Shown one piece after another: positions 1 through 64,000 of a stretch of 64,000 nt of DNA. Source of the stretch: Alphaproteobacteria bacterium (GTDB taxonomy: Bacteria > Pseudomonadota > Alphaproteobacteria > SMXQ01). Within the stretch, counting starts at the first letter, position 1, and each line of letters opens with the position of its first letter. The stretch is taken from NCBI GenBank assembly GCA_009380075.1, contig WHSO01000004.1, positions 23,078 through 87,077 on the forward strand, in the 5' to 3' direction. A program made the position numbers and the translations under genes. Under the pieces are notes generated by a model, which had not been told where the DNA came from, did not search any database, and worked only from the letters and a program-made list of their open reading frames with translations.

Positions 1-219
1 GAATTCGTTGATGTCGGCGCCGGCAATGAAACCGGACGCCTTGGCCGAACCGATGATCAGGCCCTTTGGCGGATTGCGCTCGATCTCGGCGAGGATGGCG
101 TCGAGTTCCAGCAGTACCGGTGCCGACAGGACGTTGACGCTGGCGTCCTTCACGTCGATCGCAAGCTCGTGCACGTCGTCGGCGCGCCGTTGGGATTGCC
201 AATGGATGAGAGTCGTCAT
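1..219 (-). CDS. fadJ: 3-hydroxyacyl-CoA dehydrogenase/enoyl-CoA hydratase alpha subunit, N-terminus (truncated by window edge)
   Basis: Minus-strand translation MTTLIHWQSQRRADDVHELAIDVKDASVNVLSAPVLLELDAILAEIERNPPKGLIIGSAKASGFIAGADINEF is crotonase-like (SGFIAGADI); adjacent to thiolase. Confidence 0.75.
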   Translation of the reverse strand, partial: MTTLIHWQSQRRADDVHELAIDVKDASVNVLSAPVLLELDAILAEIERNPPKGLIIGSAKASGFIAGADINEF

Positions 220-230
220 GCCGTTGCGCC

Positions 231-1532
231 TTACGCCGTTTCCAGCAGCATGGCGCCGCCCTGCCCGCCGCCGATGCAGAGCGACGCGACGCCCCGCTTC
301 ATCCCCCGCTTGCGCAGGGCGTGAATCAAGTGAAGCACGACGCGCGTGCCCGAGACGCCGACCGGATGACCGCAGGCGATGGCGCCGCCGTCGACGTTGA
401 GACGGCTGTGATCGATCATGCCGACGGCATCCTCCACCCCGATCTCGGCGCGGCAGTAATCGGCATCCGCGAGGGCCGCGAGACAGGCGAGCACCTGCGC
501 CGCGAAGGCCTCGTTGATCTCGAACAGGTCGATGTCGCCGAGCTTGACGCCATTGCGTGCCATCAGGGGCGCGATGGCATGGGCGGGCCCGAGACCCATC
601 TGCGCCGGGTCGACCCCCGCCCAGAGACAATCAACCACCCGGGCGATCGGCGTGAGCCGATGGCGCCGGACGGCCTCGTCGGAGGCGACGACGACCCAGC
701 CGCCACCGTCCGTGATCTGGGACGCGTTTCCGGCCGTGACCTTGCCATAGGGCGGCTCGAACGCCGGGCGCAGCTTGGCAAGCTGCTCCATCGTGTTGTC
801 GGGGCGCACGCCGTCGTCGGCCAGATAGACTTTGCCCGCCGTGTCGAAGATCGGCTCGACCTCACCGTCGAAGGTACCATCGCCCTGGGCACGGGCAAGG
901 CGCTTGTGGCTCTCAAGGGCGTAAGCGTCCATGCTTTCGCGGCTGATGCCGAAGCGGTCGGCAAGTATTTCCGCCGTCTGCCCCATGCCGAGCTTGACGA
1001 AGGAGTCGGTCAGCCCCAGCACGATCCCGACGATGGGCGCGAAATGCGCCGGCCGGAGCGCGGCGAGGGTGCGCAACCGCGCTGCCAGGCCCCTGGCGCG
1101 GCCCCAGTCCGCCAGCCATATCGTCATCGCACGCGACACCAGGAGCGGCGCGTTCGACATGCTTTCGGCGCCGCCGGCCAGGATCAGGTCGGCCCGGCCA
1201 TCGGCCACGGCACGGGCGGCGCTGTCGATCGACTGCATGCCGGACCCGCAGTTACGCTGCACCGTCCAGGCCGGCACGCGCTGGCCGCAACCGAGGCGAA
1301 GGGCGGCGTAGCGGGCGGGATTGGATTCCTCTGGCCGCGGCGCGGCGCAGCCGAGGATCACCTCGTCGACGGCATCCGCCTCGAACGGCTGGCGCAGCAG
1401 CAGGGGACGGCCCGCGGCGACCGCGAGGTCGACCGCCGAGAACGGCCCCGGCTTGCCGCGCGCCTTGAGGAACGGCGTGCGGGCGCCGTCGACGATCCAC
1501 ACCGTCCGGCGGGGCTCGTTTCCGGCCTTCAT
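231..1532 (-). CDS. fadI: acetyl-CoA C-acetyltransferase (thiolase, FadI/FadA type)
   Basis: NCGSGMQS active-site motif, GGAESMSN, NVDGGAIACGHPVGVSGTR, CIGGGQGGA. Confidence 0.9.
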   Translation of the reverse strand: MKAGNEPRRTVWIVDGARTPFLKARGKPGPFSAVDLAVAAGRPLLLRQPFEADAVDEVILGCAAPRPEESNPARYAALRLGCGQRVPAWTVQRNCGSGMQSIDSAARAVADGRADLILAGGAESMSNAPLLVSRAMTIWLADWGRARGLAARLRTLAALRPAHFAPIVGIVLGLTDSFVKLGMGQTAEILADRFGISRESMDAYALESHKRLARAQGDGTFDGEVEPIFDTAGKVYLADDGVRPDNTMEQLAKLRPAFEPPYGKVTAGNASQITDGGGWVVVASDEAVRRHRLTPIARVVDCLWAGVDPAQMGLGPAHAIAPLMARNGVKLGDIDLFEINEAFAAQVLACLAALADADYCRAEIGVEDAVGMIDHSRLNVDGGAIACGHPVGVSGTRVVLHLIHALRKRGMKRGVASLCIGGGQGGAMLLETA

Positions 1533-3778
1533 TGCGCGGCCCCGCGCGTCGGCCGGGCAGCCCGGCGCGAGAGCTCCTCGGGCGCGAAACTATCGACCAT
1601 GATGACGGCGCGGGTCAGTTCCCGCGCGCGCCGCAGGCGCTGGGCATCGCCCGAATCGATAACATTCCGGGCCAGCGCCGCGTCGATATCGGAAATTCCG
1701 GCCTCCTTCATCCGCCACTCCGTCCCTTCGGCCACGAGCACGGCCTCCAATGCGGCATCGAGCTGGCCCAGGGGGTCCGATTCGGAGCCGATGAAAATAC
1801 CGTCGGTCAACCGGTCCCGCGCGGCCGAGGGCACCAGCAGGAGCCGCGCGCAGGCCTGGGTCAGCGGGTCCGACGGCATCCGCCGGCGCCGCCCCCACGG
1901 AAATACCAACGGGCTCAGGAGGAAACCGACAAACCGCGAGGGGAAGTTGGCGAGCACCGCATCGAGGCTCTGCTGGATCCCGTAGAGCGCGCGGGTGAGG
2001 CAGTAGTCGACCAACGGCCGGTCGGCCTCGGGCTCGCCGTCGTCGTGAAAACGCTTGAGGACACAACTTCCGAGGTAAAGCTGGCTGAGGACGTCGCCGA
2101 GACGTCCCGACAGCATCTCGCGCCGCTTGAGTTCCCCACCGAGAAGAGCCAGCGCGACATCGGAGACCAGCGTGAAGGCGGCGGACGCCGCGGAGAGCCT
2201 CCGGTACCAGCGCAGGGGCTCGGCATCGGTCGGCGCCGTGGCATAGAACCCGAACGTCAATCCATGGAAGAGCGAACGAAACAGGTTGCCGGTGAGGAAG
2301 CGGAGATGGCCGAAGAAAGCCTGATCGAAGGCAGCGACGGCGTCCGGCCCGTCGCCGCGGGCGGCGGCGGCCATTTCCTTCTGCAGCCAGGGATGGCAAC
2401 GGATCGCGCCTTGGCCGAAGATGATCATGCTGCGGGTCAGGATGTTGGCGCCTTCCACCGTGATCGACACAGGAATCGCGTAATAGGCGTTGGCGAGATA
2501 ATTGGACGGGCCGTTGCAGATGGCCTTGCCGCCGTGGATGTCGAGGGCAAAGTTCATCGTCTCACGCATTGTGGTGGTGGCGTGGTATTTGAGGATGGCC
2601 GACAGGACGGTCGGTTTCTCCCCCGCATCCACCGCCCAAGCGGTCAGGGCACGGGCCGCTTCCAGCATGTAGGCGTTGGCCGCGATGGGAGCGAGCGCCT
2701 CCTCCACCCCCTCGAAGCGGCCGATGGGCAGGCCGAACTGGCGCCGCACCCGCGCATAGGCGCCGGTCGCGCGGGCGGCCAGATTGGCCGCACCGGTGGA
2801 CAGCGCCGGCAGGGAAATCGAACGCCCGACCGAGAGCGATTCCATCAGCATCCGCCACCCCTGCCCGGCGCGCTCCGGCCCGCCGATGATCCAGTCGAGC
2901 GGCATGAACACGTCGGTGCCGCTGTTGGGACCGTTCTGGAATCCCTGGTTGGCGGGATAATGGCGGCGGCCGATGTCGATGCCGGACGTATCCGTCGGCA
3001 CCAGCGCGACGGTGATGCCGAGGTCCTCCGTGTCCCCGAGCAGGTGATCGGGATCGAGGAGGCGGAACGCGAGACCCATGACCGTGGCCACGGGGCCGAG
3101 GGTGATATAGCGCTTTTCCCAGGTGACGCGCATGCCGAGCACGCGTTCACCGTCCCGTTCGCCCCAGCAGACGATGCCCTTGTCCGGAAGCGACGTCGCG
3201 TCGGAGCCGGCCTCCGGCCCGGTCAGCGCGAAGCACGGCACCTCGTCGCCACTGGCGAGGCGCGGCAGGTAATGGTTGCGCTGCGCGTCGGTGCCGTAAT
3301 GCAGCAGCAGCTCCGCCGGGCCGAGGGAGTTCGGCACCATGACCGTCACCGCGGCGGTGATGGAGCGGGTGGCAATCTTCTTCACCACCGCGGAATGGGC
3401 GAGCGCGGAGAATTCGAGGCCGCCGTAGGACTTCGGGATGATCATGCCGAAGAAGCGGTTCTTCTTGATGAAGGACCACACCTCCGGCGGCAGGTTGCGG
3501 TCGTGGAAATTGATGGCCCAATCGTCGAGCATGTAGCAGAGCTCTTCCACCGGGCCGTCGAGGAAGGCCTGCTCCTCGGCCGCCAACGTCGGCCGTGACA
3601 GGTCGAGCAACCGGGACCAGTCGGGCTTGCCGGAGAACAGCTCCGCGTCCCACCACACGGTCCCGGCTTCCAGTGCTTCCCGCTCCGTTTCGGAGACGCG
3701 CGGCAACCGCCGCCGGAGCCAGCGCAGGACCGGCCGGCTTACGGCGGATTGACGGATCGATCGGAGGGAATATGTCAT
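1529..3778 (-). CDS. fadE: acyl-CoA dehydrogenase (FadE-like, long form with C-terminal extension)
   Basis: CFALTGPEAGSDATS, YANAYYAIPVSITVEGANILTRSMIIFGQGA; start chosen at MTYSLRS, overlaps thiolase by 4 nt. Confidence 0.85.
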   Translation of the reverse strand: MTYSLRSIRQSAVSRPVLRWLRRRLPRVSETEREALEAGTVWWDAELFSGKPDWSRLLDLSRPTLAAEEQAFLDGPVEELCYMLDDWAINFHDRNLPPEVWSFIKKNRFFGMIIPKSYGGLEFSALAHSAVVKKIATRSITAAVTVMVPNSLGPAELLLHYGTDAQRNHYLPRLASGDEVPCFALTGPEAGSDATSLPDKGIVCWGERDGERVLGMRVTWEKRYITLGPVATVMGLAFRLLDPDHLLGDTEDLGITVALVPTDTSGIDIGRRHYPANQGFQNGPNSGTDVFMPLDWIIGGPERAGQGWRMLMESLSVGRSISLPALSTGAANLAARATGAYARVRRQFGLPIGRFEGVEEALAPIAANAYMLEAARALTAWAVDAGEKPTVLSAILKYHATTTMRETMNFALDIHGGKAICNGPSNYLANAYYAIPVSITVEGANILTRSMIIFGQGAIRCHPWLQKEMAAAARGDGPDAVAAFDQAFFGHLRFLTGNLFRSLFHGLTFGFYATAPTDAEPLRWYRRLSAASAAFTLVSDVALALLGGELKRREMLSGRLGDVLSQLYLGSCVLKRFHDDGEPEADRPLVDYCLTRALYGIQQSLDAVLANFPSRFVGFLLSPLVFPWGRRRRMPSDPLTQACARLLLVPSAARDRLTDGIFIGSESDPLGQLDAALEAVLVAEGTEWRMKEAGISDIDAALARNVIDSGDAQRLRRARELTRAVIMVDSFAPEELSRRAARPTRGAAQ

Positions 3779-4077
3779 TGCGTGCCCTGTCGGCTTGTGG
3801 TGCCGGTTCACCGGCACCGGGTAAGACGTAGTGTCAAACGACCCCGGATTCCAGCCGATAATGATGTAAATCACGTAAAAGAAAGCGTTTTTTACCACTC
3901 CCCTTCCCCAGGACCAGCCCTGCATTGGTCCATCCCATGGCCAGGGGTGCGGAAGTCTTGCGATCGGCCGCCCGCCGGATGCGCTGGAAAAGCCCATTTT
4001 GCCGGACTAGCATTCCCGCCGACGGCGTTGCATCGGGTAAATGACGTCGCCGCGTGATACAGACACGGAGGCAACTC

Positions 4078-5109
4078 ATGAACCGTTCCGGAAGACGCTT
4101 GGTCGTTCTTTCTGTTGCGACGATCTGCGGCATGTCCGCGACTCCCAAGACGGCATTGGCGGACGACGTTGCGACATTCTATCGCAGCAAGAGCATATCG
4201 GTCATCATTCCTTCGGCGCCGGGGGGCGGATACGACCGGTACGGGCGCCTCGTCCAGCGCCACATGGGACGGTTCATTCCCGGCAGTCCGACCCTGATCG
4301 CGCGCAATGTTCCCGGAGCCGGCGGTGTCGTCCAGGCGAATCAGCTCTACACCACGGCGCCCAGGGACGGAACCGCCTTCGGAATCATCCAGCACTCCAT
4401 CCCCTTCCGGCCGATCCTCGATCCGCGTGAGGTGCGCTACAAGGTCGACGGTTTTCGCTGGCTCGGCAGTGTCTCGCCGATCACCACCCTGGCCATCGTC
4501 AACAAGAACGCGCCGATTCGTTCCGTCGAGGATCTCTTCCAGAAGGAACTGATCATCGGTGCGTCCGGCGGCACCACGCTATACCTGCCGTCGACCGTCA
4601 ACAGCGTGCTCGGCACGAAGTTCAGGATCATCAAAGGCTACAAGAATACCGGCGACATTCTCCTGGCGATGGCCCGCAACGAGGTAGCCGGCCTGGTCGG
4701 CGTCGGGCTGAGCAGTCTCCTCGGCTCGAAGTCGGCAAAGAACACCGATTACCGCATCCTGTTCCAGATGGCCTATAGCAAACACCCGGACATCAAGGAG
4801 GTGCCGCTGGTCCAGGACTTCGCACGCACGCCCGAGGATAAGGCGGTGATGGAAACCATCTTCGCCAGCTTCTCGATCGGCCGTTCTTTCGTCACGCCGG
4901 TCATTCCCGACGATCGACTTGCCGCGCTTCGGGTCGCGTTCAAAAAGACCGTCGAGGACGCGAAGTTCCGCGGTGATGCCAAGAAATCAAAGGCGGAGGT
5001 GAGCTACGTCTCCCCGGACGACATCGGCCGGATCATCGCCAGCGTCTATGCGCAGCCCAAGCCGATCATCGATCGCGCAGCCAAGGCATTCGTCGGCACC
5101 GGAAACTAG
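4078..5109 (+). CDS. TctC/Bug-type tripartite tricarboxylate transporter substrate-binding protein
   Basis: Signal peptide, then IIPSAPGGGYDRYGRL...GSPTLIARNVPGAGG. Confidence 0.8.
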   Translation: MNRSGRRLVVLSVATICGMSATPKTALADDVATFYRSKSISVIIPSAPGGGYDRYGRLVQRHMGRFIPGSPTLIARNVPGAGGVVQANQLYTTAPRDGTAFGIIQHSIPFRPILDPREVRYKVDGFRWLGSVSPITTLAIVNKNAPIRSVEDLFQKELIIGASGGTTLYLPSTVNSVLGTKFRIIKGYKNTGDILLAMARNEVAGLVGVGLSSLLGSKSAKNTDYRILFQMAYSKHPDIKEVPLVQDFARTPEDKAVMETIFASFSIGRSFVTPVIPDDRLAALRVAFKKTVEDAKFRGDAKKSKAEVSYVSPDDIGRIIASVYAQPKPIIDRAAKAFVGTGN

Positions 5110-5147
5110 GCAGCAAACGGGAAATCCGCCATTTGCGCGGGCCGCAT

Positions 5148-6590
5148 TCAGGACGTTTCGCGGACGATCACGTTGCTGAACTGCCACGGGTCGGATACGT
5201 CGACCGGGTCCGGGAAAAGGTTCCCTTCGCGGCCGGCAAGCGGAGTCCAGTCGGTATAGACGCCCACCACCGGGCCGAGGTAGGGCATCTGCACCTCGAG
5301 ACAACGGGCGAAATCCACTTCGTCCGCTTCTACGATTCCGGCATCGGGGTTCTCGAGCGCCCAGACCATGCCGGCCAGCACCGCCGAGGTCACCTGCAGC
5401 CCGGTGGCGTTCTGGTAGGGCGCGATACGCCGGGTTTCCTCGATCGACAACTGCGAGCCGTACCAGTAGGCGTTCTTCGAGTGGCCGTAGAGCAGCACGC
5501 CGAGTTCGTCGATCCCGTCGAGAATCTGGTTCTCGTCGAGGATGATCCAGTCGTCCTGCGGCTTCCACTGGCGGCCCACCAGCTCGTGCAGCGACAGCAC
5601 CGCATCGTCGCAGGGGTGGTAGGCGTAGTGGCAGGTCGGCCGATAGGTCACCTTGCCGGCTTCGCGCAGGGTGAAGAAATCCGCGATCGAGATCGATTCG
5701 TTGTGGGTGACGAGGAATCCCACCTGGGCATCCGCCGTCGGGGTCCATGACCGCACGCGGGTACCGGCCCCCGGCCGGAGAAGATAGATCGCCGCGCCGC
5801 AGCCGGTATCGTGGGTACGCCCTTCCGGGGGCAGTTCCGCCTCATGGGTGCCCCAGCCGAGTTCTGAGGGCTGCAGGCCTTCCGACAGGAAGCCCTCGAC
5901 CGACCAGGTGTTGACGAAGATGCCACGCGGCTTCGGCGACTTGGCGCGCTGGGTGTCACGCTCGGCGATATGGATTCCCTTGACGCCGAGATCGCGCATG
6001 AGCCCGGCCCATTCGTCACGCGTCGCCGGCACCGCGGTCTTGAAGCCGGTATCGGCGGCAAGGTTGAGCACCGCCTGTTTGACGAACCACGAGACCATGC
6101 CCGGGTTGGCCCCGCAGCAGCTCACCGCCGTCGGACCTCCCGGCTTCCGGCGGCGCAGGTCGAGGAGCGTTTCGCGCAGCGCGTAGTTGGAGCGCGCTTC
6201 CGTCGGGAGGTTCTTGTCCATGTAGTAGCCCAGCCAGGGCTCGACCACGGTATCGATGTAGAAGGCGTCGAGCTCCTTGCACAGGTCGATCATCGCCACC
6301 GAGGAGACGTCGACGGACAGGTTGACCATGAAGGCGCGACCCGACCCCGCCGTCAACAGTGGCGCCAGGAGCTGGCGATAGTTCTCCTTGGTGACCGCCT
6401 CGTTGACGAAGGCGATGCCCTCCCGGTCGAGCATTTCGCGATGGCTGTCGTCAGGGTCGATGACGGTGATCTTGCCGCGGTCGCAGGCGATGTGGCGCAG
6501 GATCAGCGGCAAGGTGCCGCGCCCGATGGAGCCGTAGCCGACCATCACGATCGGGCCATCGAAACGGGCATGCACGGGCCAGTCGGTCAT
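5148..6590 (-). CDS. hss: homospermidine synthase
   Basis: IVMVGYGSIGRGTLPLILRHI...VIDPDDSHREML, CCGANPGMVSWFVKQA; neighbour of ornithine decarboxylase. Confidence 0.9.
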   Translation of the reverse strand: MTDWPVHARFDGPIVMVGYGSIGRGTLPLILRHIACDRGKITVIDPDDSHREMLDREGIAFVNEAVTKENYRQLLAPLLTAGSGRAFMVNLSVDVSSVAMIDLCKELDAFYIDTVVEPWLGYYMDKNLPTEARSNYALRETLLDLRRRKPGGPTAVSCCGANPGMVSWFVKQAVLNLAADTGFKTAVPATRDEWAGLMRDLGVKGIHIAERDTQRAKSPKPRGIFVNTWSVEGFLSEGLQPSELGWGTHEAELPPEGRTHDTGCGAAIYLLRPGAGTRVRSWTPTADAQVGFLVTHNESISIADFFTLREAGKVTYRPTCHYAYHPCDDAVLSLHELVGRQWKPQDDWIILDENQILDGIDELGVLLYGHSKNAYWYGSQLSIEETRRIAPYQNATGLQVTSAVLAGMVWALENPDAGIVEADEVDFARCLEVQMPYLGPVVGVYTDWTPLAGREGNLFPDPVDVSDPWQFSNVIVRETS

Positions 6591-6718
6591 GGGACGATCT
6601 TCCTCCAAGGACTTGGGTTTCGGGGAGGGGAACGGAGCCGCGCTCAGGCGGCGAGGGCAGCAGGCAGGATCGTCGGCCGCGGCAGGCGGCGCAACAGCGG
6701 GCGCGGCGTGATCATGCC

Positions 6719-7186
6719 CTAGGCGCCCGCGAGCGCACCAGCCACCAGCTCGAGCCCGAGGAAACGGGCGCGGTCCACCGGCCCCGGCAGGTCGAGGCCG
6801 AGGGTGAAGCGCGCATCGAAGCCGAAGCGCGCGTAATACGGCGCATCACCGACCAGAAGGATGGCCTGGTGCCCACGCCGGGTCGCCGCCTCGATCGCCA
6901 TGGTCACCAGGCTGTGGCCGATGCCGCGGCTCCGCCGGTCGCCGGCGACGCCGAGAGGACCGAGCAGCAACGCGGCCCCGGCCGAGCCCGTCGTGATGGG
7001 CCACAGCCGCAGCGTGCCGATGAGCGTGCGGTTCTCGATCGCGGCGAAGGCCAGGCCCGGCGCCGGACGGGAATCCCGGCGCAGGAGCTCGCAGGTCTTG
7101 GCGAAGCGCTCCGGCCCGAAGCAGGCGTCGAGCAACGCCTCGCGCGCGGGCTGGTGGGCCGGGGCTTCCCGTCTCAGGCGGATCAT
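6719..7186 (-). CDS. GNAT family N-acetyltransferase
   Basis: LLLGPLGVAGDRRSRGIGHSLVTMAIEAATRRGHQAILLVGDAPYYARFGF. Confidence 0.85.
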   Translation of the reverse strand: MIRLRREAPAHQPAREALLDACFGPERFAKTCELLRRDSRPAPGLAFAAIENRTLIGTLRLWPITTGSAGAALLLGPLGVAGDRRSRGIGHSLVTMAIEAATRRGHQAILLVGDAPYYARFGFDARFTLGLDLPGPVDRARFLGLELVAGALAGA

Positions 7187-7196
7187 CGTCCCGGCC

Positions 7197-8330
7197 TCAG
7201 ATCACGTAGGCCTGCAACGGCGGGAAGCCGTTGAAGGCGACCGAAGAGTAGGTCGTGGTATAGGCGCCGGTCGCCTCGATCAGCAGTTCGTCGCCGATCT
7301 CGAGCGATATGGGCAGCGGATACGTGACCTTTTCATAAAGCACGTCCATGGAATCGCAGGTCGGCCCGGCAATGACGCAGGGCGCGACGGCACCACCGTC
7401 CCGCGGTGTGCGGATCGGGTAGCGGATCGCCTCGTCCATCGTCTCGGCGAGGCCACCGAACTTGCCGATGTCGAGATAGACCCAGCGCACCGGATCGCGC
7501 TCGGACTTGCGCGAGATCAGGACGACCTCGGTCTTGATGACGCCGGCATCGCCGACCATGGCGCGGCCCGGCTCGATGATCGTTTCGGGAATGCGGTTGC
7601 CGAAGTGACGGCGCAGCGCCCCGAAGATGGCCTGGGCGTATTCGTCGACCGACGGCACGTCCTTCAGGTAACGCGTCGGGAAGCCGCCGCCGAGGTTGAC
7701 CATGGACAGCCGGATCTTCTTGCGCGCGAGCGCCTTGAAGGTGCGCGAGGCGTCCGCCAGCGCGCGGTCCCAGGCGCTGGTGTCGGGCTGCTGGGAGCCG
7801 ACGTGGAAGGACAGGCCGAAGGCCTCGAGGCCGAGCGCCTGCGCCCGTTCCATCACCCCCACAGCCATGTCGCGGCTGCAGCCGAACTTGCGGCTGAGCG
7901 GCCATTCGGCGCCAGCGCCGTCGGTGAGCACGCGGCAGAACACGCGCGAGCCGGGCGCCGCACGGGCAATCTTCTCGACCTCGGCGACCGAATCGACGGC
8001 GAAAAGGCGTACGCCGAACTCGAAAGCACGGGCGATATCGCGCTCTTTCTTGATGGTATTGCCGTAGGAAATGCGGTCCGGCGTGGCACCGGCGTCGAGA
8101 GCCATCTGAATCTCGGCGACTGAAGCCGTGTCGAAGCTGGAACCGAGCTCCACCAGCAGGCGCAGGATCTCCGGCGCGGGGTTGGCCTTCACCGCATAAA
8201 AGATGTTGGTTTCGGGCAGGGTCCGCGTGAACGTTTCATAGTTACGGCGGACCACATCGAGGTCGACCACGAGGCAGGGCCCTTCGGGCCGTGCCTTGGC
8301 GAGAAAGTCGAGGATACGCTGGGTAGCCAT
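7197..8330 (-). CDS. ornithine decarboxylase (fold type III PLP; Orn/DAP/Arg decarboxylase 2 family)
   Basis: FYAVKANPAPEIL PLP-lysine motif, GPTCDSMDVLYEKV; start at MATQRILDF. Confidence 0.88.
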   Translation of the reverse strand: MATQRILDFLAKARPEGPCLVVDLDVVRRNYETFTRTLPETNIFYAVKANPAPEILRLLVELGSSFDTASVAEIQMALDAGATPDRISYGNTIKKERDIARAFEFGVRLFAVDSVAEVEKIARAAPGSRVFCRVLTDGAGAEWPLSRKFGCSRDMAVGVMERAQALGLEAFGLSFHVGSQQPDTSAWDRALADASRTFKALARKKIRLSMVNLGGGFPTRYLKDVPSVDEYAQAIFGALRRHFGNRIPETIIEPGRAMVGDAGVIKTEVVLISRKSERDPVRWVYLDIGKFGGLAETMDEAIRYPIRTPRDGGAVAPCVIAGPTCDSMDVLYEKVTYPLPISLEIGDELLIEATGAYTTTYSSVAFNGFPPLQAYVI

Positions 8331-8523
8331 CGAGTCGTCTCCAATCCAGACTGTTGCCACATCCGGACTTCCTGGCGCAGGGGACGAGGTGGAAACGTCG
8401 ATCCTGCGGGTCGGAAACCCGGATGGGGACAAGCCCCGCCACGCGGAACTTTCCCCGGTTAGTCTGCCTTCGGATTGGATCGGGTAGACCCGGTCCGCAC
8501 GTGGGGCAAGGAAGGTGTGCCTC

Positions 8524-8640
8524 TTCAGTGTCACCGGTCTTTGGACAACCGGACTGAGACCAAAAAAGCCCGCACCGTCGTTGCTTTAAGGTGCTTCCGG
8601 CCTTCGGAAAGGACGGTGTGCCAGCACCCACGGGCACGTG
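8524..8640 (-). ncRNA. candidate structured leader/attenuator upstream of ornithine decarboxylase (position of the Rfam 'speF' leader)
   Basis: Mutually exclusive stems by eye: GGTGCT(8590-8595)/AGCACC(8623-8628) enclosing TTCCG..CGGAA, versus CACCGTC(8573-8579)/GACGGTG(8612-8618) followed on the minus strand by a U6 run (8562-8567); further hairpin at 8532-8555. Confidence 0.5.
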
Positions 8641-8840
8641 CGACTTAGGGCACCGCTCACGTACGACTTCTTGGAATCGGAATCAAGAGAAAAGTTTGGG
8701 GAGAACTCATTTTTTGTGTGGAGGGCCAGAGGTTTAACAGGGCCTTAACGGGGGCGTGGCCGCCGCCGCCGGGCATTCCGGGCGAGTAGAGCTTATGCGC
8801 CTCGCGGCACCACGGGCCGGAATCAGCAGTTTTCCGGGCG

Positions 8841-8925
8841 TGGTGGGCGCGGCAGGGATCGAACCTGCATGGCCGAAGCCAAGGGATTTTAAGTCCCTCG
8901 TGTCTACCCATTCCACCACGCGCCC
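8841..8925 (-). tRNA. tRNA-Leu (anticodon TAA)
   Basis: Acceptor stem GGGCGCG/CGCGCCC, anticodon loop in GGGACTTAAAATCCC, GGTTCGATCC T-arm, encoded CCA. Confidence 0.95.
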
Positions 8926-9000
8926 GGAACCCGGCGGCAGGAACCTTACCCGCTGTGCTCCGGCTGGGAAGAGGAAAATGTCCGGCCGCCCTCCGCCCGT

Positions 9001-9966
9001 TCAACGCCAGTAGCCGAAAGTGAGGCCGTGGCCAGTGCCAGCGAGAGAGCGATAGGCGGGCACGTAATCAACCAGCGTCATCCTCGCCGGGGCCATGGCG
9101 CCGGCGACAGCGATCCAGTTGAGTATCTCCGGCGTACCTGGCCCGCGGTTGAGGCGGGCGCGGTCGAGCCCGTACAGAGCCTCCGGCGTGCCGGCAGCGA
9201 GGGCGTCGACGACCTGGCGGTCGAGCTCCTCGTCCAAGACCTGGTGGCTGAGCCCGCCCGAGGCGACAAGGCCGACCCGGGCATCGCCCGGGAAGGCCCG
9301 GATCAGACGGCCGAGTTCGATGCCGACCGCGTGGCAGCGCCGCGGCGTCGCCTGGTTGGGCAGGTCGCGGCTCAGCAGGAAAGGCACCGACGGGATACGG
9401 CGCCCGCCGAACAGCCACTCGTAGGGAAAGGTAAAGGCGTCGTCGAGGGCGGCACCATCGTGCAGCCGATCGAGGCAGGCGACGTCGAAGTCGTCGGCGA
9501 TCAAGTTCTCGATCAGGTAGTTGGCGAGCGCAGCGTGGCCCGGCGCGTCGGCAAGGTTGCGTTCCCTGGCCCGCTTTTCGTCGGATACGAATCGGGCGTC
9601 CGGGTCGAACGGCTGGTCGTCCCGCTTCACCACCGGAAAGGACTCGGCACGGAACACGCCGAACACCGGGTGATGGTCGGCCGGGCGGACGCGGTGGATG
9701 TTGCTGATCACGACCACGACGTCGAGGCGCGCCTCGTTCACGATGTCCGTCAGGACCTTGAGGGCGGCATGGGCGGCGGCGTGCCGGACGCGCTGGACCT
9801 CGGGGACGATCTCGCGGTCGAGGCCCGGCTTGGCCTGCTTGAGCAGCTCCTGGAAATTGAACCGCGGGTCCCGCGTGTCGCCTTCGCCCAGCCTTGGCCA
9901 CTGGTCCGGGCTGATCTGGATGCTGGGGCCGTGGGAACTGCCCACCGCCAGAACGAGTTGCGCCAT
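9001..9966 (-). CDS. class III extradiol ring-cleavage dioxygenase (LigB family)
   Basis: MAQLVLAVGSSHGPSI...DVVVVISNIHRV, HAVGIELGRLIRAFPGDARVGLVASGGLSHQVLDEELDR. Confidence 0.75.
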   Translation of the reverse strand: MAQLVLAVGSSHGPSIQISPDQWPRLGEGDTRDPRFNFQELLKQAKPGLDREIVPEVQRVRHAAAHAALKVLTDIVNEARLDVVVVISNIHRVRPADHHPVFGVFRAESFPVVKRDDQPFDPDARFVSDEKRARERNLADAPGHAALANYLIENLIADDFDVACLDRLHDGAALDDAFTFPYEWLFGGRRIPSVPFLLSRDLPNQATPRRCHAVGIELGRLIRAFPGDARVGLVASGGLSHQVLDEELDRQVVDALAAGTPEALYGLDRARLNRGPGTPEILNWIAVAGAMAPARMTLVDYVPAYRSLAGTGHGLTFGYWR

Positions 9967-9979
9967 GTCCTGCCCCTCC

Positions 9980-11107
9980 CTAGGCGTCCTGCTCGATGCC
10001 GGTGCAGCCCGGAACCATGGACTTCATCCGGCAGGTGGCGCCGGACGCTTTCAGCTCCGCTTCGAAGATACGGTGAACTTCGGGGTCTTCGTCGGCATAT
10101 TCGATCTGGTTGCCACCCTCCTTGACACTGGTTTCCGTCGCGCCGCGGCCGTCGTCGGCGCCGTGGGTGCTGAATTCGTACCGGTTCGAGCCCCAGCGCA
10201 GCGCGAGGTACCGCGCCGGTTCGTCGCCGGAGTTGAAATGCTGGTGGAACCACTGGGACGGCGGCACCACGATGCTGCCGGGCTTCCAGTCCACCTTTAC
10301 CCGTTCGTCCCACTTGCCGTCCTCCCACAGCAGGGTGAAGCCCTTGCCGCCGAGGATGATGACGTTGGCGCCCGGGCCGTGACGGTGCGCCTTCTTGTAG
10401 GTGCCGACCGGGAATTCCGAGATGTGGGCGACCATGGTGTTGTGGGCGAGCTCGAAACAGAGATACGAGCCGCCCGCCCCACGGTTCCCCCGCTTGTAGA
10501 GCTGGAACGTGTCGGCGTTGGGGACGAAGTTGGTTTCCCAGATCTTGAAGGTACCCCGCCGGTTGAGCCACAGCTCGCCATCGCCGTCGAAAGCCTGCTC
10601 GCCGTTGTAGCGGTCGGTGAAGTCGAAGGGGGCGTTGAAGACGAATTCCGTATTGTGGAACAGGTTCATCACCACCGGCGCGCTGATAACGGCGACGTAG
10701 CGCGCCGGCGCCGTGCCGGAGGTGTTGAAGTGCTGGAACGTCGTGTTCATCGGTATGGCGAACAGGCTCCCGGCCTGCCATTCGAAGGTATGGCTGGCGC
10801 CCTGCTCATTCGAAATCCTCGTCGCGCCGGAGCCTTGCAGGACGTAGACCAGTTCCTCGTAGAGGTGCCGCATCGGCCTGGTCGACCCTCCGATGGGCAC
10901 CTCGGCGACGTAGCAGTTATTGGTATCCCCCGCCCCTTCCAGGTTGATGAAGGCGCCCAGCCCGCCCGTGCGCTCCCAGGGGCCGAGGGTGACCGTCTTC
11001 AGGTCCTCGATGAAAAAGGTATCGTAGACCGGAATCCCCTCACCCTTCTGCCACTCGGCATAGGCGCTGCTGCGCGTCATCCGTACCGGTTCTGCCTCAG
11101 TCGTCAT
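9980..11107 (-). CDS. bicupin protein (gentisate dioxygenase-like / aromatic metabolism)
   Basis: HLYEELVYVLQGSGATRI and HRHGPGANVIILGGKGFTLLW cupin motifs in tandem. Confidence 0.7.
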   Translation of the reverse strand: MTTEAEPVRMTRSSAYAEWQKGEGIPVYDTFFIEDLKTVTLGPWERTGGLGAFINLEGAGDTNNCYVAEVPIGGSTRPMRHLYEELVYVLQGSGATRISNEQGASHTFEWQAGSLFAIPMNTTFQHFNTSGTAPARYVAVISAPVVMNLFHNTEFVFNAPFDFTDRYNGEQAFDGDGELWLNRRGTFKIWETNFVPNADTFQLYKRGNRGAGGSYLCFELAHNTMVAHISEFPVGTYKKAHRHGPGANVIILGGKGFTLLWEDGKWDERVKVDWKPGSIVVPPSQWFHQHFNSGDEPARYLALRWGSNRYEFSTHGADDGRGATETSVKEGGNQIEYADEDPEVHRIFEAELKASGATCRMKSMVPGCTGIEQDA

Positions 11108-11132
11108 GTCACCTCCCTTTCGTCTTCGTCCA

Positions 11133-12881
11133 TCACACGCCGCGGTCCTTGACGCCGACCTGGAAGCCGAACCAGCGGGCAACCAAGGCGAGCCCGGCGG
11201 TCATGGCGACGATGAACAGGCTGATGATCCCGGCGACCTCGCGGGCGGCGCCGACGTTGGTTGTCATGTATTCGAGCGCCAGCAGCGACAGGGTCACCGT
11301 ATCACGGCTGGCGAGCAGGATGACGCTGCTGGTGGCGCCGGCAGCCAGCACGAAATTGAGCGTGCCCAGGAGGATCATCGTCGGCGCGATCAGCGGCAGC
11401 CAGATGCGGAAGTAGGTGTAAAGCCAGCCCGCGCCCGCGGTGCGGGCGGCTTCCTCCATGTCCTGTCCCATCTGCAGAAAGGTGCTCTTGAACATCTGGA
11501 TACTGGTGAGCTTCCCCTGGAGGATGGCGACGATGATCAGTATCCATGTCGTGCCGAACAGCCAGTTGAGCCCCGGCGTATCGAGGATCACCCACAACAG
11601 GCCGAGCCCCGACAGCATCCCCGGGATGCCGGCAGAGACCCAGAAAATGGAATCGAGCGCGAGACGCCCGGGCCAGTTCCGGCGCACCAGAACGTAGGCC
11701 ACCATGGAAAACATCACCGGCGATATGATGGCGGTGGAGATCGCGATGATAAAGGTCGTCGACAGCGCGCGGAAGAAGATCGGGTCGGCCAGCACCGTCC
11801 GCCAATGGTCGAGCGTATAGGTCGGTGTCGCCTGGAAGAAGCCGGCGCGGGTCATGAAACTGCCGCCCAGCAGCGTGAGTACCGGGACCACGGTCAGGAG
11901 CGCGACGACGAAGACGACGAGAATGAAGGCGAAGGGCTGGAGCGGCCCGAGATGAATCAGCCCCGGCTTGTAGTCGCCGCTGATCGTCGTGTATTGGCGG
12001 CGCGTCAGAAGCCAGCGCTGCAACGGGATGAAGATCAGGATGATGATGAGGGTGAGGCTCGCGAGCGCCGTCGCTTCGCCATACCCCGGGGGTTCGACCT
12101 CCCGCACCAGACTGAAGATGCGGGTCGAATAGACGTAGAACTTGATCGGCGTCCCGAGGATCTGCTCGATCTCGAACGAGTTGAACATGCGCACGGTGTT
12201 CAGCATGAACACCACCACCATCGGCGGCACCATCACCGGCAGGGTGATCCGCATCATGGTGCGCAAGCGACCGGCGCCGGAGACCCGGCCCGCTTCCTCC
12301 AGCGTGACGTTCATGTTGCGGAAGGCGGGCGTCAGCAGCATGACCTTCTGGGAAATGGCGTTGCCCATCAGGTGGGCGAAGACGATGCCTTCGACGCTGT
12401 AGATGTCGAAAAGCGGCCCGTCCAGGAAAAGTACGTTCTTGGCCATGACGTTGATGAAGCCGAAATACGGATCGAGCAGCAGCGTCCAGCCGATGGTCGT
12501 GGTCAGCGCCGGCAGCATGAACGAGACCCAGAACATGAACTCGAGTCCGCGGCTGAAACGGATCGGCGTCCGCGCGAGTATCCAGGAAATGAGCACCGCC
12601 AGCGGGAAGGCGACGGCGGTATAGGCAAAGAAGACGACGATGGTATTGCCCAGGCTCTCCAGCGTGCCGGGTTCCTCGAACGCCTTTACCCAATTGACGA
12701 AGCTGAACCGATACTCGCCGACGATGACGCCTTCGGCGTTGAAGCTCTGGATGAATATCAGGACGATCGGATAGATGATGTAGAAACCGAAAAAGAGAAT
12801 CAGGACCGCCATGACAAACATGCCGGTGCCGGGAAGGCGGACCTTGCCGGGTGGCGCGACGGCGGACTGTACCGTGGTCAT
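11133..12881 (-). CDS. ABC transporter permease, fused two-domain (Fe3+/thiamine type)
   Basis: About 12 hydrophobic segments; two binding-protein-dependent permease EAA-like loops (EEAGRVSGAGRLRTMMRITLPV; EEAARTAGAGWLYTYFRIWLPL). Confidence 0.88.
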   Translation of the reverse strand: MTTVQSAVAPPGKVRLPGTGMFVMAVLILFFGFYIIYPIVLIFIQSFNAEGVIVGEYRFSFVNWVKAFEEPGTLESLGNTIVVFFAYTAVAFPLAVLISWILARTPIRFSRGLEFMFWVSFMLPALTTTIGWTLLLDPYFGFINVMAKNVLFLDGPLFDIYSVEGIVFAHLMGNAISQKVMLLTPAFRNMNVTLEEAGRVSGAGRLRTMMRITLPVMVPPMVVVFMLNTVRMFNSFEIEQILGTPIKFYVYSTRIFSLVREVEPPGYGEATALASLTLIIILIFIPLQRWLLTRRQYTTISGDYKPGLIHLGPLQPFAFILVVFVVALLTVVPVLTLLGGSFMTRAGFFQATPTYTLDHWRTVLADPIFFRALSTTFIIAISTAIISPVMFSMVAYVLVRRNWPGRLALDSIFWVSAGIPGMLSGLGLLWVILDTPGLNWLFGTTWILIIVAILQGKLTSIQMFKSTFLQMGQDMEEAARTAGAGWLYTYFRIWLPLIAPTMILLGTLNFVLAAGATSSVILLASRDTVTLSLLALEYMTTNVGAAREVAGIISLFIVAMTAGLALVARWFGFQVGVKDRGV

Positions 12882-12948
12882 GGGGCGACCTGCTCCTTCA
12901 CGACAGCGGAACCGGGGGACGGCGCCGCCGCCCCCGGCCCAAGCGACC

Positions 12949-14070
12949 CTATTTGTAGCCAGCTTCCTTCATGATGGTGCGAAGCTTGGTGATGATCTCG
13001 CTCTGCTTGTTGATGTACGTCGGATCCGAGAACGGCACATAGTACTCGCCTTCTGGATCGATACGGTATTGCTGTGCAATGACCTTGTTGTCTACGTCGC
13101 GGCGAAGCGAGTCCGTCTTTTCTCCGATCTTGATGAACAGAGACTGCCCTTCCTTGCTCAGTGCCCAGTTAATGAACAGGTTGCGCGCGTTGGGATTGGG
13201 GGCGCGGTCCATGGCCATCAGGTTTGCCGCGGAAGCGGACAGCACCTCGCCCTCCGCCATCGGATGCGGCAGCCAGCCGGCGATGGGGAAATTCTGTCCC
13301 GCCAGGATCTCGGCCTGGGTAGAGGTGCCGAACAGGCCGATGGGGAACCGGCCGATGGCGACCCATTCCGCCGCCTGACGGGCATCGGTGACGATCACCG
13401 GCTTCATTTCATTGGCCCAGCGCCGGAACCACTTCTCGCCGATCTTGGGATTAATGAACATCGGCACCGAGGAGGCCGCGGTGCCCTGCGCCCCCGGTGA
13501 CCAGGACACGATCTTGCCCTTCCACTTGGGATTGAGCAGATCGTGATAGGACTTGATCTCCTCCGGCTTCACCATCTTCGTGTTGTAGGAGATGTTGTAG
13601 GCAGGCGACGCGCCCCAGGTGAAGATGTAGCGATGCTCCGGGTCGGTGTAGTGATGCTTGCCCTTGAACCAGAGCTTCGGGTCCTTCACCTCCGGATCGA
13701 TCAGCAACTCCGGGAAGGACGCAAGCGCCTTGTTGGGCAGGAGCTGCACGAGCGCGGTGTTGGCACCACCCAGCCAGACATCCACCGTAAACCGGCCGGC
13801 GCGCCGTTCCGCCAGGATGCGTTCGGCGTGCTTGCGGCCGCTGCCGGTCTGGAAGTTGATCTTGACGCCGTATTTCTTCTGGAAAGCCGGCATTGCCGCA
13901 CGCAGCTTGCGAGGCACTTGCCCGGACAGGATGACCTCAACCTGGCCCTCCTTCTTTGCTGCGGCGATCAGCTTGTCCATTTCCGGCGTCGCCGCCGCGA
14001 CCTGTGCGGACACGGTTGGGAACATCAGCACCGTCGCCACGACGCTTATCGAAACCAGTTGTCGCATCAT
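12949..14070 (-). CDS. ABC transporter extracellular substrate-binding protein (Fe3+-type)
   Basis: Signal peptide; MDKLIAAAKKEGQVEVI; operon with permease and ATPase. Confidence 0.85.
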   Translation of the reverse strand: MMRQLVSISVVATVLMFPTVSAQVAAATPEMDKLIAAAKKEGQVEVILSGQVPRKLRAAMPAFQKKYGVKINFQTGSGRKHAERILAERRAGRFTVDVWLGGANTALVQLLPNKALASFPELLIDPEVKDPKLWFKGKHHYTDPEHRYIFTWGASPAYNISYNTKMVKPEEIKSYHDLLNPKWKGKIVSWSPGAQGTAASSVPMFINPKIGEKWFRRWANEMKPVIVTDARQAAEWVAIGRFPIGLFGTSTQAEILAGQNFPIAGWLPHPMAEGEVLSASAANLMAMDRAPNPNARNLFINWALSKEGQSLFIKIGEKTDSLRRDVDNKVIAQQYRIDPEGEYYVPFSDPTYINKQSEIITKLRTIMKEAGYK

Positions 14071-14110
14071 GTCTTGCACTCCCTTCGTTTGGCTCGGTCC
14101 ATGAGGATGA

Positions 14111-15319
14111 TCAGGAATCGGAGTCGCTGCCGCGCCAGTCGGACAGCCAGGCGCTGTGTCCCTCGGGACGGAGCCTGAGCCAGACCCGGCTGCCTTCGGG
14201 TCGCGGATCGTGGCGCCCGCCGTAGATGACAGAATGGCCCTGCCCGGGAACCTCGATCTGGTATTCGACCCTCTCGCCGACGAACAGCGCCGCGCGCACC
14301 GTGCCGGACACAACGCCCGCGGGCATGGCATCGCCGGCGGTCGACTGGATTTCTACGTCCTCCGGACGGACGCCGATGAAGACTTCCTTGCCGGCGGGGA
14401 TGCCGCCCGGATCGCTGGTATGGCCGAAGACGACGCATTCCGGCGCGCCCTCGAGGCTGATGGCTAGCGCCCCGGATGGGTTTGCCGCCTTGACCGTTCC
14501 TCGAAACAACAAGGTTTTTCCGACGAAATCGCGCACGAATTCGTTGGCCGGCTGGTCGTAGAGCTGGCGTGGGCTGCCCTGCTGCTGGATGACGCCGGAT
14601 TTCATCAGGGCGATGCGGTCGGAGAGACTGAGTGCCTCGACCTGATCGTGAGTGACGAACAGGACGGCAATATTGAGCCTCTTCTGCAACAACTTGACCT
14701 CGAGCCGCATCTGCTCCCGCAGCTTCGCATCGAGATTGCTGAACGGTTCGTCGAGGAGAAGAATACGCGGCTCGTTCACCAGCGCGCGCGCCAGGGCGAC
14801 GCGCTGCTGCTGCCCGCCGCTGAGGAGCGGACCGGGCCGCTTCTCCATCCCCGCCATGCCGACCAGTTCCAAGGTCTTCGCGACCCGCTCCCTGATTTCC
14901 GCACGACCGCATCTGCGGGCCTTGAGCGGGAAACTGACGTTCTCCTCCACCGTCATGTGCGGCCAGATGGCGTAGGACTGGAACACCATCCCCAGGTTGC
15001 GCTTTTCCGGCGGAAGGGAGAGCCCCTGATCCGTGATCACCACGGCCTCGTCACCGAAATGGATCGAACCCTCGTCCGGCTGCTCCAGGCCGGCGACCAT
15101 GCGGAGCGTCGTCGACTTGCCGCAGCCCGACGGGCCGAGCAGGGTAAAGACCTCACCGTCCGCAACGTCCAGGGAGAGACCGTCCACGGCTCTCTGGGTC
15201 GCACCCGGGTAGGTTTTCGACAGGTTCTGGAGACGGATGGCCGCGCCACGCGGAACGTTACGGGACGCGATGCCTGCCATGGAAACTACGTTCGGTTTCT
15301 GAACAGCGTCGGTCGTCAC
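14111..15319 (-). CDS. ABC transporter ATP-binding protein (PotA/FbpC type)
   Basis: LLGPSGCGKSTTLR, LSGGQQQRVALARAL, ILLLDEPFSNLD; GTG start with SD assumed. Confidence 0.92.
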   Translation of the reverse strand: MTTDAVQKPNVVSMAGIASRNVPRGAAIRLQNLSKTYPGATQRAVDGLSLDVADGEVFTLLGPSGCGKSTTLRMVAGLEQPDEGSIHFGDEAVVITDQGLSLPPEKRNLGMVFQSYAIWPHMTVEENVSFPLKARRCGRAEIRERVAKTLELVGMAGMEKRPGPLLSGGQQQRVALARALVNEPRILLLDEPFSNLDAKLREQMRLEVKLLQKRLNIAVLFVTHDQVEALSLSDRIALMKSGVIQQQGSPRQLYDQPANEFVRDFVGKTLLFRGTVKAANPSGALAISLEGAPECVVFGHTSDPGGIPAGKEVFIGVRPEDVEIQSTAGDAMPAGVVSGTVRAALFVGERVEYQIEVPGQGHSVIYGGRHDPRPEGSRVWLRLRPEGHSAWLSDWRGSDSDS

Positions 15320-15410
15320 CTTGGTTCTCCCGGTTGAGGCTCGCGCGCGGGCATCTCCGCCTCCCTGCGAGCTTCCGGCGCCGGCCGCGAGAGCCGGCGC
15401 CGGCATGGCC

Positions 15411-16415
15411 CTAGATTTTGAGGTTGAACACCTTGCGGGCGTTATCCTCGAAAATCTTCTTCTTGTCCGCTGCCGTAAGCGACGCGATCGATTCGATCAG
15501 CGGCCTTGTGTCGTCCATCCACTGGCCCGTCTTGGGATCCTTGGCCGTGCCGGCACCCGGACGTTCGGTGCCGAACATGCAACGATCCGGCGTCGCCCAG
15601 CGGAAAAGCATTTCGAGCGCGTCCTGGGTATAGAGCGCGGTATCGAAATAGAGCCGCTGCAGGCTTTCCTCGAAGGTCTCCCGGGCCCGGCCGCCCTTGA
15701 TGCGGGCGGCGCGGAAACGGCCGATCTGGTACGGAATGGCACCCCCGCCGTGACAGATGATCAGCTTGAGCGTGGGGAAATCCTGAAACACCCTGGACGA
15801 CAGGAGCGAAATGATCGAGATGCTCTCCTCGAGGATGAAGTTCAGTGTGTAGTTGAAGCGATCCGCCCGGCACCCGGCGCCATGCACCATTGCCGGGACG
15901 TCGAGCTCGACAAGCTTTTCATAGAGCGGATACCAGTATTCGTCGCCCAGCCCCGGCGGCGGCTCGAGATTTTCGCTGGGATCGGAATTGAGCAGGCAGC
16001 CGACGAAACCCAGCTCCTTGACGCAGCGTTCGAGCTCGGGAATTGATTCCTTCGGGCTCACGCCCATGTTCTGGGGCAGCGATGCCATGCCGATGAAACG
16101 GTCGGGGAACAGCTGCACCTGACGCGCCGTCAGGTCGTTGCAGGCCTCGCAGAAGCCATGGACGATGCGTTCGGGCTTTTCCGAATGCATCATCTGATAG
16201 GGCCGGGGCGAAATGATCTGATAATCGGTGCCGACCTGATCCAGTTGCTCCAGGTGCGAAGCGCCGCCATGAACCGGCCGGTTGAGTGCCTCGGTGATCA
16301 GCTCGTCCGACAGCTTGAGCTTGTCGCGCGGCCGGGACCGGGCCGCCAGGAGGTTCGACTTGTACGCGAAGAGCTTGTCCGGTGCCGTGAAGTGAGCGTG
16401 AATGTCTATGATCAT
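15411..16415 (-). CDS. amidohydrolase family protein (LigJ / ACMSD-like)
   Basis: MIIDIHAHF, DVPAMVHGAG, LKLIICHGGGAIPYQIGRF. Confidence 0.8.
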   Translation of the reverse strand: MIIDIHAHFTAPDKLFAYKSNLLAARSRPRDKLKLSDELITEALNRPVHGGASHLEQLDQVGTDYQIISPRPYQMMHSEKPERIVHGFCEACNDLTARQVQLFPDRFIGMASLPQNMGVSPKESIPELERCVKELGFVGCLLNSDPSENLEPPPGLGDEYWYPLYEKLVELDVPAMVHGAGCRADRFNYTLNFILEESISIISLLSSRVFQDFPTLKLIICHGGGAIPYQIGRFRAARIKGGRARETFEESLQRLYFDTALYTQDALEMLFRWATPDRCMFGTERPGAGTAKDPKTGQWMDDTRPLIESIASLTAADKKKIFEDNARKVFNLKI

Positions 16416-16654
16416 CGTTTCCTCTGTCCTTCTACGTTAAACTGGAATTTCTTCTCCGTCGCGCCGCCAGCCCGAGAACGCTACCGCCCTTGTCACTGCG
16501 CCCCGCCAGCCGGGACTCCAGCGACGGCACCGGGAACGAAAGGCCGGGACGCCACGGGGCTGAAAAACTCCGGCGGCGCTTCAAACACACCATCGGCCGT
16601 TGCTCGCGGTTCATCCGTTGCAGACCTATTGCGGAAGGATGGCTCACCGTCGCT

Positions 16655-17962
16655 TCATGGGCAGACAATTTTCCTTGCCTCAAGGCGGTCTCCCCTCTTG
16701 GTCCAGCCGACCTCGCAGGTCATCCCGGTCTTCACCGCTGAACGCGGGCTGATCTTTCCGCCCACAGTGATCTCGGTCCGGCTGCCGCTGACCCCGATTT
16801 TCAGGTTCTTGCCCTCGTTCTTGAACACGAGCACGCGCCCTTCGCGCTGGACCTCGTCGAGCTTGACCTTGACCATGTCCGGCGCGGTCTCGGCCTTGAT
16901 CTGGGGCAGGCCCAGCTTTGCCCGCATGGCCTTCACGACCTCCACCCCGGCGGGGTTCTGCTCGATCGCATCGACGATGAGGTCGCGGGTCTTTTCGCCG
17001 TCGACGGGCACGTAGCCGTCGCCAAGGATGTTGTTGGCATCTTTCTTGAACATCGGATCGGCGGTCGTCGCCTTGAAGGATGCGCGCAGGACGTCACGCG
17101 GCCCGGCCGGAGTCTTCGGCGGCAGCGCGAAGAACTTGTCGATGGCATTGGATCCCGTCCATTGACGGTAGGCCGCCCATTGCTCCTTGGTGAGGCCCTT
17201 CTTCTTCAGAAGGTCCTCGAAGACCGGCACCCCCGAATAGTCGGCGCGGGATTTTTCCACGACCAGCGGCGTGGCCCCTTCCTGCTTGGTGAAGCGATCG
17301 AGAATCTTGTCGGTGCCGGAGCCGAACATGTCGATTTCGCCGCGCCCGTAGGCGAGGTAGATCGCGTTCGAATTGGGGTAACCGAGGACGAACTTGAGGT
17401 TCCAGCCGAGGTAGATCGCGCCGAAGGCCGCCACGGAATCCTGGGTCCGGTCCGTCGAGACCGAGCCGTGGGCGATGGGCGGCAGCTTGGGATTCGTCAG
17501 GCGCTCGAGGGCGGACTTGCGGATCAACTGTACCGAAGGGCCGCGATCGATGGAGCCGACGTAAACCCATTCCTTCAAATCGTAGCGCACCGCCGACGAC
17601 TTGCGGAGCACGGGACCAAGGGTCCCACCGCCGGCGAACACGCCCACGGTCAGGCCATCGGGGCGAACTTGGTGCTGCAGGTCATTGGCACCGGCCGCCT
17701 GCAGCGGCTTGTTGCGGACCAGCACTTGGGGCTTGCCGGGGATGTGGTTGCCCAAATAGCGCGCGACCAGCCGGGCGGTCGTATCGGTGCCGCCGCCTGG
17801 CCGGGACGCGATCATTACCGTCAGGGTCTTGCCGTCGTAGAAGTCCGCGGCAACGGCGAATTCCGGCGCGGCCGCAAGAACGGTCAATCCGGCCGAAAGC
17901 GCCCAAGCTGACGTCCGTAAAGGTGCGGCACGGCATTCGTTCCTGTCTGTTCGATGTTGCAT
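16655..17962 (-). CDS. TctC/Bug-like substrate-binding protein
   Basis: Signal peptide; FYDGKTLTVMIASRPGGGTDTTARLVARYLGNHIPGKPQVLVRN. Confidence 0.75.
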   Translation of the reverse strand: MQHRTDRNECRAAPLRTSAWALSAGLTVLAAAPEFAVAADFYDGKTLTVMIASRPGGGTDTTARLVARYLGNHIPGKPQVLVRNKPLQAAGANDLQHQVRPDGLTVGVFAGGGTLGPVLRKSSAVRYDLKEWVYVGSIDRGPSVQLIRKSALERLTNPKLPPIAHGSVSTDRTQDSVAAFGAIYLGWNLKFVLGYPNSNAIYLAYGRGEIDMFGSGTDKILDRFTKQEGATPLVVEKSRADYSGVPVFEDLLKKKGLTKEQWAAYRQWTGSNAIDKFFALPPKTPAGPRDVLRASFKATTADPMFKKDANNILGDGYVPVDGEKTRDLIVDAIEQNPAGVEVVKAMRAKLGLPQIKAETAPDMVKVKLDEVQREGRVLVFKNEGKNLKIGVSGSRTEITVGGKISPRSAVKTGMTCEVGWTKRGDRLEARKIVCP

Positions 17963-18052
17963 CTTGCCTCTCCTGTCGGTTTTGCCTGTGCGCCTTCGGC
18001 GCTTGCGGTCGTTGGGAAGCTGGTTCAAGGGAATCAGGCGATTCCTCCCGTC

Positions 18053-19216
18053 CTATTGCGCCGCCCCCTGGCGCTCCGGCCTCATCAGGCCAATCCTCTC
18101 GTTGATAACGTCAAGCTCGATGATCGATTCGCTGCCCGCCGGGCGCACGCCGAGAGGGACGTTGCCCTGTGCGACTGCCTCGATCTGCTCCTTCACCAGG
18201 CGGCGGTACATGACCACGCCCTTGTCGGCGGAACCGAGTCGCTCACGCGTACGGTCCAGTACCCGCCCCTGGGTTTCCCAGGCCATGACGTCCTGGGCCA
18301 GCACCATGTCGAGCCGATAGTCGCCCGCCTCGTTGCGCATCGAAACGAAGCTGAACGGCGCCGAGGCATCGGCCGGCGAGTGCACGCCCGCTTCGGGGAC
18401 GAAGTTGACCATGAAGACCTGGGTGTTGTTGTCGTCGATCGGCACCCGATACTGCAGGTTATGGCGATGGCCGCCCTTGCCGCTGCGGTCGTGGGCGACG
18501 TGACGTAGGATGTTGGGAAACAGGAGCGGATGCTGGTCCGTCTGCACCCCCTTGCCCTTGATGGGGGTGGTGCGGCGTTTCATGATGCCGAAGTCGAAGG
18601 GAATGAAGTCCTCCTTCTCCTCGAATTCCTCCATCAGGCTGGCGAGATGGGCGGTCCGGCCATGCAGCCAGAACAGGTGCGACGGGTCGACGGAGTTTTC
18701 CATGCACTGGAGCCAGTTACATTCGACCACCGAATGGCGCTCCACCGTGCGCCGGCCGTGTTCCCAGGCGAGCACATCCCAGTATGGCAGCGCCGGCGCG
18801 GGTGCCGGGCCGAGATAGGCGAACAGCATGCCGCCGAGGGGGCGCACCGGATAGGCGGGATGCCGGACACTGTCCTTGAGGGTGCTACCCTTGGGCTCGG
18901 CCGGGGTCTCGATGCAGGCGCCGTCGCCGTTGTACTTCCAGCCGTGATAAGGACAACGAATGCCGTCTTCTTCCACCCGCCCGTAAGCGAGCGAAGCGAA
19001 ACGGTGCGAACACTGCTTGCCGACCAGCCCGTAGGCGCCGGATTTGTCACGGTAGACCACCAGTTCCTCGCCGAGCAGCCTGACTTCCAGGATCGGCTTT
19101 TCCTCCGTCAGTTCGGCGACACAGGCCACCGGCTGCCAGTAGCGCCGCAGCAATTCGCCCGCAGGCGTTCCGGGACCGACACGGGTGAGCACTTCATTGT
19201 CTTCGCGTGACAGCAT
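18053..19216 (-). CDS. Rieske [2Fe-2S] aromatic ring-hydroxylating oxygenase, Pht3/VanA-like
   Basis: CSHRFASLAYGRVEEDGIRCPYHGW Rieske motif; NSVDPSHLFWLHG mononuclear-Fe region. Confidence 0.85.
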   Translation of the reverse strand: MLSREDNEVLTRVGPGTPAGELLRRYWQPVACVAELTEEKPILEVRLLGEELVVYRDKSGAYGLVGKQCSHRFASLAYGRVEEDGIRCPYHGWKYNGDGACIETPAEPKGSTLKDSVRHPAYPVRPLGGMLFAYLGPAPAPALPYWDVLAWEHGRRTVERHSVVECNWLQCMENSVDPSHLFWLHGRTAHLASLMEEFEEKEDFIPFDFGIMKRRTTPIKGKGVQTDQHPLLFPNILRHVAHDRSGKGGHRHNLQYRVPIDDNNTQVFMVNFVPEAGVHSPADASAPFSFVSMRNEAGDYRLDMVLAQDVMAWETQGRVLDRTRERLGSADKGVVMYRRLVKEQIEAVAQGNVPLGVRPAGSESIIELDVINERIGLMRPERQGAAQ

Positions 19217-19242
19217 CGCCGTTCTCCCAGTCTGCCTCCGGC

Positions 19243-20232
19243 TCAGGCGCCGTGGCCGAGCAACAGGTGTTGGTGATCCTTGTAGAGGTTGCGGATGAAC
19301 CCCGAATCCTCGATCTGGCGCAGGAAATGGAAATCCCACAGGGCAAGCGGATGGATGTTCTTCGCGTCGCCGTTCTTCTCGTCCTGCTTCAGCGCTTCCT
19401 GGTAGACGTTGAACACCGACTGCATGCTTGGGACCAGCCGGGGGTCGAGCTTGGGCGCGAGATCGTCGTAGAGAATCTCCGCCACCTCGCGGCCGAGCTT
19501 GCCGTCGTTGTCGTAGCGGTCCATCAGGATCTTGATGGTTTCCTCGCGGTTGATCTTGAAATAGGCGATGCCCTCGATGATCGCCTTGAGCACGCGCGTC
19601 ACCACATCGGGCTTCTCGTCAACCATCCTCTTGCTGGTGGACATGGTCATGTAAAAGATCATGTACTGCGGATCGAGCGGAATCACCTTGAGCTGCGATC
19701 GCCGCGCCAGTTCCGCGTTGGGCTGGCTGAGGAAGCAGGCATCCACGTCCTTGTCGCGGACCATTTCGGTGAGGGTCTTGCGCTTTGGCTTTCCCGGCTC
19801 AATCACGTCCTGCTGGGCGCGCCGGACCAGCTCGACCTCGTCCTTGTCCGCGTCGAGACCGTGCTGCTTCAGGTAGAGCCAGGCGTTCAGATATGGATGA
19901 TTGCCCCGGGTCCCGACCTTGCGGTGCCTGAGGTCGGCGAGGGAGTTGATCCCGGTGTCCTCGCGCGTGACCAGGGCAACGTTGTTGTTGCTCATGCTCT
20001 GGCCGACGTAGGTCCAGGTGTCGCCGCGGGCGCGCGCGGCGTAGGTGGAGACATGATTGCCGGAGACGAATTCCACTTCACCGGTGGGCACCAGCTTGTG
20101 GGCGTCCTCGCGGCTGATGACGCGCTGGTAGTCCACATCCAGCCCGTGACGCGCCCAGGCGCCCGATTCCTGGATGACGTGCATCAGCACCAGATGGCTG
20201 TGGGCGCGGTAGGGGAAACTGATGTGGTCCAT
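19243..20232 (-). CDS. ABC transporter substrate-binding-fold protein without signal peptide; Pht5-like (4,5-dihydroxyphthalate decarboxylase-like) candidate
   Basis: NMT1/SBP-like sequence starting MDHISFPYRAHSHL (no leader), between Rieske oxygenase and Gfo/Idh dehydrogenase. Confidence 0.6.
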   Translation of the reverse strand: MDHISFPYRAHSHLVLMHVIQESGAWARHGLDVDYQRVISREDAHKLVPTGEVEFVSGNHVSTYAARARGDTWTYVGQSMSNNNVALVTREDTGINSLADLRHRKVGTRGNHPYLNAWLYLKQHGLDADKDEVELVRRAQQDVIEPGKPKRKTLTEMVRDKDVDACFLSQPNAELARRSQLKVIPLDPQYMIFYMTMSTSKRMVDEKPDVVTRVLKAIIEGIAYFKINREETIKILMDRYDNDGKLGREVAEILYDDLAPKLDPRLVPSMQSVFNVYQEALKQDEKNGDAKNIHPLALWDFHFLRQIEDSGFIRNLYKDHQHLLLGHGA

Positions 20233-20265
20233 GATTCGATCTCCGATGCTTGGGCACGGCGCGCT

Positions 20266-21468
20266 TCAGGGTGCCGGTACCTGGTGCTTGAGCCGCCGGA
20301 CCTTGCCGTCGTGGCCCGAGGCCATGATGGCGAGGCAGACTTCGAGGGTCGCCTTGCCCCAGTGCCCGTCGGGAAAGGCGGGGCGTTTCCTGGCGATGGC
20401 ATCCACCAACTCCTGCAGCTCCTGGCTACGGCCATGGCCCGGGGCCAGCGGGATATCCTCCCGCCCCTTCTGGGTATAGACGTAGATGCCGTCGGGCGCC
20501 TGGCGGATCACGCCCTTCTCGCAGAACACCACGGTCAGGCCGAAGAACGGCTGGTGCTGGTCCTCCCTGCCGCCGCCAGCACCATGATTGCCGCGGTCGT
20601 GGGCGACGGCGCGCTTGCGCGCGGGATCGGCGGCGCCCATCAGGCGCGGCTTGTCCACGCGCGGAAACGCGCGCGCGCCTGTCTGCAGGCGGCCCGATTC
20701 GCCGATACCCCATGTCAGTTCGGTGACGTCGAAGTAGCCGTAGCCGTTGAAGGTGACGGTCGCGGTGGAGCCGGTGTCGAATTCCAGCAGGGCGGAGAAA
20801 TGGCCCTCGGTATCGAAGTATCGGTCCGCGCGGCCGGAAATACCGCGCACGTTCCGGACCATGCCACCGCCGAGAAAGCGCACGATGTCGACGATGTGCG
20901 GCCCCTGTCGGTAGACGATGCCGCCGCCCTTGGTGGTATCGAGCTCGGGCGCGAGCCGCGGGCGCTGGAGCCAGTCGTTGAAGTTGGCGGCGTGGATCTG
21001 CACCACGCGTCCGAGCCGCCCCGACCGGATCACCTTGCGCATCGCCTTCATGGGCGCCTGGTAGATCTTGGAATGGCCTTGCAGATAATGCACGCCTGCT
21101 TCCTCGCAGGCCCGGATCATGCGGTCGCACTGCTGCAGGGTCACCGCCATGGGTTTCTCGCAGATGACGTGCTTGCCCGCGCGCGCCGCGGCGATGGTGT
21201 GTTCCATGTGAACCGTGTTGGGAGTCGATATCCACACCGCGTCCACTTCGCCCTTGGTGCAGAGGTCCGTCACCGAACCGAAGGCAGGCTTGCCGTACCG
21301 CGTGCTGAAGGTGGCCCGTGCCTCCGCGCTGGTGTCGGCGCCGCCAGCAAGAACATAGGGCGCACCGTCGCGGAAGGCCGGCAGGACTTGGGACGAGGCG
21401 ACGCCGAGCCCGGCGACCCCGACGCGGAGCGGGCCCTTCCCGGTCTTCCTTTTCGGCTGCGTCGCCAT
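20266..21468 (-). CDS. Gfo/Idh/MocA family oxidoreductase, Pht4-like dihydrodiol dehydrogenase candidate
   Basis: LRVGVAGLGVASSQVLPAF, GKHVICEKPMAVTLQQCDRMI, TTKGGGIVYRQGPHIVDIVRFLGG. Confidence 0.8.
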   Translation of the reverse strand: MATQPKRKTGKGPLRVGVAGLGVASSQVLPAFRDGAPYVLAGGADTSAEARATFSTRYGKPAFGSVTDLCTKGEVDAVWISTPNTVHMEHTIAAARAGKHVICEKPMAVTLQQCDRMIRACEEAGVHYLQGHSKIYQAPMKAMRKVIRSGRLGRVVQIHAANFNDWLQRPRLAPELDTTKGGGIVYRQGPHIVDIVRFLGGGMVRNVRGISGRADRYFDTEGHFSALLEFDTGSTATVTFNGYGYFDVTELTWGIGESGRLQTGARAFPRVDKPRLMGAADPARKRAVAHDRGNHGAGGGREDQHQPFFGLTVVFCEKGVIRQAPDGIYVYTQKGREDIPLAPGHGRSQELQELVDAIARKRPAFPDGHWGKATLEVCLAIMASGHDGKVRRLKHQVPAP

Positions 21469-21469
21469 C

Positions 21470-22210
21470 TCAGGCCCCCGACAGGTCCGCGTAGTAGCGC
21501 CAGGTCGAATTCATATGGACGTTTTCCCCCCGCGGGCGCTTGTCGCGGCAGCGCTGGAACTCGGCGATGTCCTCGTCGGGAATCGGCTTGGGCGTGCCCA
21601 ACTGATGGGCGCGGAAATTCATCTCCGCTAGTTCGTTGAGGCGGATCGCGGTGACCGTCGCCTCCTCGACGCTGGCGCCCGCGGTGGTGATCCCATGGCC
21701 GCGCATGAGGCAGACGCTCTTGTCGCCCATGGCGGCACCGAAGTCCTTCGCCAGCTCGAAATTCGTGATGGTGATGGACCGCCCGTAGGTCGGGATGCCC
21801 TTGAGCAGCAGGTCGAGGCTGCCGGGATCGTAGCCGCCGTAAAGCGGCTCGAGCGGCATCTCGCAAATGGTGAACAGCACCACCGTCGGCGGATGGATAT
21901 GCACGACGCTCTCCACCTCAGGCCGGGTACGGTAAAGGTGCACGTGAAGGAAGACCTCCGACGGAGCACCCAGGCCGTCGGCGCCATCCACTTTCTTGCC
22001 GTCGAGGTCCACGGCGATGACCTGATCGGCTGTGGTGTAGCGGACTCCGATCTCGTCGCGCCCGCGGGCGCGGATCAGTACATGCTTTCCGTCAGGCGAG
22101 CGCTGGCTCACGTGGCCGGTGGCGGCCTTGGTCAGGCCGAGTCCCCCCAGCATGCGGCAGGATTTCGCGACGAGCTCGCGCGCGTCGCGGTCCGCGGTAG
22201 GTAACGCCAT
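21470..22210 (-). CDS. class II aldolase/adducin family protein
   Basis: GHVSQRSPDGKHVLIRARG, VVHIHPPTVVLF, VCLMRGHGITTAGASVEEA. Confidence 0.85.
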   Translation of the reverse strand: MALPTADRDARELVAKSCRMLGGLGLTKAATGHVSQRSPDGKHVLIRARGRDEIGVRYTTADQVIAVDLDGKKVDGADGLGAPSEVFLHVHLYRTRPEVESVVHIHPPTVVLFTICEMPLEPLYGGYDPGSLDLLLKGIPTYGRSITITNFELAKDFGAAMGDKSVCLMRGHGITTAGASVEEATVTAIRLNELAEMNFRAHQLGTPKPIPDEDIAEFQRCRDKRPRGENVHMNSTWRYYADLSGA

Positions 22211-22480
22211 ACCCTTGCTCTCCCCGTGGCCGCTCCGGCGCGGAAGCGGCCTTGCCGGCCCGCCGCGTCGTCCCACGTCCGGGCCGCTTCATTTTGTTTC
22301 CCGCCAATAGCTTACTCACTGGAAAGGGGCTTGATTAGCCCCTATCCGGTCAACATACATTTTATTTCCTGAAGCCCTATTCTAAAGAATGGATCGGCCG
22401 CGCCTATCCCGGAGAAACGGCGCGCCAAATCCATAAGCAAATTAGGGACATGCGCGGGCCGCTCCGGCCCCATCCTGGTG

Positions 22481-23254
22481 TCAGGTCCCGTGGTCGGGAT
22501 AGAGAGACTCGGCCAGGCGCCGGGTCATGCGCCACTCCGGCCCGCCGTAGGGCTGGTTGGCGCGGCGTTTTTCGTGCTGGGTCCGGGTGAAGTCCTTCAC
22601 ATCCTGCGAAATTTCGCTGATTTCGACGCCCGTCGCCATGACACGCTCGTGCAGTTCGCAGGCGTAGATCAGTCGGCGCATAAAGGTAAACGCCTCGCCG
22701 ATATCGCGACCCACGGTCAGCAGCCCGTGGTTGCGCATGATCAGGGCCTTGCCGTCGCCGAGGTCGGCGATGATGCGCGGCGCTTCGTCCTTCTCGCTCG
22801 CGTAGCCCTCGAAGTCGTGATAGCCGAGCTCGCCGTGCAGGACGCAACCGGTCTGGTCGAGAATTTTGAGCCCGCTTCGCGTTGCCGAAATCACCACGCC
22901 CGCCATGGGATGGGTGTGGCAGACGCAACTCACTTCAGGTTTTGCCGCCAGGATGGCGCTGTGGAAGTTGAGACCCGCCGGCGCCAGCGTGGCGTCGGTA
23001 TCGCTGACGATGTTGCCCTTGAAATCAGCCTTCACGAGGCAGGAGGCGGTGATTTCGTGCCAGCCGAGGCCGTGCGGGTTCATCAGGAACAGATCCGGCT
23101 GATCCGGCACCCGCGCCGTGATGTGATTGACGAGCCTGTCGTTCCAGCCGAGGTGACACGCCATGCGGAACGCCGCGGCAAGTTCCACCCGCGTTTCCCA
23201 TTCGGCTTCGCTGATATTGCTGCGCAGCGTTGCCGCCGCCTTCCTGGTTGCCAT
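22481..23254 (-). CDS. class II aldolase/adducin family protein
   Basis: NHITARVPDQPDLFLMNPHGLGW, VCHTHPMAGVVIS, ALIMRNHGLLTVGRDIGEAF. Confidence 0.88.
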   Translation of the reverse strand: MATRKAAATLRSNISEAEWETRVELAAAFRMACHLGWNDRLVNHITARVPDQPDLFLMNPHGLGWHEITASCLVKADFKGNIVSDTDATLAPAGLNFHSAILAAKPEVSCVCHTHPMAGVVISATRSGLKILDQTGCVLHGELGYHDFEGYASEKDEAPRIIADLGDGKALIMRNHGLLTVGRDIGEAFTFMRRLIYACELHERVMATGVEISEISQDVKDFTRTQHEKRRANQPYGGPEWRMTRRLAESLYPDHGT

Positions 23255-23460
23255 TTCTCCCTCCTTCAACCTTCACCTCTACAGACCCGGCGTTTCGTCG
23301 GGAAATCATACACCATCGACGCCAGATTCGTCGCGCGCCACCGGTCGGTCCAGAATCCGGTTCGCGGGCGCGTCCGATGGCCTTAAACTTCGCCCGGAGC
23401 CGATACCTGCCCGCAGAGGCGGGGCGCCGTCCAAAGGGGGGAACACAAGATGCCGCGGCC

Positions 23461-24291
23461 ATGATCATCGACGCGCAGATACACGTCTGGAAGGCGGAAA
23501 CGCCGGACCGGCCGTGGCGGTCTCCGGTGGCGCACCTGCCCGAACCCTTCGGTTACGAAGACCTGCTGCGGCTGATGCAGGAATCGGGCGTGGACCGGGC
23601 GGTGCTGGTGCCCCCCGGATGGGAAGGCGGGCGGTCCGATTTCGCCCTCGAGGGCGCGGCCCGCCACCCCGACCGTTTCGCGGTGATGGGCCGTATCCCG
23701 CTCGGCAACGCGGCGAACGCTGTCAAGCTCGCGCGCTGGCGGGAACCTTTCGGCATGCTCGGCGTCAGGGTCGCCTTCCAGAAGAAGGACGCCTGGGCGC
23801 AACTCACGGACGGTACAACCGACTGGCTGTGGCCGGCGGCGGAGGCGGCCCGGCTGCCGATCATGCTGTTTGCGCCGGGGCAGGTGGACACGGTCGCCGA
23901 GATCGCGCGGGCACACCCCAAGCTGCCCATCATCTTCGACCACATGGGCCTGCTGCGCGAGAAGGACGATGCCGCGGTGCGCGTGATCGAAAGCATCATT
24001 CCCCTCGCCGACCTGCCCAACATGCACGTGAAGGTCACCTCGGTGCCGTTCTATTCGACCGAACCCTATCCCTACCGCAACCTGCACGATGTCCTGGCGC
24101 GGCTGATCCGCGCCTTCGGGCCGCGGCGCGCGTTCTGGGGAACGGACATCACCCGCATCTGGTCGCTGTGCACCTACCGGCAGTGCGTCACCCTGTTCAC
24201 GGAAGACCTGCCGTTCCTGTCGGCGGGCGACCTCGACTGGATCATGGGACGCGGTCTCGCCGAATGCCTGCGCTGGCCGCTCGCGCACTGA
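23461..24291 (+). CDS. amidohydrolase family protein (LigI / PDC hydrolase-like superfamily)
   Basis: MIIDAQIHVW, LPIIFDHMGLL, RRAFWGTDITR. Confidence 0.8.
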   Translation: MIIDAQIHVWKAETPDRPWRSPVAHLPEPFGYEDLLRLMQESGVDRAVLVPPGWEGGRSDFALEGAARHPDRFAVMGRIPLGNAANAVKLARWREPFGMLGVRVAFQKKDAWAQLTDGTTDWLWPAAEAARLPIMLFAPGQVDTVAEIARAHPKLPIIFDHMGLLREKDDAAVRVIESIIPLADLPNMHVKVTSVPFYSTEPYPYRNLHDVLARLIRAFGPRRAFWGTDITRIWSLCTYRQCVTLFTEDLPFLSAGDLDWIMGRGLAECLRWPLAH

Positions 24292-24348
24292 ATGCCACCC
24301 TCGGACACTCGACAACACCAGCAGCACCAACGATACAAGGAGGACGCC

Positions 24349-25401
24349 ATGACCAAGTTCCGCTTTCCGGCTGCCGCGGTGGCAACCGCCGCAACCCTGC
24401 TGGCGACGGCACCCGCCGTTGCCCAGGACGCCGCCGCCTTCTACAAGGGCAAGACCGTGGAGGTTGTGATCAGCTATGGCGCCGGAGGCGGCTACGACAT
24501 TTATGGCCGCCTCGCCGCGCGCCACATCGGTGCTCATATTCCCGGTCAGCCACAGGTCGTGGTGCGCAACATGCCCGGCGCAGGTGGCCTGAACGGGGCG
24601 AATCATCTGTACAACGTCGCTGCCCGCGACGGCACGGTCATGGGCGTCATCAACCAGAATGCGGCCCTTGGGCAGGCGCTGGACACCAAGGGCATCAAGT
24701 ACGACGTGCGCAAGTTCACGTGGGTCGGACGCATCACCTCCAACGTCGAGGTATTCCACACCTGGCACGCTGCGGGGGCCCGCAGCATCCAGGACGCTTT
24801 CACGCGGGAACTGATCGCCGGCGGCACCGGGCCGACGTCGTCCTCGGTGGTGATGCCACGGGTGATGAACCAGTTACTCGGCACGAAGTTCAAGGTGGCG
24901 TCCGGCTACAAGGGTGCCTCCGACGTGGTGCTGGCGATGGAACGCGGAGAAGTGCACGGCGCCGTGCGCCCCTGGGCCGTGCTCAAGACACAGAGCGCGG
25001 ACTGGTTGCGCGACAAGAAGATCGATCTGCTGGTCCAGTTCGCGCTGGAGCGCCACCCCGACCTGACGAACGTGCCGACGGCAGCCGACCTCGCCAAGAC
25101 CGAGGAAGCCAAGAAAGTGCTCCTGCTGCTCGCGAGCGGCAGCAGCACGGGCCGTTCCCTGGTTGCGCCTCCTTCGCTGTCGGCGGATCGCGTCAAGGCC
25201 CTGCGTTCCGCCTTCGATGCAACCATGAAGGACCCGAAGCTGCGGGACGAAGCCGCAAAAGCCAAGCTCGAGCTCGACGCCATGCCGGGCGACAAGCTGG
25301 CGACGGTCGCGGCAAGCGTGTTCGACGCCCCTCCCGCGGTCATCAAGAAGGCCGCCGCGTTGACCGCCCGGCCCAAGAAGAAGGGCAAGAAAAAGAACTA
25401 G
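24349..25401 (+). CDS. TctC/Bug-like substrate-binding protein
   Basis: Signal peptide; VVISYGAGGGYDIYGRLAARHIGAHIPGQPQVVVRNMPGAGG. Confidence 0.8.
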   Translation: MTKFRFPAAAVATAATLLATAPAVAQDAAAFYKGKTVEVVISYGAGGGYDIYGRLAARHIGAHIPGQPQVVVRNMPGAGGLNGANHLYNVAARDGTVMGVINQNAALGQALDTKGIKYDVRKFTWVGRITSNVEVFHTWHAAGARSIQDAFTRELIAGGTGPTSSSVVMPRVMNQLLGTKFKVASGYKGASDVVLAMERGEVHGAVRPWAVLKTQSADWLRDKKIDLLVQFALERHPDLTNVPTAADLAKTEEAKKVLLLLASGSSTGRSLVAPPSLSADRVKALRSAFDATMKDPKLRDEAAKAKLELDAMPGDKLATVAASVFDAPPAVIKKAAALTARPKKKGKKKN

Positions 25402-26696
25402 CGCGCCGGCGGTCGGCCGGCGGCGAGGCGGACGGCCGGCGCGTCCGGCTGGTCGGGCTCATCGGGCGCATCGATGCGCCGAAGTTCGGGGAACTTGTGC
25501 ATCCATGTGGCGACCACGGCTAGCACCGCGGCGCCGCCGAAAAGGACTGAACCGATGGCGCCAAACCACACGGCGGTGACGCCCGATTCGAACTGGCCGA
25601 GATGGGCGCCGACATGGACGGAGAGGCCGGAGACCGCCGCCACACGACCCCGCATGTCGTCGGGAATGCGCAGCTGGATGATGGTCTGGCGCAGGACCTG
25701 GCTAAGCATGTCGCCCGCACCAACGCCGATCATGCAGATGACCGACAGCACGAGGTTCTCCGACAGACCGAACAGGATGGTGAAGACGCCGTAAGCGGCC
25801 ACTCCGGCGAAGATGAGACGTCCCGCCGCGTGCCGCACCGGCCAGCGCGACATGACCAGTGCCATGAGCAGGGCGCCGACAGCCGGCGCCGACCGCAGCA
25901 GGCCGAAGCCCCAGGGTCCGGTTTCCAGGATATCCTTGGCGAAGATCGGCAGGAGAGCCGCGACACCGCCGAAAAACGTCGCCAGCAGATCCAGCGACAT
26001 GAGCCCGAGCAGGACCGGCGTGCCCCAGATCAGGCGAAGACCGGCGAAGACAGTACCGAGGTCGGCCTTCCGTCCCCCACGTTCGGCAAAGGGCGGTGGC
26101 GGCAGCAGGACGGCCGACCAGGCGGCAAGCGCAATAAGAGCGAGGCACGCCGCGTAGTCGACGCTGGCGCCCAAGAGGTAAATGACCCCCGCCAGCGAAG
26201 GCCCGAGCAGGGTCGACAGTTTCTGCGCCGAGGTCGACAGCGCGATCGCGCGAGACAGCCGTTCACGTCCCACCATGCTGGGCAGGAGCGCCTGCAGCGC
26301 CGGACCTTCGAAGGCACGCGCCGAGGCATTGACCAGCAACAGGACATAGAACAGTGTCAGCGGCGGATCGGAGGTGTTGGCTAGGACGAGAAACCCGAAC
26401 GGCACCGAGAGTTCCACCGCAAAGCAGGCCCTCAGGATCCGGCGGCGATCGTGGCGGTCGGCGATCTGCCCCGCGTGCAGGGCCAGCAGCACCGCCGGCA
26501 GGAACTGCACCAGGCCAATGAGGCCGAGGTCGAGCGCGCTGCCGGTCACATTGTAGATATGCCAGCCCACCACAACGCCCAGCATCTGGCTCGCCGTCTG
26601 GGACGCGAAGCGGATGGTGAACAGCAGGCGGAACGGCCGGAAGCGAAGCAGATCGAGGGCCGAATCCCGGGCGGCGGCTGGGGCGGATGGGCTCAT
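25398..26696 (-). CDS. MFS transporter (EntS-like)
   Basis: About 12 TM segments; QIADRHDRRRILRACF MFS loop; start MSPSAPAAARDS. Confidence 0.85.
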   Translation of the reverse strand: MSPSAPAAARDSALDLLRFRPFRLLFTIRFASQTASQMLGVVVGWHIYNVTGSALDLGLIGLVQFLPAVLLALHAGQIADRHDRRRILRACFAVELSVPFGFLVLANTSDPPLTLFYVLLLVNASARAFEGPALQALLPSMVGRERLSRAIALSTSAQKLSTLLGPSLAGVIYLLGASVDYAACLALIALAAWSAVLLPPPPFAERGGRKADLGTVFAGLRLIWGTPVLLGLMSLDLLATFFGGVAALLPIFAKDILETGPWGFGLLRSAPAVGALLMALVMSRWPVRHAAGRLIFAGVAAYGVFTILFGLSENLVLSVICMIGVGAGDMLSQVLRQTIIQLRIPDDMRGRVAAVSGLSVHVGAHLGQFESGVTAVWFGAIGSVLFGGAAVLAVVATWMHKFPELRRIDAPDEPDQPDAPAVRLAAGRPPAR

Positions 26697-26816
26697 GGGC
26701 TCCGGATCGAAGCTGCGGATCGTCCCGGGAATGCCGGGACGAACGGTCAGCATAGACCGTTCCGGGCGGTCACGGCGATTCGGATTTCGCGTGGCGCCTG
26801 CCCTGTTCGCCGTCCC

Positions 26817-28181
26817 TCAGTTGGGCGTGACGGTCAGGCGAATGCCCCGATCGGGGCGCACGGTCATCGACATGGTCGGGACTGGCAGCGGATCCGGCCC
26901 CGGTCCGAACCGGAAACGCGCGAGCAATGTCGTCAGGATGATCTGGGCCTGCATCATGGCGAAATTGGCGCCGACACAGACACGCGGCCCGGCGCCAAAC
27001 GGCAGATAGAGGAAACGATGGCGGGTCTGGACGGCTTCCGGCGCGAAATTTTCGGGATCGAAGGCGTCGGGAGCGGTCCACCACATTTCATGGCGATGCA
27101 GCGCGAAGATCGGCAGGAAGACGGTATCCCCGGGCCAGATATCGCGACCGCAGAGGGTGTCACTCTCCCGCACGTTGCGCGCCAGCATGCCCACCGGGGG
27201 ATACAGGCGCATGGATTCCTCGATCACCTGCCGGACGTAGGGTGTCACCGCCGCATCTTCAGCACCGGCGGGCCGGTCGCCGACGGCGGCCCGCGCCTCG
27301 TCGCGGGCACGCGCCTGGGCGGCGGGATGCAAGGCCAGGAGAAGCAGCGCCCAGGACAGCGCCAGCGCCGTCGTCTCGTGGCCCGCGACGATGAAGAACT
27401 GCATGTTATGCAGGAGTTCCGTCGGCGTCATCCGGCGTCCCGATTCCGGATCGCAGGCCTTCAGCATGTAGTCGAGCAGGTCGTCGCGCCCGCTGCCGCC
27501 CGCTCGACGGCGAGCCTCGATGGCGCGCGCGACCATCGCATGCATGGTGCGCACCGATCCGCGGCCCAGCACCGCACCGGGACGCGGCATCCAGTCCGGA
27601 AGTTGCAGGAAATCGAGGATCGAGGCTTTTCCCACCGTTTCGAAATAGCGCGTGATCGCCGCGCCGTAGACCTTGGCGTCGAAGTGCTCGCGCCCGGAGA
27701 GGGCAACGTCGCAAATGACGTCGAAGGTCGCCGAAAGCATTTCCGCCAGCACCTCCGGATGTGTTCCGCCCCGCGAGAGGCGCTGCGCCGTGCGCTCCGC
27801 CGTGGCCGTCATCACGGGGGCGAGGGCTGCCACGTTACGTTGCGTGAAGACCGGCGCGACGGTGCGCCGCTGCCAGCGCCAGGATTCGCCGTCGGATGTA
27901 AACAGGCTGTTGCCGACGGCGGGTCGCAGCATGCGCAGCATGACCTCGGACTTGGGATAGTTGTCCACGTTGTCGAGGAAAATGCGGCGGAGCGCATCCG
28001 GGTCCTGCACCATGTGCCAGCGCGCGCCGAGCCGGCCCGACACGATGGGCCGGCGAAAGGCCAGCGCCGGAATGACTTCCAGCACGTTGCGCCGGGCCGC
28101 CCGGACGGTCTGAAACAGCGACAGGGGCCGTGGCGGCGGCGCGACGGTCGGGGGAATGGGCTTGAACGGCCTGTTCAGCAT
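26817..28181 (-). CDS. cytochrome P450
   Basis: AGHETTAL I-helix, ESMRLYPP ExxR, FGAGPRVCVGANFA heme-Cys loop. Confidence 0.93.
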   Translation of the reverse strand: MLNRPFKPIPPTVAPPPRPLSLFQTVRAARRNVLEVIPALAFRRPIVSGRLGARWHMVQDPDALRRIFLDNVDNYPKSEVMLRMLRPAVGNSLFTSDGESWRWQRRTVAPVFTQRNVAALAPVMTATAERTAQRLSRGGTHPEVLAEMLSATFDVICDVALSGREHFDAKVYGAAITRYFETVGKASILDFLQLPDWMPRPGAVLGRGSVRTMHAMVARAIEARRRAGGSGRDDLLDYMLKACDPESGRRMTPTELLHNMQFFIVAGHETTALALSWALLLLALHPAAQARARDEARAAVGDRPAGAEDAAVTPYVRQVIEESMRLYPPVGMLARNVRESDTLCGRDIWPGDTVFLPIFALHRHEMWWTAPDAFDPENFAPEAVQTRHRFLYLPFGAGPRVCVGANFAMMQAQIILTTLLARFRFGPGPDPLPVPTMSMTVRPDRGIRLTVTPN

Positions 28182-28377
28182 CTCCTTCGGTCCTGCCAGG
28201 TGATCGGCACTTATCGGGCCACGTCCCAACGTATATGCCGAGTATGGCATGGAATCCGGCGCCGCCGGGACACCCGCCAAATCATTGTGCTTCGGATCGT
28301 TCCTCCATTATCGTAACCGCCGGTTTGCAGTGACAACAACAGCCGGCGCGGGGACGCGACCAAATCAGGGGGAAGCA

Positions 28378-29139
28378 ATGAGCGAAAATCCGGGTCGTGA
28401 ACTTGAGGGCAAGGTCGCGATCGTCACCGGTGCGGCCCGCAACATCGGCCGCGCCACCGCCGTCATGCTGGCGTCCGCTGGCGCGCGGGTGGTCGTCAAC
28501 ACCCGGTCATCCATGGACGAAGCCAATGAAACGCGGGATGCCGCCGAGGCTGCGGGCGGGGACGCCATGGTGATCCGGGCCGACATTACCCGTCCCGAAG
28601 ACGTGCAAGCCATGGTCGATGCCACCGTCAAGGCCTGGGGCACGGTCGATTGCCTGATCCACAATGCCGCCGTGCGGCAGCAGTCTCCGGTGACGGAGAT
28701 GACCTACGAGCAATGGCGCGGCATTCTCGCCATCATCCTCGATGGCGCGTTCCTGTGCACTAGGGCGGTGGTACCCCACATGAAGAAGCAGGGCGTCGGC
28801 GCCATCGTCCTCCTCGGCGGGCTGACGGCCCATTGCGGCGCCGGGGAGCGTGCCCATGTCACCGCGGGCAAGGCCGGGCTGGTCGGTTTCGCCAAGGGTC
28901 TCGCGCACGAGCTCGGCGCCGACGGCATCACCATCAACGTGGTCGCACCGGGCCTGATCGACACCCGGCGCGGGACCGACAGCGCGGTGCCGCGGCACCA
29001 CGACCATCTGGCGCCGGTCGTCAACCGGGTCGGCAGGCCCGACGATATCGCCGCCATGATCCGCCACCTGTGCGGCCCCGGGGGCCGCTACATCACGGGC
29101 CAGACCTATCACGTCAACGGCGGCGCCTATATGCAGTAG
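28378..29139 (+). CDS. SDR family oxidoreductase
   Basis: VAIVTGAARNIGRATA, SDR fold, C-terminal YITGQTYHVNGGAYMQ. Confidence 0.9.
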   Translation: MSENPGRELEGKVAIVTGAARNIGRATAVMLASAGARVVVNTRSSMDEANETRDAAEAAGGDAMVIRADITRPEDVQAMVDATVKAWGTVDCLIHNAAVRQQSPVTEMTYEQWRGILAIILDGAFLCTRAVVPHMKKQGVGAIVLLGGLTAHCGAGERAHVTAGKAGLVGFAKGLAHELGADGITINVVAPGLIDTRRGTDSAVPRHHDHLAPVVNRVGRPDDIAAMIRHLCGPGGRYITGQTYHVNGGAYMQ

Positions 29140-29344
29140 GCGCATCGGAGCCGCGGGCAGCACCTGCGGCGAGGCCTCGATATGCCAGGCTCCGGGAGCC
29201 ATGAGAGCCTTCGGTTGAGGTGCCGCATCGGGCCGCAACCGCAGGTGCATGCCCACTAACGGGTTGCGATGCGGAGGAGCGGCGGTTAAACCTTTTGCGG
29301 GCGGAGAAAGTGTTTTTTCATATGCCGCCCGTAGTTTGGATGCC

Positions 29345-30130
29345 ATGGACGACCGGCTGCCCTTGCCCACCCCGGATGCGCTCTGGGCCTTCTTTCTTGA
29401 TGTGGACGGTACACTCGGCGATATCGCGCCGACGCCTTCGGCAGTGGTCATTGCCGACCACGTTCCCGACACCCTGACGCGTCTCGCCGCGCTTTCAGGC
29501 GGCGCCGTCGCGCTCGTCAGCGGCCGCACCATCACCGAGGTGGACCGTCTCTTCGCGCCCCTCCACCTGCCGGTGGCGGGACTGCACGGACTTGAGCGGC
29601 GCAACGCTGCCGACCGCATATCCCGCCCGGTGACCAATCCGGCACCATTGGAGTCGACCCGCCACGCCCTGCAGGACTTTGCATCCGCCCATCCTGGTAC
29701 ACTGGTGGAGGACAAGGGCATTTCCATCGCACTTCATTTCCGGGGCGCCGCCGGCGCGGAAAAGGAAGCGGAAGGGCTTGTCACGGCGCTGCTGGCGCGC
29801 CATGGCGCGGCCCTCGAACTGCAGCGCGGCAAGATGGTGCTGGAGCTTCGTCCCCGCGGGGCCGACAAGGGTACCGCCATTCGCGCCTTCATGGCGGAGC
29901 CACCCTTTGCCGGTCGTATCCCGGTCTTTGTCGGTGATGACGTTACCGACGAGGCCGGATTTGCTACCATCAATGACCTTGATGGCATCTCCATCCGGGT
30001 GGGAGACGGCACCGACACCTGCGCCCGCTATGTGGGGGCTTCGGTCGCCGCCATCCATCGATGGCTGGACGATGCCGCCCGCACGCTTGCCGGACATGCG
30101 CAGGGCACAAAGGAAACCGGTCATGAATAA
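29345..30130 (+). CDS. otsB: trehalose-6-phosphate phosphatase
   Basis: FFLDVDGTLGDIAPTP HAD motif, VALVSGRTI, VFVGDDVTDEAGF. Confidence 0.93.
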   Translation: MDDRLPLPTPDALWAFFLDVDGTLGDIAPTPSAVVIADHVPDTLTRLAALSGGAVALVSGRTITEVDRLFAPLHLPVAGLHGLERRNAADRISRPVTNPAPLESTRHALQDFASAHPGTLVEDKGISIALHFRGAAGAEKEAEGLVTALLARHGAALELQRGKMVLELRPRGADKGTAIRAFMAEPPFAGRIPVFVGDDVTDEAGFATINDLDGISIRVGDGTDTCARYVGASVAAIHRWLDDAARTLAGHAQGTKETGHE

Positions 30131-31904
30131 TCTCGAGCTGGCGGTCATCGGCAATTGCATCCACGGCGCCCTCATCGACCGTACCGGACGTATTCTGTGG
30201 TCGTGCCTTCCGCGCTACGATGGCGACCCCATGTTCTGTCGCCTGATCAACAACGACAATGGCGACGGTGGTTTCTTCGACATCCATCTCGACGGATTTC
30301 AGGATTCGGAACAGCAGTACATCCACAATACTGCCGTCCTCACGACCGTGCTGCATGCCGAGGACGGCTCCGCCGTCGAAATCACGGATTTCGCCCCACG
30401 GTTCAAGCAGTTGGGCCGGATCTACCGCCCCGTGATGATCGTCCGCATGATCCGCCCCCTCAAGGGAAGCCCGCGCATCACCATTCGGTTGCGGCCGACC
30501 GCCGATTACGGTGCACGGCGGCCGGAGATCACCTACGGCTCGAACCATATCCGCTACCTTATGACGGCAGCGACCCTGCGGCTCACTACCGACGCGCCGC
30601 TGTCCATGGTGCGCGAGGAAACCCCGTTCGTGCTGGAAGGCCCGATCACCATGATCTTCGGCCCGGACGAGACCCTCAACGCCTCGATCCGCGATTCCGG
30701 GCGCAGCTTTCTCGAGCGCACCGTCGACTATTGGCAGGAATGGGTGCGGTCCCTTTCGCTTCCCTTCGAATGGCAGGAGGCGGTCATTCGCGCCGCCGTC
30801 ACCCTCAAGCTGTGCACGTTCGAGGAAACCGGCGCCGTTATCGCCGCGATGACCACGTCGATCCCCGAGGCCCCCGGCACCGAGCGCAACTGGGACTACC
30901 GCTATTGCTGGTTGCGCGACGCCTTTTTCGCGGTCCAGGCGCTCAACCGGCTGGGCGCGACGCAAACCATGGAAGCCTACCTCCGTTATCTCGCCAACGT
31001 GGTGGCGACCAGTCCCGACGGATCCCTGCAGCCCGTCTACGGCATCGCCACCGAGACGCGGCTGACGGAGCGTATCATCGACAGCCTTGCAGGGTACCAG
31101 GGCATGCGGCCCGTCCGCGTCGGCAACCAGGCCTACGAGCACGTCCAGAACGACGTCTACGGCAGCGTTATAATGGCCAGCACCCAGTTCTTCTTCGACG
31201 AGCGCCTGCGCCATCCCGCGAGCACCGGTCTCTATGAACGACTCGAACAGATCGGCGAACAGTGTATCCGGCGATTCGACCAGCCCGACGCGGGCATCTG
31301 GGAGTACCGCACCCGCGCTCAGGTGCACACCCATTCGGCGGTGATGTGCTGGTCGGGATGTACCCGGCTCGCACGCATCGCGGAACGGCTGGGGCTGGGC
31401 GCGCGCGCTCTCTATTGGGAAACCCATGCACAGCGCATGCGGGAGGTCATCCTCAATGCTGCCTGGGACAGGGACATGAACAGCTTCACCTCGAGCTTCG
31501 GCGGCAAGGATCTCGATGCCAGCCTGCTGCTGCTTCACGCGCTGGGATTCGTCGCCGCGGACGATCCCCGTTTCGCGGGCACCGTTGCCGCCATCGAGAA
31601 AAACCTGAAGCGGGGCGACTACATCTTCCGCTACGTCAACGAGGACGATTTCGGCGTTCCGGAGACCGCGTTCATCGTCTGTACGTTCTGGTATATCGAT
31701 GCTCTGGCGGCATTGGGCCGCAAGGACGAGGCGCGCACGCTGTTCGAGCACATGCTTGCCCGGCGCAACGGCTGCGGATTGCTGTCCGAGGACGTCAGTG
31801 TTTCCGACGGTACACTGTGGGGCAATTTCCCGCAGACCTATTCGATGGTCGGGCTGATCAATGCCGCCATGCGGCTGAGCCGAAGCTGGGAAGAGGCGTT
31901 ATGA
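30123..31904 (+). CDS. glycoside hydrolase family 15 protein (glucoamylase/trehalase type)
   Basis: GNCIHGALIDRTGRILWSCLPRYDGDPMFCRLI, ERNWDYRYCWLRDAFF. Confidence 0.9.
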   Translation: MNNLELAVIGNCIHGALIDRTGRILWSCLPRYDGDPMFCRLINNDNGDGGFFDIHLDGFQDSEQQYIHNTAVLTTVLHAEDGSAVEITDFAPRFKQLGRIYRPVMIVRMIRPLKGSPRITIRLRPTADYGARRPEITYGSNHIRYLMTAATLRLTTDAPLSMVREETPFVLEGPITMIFGPDETLNASIRDSGRSFLERTVDYWQEWVRSLSLPFEWQEAVIRAAVTLKLCTFEETGAVIAAMTTSIPEAPGTERNWDYRYCWLRDAFFAVQALNRLGATQTMEAYLRYLANVVATSPDGSLQPVYGIATETRLTERIIDSLAGYQGMRPVRVGNQAYEHVQNDVYGSVIMASTQFFFDERLRHPASTGLYERLEQIGEQCIRRFDQPDAGIWEYRTRAQVHTHSAVMCWSGCTRLARIAERLGLGARALYWETHAQRMREVILNAAWDRDMNSFTSSFGGKDLDASLLLLHALGFVAADDPRFAGTVAAIEKNLKRGDYIFRYVNEDDFGVPETAFIVCTFWYIDALAALGRKDEARTLFEHMLARRNGCGLLSEDVSVSDGTLWGNFPQTYSMVGLINAAMRLSRSWEEAL

Positions 31905-33283
31905 GCCGGCTGGTCGTCGTTTCCAACCGCGTGACTCGCGCCAGCGGCGGCGCGACCCGGGCCGGTGGTCTTGCCGTGGGGCTGCTGGGTGCCCTCAGGG
32001 AAGCGAAAGGGTTGTGGTTCGGCTGGTCCGGGGAGATCGCCGAGGACCCGTCCGACCAGCCGCAACTGGCAACCAGCGGCGGCATCGCCTATGCCACCGT
32101 CGACCTGTCACCCCAGGACTATGCCGAATACTACAACGGATTTTCCAATGCCGCGCTGTGGCCGCTGTTTCATTACCGGCTCGACCTCACCGATTTCCAT
32201 CGCGCCTATTACCGGGGCTACCGGCGCGTAAACGCCCGATTCGCGCGCATCCTGCGTGATCTGCTCCGGCCCGACGACCTGATTTGGGTGCACGACTATC
32301 ACCTGATCCCGTTGGCGGAAGAGCTCAGGCGCCTGGGCGTGCGCAACCGCATGGGCTTCTTCCTGCACACGCCGTTTCCGTCACACCAGGTCATGGTCGC
32401 GCTGCCGAACCACCGCGAGATCGTCGTCGCCATGAGCGCTTACGACGTGGTGGGCTTCCAGACGGCGACCGACCTTCGAACATTTACGCACTACATCATG
32501 TTCGAGACCCGCGGCACCTTTACCGACAAGGGCCTTATTCGCGCCTTCGGCCATACGTTCTACGCAGGCAAGTTTCCCATCGGCATCGATGTCGGCAATA
32601 TCGAGTCTATGGCCGGTTCGGCGCCCAACCCCACCGAAGTCGAACGCCTGAAAGGCAGCCTGTGGGACCGCCACCTGATTATCGGGGTCGACCGGCTCGA
32701 CTATTCCAAGGGGCTCGTTCAGCGGTTCAAGGCTTTCGACCTGTTTCTTGCCGAGAACAAGGAAATGCGGGGCAAGGTTGTGCTGATGCAGATCGCGCCG
32801 CGGTCGCGCGAGGACGTAACGCAATACTCGGAGATCCGACAGGCGCTTGAGGCCGAGGCCGGACGCATAAATGGCGCCTATGCCGAATTCGACTGGGCGC
32901 CAATTCGCTACCTCAACCGGGGCTTCAGCCGCAGCATGCTCACCAGTTTCTTTCGCCACGCGCGGGTCGGCCTGGTCACCCCCTTGCGCGACGGAATGAA
33001 CATGGTGGCCAAGGAATACATCGCCGCCCAGAACCCCGAGGACCCCGGAGTCCTCATCCTGTCGCGCTTTGCCGGCGCGGCGGAGCAACTCCCGAGCGCC
33101 CTGATCGTCAATCCCTACGACGAGGAACAGGTCGCGGCGACGCTTGGACGCGCCCTCGAAATGCCGCGCAAGGAACGCCAAGCCCGCTGGAAAGCCGCCA
33201 TGGACGTCGTTCGCCGCTCCGATATCGACGCCTGGCGCGGCAGCTTCCTGCGCGTGCTGCGGCGCGCTCCCTTTTCCACATGA
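31901..33283 (+). CDS. otsA: alpha,alpha-trehalose-phosphate synthase
   Basis: SRLVVVSNRV, GWSG, IWVHDYHLIPLAEELR, GVDRLDYSKGL, PLRDGMNMVAKEYIAAQ. Confidence 0.95.
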   Translation: MSRLVVVSNRVTRASGGATRAGGLAVGLLGALREAKGLWFGWSGEIAEDPSDQPQLATSGGIAYATVDLSPQDYAEYYNGFSNAALWPLFHYRLDLTDFHRAYYRGYRRVNARFARILRDLLRPDDLIWVHDYHLIPLAEELRRLGVRNRMGFFLHTPFPSHQVMVALPNHREIVVAMSAYDVVGFQTATDLRTFTHYIMFETRGTFTDKGLIRAFGHTFYAGKFPIGIDVGNIESMAGSAPNPTEVERLKGSLWDRHLIIGVDRLDYSKGLVQRFKAFDLFLAENKEMRGKVVLMQIAPRSREDVTQYSEIRQALEAEAGRINGAYAEFDWAPIRYLNRGFSRSMLTSFFRHARVGLVTPLRDGMNMVAKEYIAAQNPEDPGVLILSRFAGAAEQLPSALIVNPYDEEQVAATLGRALEMPRKERQARWKAAMDVVRRSDIDAWRGSFLRVLRRAPFST

Positions 33284-34251
33284 GAGCCGAAGCGCCCCGG
33301 CTCCTCGCCGACATCGGCGGCACCAACGCCCGCTTCGCGCTACAACGACCGGGCCAGCCCCCGGCCCGCTACCGCGTGTTGAAAACGGCGGATCATCCGG
33401 GCCTGGGAGTCGCCATCGCCCGTTACCTCGCGCTCGTCCGACCCGCACGGATACCAGACGTCGCCGCCATCGCCGTCGCCGCCCCGGTGCTCGGCGATGC
33501 GATTGCGCTCACCAATTCGTCGTGGTCGTTCTCTACTGACGCCGTCGCGCGGGCGGCGGGCTTGACCCGGCTCCACGTCCTCAACGATTTCGAGGTCCTG
33601 GCCTGGGCGCTGGCCACGTTCGGTCGAGATGACCTCCGCAAGATCGGGCGCGGCCGGCCCGCGGCGCAGGCCCCCTGCGCCGTGTTCGGTCCGGGCACGG
33701 GGCTCGGCGTCTCCTGTTTCCTGCCGGAGGCAGCCGGCGGGCCGGCAGCGCTCGCGAGCGAGGGTGGCCACACCAGCCTGGCAGCGGGAACGGCGCGCGA
33801 GGCCGCGGTGATCGAGGTTCTCCGCAAGCGTTTCGGGCACGTATCCGCGGAACGGCTGCTGTCGGGCCCGGGTCTTGCCAATATCTATTGGGCGCTGACC
33901 CGGCTCGATAACGCCGCGGATGCGGAGCTGATGAAGCCGGGCGTCATCGCGCGGGAAGCGCGTCACGCAAACGATCCGCGGGCGCTGGAGGCGGTCGCGA
34001 TGTTTTCGGCGCTGGCCGGACAGTTTGCCGGCGACCTGGCCCTGACCTTCGGGGCACGGGGTGGCGTCTATGTCGCAGGAGGGGTCATTCCAAGGCTGGG
34101 GACCGCCTTCGATACCGGCCTGTTCCGCCGACGATTCGAAGCGAAGGGACGGTTCGGATCGTGGTTGCAGCGGGTTCCCACCTGGCTGATCACCCATCCG
34201 CGCCCGGCGATGCCGGGCCTTGCCCGTTACCTTGACCTTGTGTGGGATTGA
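33280..34251 (+). CDS. glk: glucokinase
   Basis: LLADIGGTNARFAL, VFGPGTGLGVSCF, SEGGHTSLA. Confidence 0.92.
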   Translation: MRAEAPRLLADIGGTNARFALQRPGQPPARYRVLKTADHPGLGVAIARYLALVRPARIPDVAAIAVAAPVLGDAIALTNSSWSFSTDAVARAAGLTRLHVLNDFEVLAWALATFGRDDLRKIGRGRPAAQAPCAVFGPGTGLGVSCFLPEAAGGPAALASEGGHTSLAAGTAREAAVIEVLRKRFGHVSAERLLSGPGLANIYWALTRLDNAADAELMKPGVIAREARHANDPRALEAVAMFSALAGQFAGDLALTFGARGGVYVAGGVIPRLGTAFDTGLFRRRFEAKGRFGSWLQRVPTWLITHPRPAMPGLARYLDLVWD

Positions 34252-34349
34252 ACGGGGACTCCCATTGCCGAACCGGGCCGCAGCAGCGTCTTGCACCATC
34301 AAACGGCAGCGGGTTTTACGGAATGCGATATCCGGCCGCGATCAGGAGA

Positions 34350-35519
34350 TCAGGCAGCGCCGCGCACTTTCTCCGGGCGCTCCAACCCGATGCGCTCGTT
34401 GATCACCTCGAGCTCGATGATCGGTTTCTCGGCTTCCGCCGCGACGACGCCGAGCGGGGTGCCACCGGCCTGCACCAGCTCGATCTGCTGCTTGAGAAGG
34501 CGGCGGTAGGTGACGATACCCCGGTCGGCCGCGCCCAGTCGCTCGCGCGTGCGATCCATGACCGCCCCTTGCGTTTCCCATGCCATCGCGTCCTGCGCCG
34601 GGACCTGATCCATGCGGAACCGGCCCGTATCGTCACGGAAATTGAAGTGCTCCATCGGGACCTCGGCGTCCGGCGCCGTGACAACGGCCGAATCCGGCTG
34701 GAAATTGACGATGTAGATCTGGGTATGGGTGTCGTCGACCGGAATGCGGCACTGCAGGTTGTGCCGGCGGGCGCGGCTGCCTTTTGCGGTCGCCACATGA
34801 CGAAGGATGTTGGGGAACAGGAGCGGATGCTGGTCGATCATCGGTCGTCCGCCCGGTTTCGCCGCGGCTGTGGTCCGCCGCTTCATTATGCCGTAGTCGA
34901 AGGTGATGAAGTCGTGCTGCTCGTCATAATGATCCATCACCTTGGCGAGATGCGCCGATGATCCATGCAACCAGTACAGATGCGACGGATCCACGGAGTT
35001 CTCCATGCACTGCAGCCAGTTGCAGTTGAGCACGGCAAACTTGCGGATCCAGCGTCGTCCATGCCGCCAGGCGAGGACATCCCACTTCGGCAGTGCTGGC
35101 GCCGGCGCCGGCCCCATATAGGCGAACAGCATGCCGCCCAGATGCCGCACGGGGTAAGCGGTCTGAACGACCTTGTCGGCAAAGGCGGTGACGTTGGGCT
35201 CGGCCGGCATTTCCACGCAATGGCCTTCCGCATCGTATTTCCAGCCGTGATAGGGGCAGCGTATGCAATTACCTTCAACACGGCCATACGACAACGATGC
35301 GAAGCGGTGAGCGCATTGTTCGGCAACGAGGCCATAGCTGCCGTCGGTACCCTTGTAGAGCACGAGGTCCTCGCCCAGGATACGAAGCGTCATGATCGGC
35401 TTTTCGTCCGTGAGCTCGGTCGCAGCCGCGATCGGCTGCCAGTAGCGCCGGAGCAGCGCCCCCGCGGGCGTGCCGGGACCGATGCAAGTCATTAGTTCAT
35501 TGTCTTCACGAGACAGCAT
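34350..35519 (-). CDS. Rieske [2Fe-2S] aromatic ring-hydroxylating oxygenase (paralog of 18053..19216)
   Basis: CAHRFASLSYGRVEGNCIRCPYHGW; NSVDPSHLYWLHG; near co-linear with the other copy. Confidence 0.87.
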   Translation of the reverse strand: MLSREDNELMTCIGPGTPAGALLRRYWQPIAAATELTDEKPIMTLRILGEDLVLYKGTDGSYGLVAEQCAHRFASLSYGRVEGNCIRCPYHGWKYDAEGHCVEMPAEPNVTAFADKVVQTAYPVRHLGGMLFAYMGPAPAPALPKWDVLAWRHGRRWIRKFAVLNCNWLQCMENSVDPSHLYWLHGSSAHLAKVMDHYDEQHDFITFDYGIMKRRTTAAAKPGGRPMIDQHPLLFPNILRHVATAKGSRARRHNLQCRIPVDDTHTQIYIVNFQPDSAVVTAPDAEVPMEHFNFRDDTGRFRMDQVPAQDAMAWETQGAVMDRTRERLGAADRGIVTYRRLLKQQIELVQAGGTPLGVVAAEAEKPIIELEVINERIGLERPEKVRGAA

Positions 35520-35783
35520 GACCGTGTTCCTTCCCAGTTTCGTCGGGCGTGCCCCGGGCTAAACAAGGGGCCTCTGTTTTGCGATTTATACTATCACACC
35601 ATCGCCGTTGTCACCTTAACGCGAGGCGGCCGCGCCTTGCGGAAACCACGAGTTTTCGCGCCGAAGCGGCACGGCGGCATTCCTGCGGCCGGTGGAAAAA
35701 TACTTGTTCCCGTTGTATGCGCAGCGATAGCTCCGCCCGGAGATGGGCCGGTGACGGACGTTCCGGAAAAGGTTACGGCACGG

Positions 35784-37711
35784 TCAGCCGATGGCGCCGC
35801 CGTCCTTCCGGGCAACGGCGATGACCGCGGAACAGGGCGTCGCGCCGCCGCCGTCGGGGAAGTGGCTGTTGCCCTTCTCTCCCGGATGCTGGATTCCCAC
35901 GAACATGGTCCTGCGGTCCGTGCTCCAGGTCAGTCCGGTGATTTCGCACTCCCGCGGCCCGACCATAAAGCGGGCGATCTCCCCCGTGGCGGGATCGGCC
36001 GCCAGCATCTGGTTGTTCCCGTGGCCGGCGAAGTCGCCGGCGTCGGAGTAGTTCCCGTCCGTCTGGATCCAGAGTATTCCGTTCGGACTGAAGACGAGGC
36101 CATCGGGCGAGTTGAACATGTTGCCCTTGTGGATGTTCTTGGAGCCGGCATAAGCATCGGTATGGACAGTGGGGTTGCCCGCCACCACGAACAGGTCCCA
36201 GGCGAAACCGTCGGCAAGATGATCGCCGCCGTCCGGCGCCCAGCGGACGATCTGGCCATACTTGTTGCCGGCGCGCGGGTTGGGCCCGCCGACCGGCGTG
36301 GCGTCACCCCCGGCGTTGGGCTTCTTGCCGCGATTCGTGTTATTGGTCAGGCAGCAGTAGACCTCGGGCTTCCAGGGATTTGCCGCGACCCATTCGGGCC
36401 GGTCCATGGTCGTCGCCTTGACAGCCGACGCGGCCTGGCGCGTGAAAACGCAGATTTCCGCCCGGGATTTCATGCCGGTCGACTCCGGCGTCAATTCCAC
36501 CCATTCCCCGCGCCCGCCATCCGCGAACTTGGCCACGTGCAGCCGACCGTCCGCCAGAAGGTCGGAATTGTTGCCGCCTTCGACATTGCGGCCCGAACTG
36601 ACGAACCTGTAAAGGAACTCGCCCCGTTCGTCGTCGCCCATGTAGACTACGGCCCGGCCGTTGGCGGCTAGGACGACTTCCGCGTTCTCGTGCTTGAAGC
36701 GGCCGAGTGCGGTGCGCTTCTTGGGCACTGACGAGGAATCCAGAGGATCGATTTCAACAACGTAGCCGGCACGGTTGGGCTCATTCGGATGCTTGGAGAG
36801 ATCAAACCTGTCGTCCACGGAAGCCCATGCATGTCCTTCGTCCTTGCCCTTGATGCCGTACCGCTTCATCTCTGCGGTGAGCTTGAAGTTGGGATCGGTC
36901 GAATAAAAGTAATTGCTGAAGTTCTCCTCGCAGGCCAAATACGTGCCCCACGGCGTGCGGCCGTTACCGCAATCATTCCATGTCCCGTTTGCTCCGGTCC
37001 CGGATCGGTCCTGCGCGGTTTTCAAGAGGTCGTGCCCGCGGGCGGGGCCGGTGATTTTCATCGGCGTGTCGGCCGTAATCCGGCGGTTGTAACGCGAGTC
37101 CTTGACGATCGACCATCTGCCGTCCTTTCGGGCAATCTCGACGATAGAGACCCCGTGAGCGGCCTTGCTCTTGCGTACGTCGTCCGCCGTCATTGACTTG
37201 CCGCTGTCGCCGCCACGCGGAAACGTGTCCAGTTCGACATACTCGTTGTTCACTACCAAGATGCTGCGCCCGCCGGCGGAAAACAACGACATGCCGTCGA
37301 CGTTGTCGCCGAAGGCGAGTTCCTGGCTCGCGCCGGTGCCATGACGGGCGTGGTCGAAGGGGAGAGTTGGACCAGAGCGGATCGCCCCACCGGGCGACCA
37401 CATGCCAGCTATAGCCTTCCGGCACTGTGACGGTATCGAGGGTGTTTGCGGCGACGGGGCGGAAACCCAGGCGCCCGCTGCTGGCGCCGGCAGGATAGGG
37501 CGACACGGCCACCGGTGCGGCAAAAAACATGGCCAAGCCGACGGAAAAACCACCGTCGAGAAAGGCGCGCCGCGAAATGGCCCTTTCGGCGAGCGCGTTG
37601 AATTCAGGCTCCGGCTGATGTGCCTCGGGCACGCCGTCACGATTGAATGCCGACCGATTCATAATCGAAAACGAGTTCCCCTTATGCATGGATCGCGCCT
37701 TTCGCTTCATG
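35784..37711 (-). pseudogene. phoX: PhoX family phosphatase (DUF839), Tat substrate, frameshifted at about 37359-37362
   Basis: N-terminal frame ISRRAFLDGG (Tat) ... GYSWHVVARWGDPLWSNSP, then continues in another frame FDHARHGTGASQELAFGDNVDGM...WGTYLACEENF. Confidence 0.8.
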
Positions 37712-37874
37712 GTCCCGTCGGGGACCTCTTTCCCATGCATATCGATTCACCGTGTCAAAGGAATGACAGCACCTGCACGGCGTTGCAGCATTTTCCGTCG
37801 AGGGCGGCGCACACGAACATCTATGCGTGCCGGGATCCTCCGCCTCGAAGCGGGGGCACGGCCGGCAAAGTACG

Positions 37875-38360
37875 CTATTCGAAGAAGGCGCCTTCGATGA
37901 AGGTCGGTTTGCGTATCTCCGGCCGCTGGCTGCCGCGCCCCGCGATGGGGCGTCCATCCGGGGTCAGGCGGGATCCGCTCAGCATCAGTTCCGCTGCGGC
38001 GCCGAACCGCAGGATCACCAGCGGCTCCTCGCCGGGATTGTAGAATTCGTAGAAACAGCCCTTGGGCAGGAAAATGCCCTGGTTCCTGCCGAGCTCCGGA
38101 AGCTTCCCGTCCAGTCCCACGAATTGCGCCCGTCCCTGAAGAACGATGAACAGATGCTCTTCCTCGATATGCGCGTGCATACCGTGGTCTTCACCGAGGC
38201 CCGAGGCATAGACGTGAATGCGGAACGTCGAGTGATCGCCCTTGGCCTTGAGTTCCCGCGTCATGCCGCTGGAGATCAATTGTGTCCTAAGGTCGATAAG
38301 TTCGGGTTTGACCTCCCGGTACTTTTCGAGATCGACTGTCGTATCGGTGCTCTGGTCCAT
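37875..38360 (-). CDS. cupin domain-containing protein
   Basis: DHGMHAHIEEEHLFIVLQGRAQF...GIFLPKGCFYEFYN. Confidence 0.8.
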   Translation of the reverse strand: MDQSTDTTVDLEKYREVKPELIDLRTQLISSGMTRELKAKGDHSTFRIHVYASGLGEDHGMHAHIEEEHLFIVLQGRAQFVGLDGKLPELGRNQGIFLPKGCFYEFYNPGEEPLVILRFGAAAELMLSGSRLTPDGRPIAGRGSQRPEIRKPTFIEGAFFE

Positions 38361-38417
38361 CGGTTTTCTCCCTCCGTAATCCCTATCATTGCCAGTTGTG
38401 GTTGGTGCGCGGCGACG

Positions 38418-39218
38418 TCACTCGGCGGCATCGATGAGGATGCCGTCGGAATCCGCCATGTGAAAGACGCCGAGCGGACAGGTCTTCCTGAAGATGTCGA
38501 GGCGGTTTCGGCCTTCCGATCCGATCCCGACCCCGACAGGCCGCAGGTGCGGGTTGGCGGAAACGGACTCGATGTCCTCCTTCAGGGCATCGATGCTTTC
38601 GACCTTGAAGCCGAAGTGATCCATGCCCGGCATGATGACGCTGGCTCCCTCGGAACTTGTAATTTCCCACGGGATGAGCACCAGGGTGACGCGTCCATCG
38701 GAAACATAGAAGTTAGGATCGTCGTCACCCTTGTTGAGGGTCGCGAATTCGAACACGTCGGCGTAGAACCGAGCCATCGCTTCGGCATTCATGGTGCGAA
38801 AGGCAATGTGGCTGATGGTGCGCGCCTGATCCCATTCTGCGGCAATGTACAGGCCGCTGCGATTCTCCATGCCCTTCTGCGACAGGTCGAACACGTTGCC
38901 GTCGGGATCATGGGTGGTCAGGCCGGCAAAGGGGCGCGAATCGGGGCGCTTCAGGCACTTCACCCGAGGATAGTTCTCGCGCAGGCGCCGGAGCGCGAGG
39001 TCCACGTCGTCGACCTCGATGCCGAAATGGTCGAGTCGCGCCTGGCGGCCTTCGCGGCGGGGGTTGATGTTGAGCCCGATATAGGCGTCACCCACAGTCA
39101 CTGCCCGTCCCGGTCGCGTGGTTCCGGACGTTTTCATACCAAAAACGGCCTCATAGAACTTACACAAGGCGGCATAGTTTTCGCTGACAATGGCAAGATG
39201 ATTGATCTTGGCGTGCAT
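38418..39218 (-). CDS. VOC family protein (glyoxalase/extradiol dioxygenase-like), two-domain
   Basis: INHLAIVSENYAALCKFYEAVFGMK ... HIAFRTMNAEAMARFYADVFEF. Confidence 0.82.
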   Translation of the reverse strand: MHAKINHLAIVSENYAALCKFYEAVFGMKTSGTTRPGRAVTVGDAYIGLNINPRREGRQARLDHFGIEVDDVDLALRRLRENYPRVKCLKRPDSRPFAGLTTHDPDGNVFDLSQKGMENRSGLYIAAEWDQARTISHIAFRTMNAEAMARFYADVFEFATLNKGDDDPNFYVSDGRVTLVLIPWEITSSEGASVIMPGMDHFGFKVESIDALKEDIESVSANPHLRPVGVGIGSEGRNRLDIFRKTCPLGVFHMADSDGILIDAAE

Positions 39219-39386
39219 GACCCGTCGCTTCCCCCCGGCTTGGGATTGGTGACCATCGTCCTGTTCACGCAATTCTTCTGACTAAATATAGCACCCCGGA
39301 TGAGACAGCGGTACTGCCGGACGCGAGGTTTCCGCGCCGGTTTCGACGGGGTGCCGGTGGCCGAGCCATTGCCGCACGCAAAATGA

Positions 39387-39415
39387 GGCCCGTGGACAGG
39401 CCATACCCACGGGCC
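39387..39415 (-). terminator. rho-independent-like terminator of the DUF4168 gene
   Basis: GGCCCGTGG/CCACGGGCC 9-bp stem, followed on minus strand by TCATTTT. Confidence 0.6.
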
Positions 39416-39454
39416 GAGTGACAGGAGGCACTCCCGGGAAAGGTCAAATCGGCG

Positions 39455-39841
39455 TCATTGGGTCTTTTCGAGCATCCCGTTGAGGCGCTGGGCAAGCTTC
39501 GGATCCATGCTCGCCGCCGTATAGATTTCATTGTACTTCTCGACGGACAGGCCCTCGTTCTTGACGGCTTGCGTCATTTTTCCGGTCGCTTCCTGCTGAA
39601 TTTTCTTCTTCTCTTCGACAGACTGCGCACCTTGAATCTTTGGCGTGTAATCACGGCTGATCTGCGCGACCTGCACCGCCGCTGTGACATAGGCCTTCAG
39701 CTCCTGGTCTTCGTAGGCTGGAACGTTGCCCGGCGCTGTGTTTTCCGGCGCCGATTGCGCCTGCACCTGCACCGAAAGCATCGGTGTCCCCGCCAAGGCG
39801 AGTGCAACAAGGGCAAATACCGGCAAATGTCTCATTTTCAT
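39455..39841 (-). CDS. DUF4168 domain-containing secreted protein
   Basis: Signal peptide; ELKAYVTAAVQVAQISRDYTPKI...EGLSVEKYNEIYTAASMDPKLAQRL. Confidence 0.8.
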   Translation of the reverse strand: MKMRHLPVFALVALALAGTPMLSVQVQAQSAPENTAPGNVPAYEDQELKAYVTAAVQVAQISRDYTPKIQGAQSVEEKKKIQQEATGKMTQAVKNEGLSVEKYNEIYTAASMDPKLAQRLNGMLEKTQ

Positions 39842-39907
39842 GACGAAGCTTCCTTTCGTGTTGCCGCCTCGATGGCACCCGGCCATTGGCGGGTGTGATC
39901 CATGAGC

Positions 39908-39935
39908 TAGACAGCGCCACGGCACGCCTGGTTCC
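39908..39935 (-). promoter_or_regulatory. ECF-type promoter GGAAC-N17-TGTCTA upstream of DUF4168 gene
   Basis: Reverse complement GGAAC caggcgtgccgtggcgc TGTCTA; matches the divergent sigma-gene promoter in spacing and -10. Confidence 0.55.
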
Positions 39936-39970
39936 GACGACGGGGCGGCAAAAAATTTCTCGTGCGGTAA

Positions 39971-39998
39971 TGAACTAATGTGCCGATCAACCTGTCTA
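39971..39998 (+). promoter_or_regulatory. ECF-type promoter TGAAC-N17-TGTCTA upstream of ECF sigma gene
   Basis: TGAAC taatgtgccgatcaacc TGTCTA, 37 nt before the start codon. Confidence 0.55.
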
Positions 39999-40034
39999 CA
40001 GTAAAGAGGGCATTGGTCTTGCGGCGGATTCAAC

Positions 40035-40562
40035 GTGGCACAACGCGACAGGGACGACGTCAAGTGGTTGATCGCACGGGAAATTCCGCACCTGCGGCGC
40101 TATGCGCGGGCGCTGGTGCACGACCGCAGCCTTGCGGATGATCTCGTACAGGATTGTCTCGAACGGGCCATTCGAAAGCGCCATCTATGGAAACGCCATG
40201 GCAGTATCCGGAGCTGGCTCTATCGGGTCCTGTATAACGTGTTCCTCAACCAGCGGACGCAACGGACGCGGATTCTCCGGCAGACGCCCATCGAATCCTT
40301 GCAATCCGCCCCGTCGGTGCCCGCCCGGCAGGAGCAGCAGATGGCTTGCCGGGATATTTCCGACGCCATGGGCCTGCTGCCGAGCGAACAAAGAGCCGCG
40401 ATCGCACTGACGGCCATCGAGGGACTCTCCTACGACGAAGCCGCGCAGGCTCTGGATATTCCTATCGGTACTCTCAGATCCAGGGTCTCACGTGGCCGCG
40501 ACCGTCTCCGTGTCCTGTACGTGCAACCGGAGAATCCCATTCGCCTGCGGCGGGTAAAATGA
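40035..40562 (+). CDS. ECF RNA polymerase sigma factor
   Basis: LADDLVQDCLERAI, LPSEQRAAIALTAIEGLSYDEAAQALDIPIGTLRSRVSRGRDRL. Confidence 0.92.
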   Translation: MAQRDRDDVKWLIAREIPHLRRYARALVHDRSLADDLVQDCLERAIRKRHLWKRHGSIRSWLYRVLYNVFLNQRTQRTRILRQTPIESLQSAPSVPARQEQQMACRDISDAMGLLPSEQRAAIALTAIEGLSYDEAAQALDIPIGTLRSRVSRGRDRLRVLYVQPENPIRLRRVK

Positions 40563-40563
40563 G

Positions 40564-41517
40564 ATGACCGGAAACGTCAACGAGTGTGCGCATTTCGACC
40601 TGTTGGCCCTCGCCGACGGCCAACTCGACGGCGATCCATGCCACAAGGCGCGGATCGAGGATGCCGTTGCCCGTTCTCCGGAATTGTCCGAGCGGCTGCG
40701 CGATTACCGTTCCCAAGCCGAGGCGCTCCGGCGCGCTTTTGATCCGTGCCTCGCGGAGCCGATCCCACAGCGCCTCAGTGCGGTGCTGGAAGAAGCTGGG
40801 AGTCCCCGCCAACCGCGTGCCGCACGCGCCATTGCCGCAGCGATCCTGGCCGTCATCGCCTGCGGGGCGGGATGGACCGCGGGCCGGCTGACGCGTTCGG
40901 ATCCCGCGACATGGATGATGCAGGCCGCCAACAACCTGACCGAGCGGCCGTCGATGCGGAACCCTGACGACCCGACGGAAATCGCGTCCGGGGCCGAAAT
41001 CACACCGACACGGCTGCCCGAGTGGCTGGTGGCGGAGGTTTCGCCTCACCTGGAAACTCCCGATCTTTCGTCTCTCGGCTTCGACCTGATCGGGCTCGGC
41101 ACCGTCGAAACCGCCGCGGGCCGGGTCCTGCGCCTCGACTACCGATCCAACGACGGCCGCGTGATCAATCTTTTCCTGCGCCGTCGCTGGCGCCAACAGG
41201 AAACCAGCATTCAAATGAAGGAAGAGAACGGCGTCACCATAACCTCCTGGATGGAAGGGCCACTGGCGACCGCCGTCGCGGGGCCGATATCCCGTGCGCA
41301 GGCAATCGCCGTAGCGCGCGCCGTTCGCCAGGCGCTGTCGAATCGCTATGCCGGCACGCCGTCGAGCAAGCAGACCAACCCCGCGCAGGGGGGCCCCACA
41401 AACGTGAGCATCCCCGATGACACGCCTTCGGTGCCTTTCGTGGGATTGCCCGGCGGACGACAGCCTATTTCAAGTACGCAGTATCCCAATTCCATTGACG
41501 GACCGCGTCCCGATTGA
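40564..41517 (+). CDS. putative membrane anti-sigma factor
   Basis: CAHFDLLALADGQLDGDPCHKARIEDAVARSPELSERL zinc-finger-like N-terminus, one TM (AIAAAILAVIACGAGWTAG), directly after the ECF gene. Confidence 0.8.
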   Translation: MTGNVNECAHFDLLALADGQLDGDPCHKARIEDAVARSPELSERLRDYRSQAEALRRAFDPCLAEPIPQRLSAVLEEAGSPRQPRAARAIAAAILAVIACGAGWTAGRLTRSDPATWMMQAANNLTERPSMRNPDDPTEIASGAEITPTRLPEWLVAEVSPHLETPDLSSLGFDLIGLGTVETAAGRVLRLDYRSNDGRVINLFLRRRWRQQETSIQMKEENGVTITSWMEGPLATAVAGPISRAQAIAVARAVRQALSNRYAGTPSSKQTNPAQGGPTNVSIPDDTPSVPFVGLPGGRQPISSTQYPNSIDGPRPD

Positions 41518-41578
41518 CACAGAACGCAACGATGCGTCATGTCGGACTGTATGCAATCTAAATGCACATGCGCGAATA

Positions 41579-41605
41579 GAGCGACGGGAAGTTTTCCCGT
41601 CGCTC
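41579..41605. terminator. bidirectional hairpin terminator between convergent genes
   Basis: Perfect 12-bp stem GAGCGACGGGAA-gtt-TTCCCGTCGCTC. Confidence 0.65.
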
Positions 41606-41655
41606 GTTATCGCTCACGGACGTGCCGTGAAACACATCAACGGATGATAGGAAAC

Positions 41656-41961
41656 TCAGTCATCCGGTTCGTTCCTGCCGGTATCCTCGCCGAGGAATCC
41701 GTCGTTCCTGAAGGCCTTGCCTTCGACGTCGACAATGACGGCTTCTACCTCGCCGTTGTGGTCAATAATAACGGATTCGACATGACCAATGTCGTTCCCG
41801 GAGGTTGTACGAAGGTCCTTGCCGACAAGTTCGGTCGCTTGTATACGGGCACCTTGATGCATCTCGGACTTGCCCATGTCTCCCGCGGCAACAACGGGGG
41901 CGCCGAACAGCAGCGCGATTACGCTGGTAGCCGTTAGAAGTCCGTCCTTTCCGAAAATCAT
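41656..41961 (-). CDS. PRC-barrel domain-containing protein
   Basis: Signal peptide; ATELVGKDLRTTSGNDIGHVESVIIDHNGEVEAVIVDVEG. Confidence 0.85.
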   Translation of the reverse strand: MIFGKDGLLTATSVIALLFGAPVVAAGDMGKSEMHQGARIQATELVGKDLRTTSGNDIGHVESVIIDHNGEVEAVIVDVEGKAFRNDGFLGEDTGRNEPDD

Positions 41962-42046
41962 TGCATCACTCCTGTAAGCTAATATGAGTTTACAGCAACA
42001 CGGAATGGCATCGCGTTATGCCGCCAATCGTGTCACTTACTTTGAA

Positions 42047-42071
42047 AACGAGACCGCCACGAGAACGTTCC
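42047..42071 (-). promoter_or_regulatory. EcfG-type promoter GGAAC-N16-CGTT
   Basis: Forward AACG agaccgccacgagaac GTTCC, 86 nt upstream of PRC-barrel gene. Confidence 0.8.
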
Positions 42072-42127
42072 ACTTGATCTTGGCGTAAAATTCAAAAAAA
42101 CGTGAGATCACTGACATCCAGGAAAGG

Positions 42128-42704
42128 CTAGGATGCTGCACCGCGCTCGTGCACGTGAACATTTCTGGCGCCAAGGCGGGCAAAGATCCTTTGGGCTTTT
42201 TCCTCGTCTCCCGGTTTCTTGATCTTCACCCAGAGAACGATGCCCTTATGGTCGGCCTGCTCCCGCAGAAATTGCCTGCGCACATTACCGATCCGGTATC
42301 CCAGTCCCGCAACCAGGGCGATCACGATTCCCCCGACGATCAACGCGCCGAGAACCGCCAGCAGCGCGCTGCCGCCATTGACCACGATGACGGCGCTGGC
42401 GGCAAAGGCTGCGACCACGCCGATCATGCCCGTAGCCAAAGCCCGCCCTTGCCGTACATCCGTGTGGGAGACAGGTGACGCTCGCTCGGCAGCGGGATTG
42501 TCCGCAAGTTCCACCGTATCCGTCCGCAGGTGTTCCGGCAGAAGCACGTTGTGCCGTGCCAGGAGGCTCAAGTCGGCGCGATCCCAGCCCGAACTGGTGA
42601 ACTTGGCAAGTGCGGCCTCAAGGTCCCGTGACGAACGCAGGAGACCCACCACTTCGTTGTAGGTACTTCCGTCATCTTCCCTGCTTTCCGTTTGAAGTAA
42701 CACT
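42128..42704 (-). CDS. general-stress-protein-like two-TM protein
   Basis: EVVGLLRSSRDLEAALAKFTSSGWDRADLSLL; two TM segments; GTG start with SD AGGAG. Confidence 0.65.
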
Positions 42705-42800
42705 CTAATGACTCCTATTCCCGGTTGCGACAACCACATACTCCACGCCTGGATATCACCTCCTCAGGCAATTGGCGCAGACATGAAATTCTGGATAACT

Positions 42801-42826
42801 AACGCCAGCATCGCTTTGCGGGTTCA
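42801..42826 (-). promoter_or_regulatory. near-match EcfG promoter TGAAC-N17-CGTT
   Basis: Forward AACG ccagcatcgctttgcgg GTTCA; one mismatch in -35. Confidence 0.45.
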
Positions 42827-42877
42827 GCCGGCGAGGCGCGAAGTTTGCACAGCCCCTTCTTGCGTCTCCCCGACGAG

Positions 42878-42902
42878 GGAACTTCGGACGCTCAGAAGCG
42901 TT
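42878..42902 (+). promoter_or_regulatory. EcfG-type promoter GGAAC-N16-CGTT
   Basis: GGAAC ttcggacgctcagaag CGTT, 34 nt before the lipoprotein gene. Confidence 0.8.
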
Positions 42903-42935
42903 TATGTCTGCGTGTAGATAAGGAAGAAGACAAGA

Positions 42936-43415
42936 ATGTCTGGCAATCTGCGTGAAAACCTGACGATTGTGGCCACGGCGGCCGCAGTTATCGCTTTTAC
43001 GGCCGTGGCTTCTTGTGCACCGCTACACTCACCGCCCACGAAGGTCGAAGAAACCCGGCCGACGGTGAGCTACAAGTACTCCACGGATGAAGAGCTGATT
43101 CAGGCCCGTCCACAGGCGGCAACATTTTGCAGCCAATATCAGGCGACTCCGCGAGCCGCTCGAATCACAACGGATGCGGATGGCGCAAAAGTCGTCGTAT
43201 TCGAGTGCGTTACCTCGTTGCCGCCCCCGCCGCCCAATCCACCGAACCTCAATCAGCATCTCACCTATACCTACCAGACGGACGCTGAGCTTATGAACGC
43301 CTGGCAGAGTGCCCAGGATTTCTGCATGAAAAACGGGAGACAGTATGTCGCCTCCAATATCACGCAGAACGTGAACGGTACCAAGACCGTGACTTTCCGC
43401 TGTACCCCTGCCTGA
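42936..43415 (+). CDS. putative lipoprotein with two tandem about 50-aa repeats
   Basis: Lipobox-like AVASC; YKYSTDEELIQA..FC..GAKVVVFEC and YTYQTDAELMNA..FC..GTKTVTFRC. Confidence 0.75.
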   Translation: MSGNLRENLTIVATAAAVIAFTAVASCAPLHSPPTKVEETRPTVSYKYSTDEELIQARPQAATFCSQYQATPRAARITTDADGAKVVVFECVTSLPPPPPNPPNLNQHLTYTYQTDAELMNAWQSAQDFCMKNGRQYVASNITQNVNGTKTVTFRCTPA

Positions 43416-43448
43416 CGGCGAATCCCTCTCCAGAGCCCTCAAAGCAAT

Positions 43449-43470
43449 TGGCCGGCCTCTGGGCCGGCCA
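43449..43470 (+). terminator. rho-independent-like terminator
   Basis: TGGCCGGCC-tctg-GGCCGGCCA followed by TTTCCTT. Confidence 0.65.
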
Positions 43471-43507
43471 TTTCCTTGCGCTACGCTCGGCCGAGCGTGC
43501 GGCTTGA

Positions 43508-43939
43508 TCAAGGAGGATTCCGTCGCATCAGACCCACTACCACTCCCAGGGCAACAGCCGTCAGTACGGCCGATGAAGGCTTCCGCTGGATTCGGGCGAC
43601 GGTTTCCCTCACCACGAAATCCGTTAGGTCCTCCGCCTCGTGAGACAGCATTCCGTGAAGTGAGCGCGAGGTGAGCGCGGTAACCCGGCGGCGGCGGTTC
43701 GTCGCGATAATGAGCAGGACGCCGCCGATTAGAGCGAGTACGGCGGCAGTACCTAGCGCAGCCAGATGGGCCGGCATCTCCTGGGCAAGGGTGAGGTACC
43801 CGGCAGCAATGGCAAAGCCCGCGGAAACCAGGAATACGAGCCCGGCGCACGCAAAAACGGATGCGATGGCGGCGCGTTGCCGGATGCCGCTTCCGATCTT
43901 GGCGGCAACACCATTAAGTGCATCGAGAGCATGCAGCAT
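43508..43939 (-). CDS. phage holin family / DUF1469-like membrane protein
   Basis: Two TM segments with RAAIASVFACAGLVFLVSAGFAIAAGYLTLA; next to DUF883 gene. Confidence 0.55.
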   Translation of the reverse strand: MLHALDALNGVAAKIGSGIRQRAAIASVFACAGLVFLVSAGFAIAAGYLTLAQEMPAHLAALGTAAVLALIGGVLLIIATNRRRRVTALTSRSLHGMLSHEAEDLTDFVVRETVARIQRKPSSAVLTAVALGVVVGLMRRNPP

Positions 43940-43956
43940 GGAAAGGGATGCAGGGT

Positions 43957-44262
43957 TTAACGTCGCGAGAGAAACTGGGAAAGGACGAGCCCTACGCCGA
44001 ACGCGATCAAAAGGCCCTGGAAAGGATGTTCCTTTACGGCATTCTCCACGGCCTCCACCGATTCCTGTCCTTTCGTGTTGATCTCATCCGCGACCGAGGC
44101 CGCCGACTTGCGCGCCTGTCGCGCCACACTTGATGCTTCCGCCTTCAACTGGTCCGTCAGGGACTTGCTCAGGGAAGAAACATCCTTTGAAAGCTGTTCC
44201 ACGGAGTGACGAAGCTCATCGAAATCCTTTTTCAGGGCGTCGGCTTCGGTTTGGGCTGCCAT
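43957..44262 (-). CDS. DUF883 family protein (ElaB/YqjD-like)
   Basis: Helical N-terminus; VKEHPFQGLLIAFGVGLVLSQFLSRR C-terminal TM. Confidence 0.85.
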   Translation of the reverse strand: MAAQTEADALKKDFDELRHSVEQLSKDVSSLSKSLTDQLKAEASSVARQARKSAASVADEINTKGQESVEAVENAVKEHPFQGLLIAFGVGLVLSQFLSRR

Positions 44263-44389
44263 TTCTGTCTCCTTACTGTCCTACACAAGATTAGAACACG
44301 CGCCGTACGCATTCGCTGCAGGCGCAGCGTTCAATTTCACACGCCATGGGCCCTCAGCGATGCCTCGCAAACGTGCCGGACTACCCGGA

Positions 44390-44587
44390 CTACAGAGACC
44401 TTTCCCAGTCCGCGATCTGCTTCTCAGCTTCTTCTTTCGCAACGCCATATTTTTCCTGCAGCTTGCCAACCAGGATCTCCCGGTTTCCATCGATTTGATC
44501 GAGTTCATCGTCGGTGAGCTTGCCCCACTTCTTCTTCACAGCGCCCCCAACCTGCTTCCATTTTCCTTCAATCTGGTCCCAGTTCAT
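44390..44587 (-). CDS. CsbD family protein
   Basis: MNWDQIEGKWKQVGGAVKKKWGKLTDDELDQIDGNREILVGKLQEKYG. Confidence 0.93.
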   Translation of the reverse strand: MNWDQIEGKWKQVGGAVKKKWGKLTDDELDQIDGNREILVGKLQEKYGVAKEEAEKQIADWERSL

Positions 44588-44633
44588 GGCCCTTCCTTTC
44601 CGTTCCTCATATTGCGTTTCCGCACGGACCATT

Positions 44634-44658
44634 AACGGTAATCACGCTGAATTGTTCC
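44634..44658 (-). promoter_or_regulatory. EcfG-type promoter GGAAC-N16-CGTT
   Basis: Forward AACG gtaatcacgctgaatt GTTCC, 47 nt upstream of CsbD. Confidence 0.82.
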
Positions 44659-44790
44659 GTGACGCGTCTCCTCGCGGGGAACCCGGCCCGATGTGATTCG
44701 TTTGCACATGAGGGCGTCGAGATGCCACCCGGACATCATGCGTGGCGTCGGGCGCCCTTTAAAAATCGTGGATGACGGCGCAATTCTCAG

Positions 44791-45258
44791 ATGTTATCCA
44801 GCCTCTTCGAAACCGAGACACCCCTCCTGCAACTGACGCTCCGACTGTGTCTTGCCCTCGTTTTCGGTGGGATGATCGGTATCGAACGCGAAATTAAGAA
44901 GCGGCCCGCAGGCCTGAGGACCAATATGATGGTTTCGCTTGCGGCTGCGCTGTTCACGCTCCTCGCGGTGGAATTGATTGGCGACAGCCAGGAAGCAGAC
45001 AACATCATGCGCGTCGATCCACTGCGTACGATAGAAGCGGTGATCGCCGGCGTCGCATTTCTGGGAGCGGGGGCGATCATACGAGGGGGTGACGACGTCA
45101 AGGGACTCACGACAGGCGCAAGCCTCTGGGTGTCCGGCGCCATCGGCGTCGCCTGTGGAGGCGGTTACTACACGATTGCCATGATAGCCACGATCCTCGC
45201 CGTTATCGTCCTCTATGTCATCGGCGTGCTTGAGGACCGGCTTTCGAAGCGCGACTGA
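44791..45258 (+). CDS. MgtC/SapB family membrane protein
   Basis: LALVFGGMIGIEREIKKRPAGLRTNMMVSLAAALFTL; GVAFLGAGAIIRGGDDVKGLTTGASLWVSGAIGVACG. Confidence 0.92.
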   Translation: MLSSLFETETPLLQLTLRLCLALVFGGMIGIEREIKKRPAGLRTNMMVSLAAALFTLLAVELIGDSQEADNIMRVDPLRTIEAVIAGVAFLGAGAIIRGGDDVKGLTTGASLWVSGAIGVACGGGYYTIAMIATILAVIVLYVIGVLEDRLSKRD

Positions 45259-45306
45259 CGCGAACCCGGCCTTTAGGCGGGCCCTATGTCGCTCACCCTA
45301 TGTCGC

Positions 45307-45486
45307 TCACATGGGCGGCGGTACGCTGCGCCCCCGAATCCCGAAGATCAGCGCCAGCACAAAGAGAACGAGAAATACAAAAAAGAGGATTTGGGCGATA
45401 CCCGTTGCCGCAGCGGCAATGCCGCCAAAACCCAGGACGCCGGCGACGATGGCAATCAAGAGACAAACTACGGCCCAGTAAAGCAT
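45307..45486 (-). CDS. DUF1328 (YtjA-like) small membrane protein, 59 aa
   Basis: Hand translation [59 protein letters not shown]; absent from supplied ORF track. Confidence 0.88.
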
Positions 45487-45538
45487 CGTATTCTTCCTTC
45501 CCGACGTATTTGCGGTTTGCTCGATTTAGCCTGACGTA

Positions 45539-45563
45539 AACGACGTCGACGGACTCCGGTTCC
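45539..45563 (-). promoter_or_regulatory. EcfG-type promoter GGAAC-N16-CGTT
   Basis: Forward AACG acgtcgacggactccg GTTCC, 53 nt upstream of DUF1328. Confidence 0.82.
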
Positions 45564-45645
45564 CGCTCAATGGGCCGCCCCCGTGGGGTCGGCCCCTTAC
45601 CTGGTCCGACTCCACGCCGACCCCTGATACAGGGGTCCGCCCAAT

Positions 45646-45670
45646 GGAACAAAGATCCTGTACCCGCGTT
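45646..45670 (+). promoter_or_regulatory. EcfG-type promoter GGAAC-N16-CGTT
   Basis: GGAAC aaagatcctgtacccg CGTT, 75 nt upstream of the EncFtn GTG start. Confidence 0.82.
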
Positions 45671-45744
45671 TTCCGATATGTATGGCAATGCAAAGGCATA
45701 GCCGTGCACCATTTGTATTGAATCGATGGACGGGAAGAAGAGCA

Positions 45745-46119
45745 GTGACGAACAGTACGTCATTACACGAGAACAGCGAAAAGCTTGGCGTTGCGACGCT
45801 TGACAGGCACCGCGCCATTGTCTCTCTCATGGAAGAGTTGGAAGCGGTCGACTGGTACAGCCAGCGAGAGAAAGCGGCGGGAGATGACGAATTGCGCCGC
45901 ATACTCGCGCACAATCGCGACGAGGAGAAAGAACATGCGGCCATGCTCATTGAATGGCTGCGTCGCAATGACGCCGCCTTCGCTGACCACCTCAAGACTT
46001 ATCTATATTCGCAAGGCTCAATCGTACAAGCCGAGCGCGAAGAAACAGGAGATTCAAAAAGTGCAGACGGGGCTTCGTCCCTGAGGGTTGGGACGCTTCG
46101 CAGTAGGGGGGCGGAATGA
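45745..46119 (+). CDS. encapsulated ferritin (EncFtn) with C-terminal encapsulin-targeting peptide
   Basis: LDRHRAIVSLMEELEAVDWYSQR...RILAHNRDEEKEHAAMLIEWLRRND; C-terminal SLRVGTLRS cargo-like tail; overlaps encapsulin ATG. Confidence 0.9.
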   Translation: MTNSTSLHENSEKLGVATLDRHRAIVSLMEELEAVDWYSQREKAAGDDELRRILAHNRDEEKEHAAMLIEWLRRNDAAFADHLKTYLYSQGSIVQAEREETGDSKSADGASSLRVGTLRSRGAE

Positions 46120-46932
46120 GCTCCCTCAACAGAAAACTGGCGCCCCTTTCCGACGCCGCATGGCAGTCGATCGACAACGAGGCGGAGCAAGTCCTCAAGG
46201 TGATGCTGGCGGGACGCAAGCTCGTCGATTTCAACGGACCTCTCGGGTGGGAAACCAGCGCCATAGATATCGGGCGGATAGAGAACGCGAAGCGCACGGA
46301 CGACCGCAATGTGAGCGTCCACGTCCGCAAGGTTCAGCCTCTGGCTGAACTTCGCCGGGAATTCGAGATCGCCAGAAGCGAAATCGATGCCATCGACCGC
46401 GGCGCCAAGGACGCGGACCTTGACCCTGTCGTGAGCACCGCACGAGATATGGCCGTGGCCGAGGATTCGGCGCTGTTTGGCGGCCTGCCGGAGGCGAACA
46501 TCGGTGGTATCTGTCCGCTGTCAGAACACAAGCCGCTCAAGATCAGTTAAGGAGTACCACAATTATCCCGGCGTGGTCGCCAGGGCCATCTCGACATTGC
46601 GAGAAGCCGGCGTCGACGGGCCCTACGCGATCGCTCTTGGACGCCGGTGCCTTACGGGACTCAATGAAACGACGGTCAATGGTTTCCCCGTACTCAACCA
46701 TGTCGCAAGCCTGCTCGATGTACCGCCGATTGCAGCACCCGCGATCGACGGCGCGCTTGTCCTGTCAACCAGAGGGGGCGATTTCGAGCTTTCGGTGGGA
46801 CGCGACTTCTCGATCGGCTACCTGGACCATGATTCCCGCACGGTCAGCCTTTTCATGGATGAAAGTTTCACTTTTCGGGTGCTTGGAGCGGAGGCAGCGG
46901 TTCCTCTTGTGTACGGGACGCAGAACCGATGA
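46116..46932 (+). pseudogene. family 1 encapsulin shell protein, coding frame broken near 46548
   Basis: N-half MSSLNRKLAPLSDAAWQSIDNEAEQVLKVMLAGRKLVDFNGPLGWETSA...; C-half in +1 frame YHNYPGVVARAISTLREAGVDGPYAIALG...RGGDFELSVGRDFSIGYLDHDSRTVSLFMDESFTFRVL. Confidence 0.88.
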
Positions 46933-46962
46933 CGGGCAAAGACCGGTCGATTATGCTGATGG

Positions 46963-47211
46963 CTAGCGTCGACCATTCCGGGCAAGGGCATCGATAGCCA
47001 TTTGTATCCTTCGGACCATGTGACGCCCTTCACATCCAGGAGATCTGTTCTCCAAAGGACATTGCAACAGTTCGTTCTCCTCCCATCTGCGAAGTATGTT
47101 CCGCTTCGCAGTGCGGTCGAGCCGAGGATCCGACACAGCATTCTCCGGATACTCGAAAACGCGCGCCGGGTTCGTCATTGCCTCATTGATACTGTATCGC
47201 CTGAAGAGCAT
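46963..47211 (-). CDS. small conserved hypothetical protein (paralog of 55317..55556)
   Basis: YSINEAMTNPARVFEYPENAVSDPRLDRTAKRNILRRWEENELLQCPLENRSPGCEGRHMVRRIQMAIDAL. Confidence 0.7.
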   Translation of the reverse strand: MLFRRYSINEAMTNPARVFEYPENAVSDPRLDRTAKRNILRRWEENELLQCPLENRSPGCEGRHMVRRIQMAIDALARNGRR

Positions 47212-47279
47212 CGATTTCCCACTCGCCCATTGCCGCGTCGGCGGGATAAAGCTTCGTCCCCGTTTCGACGCCACCGGTA

Positions 47280-47305
47280 AACGCCCTTCGGATCAGCGCA
47301 GTTCC
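47280..47305 (-). promoter_or_regulatory. EcfG-type promoter GGAAC-N17-CGTT
   Basis: Forward AACG cccttcggatcagcgca GTTCC; supports start at 47211 rather than 47274. Confidence 0.8.
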
Positions 47306-47335
47306 GGAAGGAGCCGTTAGAAACCCCTGTTTCTT

Positions 47336-49297
47336 GTGTTATCGTGCCGGGACGCTTCCATAACAACGCAAGAGAATTCATTGCCGCTGCGTGATCACGA
47401 CGCGTTTCTACTCGGGCTGGGCACGGCTTTGATCGTCGTGGTCGCGACGGCCGATTTTTACTTGCCGCCGTATGTCGTTTTCAGTCTTGGCCACGCCTGC
47501 ATCATCCTGATCGCACTGCTCGCGCGTTCGCCGCTGGTCGCACTAGCCCTTGCGACGCTTGCAACGATCGCGTCCTTTGCCCCTTGGATGATTGACGGAT
47601 CGGCGCGCTACGATTTTTTGACGATTGCTAACCTGGGGCTCGTGGTTGCGGCGATCTGGATCGTGGCGGCCCTGGTGTATTTCATTTCCCGCGTGAAACC
47701 CGGCGTCGGGACGTCAAGGCGATCGGTCAACCGCGACAACGTCTATGAGGCCCTGTTCAACGGGACGTTTCAGTTCGTGGCCGCACTGGACCTCAATGGC
47801 AAGGTAGTCGATGCGAATCAGACACTGCGCGATTTCGCCGGCCTGTCCTCCAACGAAATTCAGTCCATGCCGATCTGGATGCTCCCGATTTTCCAGAACA
47901 ATGAGGAGATACAGGAGCGTCTGAAGGAGAACGTAAGAAAGGCAGCAGAAGGAGATTTTTCGCGTGACGAGTTCATCGTTTCGGGGGTCGGCCAACAATC
48001 GACGGTTATTGATTTTTCGCTCAAGCCCATACGAAGGGAGGACGGTGCCATTGAACAAATCATCATGGAAGCGCGGGATATAACCGAAACGCGTACACAG
48101 CAGGAAATGCTGGTCCAGGCCCAGAAGATGGAGGCCGTCGGTCAACTGACCGCGGGGGTGGCACATGATTTCAATAATCTGCTCACGGTTATCGTCGGCA
48201 ACCTCGAATTGCTGGAGAAAAGGTTCGAGGGTGACGAACGGTTCCTGGACCGGCTTCAACGGGCGACAAATGCCGCCTTCCGGGGACAGGCGCTGACGCA
48301 GCAGCTTCTGGCGTTTTCGCGCCGGCAATCGCTTAGCCCGTCGGTCGTGGACATCAACACCTTGCTGCAGCAAATGAGCCAGCTCTACGACGTGCTGGGA
48401 GATAACATAACCGTGGAGTTCGACCTTACCGACCATCCGATTTACTGCTACGCGGACCCGAACGTACTCGAGGCGGCATTGCTCAATATCGCTATCAACG
48501 CCCGTGATGCCATGCCCGATGGAGGCGTCATTCGTTTCCACAGCGAACGCACCGTCCTGGGCGAGTATTATCACGGTAAGGTCTCGGACCTGCCGCCCGG
48601 AAGCTACATATGCCTGACAATCAGCGATACGGGCGAAGGCATGTCGGAGGATACCGTCGTCCAGGCCTTCGATCCGTTTTTCACGACCAAGCCCGAGGGC
48701 AAGGGAACCGGGTTGGGACTTAGCATGGTTTATGGCTTCGTCAAGCAGTCCGGCGGCGATGTCAAGATATACTCCGAGAAGGGAAAGGGAACGACCCTTC
48801 GTCTGTATCTGCCAGAAACGGACAAGGCCCCGCCGGAGCCCGATGACGAACAATCGGGCCACACGACCGACCTCGAGCACGAAAAGATTTCGGTCCTGCT
48901 CGTCGACGACGACGAAACGATTCGCCTGACGATTCTCGATGCCCTGGCGCCATACGGATATGATATCGACGTCGCGGCGAACGGCGACAGCGCCATCGAT
49001 CTGATCCGCTCTGGAAAGACGTATGATCTGGTTGTGACGGATGTCGTCATGGAGGGCCAAGCCGGCGGCGCAGAAGTCGCACGCGAGGCCCGCGCCAGTA
49101 TGCCCGAGGTTGCCGTTGTGTTCTGTTCCGGTTTCCCGCGCCAGAATCTCGAAGGTGACGATGCATCAGTGGATGGCGCGTTCTTTCTGCCGAAACCGTT
49201 CCATAACCATGAGCTCGTCAAGATGATCGAAAATGCCCTTTCGAGGGCACGAAGAATTTCCGGCCTCGGGCAGGATGGACCGCATACCGAAAAGTAG
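47336..49297 (+). CDS. membrane hybrid sensor histidine kinase (TM, PAS, HisKA, HATPase_c, REC)
   Basis: AGVAHDFNNLLTVIVGNLELL H-box, NIAINARDAMPDGG N-box, KGTGLGLSMVYGF, C-terminal SVLLVDDDETIR receiver. Confidence 0.93.
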   Translation: MLSCRDASITTQENSLPLRDHDAFLLGLGTALIVVVATADFYLPPYVVFSLGHACIILIALLARSPLVALALATLATIASFAPWMIDGSARYDFLTIANLGLVVAAIWIVAALVYFISRVKPGVGTSRRSVNRDNVYEALFNGTFQFVAALDLNGKVVDANQTLRDFAGLSSNEIQSMPIWMLPIFQNNEEIQERLKENVRKAAEGDFSRDEFIVSGVGQQSTVIDFSLKPIRREDGAIEQIIMEARDITETRTQQEMLVQAQKMEAVGQLTAGVAHDFNNLLTVIVGNLELLEKRFEGDERFLDRLQRATNAAFRGQALTQQLLAFSRRQSLSPSVVDINTLLQQMSQLYDVLGDNITVEFDLTDHPIYCYADPNVLEAALLNIAINARDAMPDGGVIRFHSERTVLGEYYHGKVSDLPPGSYICLTISDTGEGMSEDTVVQAFDPFFTTKPEGKGTGLGLSMVYGFVKQSGGDVKIYSEKGKGTTLRLYLPETDKAPPEPDDEQSGHTTDLEHEKISVLLVDDDETIRLTILDALAPYGYDIDVAANGDSAIDLIRSGKTYDLVVTDVVMEGQAGGAEVAREARASMPEVAVVFCSGFPRQNLEGDDASVDGAFFLPKPFHNHELVKMIENALSRARRISGLGQDGPHTEK

Positions 49298-49347
49298 GCC
49301 GGCTCTTGTGCCGGCCGCCCGGAAAAAACCCCCTGAAAGCCCGAAAA

Positions 49348-49376
49348 CGGATCAAGCATGCTGCGGCTTTGATCCG
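49348..49376 (+). terminator. hairpin terminator candidate downstream of histidine kinase
   Basis: CGGATCAA/TTGATCCG stem followed by T-rich gattcgtttcttgtgtgtttt. Confidence 0.5.
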
Positions 49377-49576
49377 GATTCGTTTCTTGTGTGTTTTCGG
49401 CTGTGACCAAGATGTGACCTTCGGAATACGAATGAATTCGTCCGATTGCCACATTTGGTTAACATTCGTCGCAAAATTCACAAAGTACTCCACGCGCCGA
49501 CATTTTGACGATATCGCTGCTGCGTAGAGTTGCCCTCATTCAGGTCACGGATTTCTTCGAGGCCAAACAATCACGA

Positions 49577-50095
49577 ATGGAGGGTCAAATGAATCAGGTC
49601 GCCCAACAGATCGAGGTTCACGTGCCTGCGCTGATGCGCTACGCAAGGGCGCTTGCTCACAATCCGACGGCCGCGGAAGATCTGGTTCAGGAATGCGTTG
49701 TCCGGGCCCTGACAAAAGCGAGCCTTTACAAACCCGGCACCAACCTGCGCGCCTGGCTTTTTACAATCCTGCACAATCTCTATGTCAGTGAAATGCGGCG
49801 CAACAAGAAATGGAAGGAAGCCGCAAATCCAGAAGCCGCGCTAGACTCCCTGTCGGTGGCGCCAAGACAGACACATGCGGTCATGCTTCGTGCCGTAAGG
49901 GAAGCCATGAGGCGTCTCCCCAGCCAGCAGAAGATGATCCTGTATTTCATCGGCGTCGAGGGCAAATCCTACAAGGAGGTATCGCGGGAGCTCGGCATAC
50001 CTGTGGGAACCGTGAAGTCCCGTTGCTCGCGCGCGCGTGACACCCTGCAACAGGAACTGGACAACAGGACCGCATCCTTCCCGCACGCCGCGTGA
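49577..50095 (+). CDS. ECF RNA polymerase sigma factor (EcfG-like candidate)
   Basis: AAEDLVQECVVRALTKASLYKPGTNLRAWLFTILHNLYVSEMRR; LPSQQKMILYFIGVEGKSYKEVSRELGIPVGTVKSRCSRARDTL. Confidence 0.9.
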   Translation: MEGQMNQVAQQIEVHVPALMRYARALAHNPTAAEDLVQECVVRALTKASLYKPGTNLRAWLFTILHNLYVSEMRRNKKWKEAANPEAALDSLSVAPRQTHAVMLRAVREAMRRLPSQQKMILYFIGVEGKSYKEVSRELGIPVGTVKSRCSRARDTLQQELDNRTASFPHAA

Positions 50096-50140
50096 TACAC
50101 GCGGACCGGGGCCGCCCCTCCCCAGACACATCGAAAAAAG

Positions 50141-50164
50141 CGCGAGGCCCTGCAGGGCCTCGCG
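50141..50164. terminator. bidirectional hairpin terminator
   Basis: Perfect 24-nt palindrome CGCGAGGCCCTGCAGGGCCTCGCG flanked by AAAAAAG and CCTTCTT. Confidence 0.65.
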
Positions 50165-50220
50165 CCTTCTTCCGCCGCTGCCGGTACGATATCCCGTGCC
50201 GGAGCACCGTGAAATGTCGG

Positions 50221-50535
50221 TTACTTCACGGTGATGTTGTTCTCGACGTTGCGGACACCTTCGACGGACCGGGCGAGTTCACCCGCGCGCCTCTTTTCCT
50301 CGGCGCTGTTCACGAATCCACTCAACTGAACCGTGTCCCTGAAGGTCGTCACATCGATCGGAAAGATACTGACGGACTTGTCCTGAGCAATCTTGGCACG
50401 AACCTTGGTACTGATCACGGTCGCATCGACGTATTCGCCCGTGCTCTCCTGCGTCGGGGTCGACTGACACGCGACGGCCGACAGGGCGAATATCGCCATG
50501 GATGCGGCGACAACGGTTTTCGGCACATTGATCAT
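50221..50535 (-). CDS. BON domain-containing lipoprotein
   Basis: Lipobox SAVAC; VDATVISTKVRAKIAQDKSVSIFPIDVTTFRDTVQLSGFVNSAEEKRRAGELARSVEGVRNVENNI. Confidence 0.9.
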   Translation of the reverse strand: MINVPKTVVAASMAIFALSAVACQSTPTQESTGEYVDATVISTKVRAKIAQDKSVSIFPIDVTTFRDTVQLSGFVNSAEEKRRAGELARSVEGVRNVENNITVK

Positions 50536-50603
50536 CGATCACTCCTCCGGTTTTCTTGCCGGCGTGCGGAAACCAGTGGTTCCGCAGCCCTCTCACCTAT
50601 AAA

Positions 50604-50629
50604 ACGCTTGGATGGTTGCCGGGGTTCCC
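50604..50629 (-). promoter_or_regulatory. EcfG-type promoter GGAAC-N17-CGTT
   Basis: Forward AACG cttggatggttgccggg GTTCC, 69 nt upstream of BON gene. Confidence 0.8.
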
Positions 50630-50770
50630 TTCCGAGCATACGGGGGAAGCGGGGTCGCGCCGCCGCATTGCTTTTCAATTTCCTGGGGTTGCAGCGATGC
50701 GGGATGCGTATTGCGCAAACCAGACGGAGAGGCCCAGCCTAGCCGGCGTGCGTGAGTTGGTCTCGCTTTT

Positions 50771-51478
50771 CTAGCGAAAGGCGAGATCCGCCACGACAGG
50801 CAGATGGTCCGAAGAAGGATACGCTTGTCGGTCGATCCAGGAGCGCACCACGGTTCCGCCCGGCCGGACAAGAATGCGATCCAGGGCAAGCACCGGAAAC
50901 CGCGCCGGGAAACTGGCGTGCGCCGTATAATCGTCGAAGATCCCGGAAAAGAGACTCCAGGCGGCGCCGCGACGGCTCCATTCGTTCAGGTCACCAAGCA
51001 GCATCATGGGCGTGGATAAGTCGGAGTCGACAATCTCTCGGAGCAGAGCCGCTTGCCGGCGGCGTTCCGCCCGTCTGACCCCAAGATGGGTTGAGATGAC
51101 CCGCACCACGGCTCCGGTCGGAAGCCGAACGCAGGCTTCCATTACTTTTCGCTTCTCCCGGCCTGGTATCGAAATGTCGTACACCTTGCGCTTGTCCAGT
51201 TTGAAGCGACTGGCCAGCATCTGTCCGTAGTCGCCGTCGGCGCCGGAAATCGACCAGGCCTCATGACCGTGAAGCCCGACTTGGCTGCGGAGGTACCCGT
51301 ACGTATCCGTCTGTTGCTCTGATTTTCTTCGGGTATCAACCTCCTGAAATGCCGCAACATCAGGCGCAATTCTCTTTATAACCTCGCCGATACGCTCGAT
51401 ATCGTGACGCCCGTCGCTGCCGACACATCCGTGGATGTTCCAGGTCGCGACCCGAATCCCCTTTTTCTTGTTATTCAT
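50771..51478 (-). CDS. endonuclease/exonuclease/phosphatase family protein (YbhP-like)
   Basis: IRVATWNIHGCVGSDGRHDIERIGEVIKRIAPDVAAFQEVD; LLGDLNEW; SSDHLPVVADL. Confidence 0.88.
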   Translation of the reverse strand: MNNKKKGIRVATWNIHGCVGSDGRHDIERIGEVIKRIAPDVAAFQEVDTRRKSEQQTDTYGYLRSQVGLHGHEAWSISGADGDYGQMLASRFKLDKRKVYDISIPGREKRKVMEACVRLPTGAVVRVISTHLGVRRAERRRQAALLREIVDSDLSTPMMLLGDLNEWSRRGAAWSLFSGIFDDYTAHASFPARFPVLALDRILVRPGGTVVRSWIDRQAYPSSDHLPVVADLAFR

Positions 51479-53657
51479 TGGGCACGGCACGCCGCTTTTC
51501 TGCAAAGCGTTGTATGGCAAGCCCCAGGGAGAACATGGTGGCCATTCCCAACCCGAGGAAGAGGATGTGAATTGGGTCCGGATCCGTTAGCGATTGAACA
51601 AACTGGTACCCCATCAGGGTCAGTATCAGGATTCCCGGGAACATACCGAGGACGGTGCCGAGGAGAAAATCTGCGAGCCGGACCCGAATGGCGCCCGCAG
51701 CAAAGTTGACCAAGGTAAATGGCGCGACAGGCAGCATCCGCATTGCCATGACACTCAGGATTCCGCGATTCGCGAGAATCCGGTTGAGCCGGCTCACTTT
51801 TGGACCGAGAAAGCCGCGAAGCGGCCGCCCCCCGATGAGACGGCCCAGCTGAAAGGTCGCAACAGCGCTCAGGAGAGAGCCCCCAAGAGCAAGGGTAATC
51901 GCGGTAGGCGGTTCGAACATCATGCCCGTAACGGCGATAAGAACGGTAACGGGAAAGGCGATCATCCCGCCGATCAGGTATGCGAGTATAATGACGAACG
52001 GCATGAAGGAATCGCTGCCGAATCCCCTCAGCCAACCAATCAGTTCCTTTGGGTTCGCCAGATCGGCCAATGGCGTATAGCGCCAGAGCGCAACGAATGC
52101 GAGTACGACAAACGCAATCGCCAAGAATCTTCCCCAGCGCGTCGGCAATGCACTTGACGTGTTGGCGCCGAAAAGGTTCCCGAAGACCGCAGGCGGCAAT
52201 ATGGGCCGTTCGGGATCGGCGAACTGTTCGATTGTCGAAGGAGCCCCCTCCTTCGATGCGTTTCCGAGCTCAACGGGTCGGAGCGTCCGCGGACGGCCCA
52301 GAAGGCCGTCCACTGCCTTCAGAAAGGTGGGATGCGTCTCGAGCGCCTGCTCCACATCATCGATTTTGACACCGAGATGTTCCGCGATCAGTCTGTTGCG
52401 AACCTTTGTTATCGATATTCTGTGATCCATAGACTCGGCCTTCACGACGAGATCGCATTCGGAGTCCGTTCCCATCGAACGATTGTTCAGATTGGCCGAG
52501 CCCACACGCAGGAACCGGTCGTCAACAACCATGAATTTCGAGTGCACGAAGATTCCCTTGTTTGCCTCCTCCCCCGGTAGGCATGGATACATGAGGCGGA
52601 CACGAGCGCCGACACCCGCATCGTACAGATGGCGCATGAATCGATGACGTCCCGCCCCCATGCTCTGATCTTCCAGCCATCCCTTGGCTAGGTTGGGCCC
52701 GACGATCAGAACCTCCAGTCGCGGGTTTGCGATCATCCGTTCGGCGAGAGAATGTGCGATACAATTCGCCGTCAGATACTGGGACTCGATATAGATCGCG
52801 TCGGCCGCGGCACCTATCGAACTCATGTACAGGGATTCAACCTCGCGTACTTCGCGACGCCCCCGGTATGCGGGGCATGTCCGGGCAATCGCGATGGGAA
52901 CGTCCCTGAAGTCCGGAACCGTATTGCCCGGCCAGGGGTCACCCGTGGGAAAAAGCGCCGGGACAGTGCCGCTGGTGGAATCTCGCCAACGCTTGCGGAC
53001 GAGCTGCGCGAGCGCACTCGCTGCATCGCCGTCGACTACCATCTGGATGTCGTGAAACGGGGGATAAATCTCTCCCCCTGGATCGCGCCGTCGAGGGTCG
53101 GCTCCGTCATGTGAGGGCGTATCCCAACGACGAATGGTCAGGTCGATACCGCCGGAAAAAGCGACGGCATCGTCGATCACCACGATTTTCTGATGATGAC
53201 TTGATGCAAATGGGAACTGATCATCCAGACAGATGGAAATCTGTTCCGGCGTCATCCAGTTCAGGTTGACCATGGGTAGCGGCTCCCGCTCCAGCGCATA
53301 GAGCATCGAATAGTCCCAGAGCACGATGTTGATTCTGAGTTCTGGACGACGGGTCACGAGCTCGACGAGGAACGGTCCCAATTCTTCTGGGTAACCGTCG
53401 TCCGCCTTGCCCGACGGCCCGACAAGTCGCATGCGGCTATCGACATCCCATCCGACAAGAAAGACCCTTCGTCGCGCCAAGAGCAGGCTTTCCCGGAGGG
53501 CACCAAAGTACGTGGCAGCGTCGATCAGAACCGCTGCGCGCCTTGTCGTCGCGACTTGCCAGCAATCTTCATTTTGGATGAGCGTTCCCCGTTGGAACCC
53601 CGCCCTCCTTGAAGGGCGCTTCATCTTTTCTGATAACCACGCAAGCTGATGGGCCAT
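51471..53657 (-). CDS. phospholipase D/cardiolipin synthase-like protein fused to C-terminal VTT (DedA/TVP38-type) membrane domain
   Basis: HHQKIVVIDDAVAFSGGIDLT and HSKFMVVDDRFLRVGSANLNNRSMGTDSE HKD motifs; C-terminal multi-TM GRLIGGRPLRGFLGPKVSRLNRIL...PFTLVNFAAGAIRV. Confidence 0.9.
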   Translation of the reverse strand: MAHQLAWLSEKMKRPSRRAGFQRGTLIQNEDCWQVATTRRAAVLIDAATYFGALRESLLLARRRVFLVGWDVDSRMRLVGPSGKADDGYPEELGPFLVELVTRRPELRINIVLWDYSMLYALEREPLPMVNLNWMTPEQISICLDDQFPFASSHHQKIVVIDDAVAFSGGIDLTIRRWDTPSHDGADPRRRDPGGEIYPPFHDIQMVVDGDAASALAQLVRKRWRDSTSGTVPALFPTGDPWPGNTVPDFRDVPIAIARTCPAYRGRREVREVESLYMSSIGAAADAIYIESQYLTANCIAHSLAERMIANPRLEVLIVGPNLAKGWLEDQSMGAGRHRFMRHLYDAGVGARVRLMYPCLPGEEANKGIFVHSKFMVVDDRFLRVGSANLNNRSMGTDSECDLVVKAESMDHRISITKVRNRLIAEHLGVKIDDVEQALETHPTFLKAVDGLLGRPRTLRPVELGNASKEGAPSTIEQFADPERPILPPAVFGNLFGANTSSALPTRWGRFLAIAFVVLAFVALWRYTPLADLANPKELIGWLRGFGSDSFMPFVIILAYLIGGMIAFPVTVLIAVTGMMFEPPTAITLALGGSLLSAVATFQLGRLIGGRPLRGFLGPKVSRLNRILANRGILSVMAMRMLPVAPFTLVNFAAGAIRVRLADFLLGTVLGMFPGILILTLMGYQFVQSLTDPDPIHILFLGLGMATMFSLGLAIQRFAEKRRAVPNE

Positions 53658-53815
53658 TTCAGGAGCCGCTTATGCGAATCGATCCACGGTTTGCCTTCGA
53701 TATCTAAAGATGTGCTGAGGTTGGAACCTGGGACGTGAATGACCTAGGGCCAAATGACGTCACAACCTCATCCGCCCCGTGCAAGACCGCCTGAGAGCAG
53801 GCGATCACCAGAGAC

Positions 53816-53841
53816 AACGAACGAGCGCCGCATTCGGTTCC
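53816..53841 (-). promoter_or_regulatory. EcfG-type promoter GGAAC-N17-CGTT
   Basis: Forward AACG aacgagcgccgcattcg GTTCC, 159 nt upstream of PLD gene. Confidence 0.7.
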
Positions 53842-53980
53842 AGATTCAAACGGGAGCTACTACCTCATGCACCGGGGCATGGAGAGCGGCATCGGGCCGG
53901 CACCCGGCATGCGCCCCGCCCGAACTGGATTCGGCGGGGCTGTTCGGCTTGGCGCGCGCTTGCGTGCGGTCCGGAAGGCT

Positions 53981-54728
53981 TCAAGTCTCGTCGAGGCGAA
54001 ACATGTAGCCGACGTTCCTGATCGTCTTGATAAGCGCGGGCTTTCGGTGATCCTGCTCGATCTTTCGACGCAGCCGGCCAACCTGCACGTCGATACTCCG
54101 GTCGAAAGCCTCGGTCCTGCCGTTTCGCGAGTAATCGAGAAGCTGTTCTCTCGATAACGCCCGATTCGGATGGGAAACGAACGCGATCAGAAGATCAAAC
54201 TCACCACTCGTCAACTCCACCGATTTCCCTCCCGAAGATACGAGAGACCGGCGCGAGCAATCGAGTGTCCACCCGGAAAATCTGTAGGTTTCGGGTGTTG
54301 CCCGGATGCGTTCGGGACCGCTTATCGAAGTCGAGTAATTTGGGCTGGGTTCACCATTCTGCCCAAATCCGCGCCGGCGCAATATGCTCTTAACGCGGGC
54401 AAGGACCTCTCTCATGTTGAACGGCTTGACAAGATAGTCGTCGGCGCCGACCTCCAGCCCCGCGACCCGATCGACCACGTCTTCCTTGCCGCTGATGATG
54501 AAAATCCCGATGCTCGGGTATTGTTCCCGCAGCCTGCGGGCGATGGTAAATCCATCCTCGTTCGGGAGCTTCAGGTCGAGCAGGACCAGTTCCGGCACCT
54601 TTTGCCGAATTTGCCCGAACAACGACGCGCCGTCTTTCGCTTCGCGAACGTCGAACCCTTCGTCGCTGAGATACTCCTTCACGACGTCACGGATTTCCGA
54701 ATCATCGTCAACAACAATGATTGTCATA
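53981..54728 (-). CDS. OmpR-family response regulator
   Basis: MTIIVVDDDSEIRDVVKEYLSDEGFDV, LVLLDLKLPNEDG, VGADDYLVKPFNMREVLARVKSILRR; wHTH C-terminus. Confidence 0.95.
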
Positions 54729-55167
54729 TCAAGTCGATCCTGATCTTCGGAAGCCCCTATGAATCGTAGCGCCAAGCGAGAGTTAGATGGGGGTCTGGCC
54801 TGAACTATACGCGTTCGTAAACCTTACGCCACAAATTGATGCACCGCCCGCTCGTTCCCCCCAAGATAGTTTTGGGCATGTTCGAAGGCAACTTTGCCCC
54901 CGCAAGTGGTTACGTGTCCCGGCAAAGCGTACTCCAGGCTCTAAGGACGTGTCCCATGCATCGGAAACTTCCCTGGATGTGGATACCCCGATAGCCAAGT
55001 CTATCTTCCGGCGGAGGACCGTTCGCCCGATCGTCCGCTCAACGGCCGAGCCAGTCCAGTAAAGGATGCCGCTTGGAAGCGTAGAAAGTGGTGCTTACGC
55101 CGCCCGGACGCGGGCATATACAGGACCGTTGAATCGTACGGAAATTCCCAATCCGGCCAAGGCTCTG

Positions 55168-55193
55168 GAACACGGTTCCGTACCGACGCGTTG
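55168..55193 (+). promoter_or_regulatory. EcfG-type promoter GGAAC-N17-CGTT
   Basis: GGAAC acggttccgtaccgacg CGTT, 124 nt upstream of 55317 gene. Confidence 0.75.
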
Positions 55194-55316
55194 ATGAGGG
55201 ATCAGCGTGCACGCCGCCGCCGCGGGGCAAATACTGCGAATAGGTGGAACCTTAAGCAACTCGCCGGCGCCGAGTACAGCGGATATAGCTCTGAAGCTAG
55301 TGCGGACCTTCGAAAG

Positions 55317-55556
55317 ATGAGCAGTAAAAACTATACCATTCACGAGGCCCTGGTGGACCCCAAGCGCATATTTGGGACGCCCGAACTGGTGCTGTCGGAA
55401 CCCCGCCTTGACCGGGAAGCTAAACTTAGAATCCTGCGCAACTGGGAGCAGGACGCGGAAGCGCTCCTGAGAGCAGAGAATGAGGGTATGGAGGGAGACG
55501 GCCCGGCCCTGCTGCAGCGTGTCCGACGGGCCATTGCCTCTCTAACGGAAAAGTAA
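55317..55556 (+). CDS. small conserved hypothetical protein (paralog of 46963..47211)
   Basis: MSSKNYTIHEALVDPKRIFGTPELVLSEPRLDREAKLRILRNWEQDAEALLRAENEGMEGDGPALLQRVRRAIASLTEK. Confidence 0.78.
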   Translation: MSSKNYTIHEALVDPKRIFGTPELVLSEPRLDREAKLRILRNWEQDAEALLRAENEGMEGDGPALLQRVRRAIASLTEK

Positions 55557-55671
55557 CAGGTCGGGCCGGATCGAAGCAGGGCACCTTCTAATAAGCCGGG
55601 GCCGTTTGCAGGGATTGGTGATTTCCCCCCAATCGCCACCGATTACAAAAGCCCGAAGCGGTATGCACCGG

Positions 55672-55992
55672 TCAGGCCTTGCCCTCGATCGCAACGACAT
55701 CGGACACAGAACTCTCCTGGCGGATCGCCTTCAGTTCCCGGTATTCCTGGGAGCCGTACCACGATCTGAGGCTCCCCATATCGGGAAACCTGATGATCGT
55801 CACCCGTTCCGGCGCGTCGTCATCACGATTGGCACCTGATTCCCAGTCGCCTTCAAGGACCTCGAAGCCGTCGCAACGGGCCAGGACTTCGCCACCGAAT
55901 CTTTCGATGGTTTCGTCCACGGTACGGGCGTAGGCCCTGAGTTTCTCGGAATCGCTGATGTCTTTTCTGTGCGCTATGAAGTACGCGGCCAT
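55672..55992 (-). CDS. DUF1330 domain-containing protein
   Basis: AAYFIAHRKDISDSEKLRAYARTVDETIERFGGEVLARCDGFEVLEG...RVTIIRFPDMGSLRSWYGSQEYREL. Confidence 0.88.
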   Translation of the reverse strand: MAAYFIAHRKDISDSEKLRAYARTVDETIERFGGEVLARCDGFEVLEGDWESGANRDDDAPERVTIIRFPDMGSLRSWYGSQEYRELKAIRQESSVSDVVAIEGKA

Positions 55993-56091
55993 TCTGAACC
56001 TCCTTCTCGATGTAACACTGCGAATGGATTCCCTGCGTCCGAACGATGTTATGAAACAGCCCGGCCCAGGATGACCCGTCCCGTCCAGGCG

Positions 56092-56604
56092 TTACGACCG
56101 AAACGCATACTTTGAGTTGTCGGTTAGGTCAGGCGTGTGAGGGCTCTTCATGGATCGCGCGATTTCCCAAACCTTGCGGAGAGGGTTCGTACTTACATCC
56201 CATCGTTCGGCCTGATCGAGGGTAATACGGATCAGCCTCAAATCTTCATCGTCGACCCCATGCTCGAACCAGGCGACGGCCTCGACAACCGCGTATTTGC
56301 GCGCCTTTTCCGGGTCACGCAGGACCGTCGCCTCGCCGGAGACCGAAATATAGATCTCCTTTGCGCTATCGACCAATGTCACGCCAACACGCCCGTCCCG
56401 TTCGATTTCAGGGATCTTGTGATCTTCGGCGCGAGTAAAGACGTAAAGGGCTTCTTCGTTCCGGTCGGCACATATCAGGACAGGGCGACTGCGAAGGACC
56501 CCATCATCGTGTGTGATGAGCATCCCGATCCGGATCGCGGCTATGTCGGACCACAGCGACTCCAGATCGTTGCTATGGGACTCCTGATGAGGTTCATTTG
56601 CCAT
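56092..56604 (-). CDS. pyridoxamine 5'-phosphate oxidase family / general stress protein 26-like
   Basis: LWSDIAAIRIGMLITHDDGVLRSRPVLICADRNEEALYVFTRAEDHKIPEIERDGRVGVTLVD. Confidence 0.88.
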   Translation of the reverse strand: MANEPHQESHSNDLESLWSDIAAIRIGMLITHDDGVLRSRPVLICADRNEEALYVFTRAEDHKIPEIERDGRVGVTLVDSAKEIYISVSGEATVLRDPEKARKYAVVEAVAWFEHGVDDEDLRLIRITLDQAERWDVSTNPLRKVWEIARSMKSPHTPDLTDNSKYAFRS

Positions 56605-56713
56605 GTTCTGGTACCGAATGTCCCTATCACCCAGTGGACGCCGGCGCCGCGCCGGTTCGCCGGACCTGCCGGCACGACGAACCTCGTCCATTCCATCGGT
56701 TGTAGCTGCCTTG

Positions 56714-56977
56714 TTACTTTTCGGGCTTGGTGTAGTCCCGCACCACCGCGGGATCCTGCTCACGTGCCTGCTCCCGCCCTTTGGCTTCTGCCTCTTTCAG
56801 CTCTTCGCGTTCCGGCCCTTGAAGGGCTTCCTTGGCTTTCTCGGCGGCCGCGTCCACCTTTCCCGATTTGGCGAATTCGCGCGCCTGTTTGTTGAACTTT
56901 CGCGCAGCTGTCCGGTTGCCCTCGCCTTCGTTCTGGCCTGTGCTTCGCTGGGTGGCATTCGATTTCGGTTCACTCAT
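56714..56977 (-). CDS. small hydrophilic hypothetical stress protein
   Basis: MSEPKSNATQRSTGQNEGEGNRTAARKFNKQAREFAKSGKVDAAAEKAKEALQGPEREELKEAEAKGREQAREQDP. Confidence 0.7.
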   Translation of the reverse strand: MSEPKSNATQRSTGQNEGEGNRTAARKFNKQAREFAKSGKVDAAAEKAKEALQGPEREELKEAEAKGREQAREQDPAVVRDYTKPEK

Positions 56978-57103
56978 GATTTTTCTCCGCTTGATCCGGA
57001 CGTCACGACTCATCGCAGGAAGACCAGCTGTCGTTTAGCGCCGGAAACGCTTGCGATGAGGCGCATCGCACACATACAAACTACTGGTTGTCGGTACCGA
57101 TTC

Positions 57104-57128
57104 AACGCGGGCGCCACGACCCGGTTCC
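57104..57128 (-). promoter_or_regulatory. EcfG-type promoter GGAAC-N16-CGTT
   Basis: Forward AACG cgggcgccacgacccg GTTCC, upstream of 56977 gene (and downstream PPOX gene). Confidence 0.78.
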
Positions 57129-57166
57129 GGGGTAATTGGCAATCCGCTTGACGCCCGATAACGGGC

Positions 57167-57673
57167 CTACGTGACGGAGATGCAATAGCAATCGGCGTCC
57201 TTGGCCACGGCGCTGGAAACGCTGCCCATGATCAGCCCCTTGAGGTTTCCGTGCCCACGATTACCCATGACGATGACGTCAGCGTTTTCGTTCTTTGCTG
57301 TCGCCAGGATTCGCTCCGCCGCGACACCCTGTTCGACAATGGTCCGCACATTCTTTGCGCCTCTCTCCTCCGCGGCCCTTCGGGAATCCTGCATCAACCG
57401 GTCCGCCGCCATCTGGGCCTGTTCATGCGCGCGCTGGAGTTCCTGCGCTGCAAGGCTGCCGGTATCTCCCTTTCCCGGCGTCACCGGTGGAACGACGAAT
57501 CCAAGAGCGTGCGCATCCGGGTAATACAGCCAGTCCGGGGCTTCATCGGTGGGATTGATGACATGGACCAAAGTGATCTCGGCACCGTGGACTTTGGCAA
57601 GATCGCCGGCCAGTTCGACAGCTCGCGTCCCGGACTCCGACCCGTCAGTCGCCGCCAGTATCTTCGTGTACAT
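57167..57673 (-). CDS. universal stress protein (UspA family)
   Basis: MYTKILAATDGSESGTRAVELAGDLAKVHGAEITLVHVI...GNRGHGNLKGLIMGSVSSAV. Confidence 0.95.
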   Translation of the reverse strand: MYTKILAATDGSESGTRAVELAGDLAKVHGAEITLVHVINPTDEAPDWLYYPDAHALGFVVPPVTPGKGDTGSLAAQELQRAHEQAQMAADRLMQDSRRAAEERGAKNVRTIVEQGVAAERILATAKNENADVIVMGNRGHGNLKGLIMGSVSSAVAKDADCYCISVT

Positions 57674-57746
57674 CGGAGCATCTCCATTGCCGTTCACAAT
57701 TGGCCGCCCCATGAATCCATGCGGATTCAGGCACCCATGTCGAGAC

Positions 57747-57772
57747 AACGCCGGCTTCCCCGCGCAGGTTCC
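57747..57772 (-). promoter_or_regulatory. EcfG-type promoter GGAAC-N17-CGTT
   Basis: Forward AACG ccggcttccccgcgcag GTTCC, 74 nt upstream of usp. Confidence 0.8.
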
Positions 57773-57817
57773 GCCGGACGCGCGGCCCGTCGCGGTGTAC
57801 AGCGCGCGATGTCGGCC

Positions 57818-59227
57818 TCAAGACCTGCGTTCGGGCCGCAACATGTCTCCTGGTCTCACCAACCGGTCGAATTCCTCCGAATCGAGAAGACCGAGCGCGA
57901 CGGCTGCTTCCTTCAGGGAGGTGTTTTCCTGATAAGCCTTCCTGGCGATAAGGGCCGCCTTGTCATACCCTAGGCGGGGATTCAACGCGGTCACGAGCAT
58001 GAGCGACCGCTCGACGCCAGCCTGCAAGTGTTCCTCGTTTGCTTCGATACCCCGAATGCACTTTTTCGCAAAACTGTCGCAGGCGTCGGACATAAGCGCG
58101 ATCGACTGCAGCAGGTTCAGAATCATGACCGGTTTGAAGGTGTTGAGCTCGAACTGACCGCCAGCCCCTGCAATCGTCAAGGTTACGTGGTTGCCCATGA
58201 CCTGCACGCAGACCATGGTCAAAGCCTCAACCTGCGTCGGATTGACTTTCCCAGGCATGATCGACGACCCCGGCTCGTTTTCCGGGAGGGACAATTCAGC
58301 GAGTCCCGACCGTGGGCCGCTCCCCATCATACGTATGTCATTGGCGATCTTCGTAAGAGATACCGCCAGAACATTGAGCGCACCAGAAACCTCCACGAGC
58401 GTATCGTGCGCGGCAATGGCCTCGAACTTGTTTGCAGCGGGGAAGAAGGTCAATCCCGTTGCGCGGCTGACGCGGTCGGCAAAGCACTCGGCGAATCCTT
58501 CGACGGTGTTCATACCCGTGCCCACGGCGGTCGCACCCTGCGCCAACCTTTGCAACCGCGGTAAACCCGTTCTCAATCGATCAATGCCGTTTCGGATTTG
58601 CTCCGCATAGGCCGAGAATTCATTGCCGAGCGTCACCGGCGTGGCGTCCATCATATGCGTGCGGCCGATCTTGAGAATACCCGCGAATGCATCAGCTTTC
58701 TCGCCCAGTGCGTCCTTCAGATGTTGCAGCGCCGGAACGGCGTAGCGCTCGAGTTGTTCGACGACCGCAATATGCATGACGGTGGGGAAGGTGTCGTTGC
58801 TCGACTGGCTCATATTGCAGTGATCGTTGGGATGGACCGGCGATTTCCCACCCCGTGTACCCGTCAGGATTTCGTTGGCGCGGGCGGCGATTACCTCATT
58901 GGCATTCATGTTGGATTGAGTGCCGGAACCCGACTGCCACACCACCAGGGGAAATTCATCGGTCATTCCGCCCTCAGCCACGTCGTGAGCCGCAGCAACA
59001 ATGGCCTCGCCTCTGCGCCGATCGAGCAAGCCAAGGTCCATGTTGGCCTCTGCCGCGGCACGTTTTTGGACTCCAAACGCGCGAACGACAGGAATCGGCA
59101 TCCGCTCGTGTCCGATCTTGAAGTTTGTGAGCGCGCGCTGTGTCTGGGCTCCCCAATATCGTTCCGCCGGAACCTCGATAGGCCCCATGAAATCATGCTC
59201 GATTCGCGTGTTGTTCGTATCCGCCAT
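57818..59227 (-). CDS. fumC: class II fumarate hydratase
   Basis: [38 protein letters not shown]. Confidence 0.96.
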
Positions 59228-59317
59228 CACGGGCTCCAAAGGGAAAGTCGTATTGCTGCAATAACATCAGCGACAAGGAGGGGTTGTACAATACCCCCTG
59301 ATTCATGGCCCGAAAAA

Positions 59318-59342
59318 GGAACCGCCATCACGGGGGAGCGTT
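59318..59342 (+). promoter_or_regulatory. EcfG-type promoter GGAAC-N16-CGTT
   Basis: GGAAC cgccatcacgggggag CGTT, 21 nt before a 43-codon ORF. Confidence 0.78.
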
Positions 59343-59362
59343 GACATTTATGGAGACTAACG

Positions 59363-59494
59363 ATGCATGGGAAACATACCCGACAAACGCGCCTCCCCTT
59401 GGTTATTGCTACAGTGGTGGTTGTGGGACTGTGTATCCTGATAGTGTTCCTTCCGAGCGCACCGGCAACCGGTCCTTTGATTCCACTAACTTAG
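59363..59494 (+). CDS. 43-aa single-TM small protein candidate
   Basis: Hand translation MHGKHTRQTRLPLVIATVVVVGLCILIVFLPSAPATGPLIPLT; directly downstream of EcfG-type promoter. Confidence 0.5.
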   Translation: MHGKHTRQTRLPLVIATVVVVGLCILIVFLPSAPATGPLIPLT

Positions 59495-59708
59495 GGACGC
59501 GGACTTTGCCGTCCACGTGTTTTGCCTTGGGAAGCGCACCGCCGAAGACGCTGCCGGGGCACCCGCCCCAACCGTTCCCCGAGCACCCGCCGTTACCCGA
59601 TCCGGAACCCAAACGGCCGCCGCGGGAACTACCTCCGGAGGAGCCCCAGGAATTGCCGCCGCGCCAACTACCGGACGAAATCCCACCGCCAGATGACCGC
59701 CCTGATGG

Positions 59709-59733
59709 GGAACTCAGCGGCCGCTCCATCGTT
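59709..59733 (+). promoter_or_regulatory. EcfG-type promoter GGAAC-N16-CGTT
   Basis: GGAAC tcagcggccgctccat CGTT, 35 nt before PRC-barrel gene. Confidence 0.8.
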
Positions 59734-59767
59734 GTCTTTATGACAAACGCCAGAAAGGAGATTCAGC

Positions 59768-60214
59768 ATGCCTCGCTTAAAAACATCGGGTGTGGCGTTG
59801 TTTGGATTGGCTATTGCACTTGCTCCCTTGGGCCTGGCCGCCGACGAGATGGTTTCAGGGACTTCCGGTGGAGCCTCCAATGGCACGGAAAGCGCGGGGC
59901 AGTCTCCGAGCAAGGCAAAGAGCGGCAAAGACCTTGTCTTTATCATTGACGCGCCAGACCTCCGCAAAGTCGGTAAGGATTTGGCGGGACCGCGGTTCAC
60001 AACGCTGATCGGCCAGGAAGTTTACAGCAACTCTGGCAAAAAGATCGGAAAGATCGAGGATTTTGTCATGGCCAGCCGAGGTGAAATCTACGCGGTCATC
60101 GATTCCAGCGACGGCCCGATCGAAAAGCTGGTGAAGATGGGCGATGGTGAAATGCTCATCCTCCCGCTACGAGAGCTTCGAAAGGCCGCCCTACCCGGTG
60201 AAAAAAGGCGATAA
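59768..60214 (+). CDS. PRC-barrel domain-containing protein
   Basis: Signal peptide; FTTLIGQEVYSNSGKKIGKIEDFVMASRGEIYAVIDSS. Confidence 0.87.
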   Translation: MPRLKTSGVALFGLAIALAPLGLAADEMVSGTSGGASNGTESAGQSPSKAKSGKDLVFIIDAPDLRKVGKDLAGPRFTTLIGQEVYSNSGKKIGKIEDFVMASRGEIYAVIDSSDGPIEKLVKMGDGEMLILPLRELRKAALPGEKRR

Positions 60215-60284
60215 GCCGGTGATGACGGCTGCGCAAGTGCGCACTCAATAGGCATCGCGTGCCCAGAGATAAGGAGAAATATCC

Positions 60285-60509
60285 ATGCTTCGACATACCC
60301 TGATTCATACCAGCCTGGCCGTTGCGCTCCTCGGTCTTGCCGCCTGCGGCTCAACGCCCACGGAACGCGGCATAACCGGCGCCGGTATCGGTGGTGCGGC
60401 GGGCTACGCAGTTGGCGCGCCGGTCACGGGCGCCGTCGTTGGCGGCGCAGCCGGCGTATTCACCGACGAGGACGATATCAATCTCGGCGAGCCGATCTGG
60501 AAGTGGTAG
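60285..60509 (+). CDS. glycine-zipper lipoprotein (OsmB/YMGG-like)
   Basis: Lipobox LGLAAC; GITGAGIGGAAGYAVGAPVTGAVVGGAAGVFT. Confidence 0.85.
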   Translation: MLRHTLIHTSLAVALLGLAACGSTPTERGITGAGIGGAAGYAVGAPVTGAVVGGAAGVFTDEDDINLGEPIWKW

Positions 60510-60659
60510 GGTCGGCCGAAATCTTGTCCTCTACATAAGAAACACGGTGGGCGGGCGTCAAGCCACGCTCGCCGTCGTGTGATCGGGTTAGGCCGTAGCG
60601 CCCCCTCCTGCAATAATGTCAGCCGTGACCACGAAAACCTCACTCGTGGACGCGCTTTT

Positions 60660-61091
60660 TTAGTGATGCTTTTCCGTTCCCTTGGACACGCCCTTTAGCG
60701 CCGTTGCGACGGGTCGTGTCTGGGGCACTTCCACTGCCAGGTCGCCGATCGAAACGATTCCGGTCAACCGTTTCTCCCGGTTGACGACCGGCAGCCGTCG
60801 AACCTGCTGCTTCTGCATGTTATGTACGGCCTGGGCTATATCCTCGTCCTCGTACACCCAGAACACGCCGTCGGACATGATTTCTCCGACGCTGACCTGC
60901 TTCGGATCCTGTCCTTCCGCGACGACCCGAAGAACGATGTCCCGGTCCGTGACCATGCCCTTCAAACGATCGTTTTCGCCGATGGGAAGAGCCCCGAAAT
61001 CACCGTTCCGCATAATAAGGGCCGCCTCCGCCACCGGCATATCGGGTGCCACGACCTGCACGTCTTTCGACATTACATCCTGAATCTTCAT
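60660..61091 (-). CDS. CBS domain-containing protein
   Basis: MKIQDVMSKDVQVVAPDMPVAEAALIMRNGDFGALPIGENDRLKGMVTDRDIVLRVVAEG... second CBS repeat. Confidence 0.94.
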   Translation of the reverse strand: MKIQDVMSKDVQVVAPDMPVAEAALIMRNGDFGALPIGENDRLKGMVTDRDIVLRVVAEGQDPKQVSVGEIMSDGVFWVYEDEDIAQAVHNMQKQQVRRLPVVNREKRLTGIVSIGDLAVEVPQTRPVATALKGVSKGTEKHH

Positions 61092-61132
61092 GACCATCTC
61101 CCTTGCGGACATTCATAACGCGTATTCGTCAG

Positions 61133-61157
61133 AACGCAGGCACGCCCTCAAGGTTTC
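61133..61157 (-). promoter_or_regulatory. near-match EcfG promoter GAAAC-N16-CGTT
   Basis: Forward AACG caggcacgccctcaag GTTTC, one mismatch in -35. Confidence 0.45.
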
Positions 61158-61276
61158 ACGTTTTTTTCCTCGCACCGGCAATTTCTCTTCATGCGTTACG
61201 AAGACTTTCGCTACCTGATCTCCCGGAGGCGCGCCGGCCGAGCAGCCCGGTATTTGTGGGACCGGTGGTCATTGCC

Positions 61277-61301
61277 GGAACTTTCGCCCTTCCCATGCGT
61301 T
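61277..61301 (+). promoter_or_regulatory. EcfG-type promoter GGAAC-N16-CGTT
   Basis: GGAAC tttcgcccttcccatg CGTT, upstream of 61416 gene. Confidence 0.75.
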
Positions 61302-61415
61302 TTTCCGGCGGAGGTCCCTGCGTGTTGTTCCGATGAAAAAAGTCGTTCGCTCCGTATGTACCGTTCCCCTGTCCTTCGACAGCCATCACGTCGAGGAGAT
61401 ATGGGGTCATGACGC

Positions 61416-61928
61416 GTGTCGAGTGGGCCTTTGGTGACCGAGCCACAAATCATGCTGGCAGCTCTCAAGGAGAGCGAAGCGGCGCCATCCATTCCCGCGG
61501 ACTGTATCCGTCGACTGCTGACAAACCTGCGACTCGCCAAAATGCCTCGGGTGCCGAGCGTGCGATCGCTAAGAAAACCCGTGGCTCGTGCTTACCAAAA
61601 CTTATGCATCGCGGGACTGCTTGATCCCGATGAATTCGGCCGCTGCACCCTGACGTCGCGTGGAAGGCGGGTCCTTGACGACCATCCCATGGGCGTCGAC
61701 GAATCGGTTCTAGAGCAATTCCCGGAGTATTTGCGTTACACGCAAAGCTACAGCCCTGAACCGGTTACGGCAGAAGAGCCTGTTCACATCGTCGAACCGA
61801 AAGCAGAGTATTTCGAGGGCCTCTGGGCCTTCCATGCCGGCGAGGCCCTCGCGGATAACCCCTACAGCGCTGATTCAGTCGCCCATTTCGAATGGAAGAA
61901 TGGCTGGAGCGTCGCATCCGGATCGTAG
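61416..61928 (+). CDS. hypothetical protein: winged-helix (Mrr_N-like) domain plus RMF-like C-terminus
   Basis: VARAYQNLCIAGLLDPDEFGRCTLTSRGRRVLDD; C-terminal FEGLWAFHAGEALADNPYSADSVAHFEWKNGWSVA; exact start uncertain. Confidence 0.6.
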   Translation: MSSGPLVTEPQIMLAALKESEAAPSIPADCIRRLLTNLRLAKMPRVPSVRSLRKPVARAYQNLCIAGLLDPDEFGRCTLTSRGRRVLDDHPMGVDESVLEQFPEYLRYTQSYSPEPVTAEEPVHIVEPKAEYFEGLWAFHAGEALADNPYSADSVAHFEWKNGWSVASGS

Positions 61929-61998
61929 CGATGACCATGAAGCTCCCCACGCCGCATAGCCGACAGGGGTTGCTGCACGCGGCCCGACGGTGGGGTTG

Positions 61999-62323
61999 TC
62001 AGGATTCTATGGGAAGGCCGGCTGCCTTCCAGTCTTCCTTTCCGCCTTCGTAGTCGTAGACCCGGTCATAGCCGAGGTCCTCCATCCGGCGCGCGGCCTC
62101 CGGCGAGGCGTCGCAGTCCTCGTCAAGACAATAGACGACAACCGGTTTTGTCTTGTCCGGCGCAACGTCCCGTATTTCACGGTCGAAGTCCCCGCTCAAG
62201 GGAACATTCAAGGCGCCAGGTAGATGGAATTTATCATAGTATGGCGGATCAAGGACCTCGACGACGGTAACGACATCCTCATCCATCATCGTTTGGAGCT
62301 GTTCGCGATCTATTGTCGTCATA
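61999..62323 (-). CDS. rhodanese-like domain-containing protein
   Basis: VVTVVEVLDPPYYDKFHLPGALNVPLSGDFD...KPVVVYCLDEDCDASPEAARRMEDLGYDRVYDYEGGKEDW. Confidence 0.9.
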
Positions 62324-62442
62324 ACGCATCTCCTTGGTGCCAAGAGTCGAAAACTGCTTTGTATCGAATGGTGTGCGCACTGTGCCGGGAACGCAGGGGC
62401 GGTGCACAATATGTTGGCGAGGTACCGGTCTGTCGGATTCCG

Positions 62443-62811
62443 CTACCAAGCATTCAGCGCAATTTCCAAGGCGTCGGCCAAATCCCGCCGGGACTCGAGA
62501 AATGCGATCCGCTCATCCTTCGGGGTGTCGCGCCCGCAGGTTTCGACTATGGCTGCGTCCAGCCGATCGAATTCACCGGCGCCCAGGCGGTAGAGGGCCT
62601 CGAGCTCCGCTATGGCCGCGTCCGGCATGTCCGCAAGGTAGCGACAGAACGCCGATTTCCAACTCACGGCGTCCGGCTGAGGGCGCAGCGGCGGATCATG
62701 GGTCACGGGGTACGGGTTCGAAACCGTAACGTCCGGCGCAGGATTTTGTGCCGCCTGGCGCGCAAGACCCATCACCTGCTTCACCTTCCCGTATGTGATG
62801 TCCTGAAGCAT
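62443..62811 (-). CDS. hypothetical protein, DUF3775-like
   Basis: ITYGKVKQVMGLARQAAQ...AELEALYRLGAGEFD...LADALEIALNAW. Confidence 0.5.
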   Translation of the reverse strand: MLQDITYGKVKQVMGLARQAAQNPAPDVTVSNPYPVTHDPPLRPQPDAVSWKSAFCRYLADMPDAAIAELEALYRLGAGEFDRLDAAIVETCGRDTPKDERIAFLESRRDLADALEIALNAW

Positions 62812-62986
62812 CCGTCCTTCCCGACATGGAATGTCCAACGCCGTGGAAACGCGGGGACCGCCGCCCCGGTTCCGTTGCTCCGCCGCCGGCAAATTGCTCA
62901 GGCGCCGCGGCATGGTACCCACCCCGCGAACCTTTCAGGACGGGATGATGAGCTCAGGAAGAGACTTTCATTCGAATCAAAGCCAA

Positions 62987-63022
62987 TAAAAATCCGCCTT
63001 CCCGTGGGCTCGGGAAGGCGGA
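62987..63022 (-). terminator. rho-independent terminator of outer-membrane protein gene
   Basis: TCCGCCTTCCC/GGGAAGGCGGA 11-bp stem, followed on minus strand by TTTTTATT. Confidence 0.8.
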
Positions 63023-63071
63023 AGTCGTTGCAACACCAGGTAAGGAGATCAGGAGATCCCTGATCCGTCCA

Positions 63072-63806
63072 TCAGAAGGTCAACTTCAGGCCGACGGAAC
63101 CGGTCACGAAGTTCTCCTCCGGATTGTTGGGAATGGCGTCCGAGTCGGTGAAATAGGCGATCAGGTCGAAATTGACCGCCCAGGATCCGTAGGCCGGCGG
63201 AATGAAGCTCAACGGAACGCCCAGGGACGCGCCGATATAGGAATAGGCGTAGCCGTCCTCGGTACCACCCTGGAAGTCGTCATCGAGGAAGATGCCGACG
63301 CCCGCCGGAATGGTCAATGACAGCGATTCGGTCAGCTTGAAGCTGGGGCCGATGCTCAACACGACGGCGGACCCCTCTTCCTGCGTCCCGTTTCCCGAAG
63401 TACGGATGTGCCAGATCACGCCGGGATTGAGCGTGATCGGCAGCAGGCCCGAATCGTCGAAGCCGAGGCTCAGGTCGACGATTTCTTCCACATCGCCGGC
63501 ATAGTTCCAGAGCTGGTACGTGGCGCCGACAGTGGCCTTGCCGATCGCAACCTTGCCGCCGAACCAGACATCGACTTCCTGCAATTGGCCGCCGATCGAA
63601 CTGGTCGTGTTGTTGTTGACGTCCGCCCAGGCGCCCGCGTTGAAGCTCAGCATATCCGTTGCCTGAACGTTGACCGAACCCCAGACGAACGTTGTCGAGC
63701 GGTCGCCATAGAAGTCGGTTCCACCGCCCCATACGTCGGCACCGTACGAAATGAAGTGGGTGTTGTAGCTGGTACCGACTTCGGCGGAGACCTTTTCGGC
63801 CGCCAT
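63072..63806 (-). CDS. outer-membrane beta-barrel/porin-like hypothetical protein, signal peptide in a different frame
   Basis: Alternating beta-strand composition, terminal ...GSVGLKLTF; ORF begins at MAAEKVSAEVG which looks like a signal-peptidase site, not a true start. Confidence 0.6.
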   Translation of the reverse strand: MAAEKVSAEVGTSYNTHFISYGADVWGGGTDFYGDRSTTFVWGSVNVQATDMLSFNAGAWADVNNNTTSSIGGQLQEVDVWFGGKVAIGKATVGATYQLWNYAGDVEEIVDLSLGFDDSGLLPITLNPGVIWHIRTSGNGTQEEGSAVVLSIGPSFKLTESLSLTIPAGVGIFLDDDFQGGTEDGYAYSYIGASLGVPLSFIPPAYGSWAVNFDLIAYFTDSDAIPNNPEENFVTGSVGLKLTF

Positions 63807-64000
63807 CGCCGCGGTGCTCGCCAGCAGCGCAGCGCCGCACTCGCGAACGCCCCATGCAACGGCTCTGTCACATAACCAAAGTCACTTGAGCAAGCGCCGG
63901 GCCAGTTTTCTCCGTTCCGGAGGAAAATAAAAATAAATACGAAATATCAATAGATTGTGTTTAGCGCTCGAAATCGGCCGGTGATTCTGATCACGGAAGC

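Follow-up and report, generated by a model that had tools for sequence, protein, structure and literature searches.

The segment from 41.6 to 64 kb of the 64-kb stretch of DNA analysed here (the window) is best explained as a clustered EcfG-type (general stress) regulon, which is most likely read by sigma-B, a non-canonical EcfG-like sigma factor encoded on this island, and/or by its paralog on contig C26 of the same bin. EcfG promoters are regarded as the output side of the PhyR-NepR switch. Since neither PhyR nor a soluble NepR was found in this genome, the island promoters seem to be run by a different switch, for which a divergent sigma factor encoded on the island is the probable candidate. 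A dense and exact EcfG-type regulon in a genome without detectable PhyR would demonstrate that the output is separable from the switch, and the island offers a small testable system for how this separation comes about.

Number, spacing and placement of the sites

The exact motif GGAAC-N16/17-CGTT occurs 16 times in the window (N16, ten sites; N17, six sites); all sites fall within 42047–62873, about 21 kb, while positions 1–42046 hold none. Dinucleotide shuffles of the 64-kb window gave 1.45 ± 1.17 exact sites with a maximum of 6, compared with 16 observed, and the other spacer lengths between 10 and 25 gave 0–3 matches each over the whole window, so that the enrichment is confined to 16 and 17. 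An earlier sequence-only reading of this DNA had listed 14 sites; all of them exist, those given as 50604 and 55168 lie at 50603 and 55167, and two further exact sites, 44678(+) and 62848(−), had been overlooked, which makes the clustering stronger than noted. Both of its near-matches are confirmed, reading TGAAC-N17-CGTT (42801, −) and GAAAC-N16-CGTT (61133–61157, −), the latter upstream of a CBS-domain protein gene (60660–61097). Enrichment of one-mismatch sites was also sought, and hardly any was seen, with 17 in the 22.4-kb island and 24 in the remaining 41.6 kb, a slightly higher density in the island.

For the genome-wide context, stretches of a draft assembly of 162 contigs, 97.4% complete, were read. 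The 3.54-Mb genome contains 84 exact matches, against 44 for a reversed control pattern; the 68 sites outside the island, in about 3.52 Mb, predict 0.43 per 22.4 kb, whereas the island holds 16, a 37-fold excess (Poisson P ~5e-20), and an equal density elsewhere, which would have undone the earlier claim, is ruled out. Whole-genome motif counts were also taken in relatives, but they are uninformative alone because the reversed-pattern control shifts with base composition.

All 16 island sites are intergenic and oriented to the next gene on the same strand, an orientation already noted for the 14 listed sites. Fifteen of the 16 lie at most 158 nt from the start of the gene served (the earlier reading gave roughly 20–160 nt); for 59318(+) the nearest called gene is 425 nt away and is also served by 59709(+). 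Random placement would appear promoter-like in 9.4% of cases. Most of the 68 sites outside the island are intragenic, in line with chance; about 20 are not inside genes, and their targets include Ku and DUF3008, known general-stress targets. Judged from the motif alone, GGAAC and GTT(CC) could in principle form a palindrome, and the pairs might then be operators or other repeats without promoter function. In all 16 sites CGTT is followed by T, G or A and never by C, for which reason a palindromic operator was rejected, as was a dispersed repeat, because the 16 spacers all differ. The restriction of the enrichment to spacings 16 and 17, together with the missing C, favours promoters, and two tolerated spacings with a consistent gene-facing orientation likewise suit a promoter, so that a function other than promotion is highly improbable. 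Clustering, orientation, spacing specificity, genome-wide density and gene content thus support the physically clustered EcfG-type promoter set that had been proposed.

Genes served by the predicted promoters

At the left end, the N16 promoter at 42047–42071(−) lies 85 nt from a PRC-barrel protein gene (41656–41961, −), and that at 42878–42902(+) faces a hypothetical gene (42936–43415, +) with paralogs on contigs C158 and C26. The N16 promoter at 44634–44658(−) is assigned to CsbD (44390–44587) and probably also serves a DUF883-like gene (43957–44262) and a holin-like gene (43508–43939); the CsbD ortholog in family member G003 has exact sites upstream too. Three further N16 promoters follow: 44678–44702(+) for an MgtC-family gene (44791–45258, +), 45539–45563(−) for DUF1328 (45307–45486), and 45646–45670(+) for an encapsulated ferritin (EncFtn, 45682–46119, +; PF22277, E 3e-36; TIGR04535) with a family 1 encapsulin shell (46116–46932, +) that is split between two frames, covering profile positions 1–143 and then 143–253.

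The N17 promoters are those at 47280–47305(−) for a small protein (46963–47274), 50603–50628(−) for a BON lipoprotein (50221–50535), 53816–53841(−) for PLD-VTT (51471–53657) and an EEP-family protein (50771–51520), 55167–55192(+) for a small protein (55317–55556), 57747–57772(−) for Usp (57167–57673), and 62848–62873(−) for the gene at 62443–62811 and a rhodanese (61999–62322). The remaining N16 sites are 57104–57128(−), which is assigned to 56714–56977 and then possibly also serves a PNPOx-like gene (56092–56604) and DUF1330 (55672–55992); the distant 59318–59342(+); 59709–59733(+), for a second PRC-barrel gene (59768–60214) and a small lipoprotein (60285–60509); and 61277–61301(+), for 61416–61928, whose product has a C-terminus weakly like ribosome modulation factor (RMF).

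The targets include the typical general-stress families PRC, CsbD, DUF1328, BON, Usp and PLD-VTT, as well as the EncFtn-encapsulin pair. At least 16 transcription starts would be set by these near-invariant promoters, which would jointly activate envelope, desiccation, osmotic and iron-storage genes, MgtC and others among them. DUF1328, DUF1330, the small proteins at 46963 and 55317, PLD-VTT and the RMF-like protein, all poorly characterised, are thereby predicted members of one stress regulon, as is the EncFtn-encapsulin iron store. The neighbourhoods of 12 PLD-VTT orthologs contain 0–2 sites each, so PLD-VTT is no general marker of such islands.

Sigma factors, their candidate regulators and alternative readings

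Sigma-B (49589–50095, +), an EcfG-like ECF sigma factor, is the proposed reader of the island promoters, alone or with the paralog on contig C26, which is 92% identical and may also act in its place. Its regions 2.3–2.4, which read the −10 element, are 52% identical to those of PhyR-adjacent EcfG proteins, which are 55% identical among themselves; the corresponding identities to EcfG are 22% (sigma-A) and 31% (the sigma factor on C138). Its region 4.2 is not especially EcfG-like, and sigma-B falls outside the PhyR-linked (canonical) EcfG clade with a split support of 99/99. The two ECF sigma factors of the region and a membrane hybrid histidine kinase (PAS, HisKA, HATPase, receiver; 47336–49297, +) went unmentioned in the earlier account of the regulon; an OmpR-type response regulator is encoded at 53981–54727(−). 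PhyR-adjacent ecfG genes of other Alphaproteobacteria bear the same exact motif; here no exact site lies upstream of sigma-B, of the hybrid kinase or of the response regulator, and autoregulation of the usual kind is therefore lacking. No HWE/HisKA_2-type kinase was found near the sigma gene, the kinases beside both sigma-B copies matching HisKA and HATPase_c, and no anti-sigma gene adjoins sigma-B or was identified as its partner. Family member G003 has a sigma-B-like gene next to a NepR and exact sites.

The sequence-only reading had seen no phyR or nepR in the window, which holds and extends further: PhyR, defined by a sigma-like domain plus a receiver, was not found in the 97.4%-complete genome with two Pfam domain models and a full NCBIfam model (controls >300 bits), and 0/10 family members exceeded the cut-off. 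Candidates on C58, C80 and C78 turned out to be other sigma factors, a PhyR-like receiver on C158 has no sigma-like domain and is not PhyR, and the PhyR_sigma-like matches in G004, G009 and G010 are not PhyR either, that of G009 being an ECF sigma factor and none reaching the full-model cut-off. A soluble NepR was likewise not found in the genome; the NepR profile, which recovers held-out NepRs in G022, G047 and G050, matches here just a segment of a membrane anti-sigma factor. A label of standard PhyR-NepR-EcfG response would therefore be wrong, and sigma-B is probably outside the standard partner-switch control. Candidate inputs to sigma-B are the neighbouring hybrid kinase and response regulator, or the membrane anti-sigma factor with its NepR-like core.

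In a draft of this kind, PhyR or NepR could sit in a gap, and the island might then be just a dense portion of a normal general stress response run by a canonical EcfG under PhyR-NepR, especially as known EcfG regulons have the same motif and target families (PMC7083833, PMC6599016, PMC3892343). The agreement of three PhyR models, the ten family members below the cut-off and the validated NepR profile make this unlikely. Another reading concerns sigma-A (40035–40562, +), an ECF sigma factor of the anti-sigma-linked group that borders the island and has the top PhyR_sigma2 score among the sigma factors of the genome. It is followed by the single-TM anti-sigma factor (40564–41517, +), which combines an N-terminal domain with a single TM segment (score 1.87 at residue 89) and holds, ahead of that segment, the best NepR-like match of the genome, the core LRRAFDPCLAEPIPQRL; sigma-A held by this partner would read the island promoters, and the regulon would answer envelope stress. 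However, five close relatives have GGAAC-N17-YGTC or TGTT in front of them, not CGTT, and other anti-sigma-linked sigma factors have GGAATA upstream, so that neither group suits the island sites well. The low identity of its −10-reading region to EcfG also speaks against it, and no CGTT site precedes sigma-A; the motif found upstream of its relatives occurs here as GGAAC-N17-TGTC at 39910–39935(−) and faces the neighbouring DUF4168 gene (39455–39781). Sigma-A was therefore considered less likely than sigma-B, and its role as reader is rather doubtful.

The island could also be an artefact of the metagenome bin, either a chimeric joint or a piece of a contaminant contig, as GC falls near 38 kb from about 0.65 to 0.58 and the tetranucleotide correlation between island and left flank is 0.84–0.87, compared with 0.92–0.96 within the flank. 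This is quite improbable, because the shift is gradual over 38–42 kb, contig C100, which carries Ku and the same promoters, matches the island in composition (0.90–0.92), and the near-identical sigma-B copy lies in the same bin. A composition that differs from the flank would also be expected of a horizontally acquired genomic island. No integrase, tRNA or IS was found at the left edge of the island, and its right edge is beyond the contig end. Genus mate G001 is without sigma-B, and few island genes match it by DNA, but the two genomes are just ~70% alike. Returning to sigma-B, a more specific version may be put forward tentatively: a compact, self-contained EcfG-type regulon with a divergent sigma factor and its own dense array of canonical promoters, in a lineage without PhyR-NepR, where control would come from another input, for instance a hybrid kinase or an anti-sigma factor that is NepR-like and membrane-anchored.

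Comparison with known systems

The island shares motif, spacing, gene distance and target families (PRC, CsbD, Ku, CBS, small hypotheticals) with the PhyR-NepR-EcfG systems (ECF15) of Methylobacterium extorquens, Sinorhizobium meliloti (RpoE2), Caulobacter (SigT) and Sphingomonas melonis (PMC7083833, PMC6599016, PMC6180224). It differs in that PhyR and soluble NepR were not found in the genome, the sigma factor is outside the PhyR-linked clade and no general-stress promoter precedes it; site density is also different, with 16 sites in 21 kb compared with 1–5 in 20 kb around six canonical loci. It has been reported that plasmid-borne, non-canonical EcfG2 of Rhizobium etli is a second EcfG-like sigma factor, partly independent of PhyR, and like sigma-B it is non-autoregulated and has no nepR of its own (PMC3892343); however, phyR, nepR and ecfG1 are all retained in R. 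etli, where EcfG2 favours another promoter, whereas the island promoters have the canonical consensus. Sigma-A and its single-TM anti-sigma factor have the same architecture as the ECF26 sigma/membrane anti-sigma pairs of S. meliloti (RpoE1, RpoE3, RpoE4, RpoE6), where RpoE6 overlaps the RpoE2 regulon (PMC6180224), but ECF26 promoters have GGAATA at −35 and the island sites are all GGAAC. Among three plasmid neighbourhoods that were read, one is a weaker parallel: a stress-gene stretch of the Ensifer adhaerens Corn53 megaplasmid (NZ_CP030264.1, L302), unannotated in the record, holds exact sites less densely (five in 27.8 kb) and differs in its gene set, but shares CBS, sigma-B-like (37%), hybrid kinase (41%), CsbD (62%) and PNPOx relatives with the island.

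Exact EcfG-type promoter sites

An exact scan of the whole window for GGAAC-N16/17-CGTT found 16 sites within 42047-62873, compared with a mean of 1.45 and a maximum of 6 in window shuffles. All 14 exact sites of the sequence-only reading are present, although two of the given positions differ by one base; additional sites lie at 44678(+) and 62848(-). The genome-wide density comparison it proposed was run: 84 exact sites (44 for a reversed control pattern) occur in 3,542,334 bases on 162 contigs, and the island is 37 times denser than the remaining genome (Poisson P ~5e-20), which bears out the claimed clustering of stress promoters. Among spacings of 10–25, only 16 (n = 10) and 17 (n = 6) are enriched, with 0–3 matches at each other spacing. 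The base 3' of CGTT in island sites is T, G or A and never C, so a GGAAC...GTTCC palindrome is excluded; the extended −10 consensus is approximately (G/T)CGTT(T/G)(A/T)(C/T). One-mismatch sites are barely denser inside the island than outside, and the site set is therefore unusually exact; flexibility of the −10 box has been described in Sphingopyxis (PMC7083833).

Intergenic DNA makes up only 23% of the stretch yet holds all 16 island sites. Each reads toward a next gene on the same strand, at 5–158 nt from its start in 15 cases. The promoter island is real, and its best, very probable interpretation is a clustered stress regulon of EcfG type. Most of the 68 sites outside it lie within called genes, as chance predicts, and about 20 are promoter-like, such as divergent sites separating Ku and DUF3008 genes (contig C100), sites at three C158 genes (two for PRC-barrel proteins, one for a single-domain response regulator), and those at a DUF305 protein gene (C14) and an AI-2E-type transporter gene (C76). 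Ku and CsbD have been described as EcfG regulon members (PMC7083833, PMC6599016). On C100, three consecutive ORFs after Ku (L032 6392-8852(-)) resemble LigD pieces and may be split or frameshifted. The C158 response regulator (L033 12397-12780(-)), with its own exact promoter, has the receiver that best matches the PhyR receiver in this genome (80 bits) and is a candidate regulator of the response.

Gene content and borders

The island encodes two PRC-barrel proteins, CsbD, DUF883-like, MgtC, DUF1328, EncFtn with encapsulin, BON, an EEP-family protein, PLD-VTT, a response regulator, DUF1330, a pyridoxamine-oxidase-like protein, Usp, a CBS-domain protein, an RMF-like C-terminus and rhodanese. 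A fumarase was assigned by sequence inspection only. The encapsulin shell gene (46116-46932), downstream of EncFtn under an EcfG-type promoter, is split over two frames and represents a pseudogene unless the assembly is in error. Two paralogous small proteins (46963-47274(-) and 55191-55556(+)), each behind an exact site, have no Pfam match. GC drops near 38 kb from ~0.65 to 0.58, and the contig stops at the window end, so that the right border would lie beyond it. Elsewhere in the window, speF leader and ar45 sRNA matches (8420-8651(-)) adjoin tRNA-Leu.

Sigma factors, PhyR and NepR

Two ECF sigmas are encoded in the region: sigma-A (40035-40562(+)), directly followed by a single-TM anti-sigma gene, and the EcfG-like sigma-B (49589-50095(+)), preceded by a hybrid histidine kinase gene and with no adjacent anti-sigma gene. 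A 92% identical sigma-B paralog (C26) is preceded by genes for a CheB-CheR hybrid kinase and a PRC protein. In the −10-reading regions 2.3–2.4, identity to PhyR-adjacent EcfGs is 52% for sigma-B, 31% for a C138 sigma and 22% for sigma-A, the PhyR-adjacent EcfGs sharing 55% among themselves; on these grounds sigma-B is the best candidate reader of the island promoters. It is not a clean EcfG member, as the tree places it outside the PhyR-linked clade (split support 99/99) and no EcfG-type site lies upstream; PhyR-adjacent ecfG genes of other alphaproteobacteria carry an exact GGAAC...CGTT there.

PhyR was not found in this genome with two Pfam domain models or the full NCBIfam model, which exceeds 300 bits in two control genomes and gave no match above cut-off in ten family members. 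A profile built from five NepRs detects NepR in three PhyR-bearing genomes kept out of its construction; in this genome its sole match is at 40720-40794, within the anti-sigma of sigma-A. The earlier remark that phyR and nepR are not visible in the window extends genome-wide for PhyR, and for NepR apart from this match. With the draft genome 97.4% complete, true absence is likely, short of proof. It is reasonably probable that sigma-B reads the island and that the regulon runs without PhyR-NepR.

Unlike the PhyR-adjacent ecfG genes, close sigma-A relatives have GGAAC-N17-YGTC or TGTT upstream, and other anti-sigma-linked sigmas have GGAATA, the ECF26 consensus (PMC6180224). A NepR-like core, L..[YF]..V..EP[VIL]P..L (~residues 50–66), is common in single-TM anti-sigmas of the anti-sigma-linked ECF group, immediately before the TM segment, with instances at window 40720-40794 and downstream of the sigma gene in stretches L049, L056, L103, L123 and others. 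A strict pattern occurs in 33 of 94 candidate ORFs downstream of sigma genes, and several of the ORFs match a NepR profile (E 1e-5 to 1e-7). Soluble NepR may be related to this family of membrane anti-sigmas. In stretch L068, a soluble anti-sigma of ~90 residues (10631-10906(-)) has the core and no TM segment, can be aligned to membrane anti-sigmas along their cytoplasmic portion (for L057, 46% across 59 residues) and adjoins a sigma-B-like gene, with an exact GGAAC-N16-CGTT at 10963(-); it is a possible intermediate between membrane anti-sigmas and NepR.

Related loci and known systems

In the family member G003, exact or near-exact sites precede a sigma-B-like gene, the NepR gene divergent from it and a DUF1328 gene, and a CsbD ortholog has exact sites; the promoter type is therefore at home in the family. 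The divergent pair (L272 1143-1415(-) and 1757-2404(+)) is a NepR and a non-canonical EcfG-like sigma; PhyR was not found in this 92% complete genome.

Six canonical PhyR-ecfG loci have 1–5 exact sites per 20 kb, the neighbourhoods of 12 PLD-VTT orthologs 0–2, and a 27.8-kb stretch of an Ensifer adhaerens megaplasmid, carrying CsbD, kinase, PNPOx and sigma-B-like genes, has 5. The island has the highest density among these loci, a small sample rather than a survey. R. etli EcfG2 has been described as a non-autoregulated, non-canonical EcfG (PMC3892343, PMC8103513), and sigma-B likewise lacks its own EcfG-type site.
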